DNA from: Lineus longissimus
Lineage: Eukaryota > Nemertea > Pilidiophora > Heteronemertea > Lineidae
DNA: 64,000 nt
Reading direction: 5' to 3'
NCBI RefSeq assembly: GCF_910592395.1
Contig: NC_088308.1
Location: 9,193,001 to 9,257,000 of the forward strand
Shown: piece after piece, positions 1 through 64,000 of the stretch
Layout of the letters: each line of letters begins with the position of its first letter
How positions within the stretch are numbered: position 1 is the first letter of the stretch
The notes under the pieces: generated by a model
Told to the model about the DNA's origin: nothing
Seen by the model: only the letters and a program-made list of their open reading frames with translations
Database searches by the model: none
Position numbers and translations under genes: made by a program

Positions 1-391
1 ATTATGCACAAGAATTTGCCAAGACTCAGTAGTTATCGTATTTGTATATCTGCCAACACAATGACATTGTTGAAATTCATATCCAATATGTGTTTACACA
101 ATAAGAAATTTTCAAATTCAATTACAAATTTCAAATATTTAATGAACAGCGTTGGCCTTTAAGCACACCACTGAGAGTGACAAAAGTTGTTCATATCAGG
201 GAAATGTCCTGAACACAGAGGTGAAATTGGAGAGATGTCACTGTCCGTAATAAAGAGGGTGTCCTGATTACATAGGCGTCCGCTAAGAGAGGTTGCACTG
301 GAAATGTATTTTGGATGGTCACAACTTACCTATTCACACACCGTACGTAAGTATTAGGCCATTGTACAAAGTAGTAAAATGGTCAACTCAC
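1..391. other. TRAF7 intron, left edge, with a MITE remnant
   Basis: No exon is visible. About 186-312 is a degenerate member of the GAACCTCYCTTAGCGGAC MITE family that also occurs at 4,699 and 7,348. Confidence 0.5.
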
Positions 392-514
392 CATAATTGT
401 TGTATCTTGTGATCCACTGTATAGTCTGTTACCAAACACGGTCAAGGCCAGTACGATACCAGTGTGACCCTCCATTGTCCTCAGGCACTTGTAGTTAGCG
501 GACAGATCCCATGT
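392..514 (-). CDS. TRAF7: TRAF7 coding exon 13 (WD40 repeat 2), last exon in window
   Basis: The exon reads [20 protein letters not shown] and [11 protein letters not shown], a complete GH-to-SGS WD40 blade. It is 41 codons in phase 0 with acceptor TTTCAG and donor GTGAGT. The next blade must be encoded left of position 1. Confidence 0.95.
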
Positions 515-3500
515 CTGAAAGGGAAAAAATACATGTACATTGACGAAAGTCCAGTAAGAAGTTGGGGTTTTTAGTCCGATATCAATTGGTGAAACTGTTC
601 TCACCAGCCAGGCCCCTGAGATCTGAATCACAGGTTCTCCTAAGAATGTTAAACGAAACTAAAGGAATCTCTGTAATAAACTCGGGCAGTCGTGGTCCCC
701 TTAGGCCTGCCAGGCGGCTATAGTGGCCTCTAGGGTGGGGCTCATATAAGTTTGAGGCCGCTGCAGCTGCCCACAGGGTTCAAAGGGTTAAGTTTTTCCA
801 ATGACAAAAATATGTGTGACTTTTATTTTTACTTTGAGGTTAAAAAACGGCAACGAAAACTTGCCGGTCTACAGTATTCACGGTGGAATTTCTCAGATCA
901 GATGAGACCTCTTGACTACTGACCTTGATGGTTTTATCTGACGAACCACTGAAAAGGTAATCACCATGCACACACAGACACCAGACTGGACCTTGATGCC
1001 CGACGAATGTACCCTTGCACTTGAAGATTTGCTGTGGATCATACGCTGAAGTGAAAGGAAAATAGACGACATTGTACAGATATGAAATGGCCCGAGATAT
1101 AAGCCCGTAGCCTCTAGTGATATAAGCCGGTAGCCCCTAGAGATATAAGCCCGTAGCCCCTAGAGATATAAGCCCGTAGCCCCTAGAAATATAAGCCGGT
1201 AGCCCCTAGAGATATAAGCCGGTAGCCCCTAGAGATATAAGCCCGTAGCCCCTAGAGATATAAGCCCGTAGCCCCTAGAGATATAAGCCGGTAGCCCCTA
1301 GAGATATAAGCCCGTAGCCCCTAGAGATATAAGCCCGTAGCCCCTAGAGATATAAGCCCGTAGCCCCTAGAGATATAAGCCCCAAGGCTTCACAACATAG
1401 GACTACCACTGTAACAAGTTTTTAGGCAATAGCTCTAGTCATAACGAAACGTGCCACCATCGGCCAATTTATGCTATTTGACCTCTGTGACCTTGAAAAG
1501 AACGTCAAATCAAAAGCAAATATGATATGTCATGTATCGTCATTACACATGTTACATGTACCAACAATAAATATTTGGAGATGGTCGAGCCCTTAGACTA
1601 GTTGGGGAGACATAGCATGTGGTGAAATGACAATTTAGCCAGACCAAAATTTGGTCTCCCAGGTGTCATTTCATGGGGGAGCATATGTACCAAGTTTTAA
1701 TGCAACTTTTACAGCATGTCACCTGCTTCTTACCTCCCATTGCTACATCGTGGTTGAGCCGATTGTTAATATGAGCAAGTTCTTCCTGAACAACTGATCT
1801 GTTCTTGATCTGCTTGTCTTCAACTGTCTCTGCAATGTTAACGAAGGAAGGCCACATGAAAAAAAGTGATTGTTGATTGTCACACGCAGGGGGTAAAGGA
1901 TTATCTTTGGGAGGGGGGGAGCAATGTAACAATTTTCGAAATTTTTATGGCCAAAATCATTTTTTGGTGACTTCCGGGAAGGCATTCCCCGGCCCTCGCT
2001 TGCTATGCCCCTGAAATAGGTTTCGATATCTTTGGCAATTGCTATCAGTTAGCACAGCACACGATGTGGCAAAATCACACCAAATCTGAACGTTTAAGAT
2101 TGCTGAAAAGGCTGTTTTACAGTGGTTTTCGAATTCAAGATCTACATTCCTTACCAATTTTTTCCTCCAACATATCAAGTCTCTCCGACACTTTCCCCAA
2201 CATGGACCTCAGGAAACAGATCTCTTGGTCCTTCTGGCTGACGGAGAATTGTAATTCGGCAATCCTGTCATCTGTGCGCTGGAGAAAATCTTTCATGCCT
2301 TCGAATTTACAAGTTTCTAAATGTTCCACTAGTTCTTCCTGAGTTCCATTGAAATCACAGCTAAAAAGAAATGAATCATACAAGGATTCTTACACCAAAG
2401 AATCAACAAAGACTATTCTGTATCAATTCTTGCATGTATTTATATTATATACATGTTTCTTGTAAGGTACTCCTAGTCCTATCACCAGAAAAGTTGACAG
2501 CTCCACCCAGGAGGTGTTTGGTGAGAAACCCAATAGCGACATTGAGGTATTTATTCGCCAAGTTCATATGCTTTGGTCAGAGGTAGAGTCCACGTGAGCT
2601 GCTCATGTTTCTCACTTGGTGGGGTCTTTTGTCTGCCCTGGCATAGACACCAGATACAAGGAACCCTGGTGTCACGTCTCATTTGAAGGACTGGGAAGAG
2701 CCAGGAAGTTTAGTTCCTTGAAAGCCACGCCAATTCATTCAGAAATACCATCATGGGTTCTCTGCGGGCCCTATTGTTTGGTGGCCAGCTTTGTTAACCA
2801 TTAGGCTATGAGGCTCCTCACATTAAAGGCCTACGCCGTTGGTTCGAAATTTCATACTATGAATACCAAATTTAAACAAATTTGCATTCACAATAACTGC
2901 ACTACAGCATTGTTTATTAGTGGATTTCTATTTAACTGGACAAAACTACACAGCAACTAAAACTTGGACCGAATGGTGTGTTTCGTCCCGCAATGAAACT
3001 TGGCCAAGGTTCGAAGAACCATATCGAAACTCACCTGTACTTGTGGTGCGGACATCGGACGTGTTGACAAGCTCGGACGTGTGCAGCCAAATCCTTAAAT
3101 AACGGAGAAGATTTTATCAGCACATCAGAGACAATTTTGAAGGACGCAATGATGGAATGATGTTGGGAGAGACATCACGTCATGAACAGAGCAGGGTGCA
3201 CAATTCCATGATGTCAGAGAGAGGAGAACCCATCCTCCTTGCACGTGATCGAAACTTATTGATGACATTGTTCCACCCCTGCATGAATTGGCTGCCATTG
3301 CCTCCAAATGGCATCAACCAGGCCATTTCATTATCCTCTGGTCCAAAGTGAGTAGGAATTGGTGGTCGCATGTTTCTCTGAAGTGAAACCAGGCGTAAAA
3401 TTTATGACGACGTATTCCTGAACCGAACCAACGTTGCCGAAACACTTACCTTTTTGATAACTAATGGACAATTTGGATTATTAGGACATGGTACAGGAGC

Positions 3501-6500
3501 ATATTCACAGCTTTCTTCATGGTCACTGGAAAATAGTATAAGAGAGTAGCATTCATGTATACTTGCTCAGTGAGTATAGGAGTGCCATGGTGGATTGTCA
3601 AATTGTCGGCGCTGGCGATCGGTCGCTCATGCTCTTCTCCCACCACTGCTGTTGAACACAATACCCGTTCTTATCCAAGACGTTGTCTCTATAATGAGCC
3701 AGCCAAAGGGCATGATATTGGGTGAAACCAGAATCCAAGCAGTATCAAACGACACTGACAAACTGCCTGTGATCTACAGTAAGTACCTTTAAACTGTAAA
3801 CCGCCTTATTTTCACGAGTCTAATACTTATGCGATTTCTGCCCAACAGGGTTCAACTTTTTAGTTGTAAATCTAATCGCTGGAGAAATTCACCCATTCAT
3901 GGAAATTAATCAAAGCGGAATATGAATAAGCCGTTTTTAAGAACATCATTTTTGATTTATAGGGCTCTAAGGAATAATGGGGTGTACATTACAAAAAAAG
4001 AATTCAGTATCAAAGGTATTCAGAGTCATCACCTCTCTACTGTCTCATGACTTACTTCCTACTGTTGAGCCTCATAGTCACTGGACAGCCCCTCTCATCA
4101 TATTCGTACCCCGAGTCGGCGACTTTGGGTTTACAGCCATGGCAGCAGTGGATGTAGAGCTCCCCGATTTGTTCAGATACAGCAAGGTTGGCCACGACAA
4201 CGTTCAGTGCATTGTTGTCCACCGGGCAGGTTCCTGAGAATAAGAATTGAGAAAATGCTAGGACTACGACAACAGTCAAGAAGTATAAATTTATGAAATC
4301 GTCTATTGTTCCCAAAATAAAACAGGGTAGGCCCTCTAATCTTTGCAACCTCTGCCTATTGACCATTTCGCTACCTCAGGGTTTTGGCAGTGTGCTGTAA
4401 CCCTGGCCCAACCCAGGTATCGACCAGGCGGCTTCGATGCCAATTTGGTAGAGATTTTTTTCTCATGTCTGACATCAACTCACCATTTGGTCTGGAAGTG
4501 ACACATTTTCGACAGTAGGTGTGCTGAAAAAGAAAAGATAAGTATTATATTGACGTTGAGGCCTAATGCATCCACTGGGGAGTGCAGCCACTCGTGGACC
4601 ATTTAGGACTCATTAGAAGGTTGGTTTAAATATATCAGAAAAACAACTAACGAGGTGAAACAAGTACAGCGATTCCAATATCACGTCCATACCACTTACA
4701 GTACAACCTCCCTTAGCGGACACCTCTCTATTATGGACACCCTCTCTATAAAGGACACTAGTTTTGGTCCCAAATTCGCTGTTTCCATTCAATTCGACCT
4801 CTCTAATCAGGACGTCTCACTTTTAAGGACAGCATATGACAGTCCCAAGGGTGTCCTTATTAGGGAGGTTCTAGTAAGTTCTACTTATATACTGTGGTGT
4901 CATTTTCTCGCTATGTTAGTTGATTGCGCCGGAAACGTTGTGTGACGGCATTTGAAATCAATCATACAACGTCACCAGATGCTGGAGTTGTTTTGCAACA
5001 ATATTTAAAGAAGCCGTGGAAATCTACACGCCGCACAGCGCAACAGAAATCTCATGTTCATTTCCACATAACGACATAAGATATTTTTGTAAGATCGTGT
5101 CCCAACACTAAACGATGAAATACTCACACCACAAGCAGTTATCACAGGATCTTTGAACACATGATTACATAAACGGCAAAACAGTTTCTTGTTTGGTGCC
5201 TCAGTGAACACAATTATCTCCTGAAACAAAAACAAAGCATATTTTAGCAAGTCCACATGAAATGCACAACATATTGCAGGAGGTCGGACAAATTAAAATA
5301 GCAGATGAATGGATAGCTGTTCGTAATTACTGATGGTCCAGGAAAGTAGAAATGCAGTAATACACAATGCCGTAGTGCAGTTATCATGAATACAAATTTG
5401 TTTAAACTTGGTATTCATAGTATTTGTATATCAGTCTACCGGTACACAAAGGCAATGCTGAAATTCATATCTAGTACATATTTATAATGTGATTCGGTTG
5501 GTTGGTACAAATTGGGTTGATTAGCTCACTCTATTTTCAAGTCCATCACAAGCTACTCACTATCCTCGGTCGAATTCTTCGCTTGCCTGGGCATGGACAC
5601 CAGGTAAAAGAACTCGGTGATTTTTACGTCTCATTCGAAGGACGAAGCCATTTAGGAATACGTGTAACCGTCTTGCTCAAGGACACAATGACAAAACAGC
5701 AGTGCTCCTTCGGCAAGGAACACAACCATCTGATCAGGCTAGAGCTAGAACTACTGAACTGATCTCACCGCACAGAATGCTCACCTCGTCTTCGATCTTG
5801 GAGAAGGAGCCATCAGATCGGAGCGATGTTGAACTATGCGTTCTATGACTGGGCACTGTAGCAACGAGCGACTGGACAGTTTCGACCGACATCATGGGCT
5901 TGACGGGGGAAGAAGGAGGCTTGGAATGACTTGAGGGCGACACGGACGATTTTATCTCATTACTGTGTTTCAGATGCAGATTCTGTAAGGGAATGATGTT
6001 TAATTATTCAATGATGTCTGGTTTAGGAATTACCACTGCACTGGTGGGTCTCGGTACTGAAATTGAGACCGGGAGGGCGGTGCTAAAACGTAGGCCCTTA
6101 CTCGAGGTGCTTTGCCCTAAAGTTTGTAGTAACACCAGTGGATGGTCACAATCTTATAGAGACCAAACAGAGCCGTGGTAATTTCAATTCTATCACACCT
6201 AAAATTTTAAGAGTTGCCAACAGGAAACATACTGAAAATCATCCTTGCCTCCATTCCGTCGAATGGGTTCATTGGCCTAGTGACTCTGCCTAAGGCAAGA
6301 GTCCACACAAGCTACCCACGTTCCTCAGTTGGTGGGGTCTTATATTTGCCCTGGCATAGACCGGAGACACAAAAAACCTTGGTTTTACGTCGCATTTTAA
6401 GGAGTATGAAGGGCCAGGTATTGTAGTTCCTTGAAACATGCCGGTTCATCCACATATAAAATCCTGGGTTCTCCCAGGGATTGAACTAGGGCTCTATTGC

Positions 6501-8006
6501 ATGGTAGCCAGCAGTGTTCATGCCAGTTCATCCACATATAAAATCCTGGGTTCTCCCAGGGATTGAACCAGGCCCTATTGCGTGGTAGACAGTAGTGCTC
6601 ATGCCAGTTCATCCACATATAAAATCCTGGGTTCTCCCAGGGATTGAACCAGGGCCCTATTGCGTGGTAGCCAGCAGTGTTTCTTGCCAGTTCATCCATA
6701 AAATCCTGGGTTCTCCAAGGAAATGAACTAGGAAATGAACCCTCAAACAAATGTTACCAACCGGCATAGATCCAGATTCATCCATAAACCTAATGTCTTC
6801 ATCAGCAAACAGGCCAGAATCAGATGGACCGTAATCTGTGAATAGAGATGACAGTATAAGATACAGCCAACATACCATATTTCTGATGTGCATAAAAACA
6901 GACAAATCATATTATTGATAGTCTGGCAGTTTTTCGGTGCCCACTTGATATAAGTTAACTGGATATGGCCTGAAGAAAATGTGGTTGATAAGGCCCGCGG
7001 TAGGGTTCCAAAACGCTGGTAAGACTTGATGATGCATCAGTTGCTTTGATACCGTCCAACTGAGTTACTAAGGTGCGGGAAAAACACTGTACTGCTTGTG
7101 TGAAATCCACTTTAAGTAGATGGAAAGCCCTTCTTTGCGTCAAACATTTTGCAGGGGAGAACTGTATTTTGTCGATTTCAGAAACTCAGATGGGGGAGGG
7201 GTGAATATGAATCAATATTTTTTCATTTTTTACAAGACCAAACCAAACGAACTTACCCAAGTGGCACAACTTAGCAAGTTCGTTAGTTTTTGGAGGACTA
7301 GGATTTGTTCAGCTACTTTTGAACCCCTTGAGTAAGATTTATAAATACAGTAGAACCTCTCTATTAAGGAAACCCATGGGACTGACAAGTCATGTCCTTA
7401 ATAGATTATTATAGAGAGGTATCCTGATTAGAGAGTTCAAATGGAAACAACCACTTTGGGACAAAAACTAGGGTCTTTGAGTTTAGTAGAGAGGTTGTCC
7501 TTAATAGAGAGGGGTCCGCTAAGGGAGGTTCCACTGTACCTTTCTTGACTGTAGTGACTGGGAGGTAGACACTAGCACCAAGGGTGGTTTCTGAAGACTG
7601 CAAATCAGGAAGAAGATAACAAGATATTTAGTAAAAGGAATTGGCAAAGTTTTTACTTAAAGGGAACTTACACTGCCCAGCCACTTCGTATGACCTCGTT
7701 TTCATTTCCCGTGTATCGGGTGATCAGAACGAGGCATTAATGAAACATGTCGCCTAGCTGTCAATCATTGAGTGACGTCACTACTATGGAATTTACTACG
7801 AAAACCCATGAATGAAAGATCGCATGACTCACTGCTGTTTTCTCGGAGTACAAGTCGGCCAAATGTTGGGCAACTTCATCATTTGTCTTCAAATTCAACT
7901 CCTTCCGTATTACTTTCCATATCGCCAGCGTCTCACGCGAAATCCATAGCCGCTGATCGGTTTTTGAGACCTTTTTTGGTCGCCCCATTACGCGAACTTT
8001 CGACAT
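392..8006 (-). CDS. TRAF7: TRAF7 E3 ubiquitin ligase, 3'-truncated by the window edge
   Basis: This is a multi-exon gene read right to left; the 13 exons listed separately give about 499 codons. Domain order follows TRAF7: a Ser-rich N-terminal part, a C3HC4 RING (about residues 180-220), a TRAF-type zinc finger (about 275-340), a coiled coil (about 345-415) and the start of a WD40 propeller (about 420-499). The family protein is about 670 residues with seven WD40 repeats, so roughly five repeats lie off the left edge. TRAF7 is known as a RING ubiquitin ligase acting in MEKK3/JNK and NF-kB signalling; that role here is inferred from homology. Exon phases agree throughout except at exon 3/4, where a non-consensus donor or an unseen exon is needed. 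Introns hold SINEs, MITEs and a minisatellite. Recognition is by sequence resemblance, very confident for exons 4-13. Confidence 0.94.
515..923. other. TRAF7 intron, nothing recognised
   Basis: I see no exon, structured repeat or regulatory site in this stretch between WD40 exons. Confidence 0.5.
924..1045 (-). CDS. TRAF7: TRAF7 coding exon 12 (WD40 repeat 1)
   Basis: The exon reads [20 protein letters not shown] and continues to [11 protein letters not shown]. This is the first WD40 blade and one of the best conserved TRAF7 segments. It enters in phase 1 and leaves in phase 0. Confidence 0.96.
1095..1385. repeat. 23-bp minisatellite in a TRAF7 intron
   Basis: About 12.5 units of GATATAAGCCCGTAGCCCCT plus AGA run head to tail. 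Units differ mainly at one position (CCCG or CCGG); in order I read C,G,C,C,G,G,C,C,G,C,C,C before the array decays. No reading frame is implied. Confidence 0.95.
1386..1733. other. TRAF7 intron, nothing recognised
   Basis: AT-rich intronic sequence between the minisatellite and exon 11. I see no exon or clear repeat. Confidence 0.45.
1734..1829 (-). CDS. TRAF7: TRAF7 coding exon 11 (coiled coil end)
   Basis: The exon reads [20 protein letters not shown] then [11 protein letters not shown], comparable to the ELSHINARLN segment before the propeller. It is phase 1 at both ends with donor GTAAGA. Confidence 0.9.
1887..2013. mobile_element. Short hAT-like MITE
   Basis: The element starts CAGGGGGTAAAGG and ends TTGCTATGCCCCTG, with the TTTTTGGTGACTTCCGGG-like core also seen in the MITE at 31,568-31,728. 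It is degenerate and I see no convincing 8-bp target duplication. Confidence 0.5.
2155..2360 (-). CDS. TRAF7: TRAF7 coding exon 10 (finger end and coiled coil)
   Basis: The exon reads [18 protein letters not shown], closing the zinc finger, then a heptad-rich stretch including [14 protein letters not shown] and [14 protein letters not shown]. It is nearly collinear with the TRAF7 coiled coil. It enters in phase 2 and leaves in phase 1. Confidence 0.95.
2480..2820 (-). mobile_element. tRNA-derived SINE, copy 1
   Basis: On the minus strand the element opens with a tRNA-like A box (TAGCCTAATGGTTA), then a degenerate B-box region, then a body shared with 5,540-5,665 and 6,255-6,520 (key block CTGGTGTCTATGCCAGGGC). 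All three lie in TRAF7 introns in the same orientation. Confidence 0.65.
3035..3093 (-). CDS. TRAF7: TRAF7 coding exon 9 (zinc finger)
   Basis: The 59-nt exon reads [19 protein letters not shown], the HxxxC..C-H part of the TRAF-type finger. It enters in phase 0 and leaves in phase 2 at donor GTGAGT. Confidence 0.92.
3094..3449. other. TRAF7 intron, nothing recognised
   Basis: I see no exon, repeat unit or inverted ends. Open frames on both strands overlap here, which suggests chance. Confidence 0.4.
3450..3525 (-). CDS. TRAF7: TRAF7 coding exon 8 (TRAF-type zinc finger)
   Basis: The exon reads [20 protein letters not shown] then LVIKK, matching the first Cys-rich half of the TRAF-type zinc finger. 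It enters in phase 2, leaves in phase 0, and ends at donor GTAAGT. Confidence 0.93.
3526..4055. other. TRAF7 intron, nothing recognised
   Basis: I found no family-like exon or recognisable repeat between the two zinc-binding exons. Confidence 0.4.
4056..4233 (-). CDS. TRAF7: TRAF7 coding exon 7 (RING end and linker)
   Basis: The frame reads [34 protein letters not shown] and a [11 protein letters not shown] end, collinear with TRAF7. CPVD supplies the last RING cysteine. The exon enters in phase 1 and leaves in phase 2. Confidence 0.95.
4484..4523 (-). CDS. TRAF7: TRAF7 coding exon 6 (RING, middle)
   Basis: A 40-nt micro-exon encodes [13 protein letters not shown], supplying the RING histidine and two cysteines. 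It enters in phase 0 and leaves in phase 1. The acceptor is TTTTCAG and the donor GTGAGT. It completes the C3HC4 pattern between exons 5 and 7. Confidence 0.92.
4699..4874. mobile_element. pogo/Tigger-type MITE in a TRAF7 intron
   Basis: The element begins CAGTACAACCTCCCTTAGCG and ends in the inverted GGGAGGTTCTAG, flanked by TA on both sides. The interior repeats the 'hexamer ladder' CTCTCTATTA.GGACA typical of this family. It matches the elements at 7,348-7,536 and 186-312. Confidence 0.7.
5128..5220 (-). CDS. TRAF7: TRAF7 coding exon 5 (RING, first half)
   Basis: The 31 codons read [20 protein letters not shown] then [11 protein letters not shown]. They contain the first two RING cysteines (CRLC) and the third (ACG). 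The flanking junctions are GTTTCAG and GTGAGT. Confidence 0.95.
5540..5665 (-). mobile_element. SINE fragment (family of 2,480-2,820)
   Basis: The block GCCTGGGCATGGACACCAGG followed by TTTTTACGTCTCATTCGAAG aligns with the other two copies in this gene. The tRNA-like head is missing. Confidence 0.6.
5785..5982 (-). CDS. TRAF7: TRAF7 coding exon 4 (Ser-rich linker)
   Basis: This 198-nt exon, phase 0 at both ends, reads from [13 protein letters not shown] to [14 protein letters not shown]. The Ser/Thr-rich end matches the SLRSTFSLPEEE segment that precedes the RING in TRAF7. The acceptor is TTACAG and the donor GTGAGC. Confidence 0.88.
6255..6725 (-). mobile_element. SINE with an internal 82-bp tandem repeat
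   Basis: The right part (6,435-6,725) repeats an 82-bp unit about 3.5 times; starts are near 6,441, 6,523, 6,605 and 6,687. Each unit has CAGTTCATCCACATATAAAA and the B-box-like GGGATTGAACCAGGGCCCTA. The left part is the SINE body shared with 2,480-2,820. The repeat opens a frame rich in [19 protein letters not shown] that is not a gene. Confidence 0.75.
6758..6835 (-). CDS. TRAF7: TRAF7 probable coding exon 3
   Basis: An acceptor at 6,836 is followed by [20 protein letters not shown] and then SGSMP. This acidic stretch is comparable to the DEEDSMP region of vertebrate TRAF7. The better-looking donor (GTAACA, exon end 6,758) leaves phase 1, which does not fit exon 4. Ending at 6,762 with donor GTTGGT keeps the frame. 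The exon is plausible; its exact 3' edge is unresolved. Confidence 0.55.
7348..7536. mobile_element. pogo/Tigger-type MITE occupying the TRAF7 exon 2 donor
   Basis: The 189-bp element starts CAGTAGAACCTCTCTATTAA and ends AGGGAGGTTCCACTG, with TA duplicated at 7,346-7,347 and 7,537-7,538. On the minus strand the right-hand TA supplies bases 2 and 3 of the exon 2 donor (G-T-A). The insertion therefore lies exactly inside the splice site. Confidence 0.85.
7540..7597 (-). CDS. TRAF7: TRAF7 coding exon 2
   Basis: The acceptor TTTGCAG is followed by 58 nt reading [19 protein letters not shown] (phase 0 in, phase 1 out). This resembles the ETTFG...VTT segment near the vertebrate TRAF7 N-terminus. 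The donor reads GTACAG because a TA-inserting MITE (7,348-7,536) begins three bases into the intron. Confidence 0.72.
7833..8006 (-). CDS. TRAF7: TRAF7 putative coding exon 1 (N-terminal extension)
   Basis: The frame opens at ATG (8,006) with [12 protein letters not shown] and runs 58 codons to a consensus donor GTGAGT, phase 0. The MGRPKK segment resembles an AT-hook. The following [19 protein letters not shown] segment looks like an amphipathic helical region I do not recognise in vertebrate TRAF7. The phase fits exon 2, but joining it to TRAF7 is inference. It could instead be the first exon of another minus-strand gene. Confidence 0.5.
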
Positions 8007-8690
8007 GATTCTCAATATAATAACAAATTGAACTGCTCATGCTCGGGCACTGGGGGCGGAGATACAAATCAGAACTCGAACAGGAAGTTGGAAGTTTAAC
8101 TTTCTCGGGCGGTGAAAGTCGAAAAGTTGGCTAAACCGCTGGGCGGTGTCAGTTCCCTTTATATAAGGGCAACTTGAGCGTGGGATTTACCTAGCCATTT
8201 GAAGGCTCAAACAGGTTCAAATAAACACAAAACATTACCACGCATGACATGTAGGGCTTTGCCCACCCCATCCTTCTCTCTGACATGGCACATACCATTG
8301 CATGCCGTGAAAATATATCACATTGACATTTACGATATAGGCCTATAGCCTATACTGAAATACAGAATGAGAATGAAAACCGACAAATATTGACACCCAC
8401 CCCAGGACCGGCTACAGCCGACTTGGATCTTGGTTTTACAATTTCTAGTGGTCGGCTAGGATAATCATTTGCTGCCATAATTAAAATCAGGTCCTATAAG
8501 GTCCGTCATGATGCTGAAAATCATGAAATTGCAACATTTTTGATGACTAATCTGTCTAAATTGATTTGTGTACATTCATGTACAAAATGTGCAGGGTAGT
8601 TGTTGTCCTGGTAGTCGTGTGTAAACATAGTCAGATCATTTCTTATCTTACCGGGAATAAAGGCGCGACCAGCAGGTGCTGCCGCCTGTG
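8007..8690. promoter_or_regulatory. Probable TRAF7 upstream region
   Basis: This lies immediately 5' of the first coding exon on the minus strand. TTTATATAAGG at about 8,157 could be a TATA-like element on either strand, and a TAGGCCTA palindrome sits at 8,338-8,345. No further exon is recognisable. The assignment is positional only. Confidence 0.3.
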
Positions 8691-8880
8691 CTATTATATT
8701 AGACCTAAACGTCGTGACACTTGTGTCTCTGGAAGACAGTTTGTGAGAGTGGTTGCGACATTTCGTGAAAGAAATTTTTTTATGATGGAGTCTTCGAGTG
8801 AGGAACATTACAACCACCTGACCTGGAGTGTCACCAATTCGAAATAATTTTTTACTTTTGTGATACAAGTGCAATACAAA

Positions 8881-10161
8881 TTATGAATTAGTTTTAACAT
8901 GCATGCCCGGCCGCTAACATTGAAGTCTGCTGCATCCCGGTCTTCAAAAAAGAGAGCAATACCAAAAAATTGTTGGTTTTACATTTACCTGACAATTACT
9001 ACCCATTGTTCAAAACTGGTGACACCAACGCTGGCGTTATCTAATGGATTTCAGTTAAGAAAGCCACAACCTATCATCACCAAAATATTTGAAGCATTGA
9101 ATCATGTTGATGGTCACGAGAATTCTATTGAAGAACCAAATATTCATTTCCCCCACTCTACAAAAGTTGAGAAACACGCTTCACACTCAAAGCTTACCAC
9201 TATTATATGTAAAGAGCAAGCTCTAGTGAACTCACACAACTGTTTGACATGGGGGAGCCCCCCAAACCCCCGTCCTTCTGACATATTTAGCCAGTACATT
9301 GTGGGATGAGTCCCCCAAACCCCCTCCCCCGTTCTCTGAAAGTAACAGGTTTTAGTCAGTACATTGGGGGATCGGAAGGCCCCCCAACCCCCCCCCATTG
9401 GACTCTAAAAATAGAATTCCTTGGAGACGCTGAACAATAAGGCCCCATAAAGAAATAGTCCCCGCCCCGGTAGCTGTCTCATATCTGCTTACAGAAGCAG
9501 CTCTTTGTGGTGAAATAATAATTGAATTTTCCACCTGCTAGCCTAAATATTTGTATATGTTTCTTCACCAGTTAGTTAATAACGAATTTTTGTAGCTGAT
9601 ATATTCTTAATTGTTTTAACGCGTTTTTTTGGATTCGTTTGGCGCCAATATCAAGAATGGCAAATTTACGATCTTGACACTAGAGGCGCTGATGTCGTTC
9701 CGGAACGGTAGATGCTAAATCGGATAGCCAGGCGGTACGGGAACTCCTGCACTCTGACCACGTGACCTACATCATTACTTCACAGTTCCGCACTGGGTCG
9801 AGTTTGGCAGTTACTAGAAATCACGTGACTGGATCTGGATTTAGAAGTGTTAAAACTGACTTTTTTGAAGTAATGTGCGTAAATCGAGAAGAAGAGGACG
9901 TTTGCTTTGTCTGCAATGAAATGTCACAACTGTTTCCGCCGACGTTGTCCTGTATGTCCTAACAGACGATTTTTGAATACATGATGTCCCACACCCGCAC
10001 TTCAGTGGCGCCGGTGTGAATAAATCTACTTGTGTGAATGGTCAATGGCTTATGACGTCATGAAATAATTGCGTCACGTGGAAGGAAACAATGGAAATCA
10101 CGTCCGACGTGGTAACTGTGGGTGCGGTGCGTCGTGAATGCAGGATCGGCCAACGCGCGGC
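8881..10161. repeat. Interspersed repeat block with hairpin triad (copy 1 flank)
   Basis: From about 9,208 (TATGTAAAGAGCAAGCTC) to about 10,135 the sequence matches 38,729-39,720, 41,437-40,750 (inverted), 42,966-43,640 and 44,069-44,970 in shared parts. It includes three G/C hairpins at 9,249-9,399. No coding function is seen. Confidence 0.75.
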
Positions 10162-11134
10162 TATGGCAAGCCAAAGCGGAATTTATTCAAGACTTTAGAA
10201 TTACCATTCAAGAAGTTAAATATAAGTTCAAGAAGGAAATATATGTTCAAGACTAAAATATGTTCAACCTTGAATCAAATGTTTTCAACCTTGAATGAAA
10301 TATGTTCAACCTTGAATAAAATATGTTCAACCTTGAATAAAATATGTCCAACCTTGAACAAAATATATTCAACCTTGAACAAAATATATTCAAGACTCAC
10401 GTGACCATATTCAAGACGCACGTGACCACAAAATTGATGACGTAGTTGCTCATGTTTTGATGCTTTACGGACTTTCCCGAACCCGCGTCCAGACTTTCCC
10501 GAACCCATGGTACTTGTGTTGCGTTTCGGAGCTCGAATTGTTCGCACGAAGGTTTTGACACATGGTTGTACACGTACCTAGCCGCCTACACCTGACATGT
10601 ACTGTAATCCTACACATCATGACATGGATGCCGAGTGAATGTCAGAGTCAATACATGTTTCACAGACATATCAGGCAAATTATAGGTTCAAAATGCGCAA
10701 TGCCTCTCACCTTTCATACCACTGTATCGGATTCTCGTTGTCTTTTGACATGTTTGAGTGTTTAGGCTATACAGGCAATCAATCACGTCGTGAAACAGAA
10801 CGCATCAGAAGTACCACAGATTCTACGCTCTACGTCATCAATTTTGTGGTCACGTGCGTCTTGAATATGGTCACGTGAGTCTTGAATATGGTCACGTGAG
10901 TCTTGAATATATTTTGTTCAAGGTTGAATATATTTTGTTCAAGGTTGGACATATTTTATTCAAGGTTGAACATATTTTATTCAAGGTTGAACATATTTTA
11001 TTTAAGGTTGAAAACATTTGATTCAAGGTTGAACATATTTTAGTCTTGAACATATATTTCCTTCTTGAACTTATATTTAACTTCTTGAATGGTTATTCTA
11101 AAGTCTTGAATAAATTCCGCTTTGGCTTGCCATA
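10162..11134. mobile_element. Foldback transposon with long inverted arms
   Basis: The element begins TATGGCAAGCCAAAGCGGAA and ends in its exact inverse (TTCCGCTTTGGCTTGCCATA). Arms of about 285-305 bp (10,162-10,446 and 10,830-11,134) surround a loop of about 380 bp. Arms contain repeated TTCAACCTTGAA units, themselves nearly palindromic. CGCGGC is duplicated on both sides (10,156-10,161 and 11,135-11,140). Copy 2 has the empty site at about 45,001-45,020. Superfamily uncertain. Confidence 0.92.
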
Positions 11135-11140
11135 CGCGGC

Positions 11141-11986
11141 CCATATGGAATGCGACAAACTGTACCGGAACCAGAATTGTCATGGGTCTGCACTAATTTT
11201 TTTCAGATTCGATGGACATGATGGATATATGATGGATATATGAATTTGAATACAGTGTATACATACGTAACCATTACACTCACTACGTTGTGTGAGTGAT
11301 GATAATGCTCCGAAGCGGTCACAGTCAATGAGGAACCTGCACAACAAAACCTGCCAATAGGGGGCCCTGCAGGTAAGTGGACCGTGGTTGTAATGAGAAA
11401 GCCATTTCCCGGGTCAATGATTATTGATTATTTCATGCCTTAATTATTCTACATGGGGAAATAGCACCGAAAAATGTTGTTTTATTGGTCCTTAATTCTA
11501 TTTTGATGAGTTTTTAGGGAGAAAATCAGCAAAATTAAATTTTAATGGAAAATGCACTGGAAGTGTACCTTTTAGTACTGGTGCTGCCATCTGGATTTTT
11601 AGTTCTGCAGGTTCCTGATTGCGACCCCCTTACTCCCGACCCCAAACATTGTTGTTTAACGATATGTTGCAGTAAAAAAGAAAAATGTCCACAAATTGTT
11701 AAAAATTTTTAGCGAATTTCTGCAAATGCGTGGGCTCGGCCACTGTTTTTAGCTTAGAGATCGTTTAATTTACATGATATATAAATAAGCATCAAATTTG
11801 GGTGGTTCCATGAATTCATGGTTTTGGAACGTACTTACCCAACTAACGCATCTGCGGACAAACATTTGTAAATCGTCTATACTAGTCGTTTTTACATGTA
11901 TAGAGATGACCTCATTTACAACAAATCGATTTTTGTCGAAAAAATTTTGCCAGCCAAAATATTTTTAACAATGCAACCTCGATGTA
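11141..11986. other. Upstream flank of CUB/sushi gene 1, nothing recognised
   Basis: Apart from a repeat-like start (AGATTCGATGGACATGATGG, also at 40,550 and 45,080) I see no gene or element ends here. Confidence 0.4.
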
Positions 11987-12177
11987 CGGAAGCCCATAAG
12001 GGACAGTTTGAATAAAAATGCAATTTGTATTCTCTTCGGAGGTTTTTAACATTTTTGTTTAGTTTTGTTAATATTTTCGAGGTTTCCACCACGGTGAAAC
12101 CAAAAAACCAAAAAGTTAAAACCTCCGAAGAAAATACAAATTGCATTTTTATTCAAAATGGCCCTTATGGGCTTCCG
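11987..12177. mobile_element. Palindromic MITE with TA target duplication, copy 1
   Basis: Ends are CGGAAGCCCATAAGGG and its inverse, with arms of about 85 bp (inner end at AAAACCTCCGAAGA) and TA on both sides. TA duplication suggests a Tc1/mariner-type origin. It lies about 0.9 kb upstream of the gene start and is also in copy 2. Confidence 0.82.
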
Positions 12178-12309
12178 TATAGATGTCAGCTATACACGAT
12201 ATATCAAGGAATTCAAGCGCTCGAAAGACTTCGGGTTAAAACGCATAACAGGTCTCCTTCTGCTTATGATGTACGGTTAAAACTCAGCCTGTCGAAAAAA
12301 GACGAATTT

Positions 12310-12815
12310 GAGGTGTCCCCCATAAGTCCGAGACATCACACAAGTCTGACATCCCACAAGTGCAAAGTATCATGAGACCGACCATGGAAAAATCTTTTTG
12401 AAAATATACCACTTCCGACATTCCACAAGTCCGACATCATAAGTCCGAAGTACCTTAAGTGCGACATCTTATAAAACACAAAAGGGTGATCCCGTAAAAA
12501 AGCCATGCCCAAATTCTGAAGCATGATTTCTTTCACCTGGCGACGATCATTAATGCGAACGTGTCATCTGCTGACAAAATGTCCAGATAACGCAAGTCTT
12601 GCCAACTGTTCCTTAAGCATAATCAAGAGGATATAACGTTATATATTCGACTCGGTCTTCTGTCTTGAACAACTTTTTCGACCATTCATACAACTAGAAA
12701 TATCAGCCTTTTTAAACTTTTGTTCATACAATACATATCTTTCGGACTTATGGTACTTCGGACTTATAGGACGTCAGACTTGTGGGACGTCGGACTTGTG
12801 AGGAGGAATCGAATT
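12310..12815. repeat. Element with repeated AAGTCCGACAT motifs, upstream of gene 1
   Basis: The left part carries AAGTCCGAGACATC, AAGTCTGACATC, AAGTCCGACATCAT and AAGTGCGACATC. The right part carries the same motif inverted (TACTTCGGACTTATAGGACG, ACGTCGGACTTGTG). This subterminal layout suggests a non-autonomous DNA transposon ending about 270 bp before the start codon. It is conserved in copy 2 at about 46,205-46,735. Confidence 0.6.
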
Positions 12816-13084
12816 TCATGTTGGTCCTAGCTAAGGTCCTAGGAGAATTGGGAAGCAATTATCGCCCTGAAATTAACGAACATGATTCAATCTGTCAATC
12901 AGATTACTAGTACATTTCCCAGACAAATCGTCCCAATTATTCTGAAACAATGCTTCTTATCTTATTATGTTACTAGACTGTTGATATTTAACGATTTCGA
13001 CCGGGTATTATTGGTTTCCGCCGCAAACGGAGACTTGCATTTAGGAAGGCAACAACTGGTGGCCGGCGCTCTGCACTGGCTACA

Positions 13085-13157
13085 ATGGCTAAACTTTTGA
13101 TGCAGCTGGCATCAATATGTATGCTTTTGCTCTGTATTTCCCACCGATCTGAGGCAG
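13085..13157 (+). CDS. Gene 1 exon 1: signal peptide
   Basis: It reads MAKLLMQLASICMLLLCISH then RSEA, a hydrophobic core followed by a likely cleavage site after SEA. The donor is GTAAGT, phase 1. Confidence 0.9.
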
Positions 13158-16100
13158 GTAAGTACTACGTATTATACTCTCAAGACTCACTGGTCCGTTT
13201 CTTGATATGCAAGCCAAGCCCCCTTAAAGGGGGACTATAGGCAGGAGCAGAGGGGTTAAATTGGCTGTCTTTAAGCGACTAATATACACAGTAAGGGCAC
13301 GTTGGCATGTTAGACTCAGCGCTACAAATATTCCCCGCGCAAGCGTGAAAAGTTTTGACGTACTGTGAGATGGAAGAGACCTCTATTGGCAACTTTGTGT
13401 AACTTTATCTTGCCTACCTAGCTGCTGCCTATATTATCCCTTTAAGATATTATGCTCATCGTCATTGACTTCAATTCTTTATTCCTTTCTTCATAGTGGT
13501 AGTGACCTACGACACTGCTCGTTCATCTGCCAGTCATGAGTTCTGGACAACGACATGGAACTACACCGTTTCTCCAGGAAGGGACGGAGGAGTCTTCAAA
13601 ATCATGAGACTGAATTTGACGGATTCCTCGCTCATCTTCTTTAATTGGCCCTCTGGAAATACCGTTTGCCCGGACAAAATGGAGGACATTTTACGGGAAG
13701 ATGTCGTTAAGGTGTACGATGAGACCACGAAGATTGGTAGAACGGACCCACCCGACATCTTCCGCGTCCAGTCCGGCAGCGTCTTATGTTTCATGAAGTT
13801 GGAGCGCAAACGGTATGGGGACCGTGGCGAGTTTGTGTACATTCACAAAGGTAATTAGTGGATTTGGAATGATCATTCTTTCCAAGAACACCATTTCACG
13901 GCATAGTCTAATCTATTCACTAGATAAAGAAATTTACTTCGCAACGTGTACAATTTCACCACTGTACTCAGTAAGGCAAAGGTGGTGCAACTGACTACAA
14001 GTCTGTAAAATATCCAGTTGAACCAACTTTCTTGTCATATAGTTGTTTTATTCTAAAACTCAGTGTAACTACAATGTACATGTACACGTTGATGCCGATT
14101 ACATAACGAAAATGTTATGCAATCTCATTCCTAACATCAAGAATTCATAACGACTAGTCTTTATGAACTCTTGCCTACATGAATGTTTATGATTCGAATT
14201 GTCTTTCTTCTGACATCATGCTGAAAACTGCATTAAATTTGGTCCATCATTTGCCGAGACATCGTAAGTAGTTTGTGTTGATATCAGCGTTAGCCAGACA
14301 GGCTGAACTAATAACCTCATATCAAGTCGCCATTGATAGGTGTTATGCCCTATTTTAGATAAGTGGGTAACTTTATTCTGAACAAATTTCCGGTGGTTAA
14401 ATCTTTGCCAATTTTGTAAAGGTTACAGTCAATTGGAATAGGTACTTACAAGTGCAATGTAGAACACTTGCAGGTGTGCTGAAACTAATGAATGCACTGT
14501 AAAGGATAATAGCAGAATGTATAAAGTAGTTTAAACATAAGTGATGTTCAATAAATTAGCTCTTTAAGAGCAGTGAATATGGAGGTAAGATGTATGGAGG
14601 AGAAGCTTTGTTTTTGTATGAAAACTGTAAATCAATATACAGTGTACAAAAGTAAAGTTTATTATTCATCATCGTGTCACCATTACTGAAAAGGCCAGCC
14701 AGAATTGGCTTATGAGAATCTCCTTACTTTCAAACTCCTATCTCCAATGCCAGGCATCTGGCGAGAAGGCAGTTTAGCCAACCGGTCGCATTGGAACGAG
14801 CTGCCGCGGACTCGAACATTCGACCTCCGCTCACGAGGCGGACGCATTACGACCACTCGGCCATCGGGATCGAGAAATACTTACTTTGATAAATCGTCAC
14901 CTATTTTAAATCTATGACATTTTTTTTTCAATTTATGAAGATAAAGCGCCACTTTTCAATACACTCTTCATGCAAGCATTAAACTCCATTATCCCCCTCC
15001 CCCACCCCACCAGAAAGAAAAATTGATAAGCCCCCCTTTAGGAGGGGCTCTTAAGATACACGTGTGTGCGGGAGTAGATAATGTAAATGAATGATGAGAA
15101 ATAAAGAGAGTAACTATTGATTGTATATCCTACAAACAATTTTTTTGGGTATTTTTCTGAATTAACTCCGTTGAGTTTACCGATTTCTCCGCGATCTTCC
15201 GGTGGTGGTTGCTATCCCATTGGTTGAAATTAATTTAAATTAATTTAAATCTTCATGGGAATTCGCTACATCATATGCCTAAGAAATTGGCCAATTATAT
15301 TAATATTTTTATCAGAGAAATATCCGTCCTAAATAATGACAGAAAAGGGTGGTTTATTTCAATTTTGTGTCGACATGATCGAGGTCACGTGACATAAAAA
15401 CAAAACAATCGCACACACCCGTCCAAAAAAGGCACTTTAAGAAAAACAAATACGTTTTTCCAGCTTAAAACCACACTGACGACTAAGTTATATTGGTCTA
15501 CTGCCCAAATCTGAAGTATCAAATTGAATCACAAACTAGAACTAGCTCTATTTAGCTATAGTTGCGTGAAAAATTCGGGTGAGCGACGTACATTCTGTAC
15601 CCTAGCGGCCAATAAATAAACTACTTTCAGCCGTCTGCTCCGGTCTCGTTAGGGAGTTTTTCCCAAATGTACGCGATGATGACGTGCCCCATTAACAGGC
15701 CGTAACATCTATTTTAAAATGCCTTTCGAAAACGAATGCATGAGGACAACCCATTTGTGTCGTATATCACTGGAAACGCCCGATTCCCGTGAATAAGGTC
15801 AATCACAATGTATTACATTACCAAAACAAAAATGTGTCGGAAGGAACTATATGGATGGTCCCATCGCACCCCCCCCCCTCCAGCAGTATGACACAGAAGG
15901 GCTAGTTGACTGTCCACCGGGGGGGGGTTTGGGGGAGCTTCCCCCAACGCACTGGTAAAAACCTATGTCGACGGAGGGGGGTTTGGGGGGTGTCCCCCCA
16001 TTGTAACAGCTGTAGTTGTTAGAGCTTGCACTTAACATATGCTCGTAGGGGGGTTCGGGGGAGCTCCCCCGACCTAAAGGGGGGCTCACTAAGTTCTTGA

Positions 16101-19100
16101 CTTTACATATTAAAACGGTCTTATCTCAAGCTCGGCACTCTGCATCGGCTTACTGGACTTTGCGCAACGAAACGAAACGAGCGAAGTGGGGGAGCGACCA
16201 TTATGTTTTACCCCGGTACTCTAGCCTGAAAATTTGTTCGGACCTCGATCGAAGAAGGTACGACAAACAATTAATTAATCAAACCCTGAGGTTCATTCAT
16301 TTGAAGTAGAGAGGGTAACGTACATTGTATACACAAATCAAACACACACGCAGTGCTTGCATGCATTGCAGAGAACGACTTTTGAGTGATGACCCACACC
16401 CACCCAGGCAGCTGAGACACATGTCTTGTTGGACATGCCTGCCGATTTTTACTAAATAAAAGCATAACTTCATCACACTTTTCGGGGTTGAAAATGTACT
16501 CACGTAAATTACCAAAATTACATGCCAAATTCGCACATGACCTGTTATTTCTCAAAGCTTGGAAGCTCAACTGTCTGAATGTAATGTATGCGCGTAATGT
16601 ATACGCTCAGCAAGCGAATAGTTGTGATCGTCGGTTTTTGATACGAATCGTTTCCTGTATGGCCGTTACAAGCCGTTGTCTGAATATGATGTTAACCTGT
16701 TTACCGTTCAATGCTGCTCCCTGTGACGCTGTACCCGCAAATGTTCAATGAAAAAAATGCTTGATAATGACATACACGGCTTGTTCGCATCGTAAACATA
16801 GTGGTACCCGGATAAACTGTCTTTGCGTTTGGCCTAATTTTACAACGATTACTCCCCATGTAACCACGATCTAGGATGGACAGGCTGTGTATTATGAATA
16901 GGAAAAGTCACCTAGGGACCGTTGCGTAGAATACTTTTTTGGCGAAATATTGCGCAAAGTCCAGTAAGCCCTCTGCATCAGACTTTGACAATATCATGTC
17001 GTTATTTGAAAAACGCTCCAGCGCCGTCTCAAATTTTATTAACCTGCATTCGTAGCTCTACTAGTTAATAATATGTAATCTGAGCCTTTTGTAAATGATA
17101 CTGCAATGTCTTTTATGTACATTTGTAAGTGACATTTTTGATAACATCACCGCCTTCGGCGCTCTCTTTTGAGCAACTACACGTACATACATTTTAACAT
17201 ACATGTACTTTGACTATGTTCTATTGTGTTATTAGTGTTTGTTCTCTATGTAGATTTTATATACACGTATTGGTGCTCAATGAAAGTTTTGAAATTGAAA
17301 TTGAAAATTGAAATTGATATCGTTCTAAAAACGGCCACATTTTTAAATGAAATTTTATTGCTAGATTCTTTTTATTGAACGACTCTGGTATAACCACATC
17401 TTGACCCGCAATGTTTTGAGATTGTGGAGCTCGATAGTGCATGGTGACGCAAACGCATAAGAGTCAGGATGGTATAACCAAGTACGATATCCTAACAATT
17501 CGTGTTATTCCTTTTTTTGTAGACAATGGTGCCTCCTCTAGCGCAACAACCAGACACCCAGTGTATTTCAAATACAAGATACAGAACTCGTTCCGATCAG
17601 CATATAAGGAAAGGTGTATGGCTATACCAATTGGCCGCAATGTGGCTTTTGAGATGAATGGAGGTATGAGCGACATAAAATCGTTGAACAACGTTAAAGT
17701 ATTCTACACTGAACGATACAGGTAAAGTACTGGGACAATAGAAGCCAGGATGTAGATTGTAACAAAGATGCCGTTTTTAGTAACGAATCGTCAAATTCTG
17801 TAACACACATGCATAATCATCATTTCGTTGATTGAAAAAAACAACAACCGGCTTGATAATGACAAGAGGTGTCTTGACGGGCCGCCATCCTTACAAATTC
17901 CCAAAATTTAACATAAGGCCTACTCTACTTTCTGTATATTTTCTTTGGCTTAGCCGTGTCCACGTGGGCTTTAATTTGAAAAAGACGAAGGCATATTTTT
18001 AATATTCGAAAAACCTAATACTGTGATTTATCGTGTAAACAAGTTTGTGTCAACAAAAAAATAAATGACAAAAATAGCAAAGACTGTCCACCTTAGCCAG
18101 TGTTGAAAAGATTTTGAAATGCAGTACAATTGTAAATCAATTAAAACGGTTGCTCCGCGCGAACGTTCCAACACACAGTTTGGATACATTTTTCGATTGA
18201 TAATATCAAGAATTTATTAAGACTTATCCCTCTTTATAACTTCTTGGTAGTATAAACCCAATACATGTATCGAGATTGTTGTTGTTTTCCCGCCTGGTCC
18301 TCTGTCGCTTTTTTTTCGTGAAAATTTGTTTTTGGTTCTTTAGTGCTCATTAGCGGAAATCAAGGCTTTTCGTGCAAAACATCTATAAAATTTCGTATTC
18401 ATTGTTAAATCTATACTTTCAAATGGCTCCCCATCAAGCCCATGGTAGGCCTACATCTAAATATCGTAGTATTTTACTGATGCGAACAAAATTAATGTGC
18501 ATGTACATTCGGATCTGGAGATTTCGGCCCTCATAATATATTATAGTATATGGACTGATTTCACAAATGACCGTAAAGCAAGCATTGGCAACCTATGTTT
18601 TCCATTTGTTGCAGCTGGTCGGTCGGAACTTTAGCTGTCGTGTTCCCCGCCTCCTAGATCTGAAAGCGCATGTTGAATAACATTACACTATACATTATGT
18701 CGAGCAAAGAGATTTTTAAGTGACTCGCGAAGACAGGGGCGCTGGTCAGTGTCCGCAAGCTGATTGGCAGTCGGTTCCACAGCTTGGGCCTGGATTTGGC
18801 ACGTAATGCCTTAAAGGAATGGACGGCTTATTATTGCAGTATGTTTGTTCTTCTTCTGGTTCATCCGTAAACTATTTTTCTAAACCTCTCTGATGCTTTT
18901 CCAATTTTGTTTCAGCTCCTAGATAGTAGAAAAACGCGTTATTCGTTATTTTCACTGAGTACGCGCAAGTCCTGGCGCGAAAGACCTTTCCCGTCACATG
19001 AGTGCACGCCGAGATCCGAGTTCACGACACCCCGCTATTAAGACGCAATGTCATTTCCATTTATCGTCGCAGTTGTGGGGTAATCAAGCGCCATCAGCGT

Positions 19101-22100
19101 GACGTCGGAAAAATCGATGTCAGCACCAAGACCTTACTCCAGGAAACGTTTTACTAGTGCATCGTTCCACGTGGAAAGGGTCGATGCATGGAGAGCTAAC
19201 TCGGGTCAAATCGGAGTCAATAGAGAGGTAAGATTTTGATCCGAGAACAATAACGAGGTTTTTTTCTCTGGTTGGCGTCATCAAGGCAAACTGTTGTTTT
19301 TCATTATCATTTTTAGGCATACCAGGCATGATAAACACACTGTGGTTTCATTTCATTTCTGACAACAGGCAATACGGTATCTATCGTCAAATTGCCACCT
19401 CGTTCTCGGACCAAAATCTTACATCTCTGTTTTCGGAAAAGTGCGATAATTCAGTCAGATTTTGAATTTTTCCTTTTTTTGTGCAATTTGTTGATGGAAG
19501 CTACATGTGTAGAATAGGAGGTGACAGGGCAGCCAACAGCTGGCTAATATTGCCCTTAATAATGCCAATGGTCATTTAAATTTAGGAGTTTGACTCTCCT
19601 TTGAATGCCGACTTATCGGCGGTGAATATCACTCCTAAAATCTTCTCCTTTCACCGCCGATAACTCCCGCCAGGTAATCTGTCGGACGCACCATCATAAA
19701 CGGGTGGCCAATCTAATTGCTCGACACAAAGTAATTGAATGACGGCCTGAATCGGCGGTCAAGGATGGATATACGCACAACGACGGTGGATCGGCATGCT
19801 CCTTTGTGACTTCTTAACTTTCAAACAGTCAAATAATTGCAAGAAGATGGCTAATTGATTTCAGGTCCGGAATGAGATCGGGCGAGCTGCACACTCTTAT
19901 CCATCTGACGAGTAGAACGCCGGCGTCCTCTTATAAACGTCTTCACGTCCTTCCAACGGGCTATAGAAGAGAGCCAGAGAGAATTTGCTTCGCATATGAA
20001 GTGATCAACGGAACAAGGGAGGATTTCAAAGACAATGTCACTTTTCTCATCACAGGTATGTATACAATGTACTTTGTATTCATAAATTACTAATGTATAA
20101 AGTTTATTAATTCTATATCTGAGTAAATATTCAAAGGATCTTACTCATGGAATATATGAAGAATGTGAGTACTTTTATAGGAACACATTTTCAAGCCATT
20201 ATGTCCTCGAATGTGTTCCAGGTTTCACTGACTTATACACTTAATGCTACATGAACTATCACCATGCCATGTGCATTGACTGTCAACTTATAAAAAGGCA
20301 CATTGGGTACAAGGTGGTTCTGGGCCTCCCTGTAGAACTACCATGTTTATATACACGTATTCATAAATTCAACACGATTCAACAAGTACATTGTGTATGT
20401 GCAATTTTGAATACAAGCACGAGAAAATCCCATCAACAAGATATATACTATAGTATATCGTGTGACCATGAAAATGTATTATAACGAAATGCTCGACATC
20501 TTTACACAATTAACATTTGATTGAGCAATAAGGTAGATTTTGACAATAAGCACAGCCGTTTTGATCAGGGACAAAGGCTTTGGGGTCGAGGTAACCAAAT
20601 ACGTGTAACATAAGCCAGTGTGGGGATTCGGACAGTGTCAGCAAGTCACTGTCAACTATGGTTACCATAGCACTAGCAGACGACAAAAACAAATTTGAAA
20701 ACTCGAAATTTGAAATAATTCCTGTTCTATGGCACTCGACGTGGATTTGTTGGTAGATATTTCAAGATGATAACGTTAACACATCAGTTAATAGGTTCGT
20801 ATCGGTGTAGCTGTCCTGAATAAATAGAAAACAGTGTTTTTGAAGTCCTATGCGTAATTCAGGGTACAGATTGCGTTTTTTCTACCATATCTTCAGAAGT
20901 TGTGAAGATTATTGCATGTGCTGTGTTGCGTAGCCTGTACTTCCAGACTTAAATGCAATATGAGATGGCAGAGTGTCCGGTATGGTTATTTTCATGCACT
21001 GCCACCACTTTCCGTTATGGTTACACTTGTACAGTCATGACAGTGACACAGGTAACCATAGCGGGCAGTCTGCCTTCTTTTTAATTGCATTTTGAGACAC
21101 TTTATAGAACACTTTGAGCCAGGTGCTTGCCATCATATCTTCCTTTTCTGGTATGCTTCACAACACATCACATGCAATAATCTTCACAACTCTTTGGCAG
21201 AAATGGGAGAATAAGCGCCTTTTGTAGCCTGAAGTAGGCATTGGTCTACCAAAATACTGCTTTTTCTACTTATTCTAGACAGCTACATCAAAATCTACCA
21301 ACAGATGTCTTTAAGTTATCGTCCAAAAATATCTACCAGCAAACGTCATAGAACAGGAATCATTCGTTGTTGAATCTCCCGGAGTTTGTCGTCTGTTAGC
21401 GATGTTGTAACCATAGTGGACAGTGACTTGCTGACACTGTCCGAATCCCCACGCACTGTAAACGACTGACTCTGACATTATTCCTCTCTTCTAGTATTCA
21501 GAATTTGCAGTATAAATATGACCGAACCAAGTGGGTTACTCACCACTCAGAACTACCCCGACCCGCTTTATAACCGTGCTAACTGTACTACTCACATCAC
21601 GGCACTGCCTGGTCAGAGGATTTCCCTGTCATTTCTGGACGCGAAAATCGACTGCAACCACGGCTACGTCATGCTCCGTTCCCAGAACAGACCTGCGGTA
21701 ATGTTGTGCGGGGGTTCTCTGAAGGCCAGTGCCAGCTATTTAAGCGAGTCCAACACGCTTTCTCTTCAAGTGAGGAACAAAGGACGTCAAGCGACGGATA
21801 GGGGCTATTTCGTCAAATACAAAGGTATGTACAGTCCTGGAAAAAGAGATCGACATATTCAAACATTTTCTTTGTTGAGAAATGATGATAATCTCGGCTT
21901 GTACATCACTTAGCACACTAAATCGCCTGATACTTTCAACCAAATAATTCCACATTACGGTGTACGTCATTCTGCCCATTACCTCGTAATTGCAGCACAC
22001 TATAAGCCGCCAACTTCGGCGTTCACAGGCGTTTTTTGCCGCAAGAGTCCTAAACGCCTGAAAAATCCATAGTCTGCTACGAACGGCGTCGGCGAACGCG

Positions 22101-25100
22101 ACTTGACTGACGCCATTTGCCGCAACTAAACGCCAAATATCTAACATGTTTGATTTTTGACGCGTGTCGCCGCGCTTGAACGCAAGAAGAAGCCAGGTGT
22201 GCTACTACGGATGGCCGCCTGACTTGGCGTCGGCGGCGAGGCTATGGCCAATCAGCTTGCGTCTTGATGTCACATGATTTTAAAATGGCGGAAAAGACGC
22301 TACTGGACGCCAATTCTGGGCAGGTGTGCTCTGACCGGGATCCACTGGCCGCCAACTTTGGCGTCGAGTGGCGTCAGCCGAACGCTTCTTGTCGCCAAAG
22401 TTGGCGGCTAGTATGCTGCAGGCTTTATCAAGGCGTTGGCAGGGTAAATCTTGATGATATGAACCCTATGAAACAGCTTTCATGAGTGTCGATAAGCCTG
22501 AGCTGGCATTGTCAAATACACGTAATCAATCATGTATATACGATCGATAATCAAGCCAAAACCACGAGTATCCCATCCCATCATTTCTGCGTGTCTAATA
22601 CGAGATAAATTCGATGCATAGATTCGGCATCCCTACAGATTTACAGATGACAGATTTTACGTGAGGTCAAGACGCTGATACAGAACTCGATCGAAATCCG
22701 AAAAAAACTGAGATCTGGGGTTTATAGTCACTGTGATGATGCGATGCATTTTATTCATATACATATAAGAAATTCAGACTGAATAATAATTATCAACACC
22801 ACATACTGTAACTTGTTATATCATAATCCATTGTTCGTAAGTGTTGCATGTATGTTCGCATCGTTCGGGTCGCCGGAGAGGGAACTATTGGACGGATTTC
22901 TTTGAAGTTTAGTTTTCATTGGTCTACACCGAACAACAAACAGTTTATGTAAGTAACCGTGGTACCATTTATGTACATTGACGTAGAGCATTGAATTCGG
23001 ACATTTTCCGCTCTGTACGCTTTATGTCTTGATTATTCTGGATGAATTGTGAAACGTAAAGAGGGCTGACTTGTCCCGTACGCGGATTAGATCGTTGTGA
23101 TATTCTGGATGAATTGTTCAGGTTATTATTTTTTTGGTCAATCTATACTCATGTGCCAAGAATGAATGACAAATATCCAGAAACAAAATATAGCCTATCC
23201 AGGGGACTTTCAAAATGACCATTGGACTTGGCTGAAGAATTTGTTTTATATCTGCCTCGAGAATGCTGAACCTTAAACTCCTGTTTGGTTTTGAGGCAAG
23301 GATCAACAGAAACCAAACTTCAAATAAATCGGACCAGTATTTCACATTTAACATTTATGAATAGACTATAACTAGATGCTTTTGTATCCACTGCCATTTG
23401 ATCTGTTTCAGCCATTGGATGTGGCATTCGGGACGCCATACTTCCGCCTCATTCGCGGATACTGAATGACAACGTGGGCTTCATCCACACACATTTCAAG
23501 ATGAGGGTCGGGTGTGAGCATGGTTACGTATTTCCTACTCTGGAAAGAGAGATCACACTAGAATGTAGAGAAAACAGAACCTGGGATAGGCACGTGCCAA
23601 TTTGCGTTGGTGAGTACGGGCAGAAGCTAGGACTGAAATGGTTATTATACACATAGTTCTCAATTAATTGTCTTAGTTTTCCTGCAAAAAATACAATGTA
23701 TAATATATACTATGCCATGCTTTGACATTCCAGTTAAGTTGTATTCAATAGCCGCTTTAATCACACAACTTTACCTTAGACGAATTCTTATTTCAAAGCA
23801 AACACCTGTATTACACGAGATATCCGTAAGCTTTCGAAAAAAGACCCCCATGCACGCGCCCCGCGTCCCGCTTCTCACCCACCTTAGTCTATGCACAAGC
23901 GGTCAAACTTGCTTGGACATCCGCCATTTTCTTATCATATTACTTCACACCCTACCAAGTGTGAAGGGGTTAACGTTAACGACTAATACCGAATTCATAC
24001 TTCGACTCGTGACCATCGGCGTCCGACGCGCGATCAAACTCTTGAATGAGCCTCGTTCTTTATACGTGGTTTCAGCCACTTCAACTGCTGGACCCCCCGG
24101 CGGATCATGCCGTAAGCAAAAGCACAGAGACCTGCCCCCATGAGCCCTTCCTGAGCGACCCGAGCCGATATATACTATTGCTAACGAAACTTTTGATTCT
24201 AGAGGTCGATAAGAATCGGGTTTTGTACGATAAGAGCAGGCCAGATCATAAAAGAACCGATTTTAAAGAGGACGCATGGAAAATGATAGGAAAATGAATT
24301 GGAACAGAGGGAAACCATATTTGGCCTTCAAAACGCCTCCCGCAGCGTTTCATGCGTTAGGTGTGACGCCTTTATCTGGACCGAAACCGTTGCGTTTTCC
24401 GCTGCGTTCAACGCGAGTTTTTTCTGTGAAGGGGCGTCCAGATTATGATCGCGCGTCGGATGTCAATAGGACAGTATTAGCTCATAAAAAAATCTTGCCG
24501 ATCTTTGCATGGATACATTTCTCACTTGGAAGTTATTTGTTTTCTATTTTTCCAGAGCATTCGTTTTGCAACAAAACATTGACTGCTTCGAACGGCACCA
24601 TCGAAAGTCCATCGTATCCGAACGCATTCCCGAAGGATACTACTTGCGAGTGGAAGATCCAGGTAAAGAAAGGTCAGAACATAAAAGTGACAGTCGTCGA
24701 TTTGAGTGCATTCTGTAAAGATAACTTTCTGCTCATCGACTCGGCGGCAAAAGGGTCTACGGATGGTCGGTATCACAGGTACGTCCTGTGCAGTAACGGC
24801 GGCGACTACGTGAGTGAAAGCTATTATACGTGGGACAACGAGGTGTCAGTCTTATTCAAGTCAAACTTTTTGAAAGATTCCGGATATTTCAGGATCAAGT
24901 ACGAAGGTAAACAGATTCTATTGCATTTTTGTAAAAGGTTGAAAATAGTCACGGCAATTTTACAGCCTTGGTTTTCTCAGTTATTGGCGTTAACACATGT
25001 TACTGATCATTAAAGGACCATTGGTATAATTGTCGGCTGCCCAGTCTCTTCCTATTCTACATGAAGTAGTTTCCATCAACAAATTGCACAAAAAAGAAAA

Positions 25101-26529
25101 AAGAAATTCAAAATCTGACTGAGTTATCACACTTTTCCGATGTTGACTCTGACTTCACCCGAGTTAGCTCTCCGGCCAGTCCATGCGTCGATCCTTTCCA
25201 TGTGGAACGAGGCACTAGAAAGGCGCTTCCTGGAGCCATGGATCCACCCTGTGATATCTTGGTGCTGATATAGATTTTTCCGACGTCACGCTGATGGCGC
25301 TTGATTACCCCGCTACTGCTACGATAACGGAAATGACGTTGCGTCGTAATACCGGGGTGACGTGAACTCGGATCTCGGCGTGCACTCACGTGGCGGGAAA
25401 GGTCTTTCGCGCCAGGACTTGTGCGTACTAAAAATAACAAAAGCGCGTTTTTCTACTATCTGAGAGCTGAAACAAAATTGAAAAAGCATCAAACACGTTA
25501 AAAAAACAGTTTATTGATGAACCAGAAGAATAACAAACATACTGCAGTAAAAAGCTGCCCATTCATGGATGTTTGTTGATATATATTTGCTAGCAGTGCA
25601 ACTTTATCTACATGTATTTCATCTATTTCTAACGCCAGGCGACGCTACTAGTCAGTAATAATGCTTGCGACATTTATGCGCTGCCTACTCGCGCGTTATG
25701 TGCATACATTGATGCGTGTATCAATTTTACAGATTGACGCATGTTAATTTAGGCTATGCATGCACAGGGTTTGTTTTTCGTGTTATGCGTGATAAATACA
25801 GTCAGATTTCGAATTTTTCCTTTTTTTGTGCAATTTTGTTGATGGAAACTACATGAACTTATGAAGAATAGGAGGTGACTCGGCAGCCGACAGCTGGGTC
25901 ATATTGTCGATAATAATGCCAATGGTCCTTTAAAGCATTGATCCCCATCATGGTTCTTGGAAAGAACAACACAGTCCTTGGGGGAGGAGGAGGAGGGGGG
26001 GGGGGAGAGAATAGGAATCCATGGTGTTCATCAACACAACTCACGCGTGTCTTATGCAAAAAAAGTAACAACAAATGTACAAATGTAGTTGTGATCAGGG
26101 GAATTGAAACACACATTACTTACACACCATAAGTCACTCTTTGGACACAGTGAATTGCGGAGTATTTTTTCAACAAACTTCAGGTATTTAAACTAGCTGA
26201 TGCAAATTCTACGAAAATTACCAGTTATTCCGAAACATGACTAGAGCAAAGGCTTCAAATTGTTGTTGGGTCAAAAATGTAAAATAAAACATCTTGCATA
26301 CTCTTTGTCATCTTTTTCAGCAATTGGGTGCAGCATGGAGCAGTTTCCAACCAACAGATACAAAATAATTGAGCACTACTCTTTGTACTACAAAGTCGGT
26401 TCTAAGCTCAAGTTTGACTGTCCTATCGAGAGTCAGTATTTCTTGGATGGAGAATCGGAGCATTACCTGACTTGTGGGGCAGATGGAAAATTTAGCGGGA
26501 CTTTCCCGCTCTGCTCACCGGCAGAGTGA
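13085..26529 (+). CDS. Secreted CUB/sushi-domain protein, copy 1 (eight exons)
   Basis: Eight exons with GT..AG junctions give 634 codons plus TGA. Order: signal peptide (1-24), CUB-like with one Cys pair (25-142), a second CUB-like split over two exons (143-272), canonical CUB (273-382), CCP (383-448), CUB (449-565), CCP (566-634). Module borders are phase-1 introns, as usual for shuffled extracellular modules; only the second CUB-like has an internal phase-2 intron. There is no protease, EGF, membrane segment or GPI signal, so a soluble secreted product is inferred. I count nine N-X-S/T sites. CUB and CCP modules mediate protein or glycan binding in complement and developmental proteins; the specific partner is unknown and no named orthologue is recognised. 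Signal start chosen for its hydrophobic core and good context (ACAATGG). Confidence 0.9.
13497..13850 (+). CDS. Gene 1 exon 2: CUB-like module 1
   Basis: 118 codons, phase 1 to 1. Only two cysteines are present (CPDKMEDIL and VLCFMK), followed by a GEFVYIHK end that matches the CUB end pattern. It carries NYT and NLT glycosylation sequons. It is a divergent CUB by pattern, not certain. Confidence 0.85.
14700..14880 (-). mobile_element. tRNA-derived SINE in intron 2, copy 1
   Basis: On the minus strand it reads GATGGCCGAGTGGTCGTAAT (A box) and GTTCGAGTCCGCGG (B box) about 35 bp later, with a CCGCCTCGTGAGCGG arm. It resembles a serine- or leucine-type tRNA head. The same sequence is at about 48,750-48,920. 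Confidence 0.7.
15029..16112 (-). mobile_element. Rolling-circle-like (Helentron/HINE-like) element, single copy
   Basis: Read on the minus strand the element starts TAATATGTAAAGTCAAGAAC and ends in a hairpin, AGCCCCTCCTAAAGGGGGGC, then T. It matches the units of the array at 34,553-38,333. The copy-2 empty site (about 49,070, AATTGATAAAACGG) shows insertion between two T residues with no target duplication. It carries three internal G/C hairpins (15,869-16,084). No transposase is encoded, so it would be non-autonomous. Class assignment is inference. Confidence 0.8.
16147..16970. mobile_element. Mutator-like non-autonomous element
   Basis: Ends are GGCTTACTGGACTTTGCGCA and its exact inverse; CTCTGCATC is duplicated on both sides (16,138-16,146 and 16,971-16,979). 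The 9-bp duplication points to the Mutator superfamily. Copy 2 has an intact empty site with one CTCTGCATC at about 49,102. It has no transposase. Confidence 0.92.
17523..17721 (+). CDS. Gene 1 exon 3: CUB-like module 2, first half
   Basis: It reads DNGASSSATTRHPVYFKYKI and SLNNVKVFYTERY; enters phase 1, leaves phase 2. A pyrimidine tract and TTTTGTAG acceptor precede it. Confidence 0.86.
17722..18810. other. Intron 3 of gene 1, nothing recognised
   Basis: AT-rich sequence without exon or clear element ends; a TAGGCCTA palindrome is at 18,446-18,453. Confidence 0.4.
18815..19575. mobile_element. TTAA-flanked element, intron 3 copy 1
   Basis: It is flanked by TTAA (18,811-18,814 and 19,576-19,579). 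Long parts match 25,014-25,929 in inverted orientation, including CAGCGTGACGTCGGAAAAAT. TTAA duplication is typical of piggyBac-type elements. Confidence 0.68.
19865..20055 (+). CDS. Gene 1 exon 4: CUB-like module 2, second half
   Basis: It reads SGMRSGELHTLIHLTSRTPA and ends FAYEVINGTREDFKDNVTF; enters phase 2, leaves phase 1. The acceptor is GATTTCAG and the donor GTATGT. Two sequons (NGT, NVT) are present. Confidence 0.87.
20616..21458. mobile_element. Foldback element next to exon 5, copy 1
   Basis: Ends CAGTGTGGGGATTCGGACAG and inverse CTGTCCGAATCCCCACGCAC(TG) pair along almost the whole 843 bp; internal inverse pairs include TTGTGAAGATTATTGCATGT with ACATGCAATAATCTTCACAA. It ends 36 bp before exon 5. 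No clear target duplication. Confidence 0.85.
21495..21824 (+). CDS. Gene 1 exon 5: canonical CUB module
   Basis: 110 codons, phase 1 to 1. It shows C.INMTEPSGLLTTQNYPDP, NCTTHITALPGQRISLSF, CNHGYVML, the CGGSLK turn and GYFVKYK, so four cysteines in CUB spacing. The acidic residue usual after the third cysteine for calcium binding is not obvious (CNHGYV). Confidence 0.95.
21995..22416. mobile_element. MITE with GCCGCCAACTT ends, intron 5 copy 1
   Basis: Ends are GCACACTATAAGCCGCCAAC and inverse GTTGGCGGCTAGTATGC, with TGCA on both sides. The interior is rich in GGCGTC/GACGCC. It is also at about 54,119-54,540. Confidence 0.72.
22417..23411. other. Intron 5 remainder, gene 1, nothing recognised
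   Basis: No exon or transposon ends recognised; GATATTCTGGATGAATTGT occurs twice in related form around 23,030 and 23,100. Confidence 0.35.
23412..23609 (+). CDS. Gene 1 exon 6: sushi (CCP) module 1
   Basis: 66 codons with four cysteines (IGCGIRD, VGCEHGY, TLECRENRTWD, VPIC), the tryptophan before the last cysteine and one sequon (NRT). It is phase 1 to 1 and identical in copy 2. Confidence 0.94.
23610..24555. other. Intron 6 of gene 1 with a likely MITE
   Basis: Between about 23,990 and 24,480 the motif CGACGCGCGATCA recurs inverted as TGATCGCGCGTCGGATG, suggesting a short inverted-repeat element. Open frames here (e.g. 23,712-24,143) show no domain and end in repeat sequence. Confidence 0.4.
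24556..24906 (+). CDS. Gene 1 exon 7: CUB module
   Basis: 117 codons with FCNKTLTASNGTIESPSYPN, CEWKIQVKKGQNIKVTV, FCKDNFLLIDS, VLCSNGGDYV and SGYFRIKYE, i.e. four cysteines and the GYFRIKY end of CUB. It is phase 1 to 1 and identical in copy 2. Confidence 0.95.
25014..25929. mobile_element. TTAA-flanked element, intron 7 copy 1
   Basis: Ends AGGACCATTGG and CCAATGGTCCT are exact inverses, flanked by TTAA (25,010-25,013 and 25,930-25,933). The inverted similarity extends inward (TGTCGGCTGCC). TTAA target duplication suggests a piggyBac-type non-autonomous element. No transposase is seen. Confidence 0.85.
26321..26529 (+). CDS. Gene 1 exon 8: sushi (CCP) module 2 and stop
   Basis: The frame reads AIGCSMEQFPTNRYK, FDCPIESQYFLDGES, LTCGADGKFSGTFPLCSPAE and then TGA. 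Four cysteines fit CCP, although FSGTFP replaces the usual W.P before the last cysteine. Confidence 0.93.
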
Positions 26530-27600
26530 GCTAAACATGAGACGAGAGGTGATACGGTGACAGTGCATGCTTTTATGTAATCATTTATGTAAGCAATCAG
26601 AGAAGGCTTTTGGTAATGTATATAGCTGAGGAAACCGGAGACACCGAAGGGAAGTTACAATGTCGCCCTATCTAAATCATCGCATCAGACATATACTCTG
26701 GCCGAGAGTTGAACCAAGACCACTAATGTTGCGGCGTTGCGCGGCATTGATGCCAATTTCGAGCATTAATCTTTTAAGTCTATTAGTGAGGTTTTTGCAC
26801 CGTTTCGAAAACTGGCAGGGCATCAGCGACGGTCAGAGTATTGTCAATGCACATGTAGATTTACACCATTATGACCGCTGATGATACCCTGTTTTCAGTG
26901 CAAAAACGTCACGAAGTTGACTTACAGACATTTCAAATGCCATACATAAATAATAGGCTCTCATACCATTCATATGTAGGCCTAGTCAATAGGCCTTACG
27001 GACCTGTTGTTTAGACCGGTTTCCTGACCAAAAATCCTACCTAAGAGTTGAATAGTGTGGACTCAGTATACTCAGTGAATGCAAAAATATAGTTAATAAA
27101 TGCAGTTGAAATGATCAAAAGATCAAATTCTGTGATTTTTTTATCTTCATCGACACGTTTTGATACAATGAACGACATGATATACACTCATCACGGTAAA
27201 ATACTTTCTGTTATTGAGTTAGCTTCAATTCATTTACCGTTGAACTTATCGGATTGCATTTGCCTGGATGATTTCATTACATACTCAGTATTCCCTGCAA
27301 ACAAACTGTGCTGATAATGCTCAATAAAAAATAATGTTTTTGAAAAATCAAAAACAAGCTTTTTACACAGTGCTTTAACAAGATTACTAACAAACAAATA
27401 TAGAAATATATAACCACGACCGAATAGGTGAGTGCTCATCTTTGCGACCAATTATGATAAAAATTGAGAATAGATTTGCATTGATTTCCCTTCTACAAAA
27501 ACCGAAGAAGCTAAGTTATTATTGTAGCCAGTATGATGATGAGTCAAGTGCAACACTCTAAAAAGCCCTCAAACTAAAACCTGAGTTTCGGCACTTGGAG
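26530..27600. other. 3' flank of gene 1, nothing firm
   Basis: Downstream of the TGA. AATAAA strings (e.g. about 27,093 and 27,323) might be polyadenylation signals but cannot be chosen by eye. A TAGGCCTA palindrome lies at 26,977-26,984. Confidence 0.3.
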
Positions 27601-27619
27601 AGACTCTATTTCTCATTTA

Positions 27620-28654
27620 TCCTCCCCCCGTATGTAATATGAAGCCGTAATATTTGATTCAGCAAATGTTAGTACATTGTCTAGACTTGACCAGATTCAT
27701 TATAGGGTTGGCCTGATAGTCGGCAGTTGTATTCAAGGTACTGGTGGTAATCAAGTCTATAAATCACTTGACTGGATTACACTTTCTCAGAGGCGATATG
27801 AGAAAAAATACTTTTTATGTGTGATATAACTCGTTTAAGAGATCCTACCTATGTAATTCCCACTGAATGTTGATAGTTATAGAAACCCAGTGTATGATGG
27901 AAGACACAGTAATCAGCAACCATCCAGTCTTCGTACAGGAGTATATATCACAAAGATTCACAAAATCCACTTTTCCCAGTGCAATTAACCTGGCTATCTT
28001 TGTCAAAGGGTGTGAGAGACTATTATACAAGAAACTCCTTCGAATTCAACACTTGTGTGTACATGAAGGGGTGGAAAAGCTACTTGGTGACTACTGAATT
28101 GAAACTTTCACGTAGGGAAGAAAATCTTTTCAATAAAACTCGCTGTGATCTCATTATTCAGGAACCACCTGTTTACCCGTAATTTTTCGAACATTTTTGA
28201 TCTCCCCTGTCCGCGCGGTTTCAGCAAACATCTTTCTTCAGTTGCCCTAGCTCTTACTCGCACTTGTCCATGACCTATTAGTGTACTGCCATCTTTTACC
28301 ACCCTATATGGTTCTCTGCGTGGCACTGAGGACAAGTTGCAGGCCTTACTCTATAGTTTCATTAATTTCACAAAAGCCACTAATATCCAGGCTATATGGT
28401 TAGCGTCAACAGGTTTATCCACAATATTTGCACTATAAATTAGTCTCCTTTTATGTTGTTTGGTCCCTTCCGTTCTTCTGCTTTCCTGCGACTTTTTGTC
28501 GTTCTCACTCAGAGCTCCACTGCAGTTATTCCTGCTTATGCGTCCCTTTAAGCCAATGTAATTTGTAATTTTACTTCTGTCCAGGGCTGCTAATGCTTGT
28601 AAGCAATATCCCTGGGTTTGTTCACATTGGAAGTTATCAATAAAAATCTATATA
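27620..28654 (+). pseudogene. LINE 3' remnant, copy 1
   Basis: The frame EAVIFDSANVSTLSRLDQIH, YRVGLIVGSCIQGTGG and LDWITLSQRRYEKKY resembles the region after the reverse transcriptase domain in non-LTR elements. Stops interrupt it. The block ends CAATAAAAATCTATATA, a LINE-like 3' tail that coincides with the right edge of the duplication. Confidence 0.55.
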
Positions 28655-28901
28655 CTGTAGTTTCATGAAAATAACACCACTTTGGGATATTCAAGGCCCG
28701 GCCTCTTCTCTCGAGTCTATTCACCAGAGGTAACCAATGAGTGACTTCGCTGGCCCTTGTGATGGCTCAGCCGAGCTGTCACGGTTGCCCTAAACCACTT
28801 ATTACCGCAGCCCTATTGATTCGAAGTGTTGTGGGCCTACTGGTCGATGAGTGCGCATGTGGAATGACGTAAATGGTAACGCCACTCGCCGACCGTTTAT
28901 A
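28655..28901. other. Spacer right of copy 1
   Basis: Sequence unique within the window; nothing recognised. Confidence 0.3.
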
Positions 28902-30978
28902 CAGGTTGTCTCATAAAACTGAAGCACCTTTTAGATTGATCCAAACCCCCCAAAACAAAAAAAGTCCTTATTGAAACTCTGAAGGAAAATCTACGAATGC
29001 TTGCATTAGTAAAGCAAAGTGAGATTCAGGCAATGATAGTATTCACGAAATTCCGAAGAAAAACGAGGAGCTCATCCTCTGTTTTTCTACAACCCTCTTT
29101 TTTTATTTAGACTCCCTAGGCCTACGTGGGAGAAAACGGAATCGAAGTTTCTAGGATTTGTGGTTTTCTTGTGTAATTCTAGGGCCTCTTAGGCCTATAA
29201 ATGAAGCCCAACTGAGGGTACCCACATTGCAGACAACCTGTGCGACAATGGATGCTGTAGAGCTGCTAAGAAAACGACGCCGGCGCTACACCGTGACAGA
29301 AAAACTTGCCTACCTGAGAGACCAGAAGGAGGCACTGGTGAACGGTACGGTGCGCAGTATGAGAGAGTTCGCCTCCGACTATAACATCCCCTGGGAGACG
29401 TTTAGAAGGTGTAATATCGAGGACCTCGAGCAGAAGCAAGAACAAGGGCATGGCCGGAAGAAGACGGTAATGGAGCCCCGTGATCTGTTATGGCCACAGA
29501 TTTAGGACCAGCTTTACCAATGGCTGCAGCAGATGAGAGAGCGTCGCCTCGTAGTCTCCGTTCTCGACATTCAAGATAAGGCGTTGGTAGTGTGGCAAAG
29601 CTGGTGGAATGAGTTAGCCCAAGATGTCAGAGAAGGGATTCAGCATTGTCGCCCTCAGCTATGGGATTTCAACGCATCCATAGGCTGGGTGGAGTGCTTG
29701 ATAAAGAGACGCCAGGTGTCCCTACGGAAGGTGACCAAGAATACTACGATCGTCCCCGCTGATGCTGCTGCAAGGATCCAGACCTTCCGAGATGCGGTTA
29801 CTGGGAGCATCGATCGTCTTGATATACAGATGCGGTTCTTCTTTAACATGGACCAAACCTTTGTCCTGTTTGATATGAGAACCATGTACACGGCCAACAC
29901 CACGGGGGAGAAGGCCATAGACGTCCGATCATCCAGGTCCAATGCGAAGCTGGGATACACCGTCACCCTCTGGATCGCAGCCGCTGGAGCAAAGTTGCCG
30001 GCGCACATCACCTTCCCCAGAAGAGGTTTCGTCCGGGTGTTTGCAGCCCTCCAAGACAACCCACCAGCAGATGTAGATTACCCAATCGGAAACTGGTTGG
30101 ATGAGGGAGGAAACGGCGCACCACTGGTTAGATGAAGTCCTATCACCCTACGTCACCGACAACGAGACCCACCAGTTCCTGTTAATCGTCGATCATTATC
30201 GGGTCCAACGGACAGAGAACTTCCGGGCGAGAGTCCGCGACATGAGAGGCAGCCTGGATTACGTACCTGCTGGTTGCACATCCCTCGTACAACCGTTAGA
30301 CGTTGCAGTCATGAAGTCCTTCAAATGTCACGTACGGCGACAATGGAAATCGTGGAAGAAGGACCACACGGACAAACGAGGAGACTGCCCTCACATCGGC
30401 CTGAGAGACGTGACCAACATCATCAGAGATGCCTGGGATGGTGTTGATGAGGACGTTATCGTCAATTGATTTAAAGCATCGTTTCGACCAAGGCCAATCG
30501 AAGCTGGACCACATGCTATCTTGGAGGAAGAAGAGGAGACTGCCGTGGATGGACCAGAGTTCGTGAATGTAGTCGAGGAGGACATTGTGATGGACTTGAA
30601 TTGACTGTGGGTGTTGTGAATGATTGTGGGTACGATTCTGAAAGCTGGACAATCTAATAATGTGTATCTTTAGCTTGAAAAAAAATTGAATCGGGATTTG
30701 CATCGTTCTTTTTTATTCCTTCACTGATCACTTCGGACAAGACTGTACATTCAGAGGGATGTTCGGTTTTGTCTCCCGATATGTGACGGACAACTTCTCA
30801 TTCTTACCAATTTCGCACTGCAAAGTATCTTTGAAAGCCCGAAGCTGGTATGGGATGATAAGACCCGAAGACATGCTCCATTACCTCCCTGAGCAGTACC
30901 TCACTTTGAAAGGGCAGGTCAGTCCCTAAAACCAGCAGGAGCCAATATGACACTTGGACTTTTTTCATGGACACCCTG
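28902..30978 (+). mobile_element. pogo-like DNA transposon
   Basis: Ends CAGGTTGTCTCATAAAA and inverse of CAGGGTGTCCATGAAAA are similar, with TA on both sides. It encloses the broken transposase at 29,248-30,604. TA duplication and a DDE transposase agree with the pogo/Tc1-mariner group. Confidence 0.78.
29248..30604 (+). pseudogene. pogo-type DDE transposase, broken
   Basis: The N-terminal MDAVELLRKRRRRYTVTEKL and MREFASDYNIPWETFRR suggest a helix-turn-helix DNA-binding part. The catalytic part has all three aspartates in context: FFNMDQTFV, FLLIVDHYRV and CTSLVQPLDVAVM. The frame is broken by an in-frame TAG at 29,503, a +1 shift between about 30,085 and 30,105, and a TGA at 30,467; an acidic tail (EEEEET) follows to 30,604. 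It cannot give a full transposase as it stands. Confidence 0.85.
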
Positions 30979-31567
30979 TACACTATCAGCCATTAGCACT
31001 CAACACCCTCCGCCAGCCTACCTCTCTGGCTGGGCACCACCTCCACAGCTAGGAACCTCTCTGACCAGGAACCACACGTGACTGGTAGTATGAATACAGT
31101 ATCACTTCCAACCGTTTGAAGAAATGGCGGTGCTGTTGGTTGATATGTTGGCGTGCAGTAGTAGCTCAGCTCATGCTCCGCGTGCGGGTGTAAAAGAAAT
31201 GCTGGTCCCCATGAATCTAAGTCCAGTCTAGAATTCCTTTGTGAGGAATATTAGTTCTTGTGGGAAAAGGGAGATATATTGTTCCGCTGTGATAGAATCA
31301 AATGCCCTCCCTTTCCTGATGCCCGCCTGTATTGTTCTTCTTCGGATGAAGGGTCTTGGCCTCTTTAGAGTCCTATTGAATGGTGCCGGTGTTCTATTGT
31401 TGAGGGCATTTAATATCAGGGGGCATCTGATTCTATTACACCGGCACCTTTAAATCATATATTGGGTTTCTTTGTTATAGAATATAATAGGGCCTACATG
31501 CAGCATAGCACTTTTCCTTATTGCCCTGCCCTTACTTAGAGTAAATTATACTATACACCAACAGGGC

Positions 31568-31728
31568 CAGGGGCGTAGCTAGCTTTTTGGTCTGGCGGGG
31601 GGGGGGGGGGGCAAAAGGCTCTCTGGGGGACAAAATGACCCTTTATGAAATCTTTTGGCCAAAAACACATATTTTGGTGACCTCGGGGAGGGGGCATTTG
31701 CCCCCCCCCTCTGCTACCTACGCCCCTG
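31568..31728. mobile_element. Nested hAT-like MITE
   Basis: Ends CAGGGGCGTAGCTAG and inverse CTACCTACGCCCCTG, with a G-rich left part and C-rich right part. Related to 1,887-2,013. No clear 8-bp duplication. Confidence 0.72.
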
Positions 31729-31904
31729 CTTTCCCGGGCCTGCTATATACTAGTCTCGTTACTATAAGCCTCCTCTAAGCCCTGCCCGAAACCATCACTA
31801 TTGTATTAGGTATAGGCTATAGATCACTCTGAAACAATAATTACTTGAGAAGAGTTCTGAGCACATTAATATTGGGTTTGCTGCCCGATGTCCAGCTTGT
31901 TCCA

Positions 31905-32020
31905 GGCTTCTGTCTAGGAGTAAGGAGATAGCGACACCCCCCAGATCGAGCCAATGACTGTAGAGCACATCCTGGGAAGATGCCCAACGCTTGCAGCGTT
32001 GAGGAGGGAGACTTGACCGG
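31905..32020 (+). pseudogene. Non-LTR retrotransposon scrap
   Basis: The plus frame DTPQIEPMTVEHILGRCPTL matches the C-terminal Cys/His motif style (E..EHIL..CP) of LINE proteins. Only about 35 codons remain. Confidence 0.45.
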
Positions 32021-32389
32021 CTGACGAACACCAACTCCGCTTCTGATTACTAGTAAGTCTGGAGAGTCTGTTAGATGGAAATGAACACAAAGAAGAAGAA
32101 TTTCCAGGCTGAAGGGTCCAAGTAATGAAATGACCACACGATTTAGTTTTAAAGATGTATTTATTAATCAATCAATAGACATCATTTGAATTACAACAAT
32201 TTTGTTCAGTGGACACATTCGCATATCTATTAATAAAAACCTCCTGATGAGAATTGAACATTTTACACTGTGACTACAATCAATGAATACCACTCTTGAC
32301 TTTTTAAGTAAAATGACTATAAAGTTATTACCACAATCCACCCAATATTGAATATTTCAAAGAAGTTTCTTCCAAACTGATCAATAACC

Positions 32390-32625
32390 CAATCTGTTCA
32401 ATATTGGGCAAACTGTGTTAATTACAGAACATTTCATAGTCATTTCTCTTGAAATGGTCGAGAGCAGGTTACCTCCACAGCCAGGCACCACCAAGTGAAA
32501 AAAGCATTGTATGTGTCCCTGGCCTTATACATTTGATTACTTGAACAAATAAAACTTTGAGTCTGTTCAATATTGGGTAAACTGTGTTAATTACAGAACA
32601 TTTCAAAGTCATTTCTCTCATTGGG
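32390..32625. repeat. Local direct repeat
   Basis: The block CTGTGTTAATTACAGAACAT preceded by CAATATTGGG occurs at about 32,400 and 32,565, about 165 bp apart. Confidence 0.7.
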
Positions 32626-33422
32626 CATAGTCTTGCGCGTTGTGAACCATGTTGTTGTTTGCCCATGAGTAGACGGTGCGGAGAGATAAAATCTTGGGTG
32701 CGATGATAAAAAAGTCTTGGTTAAAAAAGTCTTGATTAAAAAAGGCGTGCTTGTTGTCTACTGATGGGAGGCTAGGAGCACTCGGCAGGAACTCCTCGGC
32801 AGTCTCAGCTGATCTTGTTGCTTCTTGAAGCTGGTTCCAGGTTCGGACTGCTCGGTGACAAGTTGGTCTCTTGTGCTGCAGTATAGGCAATCAGCTTCCC
32901 GTATTGTATGCAATCAAATCAGTATTGACCCCTTCTGTTCTGTCAGAATTACCTTTTTTGGAGACGCCCTGTGCTGTGCCTGTGGCCTGTATTTCATGAT
33001 TTCAACACCAGAAAAACCCGACCAACGCCGTCCGATAGAGGCCACCAGTGTAATCAGTCACGTGCCGCCATTGACGAATCAGCTCGCAGCAATCAATCAC
33101 AATGGCAGCCTCAACGAGACGCGGTATCCGTTTGAATTACGCTTTGTTATCTGATATAAAATTGCCGAATTACAAGAGAGAAAAACGAGTAGTCCATAAT
33201 AAAAGTACGGCTCGCAGTATGTTTTGGCTAAACGATCGTACGTCTTGTGTTCGAGGACACAGGTGATCATAATCAGGACACCTCTTTATTTAGGACAGCG
33301 TCCCTGATGCCCTTGTTTGTATGCTCCCACCTGATATGACTGTTCACCAGAGGATCTAACAAATTTGCAATCAAATTACTGGAATGCCTACATCAATTTC
33401 AAACCTGGATGCCAACAAGACC

Positions 33423-33464
33423 AACCTCCACCCCACCCCACCCCCACCCCACCCCCACCCCCAA
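33423..33464. repeat. C-rich simple repeat
   Basis: A run of CCACCCCACCCC-type units. Confidence 0.9.
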
Positions 33465-34552
33465 GGTAGGAGAGGCCAAGACCACAGTACACCCCACACA
33501 AAATGCCCAACTTTTTTACATTAGACAATTAGATATAGGAAAGCTACCATCAATAATAAACTTTGGGTGCAGGGAAACTGGACTCATGCAGTCATGATTA
33601 GCATGATCATCAAGTGAAAAATGAATTTTCAAACTTCATTTAAAATCTAGAGTGAAAAATTTAAATCTCAGTAGTATCAGAATGATGGTGTTTCACATTA
33701 GCATGAAACAAGCACGATTTAAAACTAGGTATATTGCATAGATCAACCCCCCAAGCTCCCTAGTGACCCCCTCGCAATGACCAATTCAATTTTTTGCTGT
33801 CACATCATTAAAACCTCCAATTTCGGCATGCAAGTGGACAAAGAAAAAAATGTTCCAAAACACCAGAAGCAGTGTTATTATGACTAGATGGTATTGCCCT
33901 CTCGCGGATCTATCGGCAACTAAAATATTATCGCTAGAAATGCCAGTTTTTGAGCCGTAAAAACGCCTCAAAGGCTTATTTTCCTGATTTTCCCTGTTTG
34001 AACTTCATCAATGCATGCAAAGCGGTGGTACAAAGGTGGACAAAGGATTTTTTTGACTAAATTCACTGAAATTTCGCACAGTAGGCCTATTAGCTAGACA
34101 TTAGAGGAAACCAATGGGCTATCGGCAAAGTGCGTAATGCTCCCCACCGCCTGATTAACTCTGCTTTTGGAGATTGCCCTAAGCTAAGCGCACTACTGCG
34201 TTGATCGGCCGAGATGGTAATTAGTGCGCATGCGCAAGTTCGAGGTCGGGGATTTCTGGTATTGTACGTTACAGTACATAGTATGACTGTCTATGTCTAT
34301 GAGGCATCCACCTTACTACTATCAATGCCATGATTGGGCACTGCCACTGCATTTCAGGCATTAGCTACGCGAAATACGGATACGATATTAAGTTAATATT
34401 TTTCTCAACTTCAAAATGCCTGCGTTACCGGAAGTGATCAAAACGGAAACGGAATAGATCCAAACGGAGCATGCGCATCCGTGGTGCCTGGTCAGAGAGG
34501 TTCCTAGCTGTGGAGGTGGTGCCCAGCCAGAGAGGTAGACTGGCGAACCCTG

Positions 34553-37500
34553 ATCAATTTTTCACGCAACTTTTGCTAAATAGAGCTAGTTCTAGTTTGT
34601 AATTCATTTTGATACTTCAGATTTGGGTAGTAGACTAAAATAACTTAGTCGTCAGTGTGGTTTTAAGCAGGAAAAACGTATTTGTTTTTCTTAAAGTGCC
34701 TTTTTTGGACGGGTGTGTGCGATTGTTTTGTTTATGTCACGTGACCTCGACCATGTCGACACAAAATTGATATAAAACCACCTTTTCTGTCATTATTTAT
34801 TACGGATATTTCTCTAATAAAAATATCAATATAATTGGCCAATTTCTTAGGCATATGTAGCGAATTCCCATGAAGATTTAAATTAGATGTTCTCGTAACC
34901 TGTTACAACTGGTCTGATTTATAATTCAGCGCTACAACTGGTCTGATTTATTTATTCAGCGCCATTTTGAAAAACCAAAAAAAATTGTTTGTTGGATATA
35001 CAATAATTACTCTCTTTATTTCACTTCATTTACATTATCTACTCCCGCACACACGTGTATCTTAAGAGCCCCTCCTAAAGGGGGTCTTAATATGTAAAGT
35101 CAAGGACTTAGTGAGCCCCCCCTTTAGGTCGGGGGAGCTCCCCCGAACCCCCCTACGAGCATATGTTAAGTGCAAGCTCTAACAACTACAGCTGTTACAA
35201 TGGGGGGACACCCCCCAAACCCCCCTCCGTCGACATAGGTTTTTACCAGTGCGTTGGGGGGAAGCTCCCCCCAACCCCCCCCCCCCCCCCCGGTGGACAG
35301 TCAACTAGCCATTCTGTGTCATACTGCTGGAGGGGGGGGGGGTGCGATGGGACCATCCATATAGTTCCTTCCGACACATTTTTGTTTTGGTAATGTAATA
35401 CATTGTGATTGTCCTTATTCACGGGAATCGGGCGTTTCCAGTGATATACGACACTTATTAAATGGATTGTCCTCATGCATTCACTTTGGAAACGCATTTT
35501 AAAATAGATGTTACGTCCTGTTAATGGGGCACGTCATCATCGCGTACATTTGGGAAAAACTCCGTAACGAGACCGGAGCAGACGGCTGAAAGAAGTTTAA
35601 TTATTGGCCGCTAGGGTTCAGAATGTCGCTCCCCCGAACTTTTCACGCAACTTTTGCTGAATAGAGCTAGTTCTAGTTTGTAATTCATTTTGATACTTCA
35701 GATTTGGGTAGTAGACTAAAATAACTTAGTCGTCAGTGTGGTTTTAAGCAGGAAAAACGTATTTGTTTTACTTTAAGTGCCTTTTTTGGACGGGTGTGTG
35801 CGATTGTTTTGTTTATGTCACGTGACCTCGACCATGTCGACACAAAACTGAAATAAACCACCCTTTTCTGTCATTATTTAGGACGGATATTTCTCTAATA
35901 AAAATATGAATATAATTGGCCAATTTCTTAGGCATATGTAGCGAATTCCCATGAAGATTTAAATTAGATGTTCTCGTAACCTGTTACAACTGGTCTGATT
36001 TATAATTCAGCGCTACAACTGGTCTGATTTATTTATTCAGCGCCATTTTGAAAAACCAAAAAAAATTGTTTGTTTGATATACATGTACAATATTTACTCT
36101 CTTTATTTCACTTCATTTACATTATATACTCCCGCACACACGTGTATCTTAAGAGCCCCTCCTAAAGGGGGTCTTATAAAGGGGGTCTTAATATGTAAAG
36201 TCAAGAACTTAGTGAGCCCCCCTTTAGGTCGGGGGAGCTCCCCCGAACCCCCCTACGAGCATATGTTAAGTGCAAGCTCTAACAACTACAGCTGTTACAA
36301 GGGGGGGGGGGGGGGCACCCCCCAAACCCCCCTCCGTCGACATAGGTTTTTACCAGTGCGTTGGGGGGAAGCTCCCCCCAACCCCCCCCCCCCGGTGGAC
36401 AGTCAACTAGCCCTTCTGTGTCATACTGCTGGAGGGGGGGGGGGGTGCGATGGGACCATCCATATAGTTCCTTCCGACACATTTTTGTTTTGGTAATGTA
36501 ATACATTGTGATTGTCCTTATTCACGGGAATCGGGCGTTTCCAGTGATATACGACACTTAAATGGATTGTCCTCGTGCATTCACTTTGGAAACGCATTTT
36601 AAAATAGATGTTACGTCCTGTTAATGGGGCACGTCATCATCGCGTACATTTGGGAAAAACTCCCTAACGAGACCGGAGCAGACGGCTGAAAGTAGTTTAA
36701 TTATTGGCCGCTAGGGTTCAGAATGTCGCTTACCCGAATTTTTCACTCAACTTTTGCTAAATAGAGCTAGTTCTAGTTTGTAATTCATTTTGATACTTCA
36801 GATTTGGGCAGTAGACCAATATAACTTAGTCGTCAGTGTGGTTTTAAGCAGGGAAAACGTAATTGTTTTTCTGAAAGTGCCTTTTTTGGACGGGTGTGTG
36901 CGATTGTTTTGTTTATGTCACGTGACCTCGACCATGTCGACACAAAATTGATATAAAACCACCTTTTCTGTCATTATTTATTACGGATATTTCTCTAATA
37001 AAAATATCAATATAATTGGCCAATTTCTTAGGCATATGTAGCGAATTCCCATGAAGATTTAAATTAGATGTTCTCGTAACCTGTTACAACTGGTCTGATT
37101 TATAATTCAGCGCTACAACTGGTCTGATTTATTTATTCAGCGCCATTTTGAAAAACCAAAAAAAATTGTTTGTTGGATATACAATATTTACTCTCTTTAT
37201 TTCACTTCATTTACATTATATACTCCCGCACACACGTGTATCTTAAGAGCCCCTCCTAAGAGGGGGGCTTAATATGTAAAGTCAAGAACTTAGTGAGCCC
37301 CCCTTTAGGTCGGGGGAGCTCCCCCGAACCCCCCTACGAGCATATGTTAAGTGCAAGCTCTAACAACTACAGCTGTTACAATGGGGGGACACCCCCCAAA
37401 CCCCCCTCCGTCGACATAGGTTTTTACCAGTGCGTTGGGGGGGAAGCTCCCCCCAAACCCCCCCCGGTGAACAGTCAACTAGCCCTTCTGTGTCATACTG

Positions 37501-38333
37501 CTGGAGGGGGGGGTGCGATGGGACCATCCATATAGTTCCTTCCGACACATTTTTGTTTTGGTAATGTAATACATTGTGATTGACCTTATTCACGGGAATC
37601 GGGCGTTTCCAGTGATATACGACACAATGGGTTGTCCTCATGCATTCACTTTCGAAACGCATTTTAAAATAGATGTTACGTCCTGTTAATGGGGCACGTC
37701 ATCATCGCGTACATTTGGGAAAAACTCCCTAACGAGACCGGAGCAGACGGCTGAAAGTAGTTTATTTATTGGCCGCTAGGGTACAGAATGTACGTCGCTC
37801 ACCCGAATTTTTCACGCAACTATAGCTAAATAGAGCTAGTTCTAGTTTGTGATTCAATTTGATACTTCAGATTTGGGCAGTAGACCAATATAACTTAGTC
37901 GTCAGTGTGGTTTTAAGCTGGAAAAACGTATTTGTTTTTCTTAAAGTGCCTTTTTTGGACGGGTGTGTGCGATTGTTTTGTTTTTATGTCACGTGACCTC
38001 GATCATGTCGACACAAAATTGAAATAAACCACCCTTTTCTGTCATTATTTAGGACGGATATTTCTCTGATAAAAACATTAATATAATTGGCCAATTTCTT
38101 AGGCATATGATGTAGCGAATTCCCATGAAGATTTAAATTAATTTCAACCAATGGGATAGCAACCACCACCGGAAGATCGCGGAGAAATCGGTAAACTCAA
38201 CGGAGTTAATTCTGAAAAATACCAAAAAAAATTGTTTGTAGGATATACAATCTCTCTTTATTTCTCATCATTCATTTACATTATCTACTCCCGCACACAC
38301 GTGTATCTTAAGAGCCCCTCCTAAAGGGGGGCT
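34553..38333 (+). mobile_element. Head-to-tail array of rolling-circle-like units
   Basis: Units run 34,553-35,087 (5' truncated), 35,088-36,188, 36,189-37,269 and 37,270-38,333. Each starts TAATATGTAAAGTCAAG and ends in the AGCCCCTCCTAAAGGGGG hairpin followed by CT, and units abut without spacer. Each unit has a triad of G/C hairpins, then an AATCGGGCGTTTCCAGTGAT to CTCCCTAACGAGACC segment and a TTTTCACGCAACTTTTGC segment. Pro/Gly-rich frames inside are by-products of the G and C runs. Tandem direct units are typical of rolling-circle replication; that mechanism is inference. Confidence 0.85.
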
Positions 38334-38516
38334 TATTATTTTAGACCTAAACGTCGTGACACTTGTGTCTCTGGAAGACAGTTTGTGAGAGTGGTTGCAA
38401 CATTTCGTGAAAGAAATTTTTTTATGATGGGGTCTTCGAGTGAGGAACATTACAACCACCTGACCTGGAGTGTCACCAATTAGAAATAATTTTTTACTTT
38501 TGTGATACAAGTGCAA

Positions 38517-41437
38517 ATTAATATGTAAAGAGCAATCTCTAGTGAACTCACACAACTGTTTGACATGGGGGAGACCCCCAAACCCCCGTCCTTCTGACAC
38601 ATATAGCCAGTACATTGGGGGATGAGTCCCCCAAACCCCCTCCCCCGTTCTCTGAAAGTGACAGGTTTTAGTCAGTACATTGGGGGGAAGGCCCCCCCCC
38701 CCCCCCCCCCCCCCCCATTGGACTCTAATATGTAAAGAGCAATCTCTAGTGAACTCACACAACTGTTTGACATGGGAAGCCCCCAAACCCCCGTCCTTCT
38801 GACATATATAGCCAGTACATTGGGGGATGAGTCCCCCAAACCCCCTCCCCGTTCTCTGAAAGTGACAGGTTTTAGTCAGTACATTGGGGGGAAGGCCCCC
38901 CCAACCCCCCCCCATTGGATTCTAAAAATAGAATTCCTTGGAGACGCTGAACAAGAAGGCCCCATAAAGAAATAGTCCCCGCCCCGGTAGCTGTCTCATA
39001 TCTGCTGAAAGAAGCAGCTCTTTGTGGTGAAATAATAATTGAATGCATGTCATGACACCCAGGAGCTTTTTCTCATTTCTGAAGCAGTTGCATGGTTGGA
39101 ATGAATTGCCAAATCAGTCCGTTAAATCTCTATGCAATAAAAATTGAAATGTCACAACTGTCTCCACCGACGTTGTCCTGTATGTCCTAGCAGACGATTT
39201 TTAAATAAATGATGTGATTGATATACTCACTTGTAGATTGGAATGAATTATTTCTTCAATGATATGAAAGTTGAAAACCCTCTGACATGTCTGAGTACAA
39301 AAATGCAGAGGCAAGACACATCATGCATGTCATGACACCCAGGAGCTTTTTCTCATTTCTGAAACAGTTGCATGGTTGGAATGAATTTCCAAATCAGTCC
39401 GTCAAATCTCTATCCAAATGGAACTTTAAGACCACTCTATAATTGTGCAGTAGTGTTAAAACTGACTTTTTTGAATTAAAGTACGTAAATCGAGAAGAAG
39501 AGGACGTTTGCTTTAGTCTGCAATAAAATGTCACAACTGTCTCCGCCGACGTTGTCCTGTATGTCCTAGCAGACGATTTTTAGATACAATATGATGTCCC
39601 ACACCCGCACTTCAGGATAGTGGCGCCGGTGTGAATAAATCTACTTGCGTGAATGGTCAATGTCTCATGACGTCATGAAATAATTGCGTCACGAGGAAGG
39701 AAACAATGGGAATCATGGTAACTGTGGTCTCATTAGGGAGTTTTTTTTGTTATTCATGCGCGGCCAACCCCTAACCGTAGTTCCTAAAATCATTGATTTC
39801 TCGGTCCTTACAGTATGTCAGCGTTGATTCAGCAGTTGTTTTGGCAAAGACATGTTTTTTGGAGTTTCTGAAACCTAGAGCGCTATTCAATAGGCGACTA
39901 ACAAGAAACTACGCATTTATACTGTTGTTGCCGACGTATGTGTACACTGAACTTGGGATGTGCGTCGGCCCCGTGTTGAAATGCCGTCCAGTGCCAGTTG
40001 GTGCGTTTTTCGCTGATTTGTGCAAAATTCAACATATCTCAAAAGTTCAATGGTTGACCCTCGATTTTTTTTTGATTTTTGTATAGCGTAAGCAACTGTC
40101 TTTCATGGGAGAATGGTCTCTGTAAGAATTATTCAGGAAGAAATGTATAATATTTGGGGTTTTTCGTGATTGTCCGGCCCAATTGGCAATATTGCCATTT
40201 GGGATGGTGAACAGAGCTAGGAGCAAATGCGACGCTTATGATTTATTTAAAGAAATAAAATGCCCGATTTAACATCCTGCAGAATCAGGGGAATCGGGCG
40301 TTTCCAGTGATATACGACACAAATGGGTTGTCCTCATGCATTCACTTTGGAAACGCATTTTAAAATAGATGTTACGTCCTGTTAATGGGGCACGTCATCA
40401 TCGCGTACATTTGGGAAAAACTCCCTAACGAGACCTGTGGTTGCGGTGCGTCGTGAAAGCAGGATCGGCAAGCGCGGCCTTGCGCGGCCCGTATGGAATG
40501 CGACAAACTGTACCGGAACCAGAATTGTCATGGGTCTGCACAAATTCTTTCAGATTCGATGGACATGATGGATATAATATTAACTCACACAACGTAGTGA
40601 GTGTAATGATTACGTATGTCTATAAAGTGTAAACAAAATTCATACATCCATCATGTCCATCGAATCTGAAAAAATTTGTGCAGACCCATGACAGTTCCGG
40701 TTCCGGTACAGTTTGTTGCATCCATACGGGCCGCGCTTGCCGATCCTGCTTTCACGACGCACCGCAACCACAGTTACCATGATTCCCGTTGTTGACGCAA
40801 TTATTTCATGACGTCATGAGCCATTGACCAATCACGCAAGTAGATTTATTCACACCGGCGCCACTGTCTTGAAGTGTATCTAAAAATCGTCTGCTAGAAC
40901 ATACAGGACAACAACGTCGGCGGAGACAGTTGTGACATTTCATTGCAGACGAAGTAAACGTCCTCTTCTTCTCGATTTACGTACTTTACTTCAAAAAGTC
41001 AGTTTTAACACTACTGCACAAATATAGAGTGGTCTTAAAGTTCCATTTGGATAGAGATTTGACGGACTGATTTGGAAATTCATTCCAACCATGCAACTGT
41101 TTCAGAAATGAGAAAAAGCTCCTGGGTGTCATGACATGCATTCAATTCTTATTTCACCACAAAGAGCTGCTTCTTTCAGCAGATATGAGACAGCTACCGG
41201 GGCGGGGACTATTTCTTTATGGGGCCTTTGTTCAGCGTCTCCAAGGAATTCTATTTTTAGAGTCAAATGGGGGGGGGGGGGGGTTGGGGAGGCCTTCCCC
41301 CCAATGTACTGACTTAAACCTGTCACTTTCAGAGAACGGGGGAGGGGGTTTGGGGGACTCATCCCCCAATGTACTGGCTCAATATGTCAGAAGGACAGTT
41401 GTGTGAGTTCACTAGAGATTGCTCTTTACATATTACT
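38517..41437. repeat. Giant foldback structure
   Basis: Left arm (from TAATATGTAAAGAGCAATCT) and right arm (ending AGATTGCTCTTTACATATTA) are inverted copies meeting near 40,600 at a short unpaired stretch. The left arm starts with a partly duplicated hairpin block (38,517-38,728) and is interrupted by the 710-bp element at 39,726-40,435. No coding sequence supported. Confidence 0.8.
39726..40435. mobile_element. 710-bp inverted-repeat element inside the foldback arm
   Basis: Ends GGTCTCATTAGGGAGTTTTT and inverse AAAAACTCCCTAACGAGACC; TGT is duplicated on both sides. The related sequence at 43,630 (AACTGTGGTTGCGG) shows the uninserted state. A 3-bp duplication would fit PIF/Harbinger or CACTA. 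Its last 150 bp also occurs in every unit of the 34,553-38,333 array. Confidence 0.78.
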
Positions 41438-41466
41438 GAAATAGTCAATCAGTCACTGGTGTCATG

Positions 41467-42964
41467 ATTTGTACCGGACCAGTGGAAGACAGCTCTTCTC
41501 ACTCCAATATTGAAGAAGCCGGGGCTCAATCGGGTCTTCTCGAACTATAGACCAGTGAGCAACTTGGGCTTCATTTCCAAACTGGTGGAGAAAGCGGTTG
41601 TGCAGGAACTGGTCACACATAGTGAGTCATCTGCTCCACTGCCTGTCGTTCAGTCCGCATATCGGAAAAATCATTCACCTGAGACTGCTCTCATAAAAGT
41701 GCAAAATGACATCCTCATGAGCATGGACAAGCAGGAAGTGGTGTTACTGGTGATGCTAGACCTCAGCGCTGCTTTCGATACTGTGGACACTTCTAGGCTA
41801 CTGGAAATTTTGAACATTTACTTCGGTGTGAGTGGCCGTGCGCTGGACTGGCTGAGTTGTTATCTCAGAGACAGGGGGCAGCGGGTTGTACTGAAGGGTG
41901 GCGAGTCCAGGGACTTCATGCTTAGATGTGGCGTGCCACAGGGGAGCTGTCTAGGTCCTGTGCTATTCCTTTTTTATGTGTCAAGACTGTACAGCCTCAT
42001 TGCTAATCATCTGCCATCTGCCCACGGTTTCTCTGATGACAACCAGTTGTATTTGGCTTTTAAACCATTGCCACCTACCTCCCAGACAGACGCAGTAGCA
42101 GCCATTGAGCGTTGCATTGCTGATGTCAGATCATGGTACATTGAAAATGAACTTATGATAAACGACACAAAGACTGAGTTTGCCATCTTCGGCACACGAC
42201 AGCAAATTGCGAAGGTGAGCATTGTATCAGTCAGGGTGGGAGATACCGATATCCATCCCGTCAAATGCGTCCGAAATCTTGGAGCTTGGTTTGACAGCAA
42301 TATGTCGATGGATACCCATGTCAACAAAGTGTGTGACAAGGCCTACTACGGTCTCTACCGGATACGCCAAATCCATAAATTCCTCTCGGAGAAAACGACC
42401 AAGACCTTGGTACATGCTTTCATCATTGCCCACCTTGACTATTGCAATGCTCTCCTCCATGGTATACCTGCCAGGGCTACAAACCAGGTGCAACGGGTTT
42501 TTAACTCAGCGGCAAGAGTTGTGTGTTTGGTGGGCAAGTTTGACCACATTTCCCCTGTTTTGGCACAGCTACACTGGCTTCCTGTCAAATTCAGGATCCA
42601 GTACAAAATGTTGCTCCTGGTGTTTAAGTGCTTGACTGGTGAAGCTCCGGAGTATCTCAGATCCATGATTCAATTAAAAAAAACTGGGCGCTCTGGCCTT
42701 AGATCTGAATCTGAGATGCTCCTGGAGGTTCCCCGGTTCAAGCATCCAACTCTCGGTGGACGCTCATTCTCGGCAGCTGCTCCAAGACTGTGGACTCGGC
42801 TGCCGACGAGCGTCCACCATGGCGATTCCATTGAAGGTTTCAAGTCCCTCCTGAAGGCCCACCTATTTGCAGCTGCCTACGGGAGGGATAGCGCCCCAGA
42901 ATACTCTCCTGCGGAGTAATTGGGGCGCTATATAAATAATATGTATTGATTGATTGATTGATTG
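41467..42964 (+). mobile_element. 5'-truncated CR1/L2-like LINE with open RT frame
   Basis: An uninterrupted frame to TAA at 42,919 starts inside the reverse transcriptase (DQWKTALLTPILKKPGLN). It shows VQSAYRKNHSPETAL, DLSAAFDTVD, GVPQGSCLGPVLF and the catalytic FSDDNQLY, then the typical post-RT region with LHWLPVKFRIQYK and LWTRLP. The 3' end is GGGGCGCTATATAAATAATA followed by TTGA repeats, characteristic of this LINE group. The endonuclease part is absent, so this is a dead-on-arrival insertion, but recent given the intact frame. Confidence 0.88.
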
Positions 42965-42965
42965 A

Positions 42966-43746
42966 TGACGCCCAGGAGCTTTTTCTCATTTCTGAAACAG
43001 TTGCATGGTTGGAATGAATTTCCAAATCTGTCCGTCAAATCTCTATGCAATGAAAATTGAAATGTCACAACTGTCTCCACCGACGTTGTCCTGTATGTCC
43101 TAGCAGACGATTTTTAAATAAATGATGTGATTGATATACTTGTAGATTGGAATGAATTATTTCTTCAATGATATGAAAATTGAAAACCCTCTGACATGCC
43201 TGAGTACAAAAATGCAGAGGCAAGACACACCATGCATGTCATGACACCCAGGAGCTTTTTCTCATTTCTGAAACAGTTGCATGGTTGGAATGAATTTCCA
43301 AATCAGTCCGTCAAATCTCTATCCAAATGGAACATTATGACCACTCTATATTTGTGCAGTAGTGTTAAAACTGACTTTTTTGAAGTAAAGTACGTAAATC
43401 GAGAAGAAGAGGACGTTTACTTCGTCTGCAATGAAATGTCACAACTGTCTCCGCCGACGTTGTTGTCCTGTATGTTCTAGCAGACGATTTTTAGATACAT
43501 GATGTCTCACACCCGCACTTCAGGACAGTGGCGCCGGTGTGAATAAATCTACTTGCGTGAATGGTCAATGGCTCATGACGTCATGAAATAATTGCGTCAC
43601 AAGGAAGGAAACAATGGGAATCATGGTAACTGTGGTTGCGGTGCGTCGTGAAAGCAGGATCGGCAAGCGCGGCCCGTATGGAATGCGACAAACTGTACCG
43701 GAACCGTGCGACACACGTAACCATTACACTCACTACGTTGTGTGAG
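42966..43746. repeat. Third partial copy of the foldback arm sequence
   Basis: It matches 39,050-39,725 (e.g. CCCAGGAGCTTTTTCTCATT) and ends at CACTACGTTGTGTGAG before the collinear copy-2 block begins. Confidence 0.72.
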
Positions 43747-45860
43747 TTATGAATTAGTTTTAACATGCATGCCCGGCCGCTAACATTGAAGTCTGCTGCA
43801 TCCCGGTCTTCAAAAAAGAGAGCAATACCAAAAAATTGTTGGTTTTACATTTACCTGACAATTACTACCCATTGTTCAAAACTGGTGACACTAACGCTGG
43901 CGTTATCTAATGGATTTCAGTTAAGAAAGCCATAACCTATCATCACCAAAATATTTGAAGCATTGAATCATGTTGATGGTCACGAGAATTCTATTGAAGA
44001 ACCAAATATTCATTTCCCCCACTCTACAAAAGTTTAGAAACACGCTTCACACTCAAAGCTTACCACTATAATATGTAAAGAGCAAGCTCTAGTGAACTCA
44101 CACAACTGTTTGACATGGGGGGCCCCCCAAACCCCCGTCCTTCTGACATATTTAGCCAGTACATTGGGGGATGAGTCCCCCAAACCCCCTCCCCCGTTCT
44201 CTGAAAGTGACAGGTTTTAGTCAGTACATTGGGGGATCGGAAGGCACCCAACCCCCCCCCCATTGGACTCTAAAAATAAAATAACAATAAGGCCTCATAA
44301 AGAAATAGTCCCCGCCCCGGTAGCTGTCTCATATCTGCTGACAGAAGCAGCTCTTTGTGGTGAAATAATAATTGAATTTTCCACCTGCTAGCCTAGATAT
44401 TTGTGTATGTTTCTTCACCAGGTAGTTAATAACGAATTTTTGTAGCTGATATATTCTTAATTGTTTTAACGCGTTTTTTTGGATTCGTTTGGCGCCAATA
44501 TCAAGAATGGCAAATTTACGATCTTGACACTAGAGGCGCTAATGTCGTTCCGGAACGGTGGATGCTGAATCGGATAGCCAGGCGGTACGGGAACTCCTGC
44601 ACTCTGACCACGTGACCTACATCATTACTTCACAGTTCCGGCACTGGGTCGAGTTTGGCAGTTACTAGAAATCACGTGACTGGATCTGGATTTAGAAGTG
44701 TTAAAACTGACTTTTTTGAAGTAATGTGCGTAAATCGAGAAGAAGAGGACGTTTGCTTTGTCTGCAATGAAATGTCACAACTGTTTCCGCCGACGTTGTC
44801 CTGTATGTCCTAACAGACGATTTTTGAATACATGATGTCCCACACCCGCACTTCAGTGGCGCCGGTGTGAATAAATCTACTTGTGTGAATGGTCAATGGC
44901 TCATGACGTCATGAAATAATTGCGTCACGTGGAAGGAAACAATGGAAATCACGTCCGACGTGGTAACTGTGGGTGCGGTGCGGCGTGAATGCAGGATCGG
45001 CCAACGCGCGGCCCATAATATGGAATGCGACAAACTGTACCGGAACCAGAATTGTCATGGGTCTGCACTAATTTTTTCAGATTCGATGGACATGATGGAT
45101 ATATGATGGATATATGAATTTGAATACAGTGTATACATTTGTAACCATTACACTCACTACGTTGTGTGAGTGATGATAATGCTCCGAAGCGGTCACAGTC
45201 AATGAGGAACCTGCACAACAAAACCTGCCAATAGGGGGCCCTGCAGGTAAGTGGACCGTGGTTGTAATGAGAAAGCCATTTCCCGGGTCAATGATTATTG
45301 ATTTTTTCATGCCTTAATTATTCTACATGGGGAAATAGCACCAAAAAATGTTGTTTTATTGGTCCTTAATTCTATTTTGATGAGTTTTTAGGGAGAAAAT
45401 CAGCAAAATTAAATTTTAATGGAAAATGCACTAGAAGTGTACCTTTTAGTACTGGTGCTGCCATCTGGATTTTTAGTTCTGCAGGTTCCTGCTTGCGACC
45501 CCCTTACTCCCGACCCCAAAAATTGTTGTTTAACGATATGTTGCAGTAAAAAAGAAAAATGTCCACAAATTGTTAAAAATTTTTAGCGAATTTCTGCAAA
45601 TGCGTGGGCTCGGCCACTGTTTTTAGCTTATAGATCGTTTAATTTACATGATATATAAATAAGCATCAAATTTGGGTGGTTCCATGAATTCATGGTTTTG
45701 GAACGTACTTACCCAACTAACGCATCTGCGGACAAACATTTGTAAATCGTCTATACTAGTCGTCTTTACATGTATAGAGATGACATCATTTACAACAAAT
45801 CGATTTTTGTCGAAAAAATTTTACCAGCCAAAATATTTTTAACCATGCAACCTCGATGTA
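43747..45860. repeat. Copy-2 equivalent of 8,881-11,986
   Basis: Contains a hairpin triad (44,116-44,263) and the repeat block to 44,970. It lacks the foldback insertion of copy 1, leaving AACGCGCGGCCCATAATATG as the empty site. Confidence 0.82.
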
Positions 45861-46072
45861 CGGAAGCCCATAAGGGACAGTTCGAATAAAAATGCAATTT
45901 GTATTCTCTTCGGAGGTTTTTAACATTTTTGTTTAGTTTTGTTAATATTTTCGAGGTTTCCACCGCGGTGAAAACCTTTCCACCGCGGTGAAAACCAAAA
46001 AACCAAAAAGTTAAAACCTCCGAAGAAAATACAAATTGCATTTTTATTCAAAATGTCCCTTATGGGCTTCCG
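45861..46072. mobile_element. Palindromic TA-flanked MITE, copy 2
   Basis: Same element as 11,987-12,177, with an added tandem copy of TTTCCACCGCGGTGAAAACC at its centre. Confidence 0.8.
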
Positions 46073-46204
46073 TATAGATGTCTGCTGTACACGATATATC
46101 AAGGAATTCAAGCGTTCGAAAGACTTCGGGTTAAAACGCATAACAGGTCTCCTTCTGCTTATGATGTACGGTTAAAACTCAGCCTGTCGAAAAAAGACGA
46201 ATTT

Positions 46205-46735
46205 GAGGTGTCCCCCCATAAGTCCGAGACATCACACAAGTCTGACATCCCACAAGTGCGAAGTATCATGAGACCGACCATGGAAAAATCTTTTTGAAGA
46301 TATACCACTTCCGACATTCCACAAGTCCGACATCATTAGTCCGAAGTACCTTAAGTGCGACATCTTATAAAACACAAAAGGGTGATCCCGTAAAAAAGCC
46401 ATGCCCAAATTCTGAAGCATGATTTCTTTCACCTGGCGACGATCATTAGATAATGCGAACGTGTCATCTGCTGACAAAATGTCCAGATTATCTGTTGACA
46501 AAATGTTCAGATAACGCAAGTCTTGCCAACTGTTCCTTAAGCATAATGAAGAGGATATAACGTTATATATTCGACTCGGTCTTCGGTCTTGAACAACTTT
46601 TTCGACCATTCATACAACTAGAAATATCAGCCTTTTTAAACTTTTGTTCATACAATACATATCTTTCGGACTTATGTTACTTCGGACTTATAGGACGTCA
46701 GACTTGTGGGACGTCGGACTTGTGAGGAGGAATCG
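46205..46735. repeat. AAGTCCGACAT-motif element upstream of gene 2
   Basis: Equivalent of 12,310-12,815, with about 30 bp extra near 46,485 (a duplicated TCTGYTGACAAAATG). Confidence 0.58.
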
Positions 46736-47008
46736 AATTTCATGTTGGTCCTAGCTAAGGTCCTAGGAGAATTGGGAAGCAATTATCGCCCGGAAATTAA
46801 CGAACATGATTCAATCTGTCAATCAGATTACTAGTACATTTCCCAGACAAATCGTCCCAATTATTCTGAAACAATGCTACTTAACTTATTATGTTACTAG
46901 ACTGTTGATATTTAACGATTTCGACCGGGTATTATTGGTTTCCGCCGCAAACGGAGACTTGCATTTAGGAAGGCAACAACTGGTGGCCGGCGCTCCGCAC
47001 TGGCTACA

Positions 47009-47081
47009 ATGGCTAACCTTTTGATGCAGCTGGCATCAATATGTATGCTTTTGCTCTTCATTTCCCACCGATCTGAGGCAG
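47009..47081 (+). CDS. Gene 2 exon 1: signal peptide
   Basis: MANLLMQLASICMLLLFISH then RSEA; donor GTAAGT, phase 1. Replacements K3N and C17F; the latter needs two base changes. Confidence 0.9.
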
Positions 47082-50000
47082 GTAAGTACTACGTATTATA
47101 TTCTCAAGACTCACTGGTCCGTTTCTTGATATGCAAGCCAAGCCCCCTTAAAGGGGGACTATAGGCAGGAGCAGAGGGGTTAAAGTGGCTGTCTTTAAGC
47201 GACTAATATACACAGTAAGGGCACGTTGGCATGTTAGACTCAGCGCTACAAATATTCCCCGCGCAAGCGTGAAAAGTTTTGACGTACTGTGAGATGGAAG
47301 AGACCTCTATTGGCAACTTTGTGTAACTTTATCTTGCCTACCTAGCTGCTGCCTATATAACCCCTTTAAGATATTATGCTCATCGTCATTGACTTCAATT
47401 CTTTATTCCTTTCTTCATAGAGGTAGTGACCTACGACACTGCTAGTTCATCTACCAGTCATGATTTCTGGACAACGACATGGAACTACACCGTTTCTCCA
47501 GGAAGGGACGGAGGAGTCTTCAAAATCATGAGACTGAATTTGACGGATTCCTCGCTCATCTTCTTTAATTGGCCCTCTGGAAATACCGTTTGCCCGGACA
47601 AAATGGAGGACATTTTACGGGAAGATGTCGTTAAGGTGTACGATGAGACCACGAAGATTGGTAGAACGGACCCACCCGACATCTTCCGCGTCCAGTCCGG
47701 CAGCGTCTTATGTTTCATGAAGTTGGAGCGCAAACGGTATGGGGACCGTGGCGAGTTTGTGTACATTCACAAAGGTAATTAGTGGATTTGGAATGATCAT
47801 TCTTTCCAAGAACACCATTTCACGGCATAGTCTAATCTATTCACTAGATAAAGAAATTTACTTCGCAACGTTGATGCCGATTACATAACGAAAATGTTAT
47901 GCAATCTCATTCCTAACATCAAGAATTCATAACGACTAGTCTTTATGAACTCTTGCCTACATGAATGTTTATGATTCGAATTGTCTTTCTTCTGACATCA
48001 TGCTGAAAACTGCATTAAATTTGGTCCATCATTTGCCGAGACATCGTAAGAAGTTTGTGTTGATATCATCATGAGCCAGACAGGCTGAACTAATAACCTC
48101 ATATGAAGTCGCCATTGATAGATGTTATGCCCTATTTTAGATAAGTGGGTAACTTAATGCTGAACAAATTTCCGGTGGCTAAATCTTTGCCAATTTTGTA
48201 AAGGTTACAGTGCAAAGTTCTTGAACTTGTAGTTAGGTGGCGCTGGACTGCCGCCATAGAAAGACGAGATTACACGAAATACTTGGTTAGAAAGTCGACT
48301 TATGAGCACTGATGTACAACCACCCTGATGCTGCAAGCACGACAAACGTGCTTTCCAACAAGCGGGGCCGAATGTAAAAAGAAAGAGTGAAATTCGCTCT
48401 CAATGAACTACAGTACATGTAATAGTAATCGCTCTTTGAGATAACAGAAAAGCGAAACGTCGATAATCTTCCCCTTTGGTGATTATGAAATAATTGTAAT
48501 GATTCACGTAGAACACTTGCAGGTGTGCTGAAACTAATGAATGCACTGTAAAAGATAATAGCAGAATGTATAAAGTAGACATAAGTGACGTTCAATAAAT
48601 CAGCTCTTTAAGAGCAGTGAATATGGAGGTAAGATATATGGAGGAGAAGCTTTGTTTTTGTATGAAAACTGTAAATCAATATACACTGTACAAAAGTACA
48701 GTTTACTATTTATCATCGTGTCACCATTACTGAAAGGCCAGCCAGAATTGGCTTATGAGAATCTCCTTACTTCCAAACTCCTATCTCCAATGCCAGGCAT
48801 CTGGCGAGAAGGCAGTTTAGCCAACCGGTCGCATTGGAACGAGCTGCCGCGGACTCGAACACTCGACCTCCGCTCACGAGGCGGACGCATTACGACCACC
48901 CGGCCATCGGGATCGAGAAATACTTACTTTTTTGATAAATCGTCACCTATTTTAAATCTATGGCATTTTTTTTCTTCAATTTATGAAGATAAAGCGCCAC
49001 TTTTCAATACACTCTTCATGCAAGCATTAAACTCCATTATCCCCCTCCCCCACCCCATCAGAAAGAAAAATTGATAAAACGGTCTTATCTCAAGCTCGGC
49101 ACTCTGCATCAGACTTTGACAATATCATGTCGTTATTTGAAAAACGCTCCAGCGCCGTCTCAAATTTTATTAACCTGCATTCGTTGCTCTACTAGTTAAT
49201 AATATGTAATCTGAGCCTTTTGTAAATGATACTGCAATGTCTTTTATGTACATTTGTAAGTGACATTTTTGATAACATCACCGCCTTCGGCGCTCTCTTT
49301 TGAGCAACTACACGTACATGCATTTTAATATACTTTGACTATGTTCTAATGTGTTATTAGTGTTTGTTCTCTATGTAGATTTTATATACATGTATTGGTG
49401 CTCAATGAAAGTTTTGAAATTGAAATTGAAAATTGAAATTGGTATCGTTCTAAAAACGGCCACATTTTTAGATGAAATTTTATTGCTAGATTCTTTTTAT
49501 TGAAAGACTCTGGTATAACCACATCTTGACCCGCAATGTTTTGAGATTGTGGAGCTCGATAGTGCATGGTGACGCAAACGCATAAGAGTCAGGATGGTAT
49601 AACCAAGTACGATACCCTAACAATTCGTGTTATTCCTTTTTTTGTAGACAATGGTGCCTCCTCTAGCGCAACGACCAGACACCCAGTGTATTTCAAATAC
49701 AAGATACAGTACTCGTTCCGATCAGCATATAAGGAAAGGTGTATGGCTATACCAAGTGGCCGCAATGTGGCTTTTGAGATGAATGGAGGTATGAGCGACA
49801 TAAAATCGTTGAACAACGTTAAAGTATTCTACACTGAACGATACAGGTAAAGTACTGGGACAATAGAAGCCAGGATGTAGATTGTAACAAAGATGCCGTT
49901 TTTAGTAACGAATCGTCAAATTCTGTAACACACATATATAATCATCATTTCGTTGATTGAAAAAAACAACAACCGGCTTGATAATGACAAGAGGTGTCTT

Positions 50001-53000
50001 GACGGGCCGCCATCCTTACAAATTCCCAAAATTTAACATAAGGCCTACTCTACTTTCTGTATATTTTCTTTGGCTTAGCCGTGTCCACGTGGGCTTTAAT
50101 TTGAAAAAGACGAAGGCATATTTTTAATATTCGAAAAATCTAATACTGTGATTTATCGTGTAAACAAGTTTGTGTCAACAAAAAAATAAATGACAAAAAT
50201 AGCAAAGACTGTCCACCTTAGCCAGTGTTGAAAAGATTTTGAAATGCAGTACAATTGTAAATCAATTAAAACGGTTGCTCCGCGCGAACGTTCCAACACA
50301 CAGTTTGGATACATTTTTCGATTGATAATATCAAGAATTTATTAAGACTTATCCCTCTTTATAACTTCTTGGTAGTATAAACCCAATACATGTATCGAGA
50401 TTGTTGTTGTTTTCCCGCCTGGTCCTCTGTCGCTTTTTTTTTCGTGAAAATTTGTTTTTGGTTCTTTAGTGCTCATTAGCGGAAATCAAGGCTTTTCGTG
50501 CAAAACATCTATAAAATTTCGTATTCATTGTTAAATCTATACTTTCAAATGGCTCCCCATCAAGCCCATGGTAGGCCTACATCTAAATATCGTAGTATTT
50601 TACTGATGCGAACAAAATTAATGTGCATGTACATTCGGATCTGGAGATTTCGGCCCTCATAATATATTATAGTATATGGACTGATTTCACAAATGACCGT
50701 AAAGCAAGCATTGGCAACCTATGTTTTCCATTTGTTGCAGCTGGTCGGTCGGAACTTTAGCTGTCGTGTTCCCCGCCTCCTAGATCTGAAAGCGCATGTT
50801 GAATAACATTACACTATACATTATGTCGAGCAAAGAGATTTTTAAGTGACTCGCGAAGACAGGGGCGCTGGTCAGTGTCCGCAAGCTGATTGGCAGTCGG
50901 TTCCACAGCTTGGGCCTGGATTTGGCACGTAATGCCTTAAAGGAATGGACGGCTTATTATTGCAGTATGTTTGTTCTTCTTCTGGTTCATCCGTAAACTA
51001 TTTTTCTAAACCTCTCTGATGCTTTTCCAATTTTGTTTCAGCTCCTAGATAGTAGAAAAACGCGTTATTCGTTATTTTCACTGAGTACGCGCAAGTCCTG
51101 GCGCGAAAGACCTTTCCCGTCACATGAGTGCACGCCGAGATCCGAGTTCACGACACCCCGCTATTAAGACGCAATGTCATTTCCATTTATCGTCGCAGTT
51201 GTGGGGTAATCAAGCGCCATCAGCGTGACGTCGGAAAAATCGATGTCAGCACCAAGACCTTACTCCAGGAAACGTTTTACTAGTGCATCGTTCCACGTGG
51301 AAAGGGTCGATGCATGGAGAGCTAACTCGGGTCAAATCAGAGTCAATAGAGAGGTAAGATTTTGATCCGAGAACAATAACGAGGTTTTTTTCTCTGTTTG
51401 GCGTCATCAAGGCAAACTGTTGTTTTTCATTATCATTTTTAGGCATACCAGGCATGATAAACACACTGTGGTTTCATTTCATTTCTGACAACAGGCAATA
51501 CGGTATCTATCGTCAAATTGCCACCTCGTTCTCGGACCAAAATCTTACATCTCTGTTTTCGGAAAAGTGCGATAATTCAGTCAGATTTTGAATTTTTCCT
51601 TTTTTTGTGCAATTTGTTGATGGAAGCTACATGTGTAGAATAGGAGGTGACAGGGCAGCCAACAGCTGGCTAATATTGCCCTTAATAATGCCAATGGTCA
51701 TTTAAATTTAGGAGTTTGACTCTCCTTTGAATGCCGACTTATCGGCGGTGAATATCACTCCTAAAATCTTCTCCTTTCACCGCCGATAACTCCCGCCAGG
51801 TAATCTGTCGGACGCACCATCATAAACGGGTGGCCAATCTAATTGCTCGACACAAAGTAATTGAATGACGGCCTGAATCGGCGGTGAAGGATGGATATAC
51901 GCACAACGACGGTGGATCGGCATGCTCCTTTGTGACTTCTTAACTTTCAAACAGTCAAATAATTGCAAGAAGATGGCTAATTGATTTCAGGTCCGGAAGG
52001 AGATCGGGCGAGCTGCACACTCTTATCCATCTGACGAGTAGAACGCCGGCGTCCTCTTATAAACGTCTTCACGTCCTTCCAACGGGCTATAGAAGAGAGC
52101 CAGAGAGAATTTGCTTCGCATATGAAGTGATCAACGGAACAAGGGAGGATTTCAAAGACAATGTCACTTTTCTCATCACAGGTATGTATACAATGTACTT
52201 TGTATTCATAAATTACTAATGTATAAAGTTTATTAATTCTATATCTGAGTAAATATTCAAAGGATCTTACTCATGGAATATATGAAGAATGTAAGTACTT
52301 TCATAGGAACACATTTTCAAGCCATTATGTCCTCGAATGTGTTCCAGGTTTCACTGACTTATACACTTAATGCTACATGAACTATCACCATGCCATGTGC
52401 ATTGACTGTCAACTTATAAAAAGGCACTTGGGTACAAGGTGGTTCTGGGCCTCCCTGTAGAACTACCATGTTTATATACACGTATTCATAAATTCAACAC
52501 GATTCAACAAGTACATTGTGTATGTGCAATTTTGAATACAAGCACGAGAAAATCCCATCAACAAGATATATACTATAGTATATCGTGTGACCATGAAAAT
52601 GTATTATAACGAAATGCTCGACATCTTTACACAATTAACATTTGATTGAGCAATAAGGTAGATTTTGACAACAAGCACAGCCGTTTTGATCAGGGACAAA
52701 GGCTTTGGGGTCGAGGTAACCAAATACGTGTAACATAAACCAGTGTGGGGATTCGGACAGTGTCAGCAAGTCACTGTCAACTATGGTTACCATAGCACTA
52801 GCAGACGACAAAAACAAATTTGAAAACTCGAAATTTGAAATAATTCCTGTTCTATGGCACTCGACGTGGATTTGTTGGTAGATATTTCAAGATGATAACG
52901 TTAACACATCAGTTAATAGGTTCGTATCGGTGTAGCTGTCCTGAATAAATAGAAAACAGTGTTTTTGAAGTCCTATGCTTAATTCAGGGTACAAATTGCG

Positions 53001-56000
53001 TTTTTCTACCATATCTTCAGAAGTTGTGAAGATTATTGCATGTGCTGTGTTGTGTAGCCTGTACTTCCAGACTTAAATGCAATATGAGATGGCAGAGTGT
53101 CCGGTATGGTTATTTTCATGCACTGCCACGACTCTCCGTTATGGTTACACTTGTACAGTCATGACAGTGACACAGGTAACCATAGCGGACAGTCTGCCTT
53201 CTTTTTAATTGCATTTTGAGACACTTTATAGAACACTTTGAGCCAGGTGCTTGCCATCATATCTTCCTTTTCTGGTATGCTTCACAACACATCACATGCA
53301 ATAATCTTCACAACTCTTTGGCAGAAATGGGAGAATAAGCGCCTTTTGTAGCCTGAAGTAGGCATTGGTCTACCAAAATACTGCTTTTTCTACTTATTCT
53401 AGACAGCTACATCAAAATCTACCAACAGATGTCTTTAAGTTATCGTCCAAAAATATCTACCAGCAAACGTCATAGAACAGGAATCATTCGTTGTTGAATC
53501 TCCCGGAGTTTGTCGTCTGTTAGCGATGTTGTAACCATAGTGGACAGTGACTTGCTGACACTGTCCGAATCCCCACGCACTGTAAACGACTGACTCTGAC
53601 ATTATTCCTCTCTTCTAGTATTCAGAATGTGCAGTATGAATATGACCGAACCAAGTGGGTTACTCACCACTCAGAACTACCCCGACCCGCTTTATAACCG
53701 TGCTAACTGTACTACTCACATCACGGCACTGCCTGGTCAGAGGATTTCCCTGTCATTTCTGGACGCGAAAATCGACTGCAACCACGGCTACGTCATGCTC
53801 CGTTCCCAGAACAGACCTGCGGTAATGCTGTGCGGGGGTTCTCTGAAGGCCAATGCCAGCTATTTAAGCGAGTCCAACACGCTTTCTCTTCAAGTGAGGA
53901 ACAAAGGACGTCAAGCGACGGATAGGGGCTATTTCGTCAAATACAAAGGTATGTACAGTCCTGGAAAAAGAGATCGACATATTCAAACATTTTCTTTGTT
54001 TAGAAATGATGATAATCTCGGCTTGTACATCACTTAGCACACTAAATCGCCTGATACTTTCAACCAAATAATTCCACATTACGGTGTACGTCATTCTGAC
54101 CATTACCTCGTAATTGCAGCACACTATAAGCCGCCAACTTCGGCGTTCACAGGCGTTTTTTGCCGCAAGAGTCCTAAACGCCTGAAAAATCCATAGTCTG
54201 CTACGAACGGCGTCGGCGAACGCGACTTGACTGACGCCATTTGCCGCAACTAAACGCCAAATATCTAACATGTTTGATTTTTGACGCGTGTCGCCGCGCT
54301 TGAACGCAAGAAGAAGCCAGGTGTGCTACTACGGATGGCCGCCTGACTTGGCGTCGGCGGCGAGGCTATGGCCAATCAGCTTGCGTCTTGATGTCACATG
54401 ATTTTAAAATGGCGGAAAAGACGCTACTGGACGCCAATTCTGGGCAGGTGTGCTCTGACCGGGATCCACTGGCCGCCAACTTTGGCGTCAAGTGGCGTCA
54501 GCCGAACGCTTCTTGTCGCCAAAGTTGGCGGCTAGTATGCTGCAGGCTTTATCAAGGCGTTGGCAGGGTAAATCTTGATGATATGAACCCTATGAAACAG
54601 CTTTCATGAGTGTCGATAAGCCTGAGCTGGCATTGTCAAATACACGTAATCAATCATGTATATACGATCGATAATCAAGCCAAAACCACGAGTATACCAT
54701 CCCATCATTTCTGCGTGTCTAATACGAGATAAATTCGATGCATAGATTCGGCATCCCTACAGATTTACAGATGACAGATTTTACGTGAGGTCAAGACGCT
54801 GATACAGAACTCGATCGAAATCCGAAAAAAACTGAGATCTTGGGTTTATAGTCACTGTGATGATGCGATGCATTTTATTCATATACATATAAGAAATTCA
54901 GACTGAATAATAATTATCAACACCACATACTGTAACTTGTTATATCATAATCCATTGTTCGTAAGTGTTGCATGTATGTTCGCATCGTTCGGGTCGCCGG
55001 AGAGGGAACTATTGGACGGATTTCTTTGAAATTTAGTTTTCATTGGTCTACACCGAACAACAAACAGTTTATGTAAGTAACCGTGGTACCATTTATGTAC
55101 ATTGACGTAGAGCATTGAATTCGGACATTTTCCGCTCTGTACGCTTTATGTCTTGATTATTCTGGATGAATTGTGAAACGTAAAGAGGGCTGACTTGTCC
55201 CGTACGCGGATTAGATCGTTGTGATATTCTGGATGAATTGTTCAGGTTATTATTTTTTTGGTCAATCTATACTCATGTGCCAAGAATGAATGACAAATAT
55301 CCAGAAACAAAATATAGCCTATCCAGGGGACCCTCAAAATGACCATTGGACTTGGCTGAAGAATTTGTTTTATATCTGCCTCGAGAATGCTGAACCTTAA
55401 ACTCCTGTTTGGTTTTGAGGCAAGGATCAACAGAAACCAAACTTCAAATAAATCGGACCAGTATTTCACATTTAACATTTATGAATAGACTATAACTAGA
55501 TGCTTTTGTATCCACTGCCATTTGATCTGTTTCAGCCATTGGATGTGGCATTCGGGACGCCATACTTCCGCCTCATTCGCGGATACTGAATGACAACGTG
55601 GGCTTCATCCACACACATTTCAAGATGAGGGTCGGGTGTGAGCATGGTTACGTATTTCCTACTCTGGAAAGAGAGATCACACTAGAATGTAGAGAAAACA
55701 GAACCTGGGATAGGCACGTGCCAATTTGCGTTGGTGAGTACGGGCAGAAGCTAGGACTGAAATGGTTATTATACACATAGTTCTCAATTAATTGTCTTAG
55801 TTTTCCTGCAGAAAATACAATGTATAATATATACTATGCCATGCTTTGACATTCCAGTTAAGTTGTATTCAATAGCCGCTTTAATCACACAATTTTACCT
55901 TAGACGAATTCTTATTTCAAAGCAAACACCTGTATTACACGAGATATCCGTAAGCTTTCGAAAAAAGACCCCCATGCACGCGCCCCGCGTCCCGCTTCTC

Positions 56001-58650
56001 ACCCACCTTAGTCTATGCACAAGCGGTCAAACTTGCTTGGACATCCGCCATTTTCTTATCATATTACTTCACACCCTACCAAGTGTGAAGGGGTTAACGT
56101 TAACGACTAATACCGAATTCATACTTCGACTCGTGACCATCGGCGTCCGACGCGCGATCAAACTCTTGAATGAGCCTCGTTCTTTATACGTGGTTTCAGC
56201 CACTTCAACTGCTGGACCCCCCGGCGGATCATGCCGTAAGCAAAAGCACAGAGACCTGCCCCCATGAGCCCTTCCTGAGCGACCCGAGCCGATATATACT
56301 ATTGCTAACGAAACTTTTGATTCTAGAGGTCGTTAAGAATCGGGTTTTGTACGATAAGAGAAGGCCAGATCATAAAAGAACCGATTTTAAAGAGGACGCA
56401 TGGAAAATGATAGGAAAATGAATTGGAACAGAGGGAAACCATATTTGGCCTTCAAAACGCCTCCCGCAGCGTTTCATGCGTTAGGTGTGACTCCTTTATC
56501 TGGACCGAAACCGTTGCGTTTTCCGCTGCGTTCAACGCGAGTTTTTTCTGTGAAGGGGCGTCCAGATTATGATCGCGCGTCGGATGCCAATAGGACAGTA
56601 TTAGCTCATAAAAAATCTTGCCGATCTTTGCATGGATACATTTCTCACTTGGAAGTTATTTGTTTTCTATTTTTCCAGAGCATTCGTTTTGCAACAAAAC
56701 ATTGACTGCTTCGAACGGCACCATCGAAAGTCCATCGTATCCGAACGCATTCCCGAAGGATACTACTTGCGAGTGGAAGATCCAGGTAAAGAAAGGTCAG
56801 AACATAAAAGTGACAGTCGTCGATTTGAGTGCATTCTGTAAAGATAACTTTCTGCTCATCGACTCGGCGGCAAAAGGGTCTACGGATGGTCGGTATCACA
56901 GGTACGTCCTGTGCAGTAACGGCGGCGACTACGTGAGTGAAAGCTATTATACGTGGGACAACGAGGTGTCAGTCTTATTCAAGTCAAACTTTTTGAAAGA
57001 TTCCGGATATTTCAGGATCAAGTACGAAGGTAAACAGATTCTATTGCATTTTTGTAAAAGGTTGAAAATAGTCACGGCAATTTTACAGCCTTGGTTTTCT
57101 CAGTTATTGGCGTTAACACATGTTACTGATCATTAAAGGACCATTGGTATAATTGTCGGCTGCCCAGTCTCTTCCTATTCTACATAAAGTAGTTTCCATC
57201 AACAAATTGCACAAAAAAGAAAAAAGAAATTCAAAATCTGACTGAGTTATCACACTTTTCCGATGTTGACTCTGACTTCACCCGAGTTAGCTCTCCGGCC
57301 AGTCCATGCGTCGATCCTTTCCATGTGGAACGAGGCACTAGAAAGGCGCTTCCTGGAGCCATGGATCCACCCTGTGATATCTTGGTGCTGATATAGATTT
57401 TTCCGACGTCACGCTGATGGCGCTTGATTACCCCGCTACTGCTACGATAACGGAAATGACGTTGCGTCGTAATACCGGGGTGACGTGAACTCGGATCTCG
57501 GCGTGCACTCACGTGGCGGGAAAGGTCTTTCGCGCCAGGACTTGTGCGTACTAAAAATAACAAAAGCGCGTTTTTCTACTATCTGAGAGCTGAAACAATT
57601 TTGAAAAAGCATCAAACACGTTAAAAAAACAGTTTATTGATGAACCAGAAGAATAACAAACATACTGCAGTAAAAAGCTGCCCATTCATGGATGTTTGTT
57701 GATATATATTTGCTAGCAGTGCAACTTTATCTACATGTATTTCATCTATTTCTAACGCCAGGCGACGCTACTAGTCAGTCATAATGCTTGCGACATTTAT
57801 GCGCTGCCTACTCGCGCGTTATGTGCATACATTGATGCGTGTATCAATTTTACAGATTGACGCATGTTAATTTAGGCTATGCATGCACAGGGTTTGTTTT
57901 TCGTGTTATGCGTGATAAATACAGTCAGATTTCGAATTTTTCCTTTTTTTGTGCAATTTTGTTGATGGAAACTACATGAACTTATGAAGAATAGGAGGTG
58001 ACTCGGCAGCCGACAGCTGGGTCATATTGTCGATAATAATGCCAATGGTCCTTTAAAGCATTGATCCCCATCATGGTTCTTGGAAAGAACAGCACAGTCC
58101 TTGGGGGAGGAGGAGGGGGGGGGGGGAGAGAATAGGAATCCATGGTGTTCATCAACACAACTCACGCGTGTCTTATGCAAAAAAAGTAACAACAAATGTA
58201 CAAATGTAGTTGTGATCAGGGGAATTGAAACACACATTACTTACACACCATAAGTCACTCTTTGGACACAGTGAATTGCGGAGTATTTTTTCAACAAACT
58301 TCAGGTATTTAAACTAGCTGATGCAAATTCTACGAAAATTACCAGTTATTCCGAAACATGACTAGAGCAAAGGCTTCAAATTGTTGTTGGGTCAAAAATG
58401 TAAAATAAAACATCTTGCATACTCTTTGTCATCTTTTTCAGCAACTGGGTGCAGCATGGAGCAGTTTCCAACCAACAGATACAAAATAATTGAGCACTAC
58501 TCTTTGTACTACGAAGTCGGTTCTAAGCTCAAGTTTGACTGTCCTATCGAGAGTCAGTATTTCTTGGATGGAGAATCGGAGCATTACCTGACTTGTGGGG
58601 CAGATGGAAAATTTAGCGGGACTTTCCCGCTCTGCTCACCGGCAGAGTGA
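47009..58650 (+). CDS. Secreted CUB/sushi-domain protein, copy 2 (eight exons)
   Basis: Same eight-exon structure, phases and 634-residue length as the gene at 13,085-26,529, with every splice dinucleotide intact. By residue, the differences are K3N, C17F, V25E, R33S, A36T, E39D, N164Y, I179S, M212R, I276M, I279M, S351N, I567T and K590E (copy 1 to copy 2), with silent changes at T151 and L343. S351N creates an NAS glycosylation sequon in the canonical CUB. CCP 1 and the last CUB are identical. Introns 2 and 3 are shorter than in copy 1 for want of its transposon insertions. It seems a functional paralogue or, if the assembly kept both haplotypes, an allele. Function unknown beyond extracellular binding modules. 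Confidence 0.9.
47421..47774 (+). CDS. Gene 2 exon 2: CUB-like module 1
   Basis: Four replacements fall in its first 15 codons (V25E, R33S, A36T, E39D); the other 103 codons are identical in nucleotide sequence to copy 1. Confidence 0.87.
48750..48920 (-). mobile_element. tRNA-derived SINE in intron 2, copy 2
   Basis: Counterpart of 14,700-14,880, with the same A and B boxes. Confidence 0.68.
49648..49846 (+). CDS. Gene 2 exon 3: CUB-like module 2, first half
   Basis: Reads DNGASSSATTRHPVYFKYKI with N164Y and I179S and one silent change (T151). Confidence 0.87.
50940..51700. mobile_element. TTAA-flanked element, intron 3 copy 2
   Basis: Counterpart of 18,815-19,575 (offset about 32,125). 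Confidence 0.65.
51991..52181 (+). CDS. Gene 2 exon 4: CUB-like module 2, second half
   Basis: One replacement (M212R); otherwise identical to copy 1. Same phases and junctions. Confidence 0.87.
52741..53582. mobile_element. Foldback element next to exon 5, copy 2
   Basis: Counterpart of 20,616-21,458, again ending 36 bp before exon 5. Confidence 0.84.
53619..53948 (+). CDS. Gene 2 exon 5: canonical CUB module
   Basis: Replacements I276M, I279M and S351N (new sequon), silent change at L343. Confidence 0.95.
54119..54540. mobile_element. MITE with GCCGCCAACTT ends, copy 2
   Basis: Counterpart of 21,995-22,416. Confidence 0.7.
55536..55733 (+). CDS. Gene 2 exon 6: CCP module 1
   Basis: Nucleotide-identical to 23,412-23,609. 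Confidence 0.94.
56679..57029 (+). CDS. Gene 2 exon 7: CUB module
   Basis: Nucleotide-identical to 24,556-24,906 as far as I can compare. Confidence 0.95.
57137..58052. mobile_element. TTAA-flanked element, intron 7 copy 2
   Basis: Counterpart of 25,014-25,929; TTAA at 57,133-57,136 and 58,053-58,056. Confidence 0.84.
58442..58650 (+). CDS. Gene 2 exon 8: CCP module 2 and stop
   Basis: Replacements I567T and K590E; same TGA. Confidence 0.93.
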
Positions 58651-59744
58651 GCTAAACATGAGACGAGAGGTGATACGGTGACAGTGCATGCTTTTATGTA
58701 ATCATTTATGTAAGCAATCAGAGAAGGCTTTTGGTAATGTATATAGCTGAGGAAACCGGAGACACCGAAGGGAAGTTACAATGTCGCCCTATATAAATCA
58801 TCGCATCAGACATATACTCTGGCCGAGAGTTGAACCAAGACCACTAATGTTGCGGCGTTGCGCGGCATTGATGCCAATTTCGAGCATTAATCTTTTAAGT
58901 CTATTAGTGAGGTTTTTGCACCGTTTCGAAAACTGGCAGGGCATCAGCGACGGTCAGAGTATTGTCAATGCACATGTAGATTTACACCATTATGACCGCT
59001 GATGATACCCTGTTTTCAGTGCAAAAACGTCACGAAGTTGACTAACAGACATTTCAAATGCCATACATAAATAATAGGCTCTCATACCATTCATATGTAG
59101 GCCTAGTCAATAGGCCTTACGGACCTGTTGTTTAGACCGGTTTCCTGACCAAAAATCCTACCTAAGAGTTGAATAGTGTGGACTCAGTATACTCAGTGAG
59201 TGCAAAAATATAGTTAATAAATGCAGTTGAAATAATCAAAAGATCAAATTCTGTGATTTTTTTATCTTCATCGACACGTTTTGATACAATGAACGACATG
59301 ATATGCACTCATCACGGTAAAATACTTTCTGTTATTGAGTTAGCTTCAATTCATTTACCGTTGAACTTATCGGATTGCATTTGCCTGGATGATTTCATTA
59401 CATATTCAGTATTCCCTGCAAACAAACTGTGCTGATAATGCTCAATAAAAAATAATTATTTTGAAAAATCAAAAACAAGCTTTTTACACAGTGCTTTAAC
59501 AAGATTACTAACAAACAAATATAGAAATATATAACCACGACCGAATAGTTGAGTGCTCATCTTTGCGACCAATTATGATAAAAATTGAGAATAGATTTGC
59601 ATTGATTTCCCTCCTACAAAAACCGAAGAAGCTAAGTTATTATTGTAGCCAGTATGATGATGAGTCAAGTGCAACACTCTAAAAAGCCCTCAAACTAAAA
59701 CCTGAGTTTCGGCACTTGGAGAGACTCTATTTCTCATTTATCCT

Positions 59745-60784
59745 CCCCCCGTATGGAATATGAAGCCGTAATATTTGATTCAGCAAATGTTAGTACATTG
59801 TCTAGACTTGACCAGATTCATTATAGGGTTGGCCTGATAGTCGGCAGTTGTATTCAAGGTACTGGTGGTAATCAAGTCTATAAATCACTTGACTGGATTA
59901 CACTTTCTCAGAGGCGATATGAGAAAAAATACTTTTTATGTGTGATATAACTCGTTTAAGAGATCCTACCTATGTAATTCCTACTGAATGTTGATAGTTA
60001 TAGAAACCCAGTGTATGATGGAAGACACAGTAATCAGCAACCATCCAGTCTTCGTACAGGAGTATATATCACAAAGATTCACAAAATCCACTTTTCCCAG
60101 TGCAATTAACCTGGCTATCTTTGTCAAAGGGTGTGAGAGACTATTATACAAGAAACTCCTTCGAATTCAACACTTGTGTGTACATGAAAGGGTGGAAAAG
60201 CTACTTGGTGACTACTGAATTGAAACTTTCACGTAGGGAAGAAAATCTTTTCAATAAAACTCGCTGTGATCTCATTATTCAGGAACCACCTGTTTACCCG
60301 TAATTTTTCGAACATTTTTGATCTCCCCTGTCCGCGCGGTTTCAGCAAACATCTTTCTTCAGTTGCCCTAGCTCTTACTCGCACTTGTCCATGACCTATT
60401 AGTGTACTGCCATCTTTTACCACCCAATATGGTTCTCTGCGTGGCACTGAGGACAAGTTGCAGGCCTTACTCTATAGTTTCATTAATTTCACAAAAGCCA
60501 CTAATATCCAGGCTATATGGTTAGCGTCAACAGGTTTATCCACAATATTTGCACTATTGTTAATATAAATTAGTCTCCTTTTATGTTGTTTGGTCCCTTC
60601 CGTTCTTCTGCTTTCCTGCAACTTTTTGTCGTTCTCACTCAGAGCTCCAGTGCAGTTATTCCTGCTTATGCGTCCCTTTAAGCCAATGTAATTTGTAATT
60701 TTACTTCTGTCCAGGGCTGCTAATGCTTGTAAGCAATATCCCTGGGTTTGTTCACATTGGAAGTTATCAATAAAAATCTATATA
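59745..60784 (+). pseudogene. LINE 3' remnant, copy 2
   Basis: Counterpart of 27,620-28,654. Here the tail continues as a longer TATATATA tract before unique sequence starts. Confidence 0.55.
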
Positions 60785-61850
60785 TATATAGTATATATAT
60801 CATGATGAGAGAGGTATCATTTTGTTCATTCTTCTCTAATCTATACCCTATAATTGGTAGCAGTGTCAAAGACATTCCTCCACTCCAGCCTCCTGCTCGC
60901 TTGTAAGAGTACTCGGCAGTTCGAAGCAATCAGAAAGAAACCATGTGGGCGGTAAGATTAGAGGCTAATGGAGGATTGTATGGACACGGATGAACCTGTC
61001 TTCCGGCAATGGTGATTGCCACGATGGACGTGTCGAGTGAGATTGCTGTAATGTGCGCAGGGACAATCACGGCAGAATCGTATGGTGCCACCACAATTAT
61101 GATGGGAAGATTATCAATAATGCGACGTGGCCATATATAACGCAGCGAGATGTCAAATATTCAGGGATTGCCTATTTTTTGTATGGGTAACCTGAGAATA
61201 TTTCCTCCATGAAGAATTGACCACTTTTTTCCTTCACAATTTCAGGAACATGATGAATTGCTATGCCATTTTTAAAAGGACAAATATTTCACTAGGATAT
61301 TCAAAATATTTATTTTAATAGATCTTGTGAATTATCCCCAGTGAAATCATACGCATTGATACTACTTAAATACCGTTTACCGCTGTCATATGGTTAAGGG
61401 TACCATTAAAGAATTTCCCAAAACTTGCTAAAACCAGAGTCGAAAGACTCTGCTAAAACCTAATTGTTAAAACCGAGCCTATGTTGAAATAGCAATGTAT
61501 GATCAGGGTCATACACTGCTGATTGAAGGTATGTTATTAATGCGCAAATGCTGTCAGTCCTAATTGGTAACTAAAGTTTTAATGCCACGCCACTCGTAGC
61601 TGGTACCACATTCTTACTACTGGTTATGCATGTATACTCCTTTCACACCGCTATAGAGGCCCAACAAGCACATGGCTCATTTTAGGGAGTAACCATAATG
61701 TAGCGCAGGGGTCCTGGTGTATGAGTTTGAAATGTCCAAGAAGAAAATATCCTGGGAACATTATAGGGATTGTTTTTTTTAATTATTTGGTTTTTGTTTG
61801 CGTGCGCACCCGGTTAGACGCCAGTACGGCCGATGCGCTCCGTCTTCGGT
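60785..61850. other. Unique sequence right of copy 2, nothing recognised
   Basis: A short TA-rich tract is followed by sequence without exon-like frames or element ends. Confidence 0.4.
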
Positions 61851-62013
61851 CAGGGCTGGGTTGTTCAAAACCATGCGTTATCTTTAACGGCGCCGTTAAG
61901 TTTCATCATGAAAGTTTTGATGGGATGAACTGAAAGAGATAACGTCCTTAAGGATACTTAACGTAACCGTTAGGGATAACGTGGCTCTTTTGCTTTTGAC
62001 CCAACGGACCCTG
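61851..62013. mobile_element. Short MITE
   Basis: Starts CAGGGCTGGGTTGTTCAAAA and ends in the related inverse TTTTGACCCAACGGACCCTG; interior has GTTATCTTTAACGGCGCCGT and an inverted counterpart. Likely hAT-type, without a visible 8-bp duplication. Confidence 0.72.
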
Positions 62014-63200
62014 GTTTTACTTTGGAGTTTCCGTCTGCTAGTCTGGTTGCCTGACTACTCGGTTTGATTTCGGAGTTTTCTCTCCTAGTGTTGCCTACCA
62101 AGGAGGCCAGTCTCCCCAAGTCCTTGAAATATAATTCTACGTGGCGCTTTTAACATTTTAGCTTATGACGGCCATTTCCTCTACAAAACCTATCATAATC
62201 CGTTCGAATACAATAGGACCGGACACCTTTTCCTGGGGGACCCGGACATTTTCAACTTCGACAACGGTTTAGTAAAAATGTATCGTCACAGAAGTTGCAT
62301 GTTCTAAAATGTGCCCTGATGGTATTCAAAAGGACACTTCCGGTCAATATGGTGACTCGGTTATGAATCTGAAAACACCGGTGATGACTGAAATACATCC
62401 ATCTCTCAAATTAAGGGTAATGAATATACACTAGTTACAAAAATAACAAATTATGCAATTTTCAAATGAACAAGGGGGAGCGTGTGGGTGAAAGTGCATC
62501 CGATACGTAATGAAATAACCATGTTATTAGCTCTCAATAGCTTCATAATAATCCAAGTGCAACCATCATCTCATTATTTAGCAATATGTCTCTCAAGATT
62601 ATTTCTGCACACATGTTTTCGGAAACGAACTGTGACTTTTATATCAACGCAGTCGAGTACTAAATAGTATAGAATGTAAGACGAAAAACCTATATGAAAT
62701 ATGCCGATATAGATTTTATTACACCTGAGAAACCGAATGTCAAATTGAACCGATTTACTTTTTGTGATCATGGGCTAGATAGAGCCAGCAATGCATAGTG
62801 GACATCGTTCTGAGCCTGCGCATAGTCCTATATAGCCTACCTTGACCATCCTGAACCTTTAGGTCTATTCTCCCACTAAACGAAGCTGGACGATGCGAAA
62901 ACCTTGGTGGTCAAGATAACCTTGACACCTATAACAGATAGTCGCCACTACAAGCATATATAGTCCTGGTACCAATTGTTTTCATACATGTACTCCGCCT
63001 CTCGATATTTCAAATATTTTTGTATACGAGGTAGGAGTATCAAAAACCTGTATCTCATGATGCGCTACAAGACACCTCTATGGTGCTCTTTCATGGGGCC
63101 TTTTTCATGCCCATGCGTATAACTGGTCGCAAAACCTGAAAAACATGTTCTACATCTCCTCCATCTTCTGCCGACCGCGGTGCCAGTTCAATTCAAGTCA
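62014..63200. other. Right-hand intergenic stretch, nothing recognised
   Basis: Short open frames on both strands show no domain, splice support or codon pattern. Confidence 0.4.
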
Positions 63201-63815
63201 TGAGGAGGGCTTATTATAAACCGCGAGATGAGAAATCGCGAAAAGGCGAGATGAGTAATCATTATTTTCTGCCACAAGATTTTCTACTTCCCTGGACCAT
63301 GACAATCACCGGCCATTTCTAACGCTGCTGTCCACTTCTCCATTCGATGATAGTAGGGCTGAAAACAATACAAAGGTTACATGCAACTGCATGTTCATCT
63401 TGACCACAAAGGATTTTGCAACTTATTAGGATATACCACGAGGTTCAGGATACTGCTTGTATCAAGATTATTTTCACGTTACGCCTGGCGGCACAAGTCA
63501 TCATACACAAGATTGACCGATAACACAGGGCATGCACCTGGTGAACGTCTGGTCATGCCTAAAAATAGCGCGGGATAATCCGACAATCGAAACTAGGCTA
63601 TAAATTAGGTTAAATTCCACACATCGCACAGCGGAGTCTGTTTCAATGGGCCAATCAAAACAAGGATAGCTCCCTACTACAGCCTCGGTCTCATGAATGT
63701 TCGCCTTTTCAGGTTCCATATTTGCAATACATCCTGTGGCGCATGGTATACTCTCACCGAGGTTGGCATCTCGCGATTTCGCCTTCCACATCTCGCGGTT
63801 TATAGTATGCCCATG
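63200..63815. repeat. Imperfect inverted repeat
   Basis: CATGAGGAGGGCTTATTATAAACCGCGAGATG at the left recurs inverted at the right (CATCTCGCGGTTTATAGTATGC, then CCCATGAGGAG). Likely a decayed MITE of about 0.6 kb. Confidence 0.5.
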
Positions 63816-64000
63816 AGGAGCAGTTCATGGTACCATGTATAAGGTCGAAGCCACCACCTTGATCTATTTACGGTAACCAATTTACCGCCTTTATTACCAA
63901 TGATGGAAAAACATCTCGCGGAGTAAAGAGTTCATTTTTTACATCCAGAGATCATGAGAAGATCCATTAAGGGACGTCTCTAACTTGCACCTTTAGTTGC

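Follow-up and report, generated by a model that had tools for sequence, protein, structure and literature searches.

Is the pair of near-identical genes lying head to tail on chromosome 1 of the ribbon worm Lineus longissimus (Nemertea) a real duplication, and, if so, have the two copies had a single history along their whole length? The window, by which is meant the whole 64,000-nucleotide stretch analysed, is contig C1 9,193,001-9,257,000, and the genome searched with it is a 391-Mb assembly. Self-BLAST of the window gives direct, collinear matches, sharply bounded on the outer sides, from about 8,690/38,334 up to 28,654/60,784, the longest of them pairing 16,968-28,654 with 49,099-60,784. 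The two copies thus have the same orientation, are collinear and lie on one contiguous sequence, which is what characterizes a direct tandem (segmental) duplication.

8690..28654, plus strand: copy 1 of the duplicated block, from self-BLAST, with its left edge at about 8,690
38334..60784, plus strand: copy 2 of the block, in which the parts homologous to copy 1 are 38,334-38,516 and 43,747-60,784
20620-21452 and 52745-53576: intronic inverted-repeat element in both copies, with many dispersed relatives

The block had been put at 20 kb, with a divergence of about 0.9% in coding sequence. The size holds if copy-specific insertions are included, the homologous part being only about 16.8 kb. Six aligned blocks between the inserts comprise 16,848 sites, of which 156 mismatch (0.93%), and contain 21 indel events; the figure of about 0.9% averages two zones that differ threefold (below). 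Because it is present in both copies, the intronic inverted-repeat element probably predates the duplication.

Each copy holds one gene.

13085..26529, plus strand: copy 1 gene, 8 exons, 634 amino acids
13085-13157, 13497-13850, 17523-17721, 19865-20055, 21495-21824, 23412-23609, 24556-24906 and 26321-26529, plus strand: exons of copy 1
47009..58650, plus strand: copy 2 gene, 8 exons, 634 amino acids, with 14 amino-acid differences from copy 1
47009-47081, 47421-47774, 49648-49846, 51991-52181, 53619-53948, 55536-55733, 56679-57029 and 58442-58650, plus strand: exons of copy 2

All seven introns in each copy are GT-AG and both frames run for 634 codons before the stop, in agreement with the original prediction of a direct duplication with two complete genes whose splice sites and full frame are kept, and an exact recount returned the same 17 coding differences. 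Fifteen of these are nonsynonymous (14 amino-acid changes) and two synonymous. The copy 1 model is letter for letter the NCBI/UniRef protein 'CUB and sushi domain-containing protein 1-like [Lineus longissimus]'. Its order is a signal-peptide-like exon, two divergent modules, CUB, sushi, CUB, sushi and then the stop, with residues 4-17 forming, as judged by eye, a hydrophobic stretch. Pfam cut-offs are passed by CUB (84.7 bits, cut-off 21.4) and Sushi (34.1 bits, cut-off 20.7); two stretches of each are found, the weaker sushi only at E<=1, and N-terminal modules 1 and 2 have no Pfam match. The usual ligands of CUB and sushi modules are proteins or carbohydrates outside cells, and on the strength of these domains the product is probably an extracellular binding protein. 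Both copies are probably expressible.

The two copies are separated by 9.7 kb, of which the first 5.9 kb is dispersed transposons and the remainder an array of a 1.1-kb repeat.

28655..31009, plus strand: spacer element 1, a DNA transposon whose broken frames retain Tc5-type and DDE domain remnants
31001..34555, unstranded: spacer element 2, a repeat with 65-bp inverted ends (31011-31075 and 34481-34545) that are 97% complementary
34556..38333, unstranded: spacer element 3, a tandem array of some 3.5 units of the 1.1-kb repeat, stopping at the left edge of copy 2

Element 1 starts at the right edge of copy 1, immediately 3' of a TA. Elsewhere the assembly has 32 places that match it over 2,300 or more of the 2,355 bases, at 93-99% identity, and near the far end of these dispersed copies its initial 28 bases are repeated in inverted orientation. 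The remnants come from two domains, a Tc5-type DNA-binding one and a DDE endonuclease. More copies or parts of element 2 are on contigs C7, C12 and C17. Besides its tandem units in the spacer, the 1.1-kb repeat is present as a lone inverted unit within the second intron of copy 1. Since the spacer consists of dispersed transposons and the 1.1-kb array, the pair probably began as a simple head-to-tail duplication. TA-rich sequence at both edges of the junction would permit a microhomology-type join, which is plausible. Homologous recombination between flanking repeats was considered as a mechanism and set aside, the repeats that fill the spacer not being found at the outer edges.

Within the block itself, six inserts longer than 100 bp are confined to one copy or the other.

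10162..11134, unstranded: copy-1-only 973-bp foldback insert, with a 6-bp target-site duplication, CGCGGC, and an empty site in copy 2
13948..14085, unstranded: copy-1-only 138-bp insert, with a 4-bp target-site duplication, ACGT, and an empty site in copy 2
15030..16113, minus strand: one unit of the 1.1-kb repeat, inverted, lying in intron 2 and confined to copy 1
16147..16970, unstranded: copy-1-only 824-bp element with inverted ends, a 9-bp target-site duplication, CTCTGCATC, and an empty site in copy 2
38517..43746, unstranded: 5.2-kb composite insert confined to copy 2, in which 41468-42916 is a reverse-transcriptase frame
48216..48507, unstranded: copy-2-only 292 bp replacing 26 bp of copy 1, not a clean insertion

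The arms of the foldback insert are about 268 bp and contain 21-bp tandem repeats. Three of the copy 1 inserts have clean target-site duplications (6, 4 and 9 bp) with copy 2 empty, which bears out the expectation of copy-specific insertions. That the copies have had separate histories, as was claimed from them, is right in that insertions are private to each, but the histories may be allelic ones captured at duplication.

Divergence and insertion differences of this kind have an allelic look, and raise the question of an assembly artefact in which two haplotypes of one locus have been laid end to end. False heterotype duplications likewise present two diverged copies of one block within one scaffold. 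In the portion of PMC9516828 available, between 4 and 16% of the sequence of the older assemblies examined consists of such duplications, which are recognized there by half read depth, by gaps (a primary mark), by discordant linked reads and by one-copy k-mers. The same portion describes a real allele-specific tandem duplication at haploid depth, so half-depth coverage alone is compatible with a real duplication. Here, unlike in false heterotype duplications, gap and duplicated flank are absent: no gap separates the copies and no N bases occur in the 184 kb scanned around the pair. The outer flanks share no sequence with the spacer beyond dispersed repeats, nor with their own surroundings, and the spacer has sequence absent from them. 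Within 60 kb on either side there is no third copy. One 121-bp match, at 78%, links the right flank to a neighbouring stretch; for the right flank at 60,760-63,188 no second genomic place is seen among the best 40 of 1,427 candidates, only the repeat beyond it recurring. A 2-kb DNA query against the whole genome finds two near-identical places among its 113 matches (from the best 40 of 391 candidates), the other 111 being at most 95% identical and inside the intron 4 repeat. The assembly itself, according to the available part of PMC8593623, used HiFi reads, hifiasm and purge_dups on sheared DNA averaging 12-20 kb, with a contig N50 of 10 Mb and 0.4% of BUSCO genes duplicated. With contiguous sequence between the copies, non-matching flanks and an assembly made in this way, an artefact appears very unlikely.

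How uniform the divergence is along the block is pertinent to how the pair was formed. In a change-point scan on substitutions the best break is at copy 1 position 17,813, with none of 1,000 permutations as extreme. To its left 100 of 6,011 sites mismatch (1.66%; one of the 100, at 16,970, is probably the final base of an inserted element), and to its right 56 of 10,837 (0.52%).

17813..28654, plus strand: low-divergence zone of copy 1, 0.52% from copy 2, taking in most of intron 3, exons 4-8 and all that follows as far as the right edge

All six of the large copy-specific inserts lie left of the break (P=0.002 under even placement, a value to be read with the break having been picked from the same data, one of the six being a replacement, and insertion-site preference being possible). 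A single averaged divergence should therefore not serve as an age for the pair. Within the left zone, about 590 aligned sites at 13541-14268 are without mismatch (P=0.002). This run spans most of exon 2 and contains the 138-bp copy 1 insert; it may be a small conversion tract or reflect constraint.

An explanation of the mosaic that needs no exchange between the copies is a lower mutation rate or stronger constraint in the right half, where five of the eight exons (4-8) fall. Noncoding sequence there is nonetheless as low in divergence (49 of 9,558) as coding (7 of 1,279), and the drop is abrupt, which leaves this explanation highly improbable. The mosaic fits both later homogenization of the right part and capture of two alleles. 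In the latter case, unequal exchange between two already differing chromosomes would have placed two alleles in tandem, the mosaic and private insertions being old allelic differences and the duplication itself perhaps very young or segregating. Captured alleles with different histories would give an identical mosaic pattern. Allele capture would account for the sharp change point, for where the inserts lie and for coding divergence at a neutral rate, with no need of a long conversion tract; a conversion tract of 10.8 kb is long, which counts against conversion. Allelic differences of the order of 0.5-1.7%, the range found here, are also those of many marine invertebrates. The filling of the junction by repeats, on the other hand, suggests that some time has elapsed since the duplication, and we regard allele capture as possible, if somewhat unlikely.

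The best overall explanation, and one that we consider reasonably probable, is a real head-to-tail duplication with a transposon-filled junction and later homogenization on the right side. On this account an event on chromosome 1 would have duplicated some 17 kb, a unit with a single complete gene for a secreted protein, the TA-rich ends being perhaps united by a microhomology-type join. The junction would then have been filled and widened by transposons, as the make-up of the spacer suggests. Sequence left of 17,813 would retain the older divergence together with all the large insertions, and exons 4-8 with the 3' flank would have been replaced later, for which an exchange between the copies, by gene conversion or crossing-over, is the simplest route. 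Young tandem duplicates of genes that have undergone partial conversion are a known kind in general, with adjacent direct copies, mosaic divergence and copy-specific insertions outside the homogenized part, as here; there is no difference in kind, the particular feature here being that three repeat elements fill the junction. The pair can be taken as a well-delimited case of a ribbon-worm gene pair forming and perhaps partly homogenizing. Searches of the literature found no paper combining CUB and sushi with nemerteans, and for tandem duplication with gene conversion in Lophotrochozoa the match concerned mammalian homeobox genes; nemertean ZP-module proteins are treated in the part of PMC11673550 available.

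Whether both genes are being kept is a separate matter. Coding and noncoding mismatches are 10 of 626 against 90 of 5,385 in the left zone and, as given above, are also alike in the right. The 15 nonsynonymous of 17 changes do not depart from chance (P=0.25; dN 0.0095, dS 0.0073), power being low with 17 changes. With coding and noncoding sequence diverging alike, there is no demonstration of positive selection; the coding rate fits weak constraint. Positive selection on the N-terminal region was considered for exons 1-2, where 7 of 7 changes are nonsynonymous, and rejected, 78% of sites being nonsynonymous in any case, so that such a run is unsurprising. Equality of coding and noncoding divergence in both zones, with the preponderance of nonsynonymous changes, is what would be seen were one copy a neutral duplicate heading for loss and the other alone used. 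That prospect is compatible with any origin of the pair, so that the likelihoods attached to the several readings do not sum to one. Set against it, frames and splice sites are intact in both copies: coding sequence free of constraint should have gathered about 3.4 disabling changes (some 0.8 stops plus 2.7 indels, an expectation derived from the noncoding indel count), and none is seen (P=0.03). Neutral decay of one copy is accordingly quite possible, while still on the doubtful side. The evidence for retention of both copies is weak, and for their diversification there is none.

It had also been suggested that the duplication might seed the expansion of an immune or recognition family. A protein query against the assembly gives 38 matches among the best 70 of 85 candidates, 15 in the two copies, 15 at four other loci and 8 elsewhere; within the same 70, the only close copies of the protein are this pair.

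C1 503.6-509.4 kb: paralog locus, from the genome protein query
C2 25.762-25.770 Mb: paralog locus, from the genome protein query
C13 5.515-5.519 Mb: paralog locus, from the genome protein query, N-terminus incomplete
C13 5.706-5.710 Mb: paralog locus, from the genome protein query, N-terminus incomplete

At all four (splice junctions and ends being approximate) the order is as in the pair: module 1, module 2, CUB, sushi, CUB, sushi. Pfam CUB and Sushi are both matched at E<=0.1 in all five aligned family members. The paralogs are 29-32% identical to copy 1, and the longest branch of the family tree is that between the tandem pair and the other members. Polarizing the 14 amino-acid changes on this tree was tried and dropped, the outgroups being about 30% identical. 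The seed of an expansion is thus not what is found: with four loci at such distances the family is already old, and there is one recent addition here. On the present sequences it appears to be an old and small CUB/sushi family with a single recent tandem addition, and the pair is probably a real, ordinary recent tandem duplicate within it. No feature in this analysis links the gene to immunity. A small CUB/sushi protein family is nevertheless now assembled for a phylum of which few genomes exist. Between them the two C13 loci share 65.5% identity and, at 5.516 and 5.707 Mb, 190 kb apart, constitute an older local duplication within the family. Their second CUB has a threonine-rich inserted loop that the tandem pair lacks; an RSKR stretch in this loop resembles a furin site.

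Against a collection of 5.8 billion proteins, homology queries with the complete protein, with residues 24-280 or with the family alignment found nothing but the protein itself. Lineage restriction is not read from this, because the paralogs in the same genome were likewise not returned; the collection seems to contain few proteins of this type.

Among known systems, CSMD proteins have in common with the pair alternating CUB and sushi modules. As portrayed in the parts of their descriptions available, they are long CUB/sushi arrays with a membrane anchor, whereas the 634-residue proteins here have two CUB and two sushi stretches plus the two N-terminal modules without Pfam match, and stop directly after the second sushi. 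CSMD membership, suggested by the NCBI name 'CSMD1-like', is not supported. Matches in PDB, by sequence and by fold, include the CUB and sushi parts of the proteases MASP, C1r and C1s, the best by sequence being cubilin. Those proteases have a C-terminal serine protease domain, which the pair lacks, its frame ending after the last sushi; an EGF domain likewise has no Pfam match in the protein.

A more far-reaching proposal combines several of these elements. A very young, possibly segregating duplication might have joined two long-diverged alleles of the family's most divergent member, and so fixed allelic diversity of a recognition protein, the N-terminal exons now diverging (all seven changes in exons 1-2 altering an amino acid) and exons 4-8 being kept alike by exchange. 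We hold this to be unlikely.

Outside the duplicated block, the window has WD40-repeat exons on the minus strand at 386-1136 (with a WD40 domain match for 843-1136), presumably of a TRAF7-like gene, and at 1094-1382 a 23-bp minisatellite of 12.6 copies.
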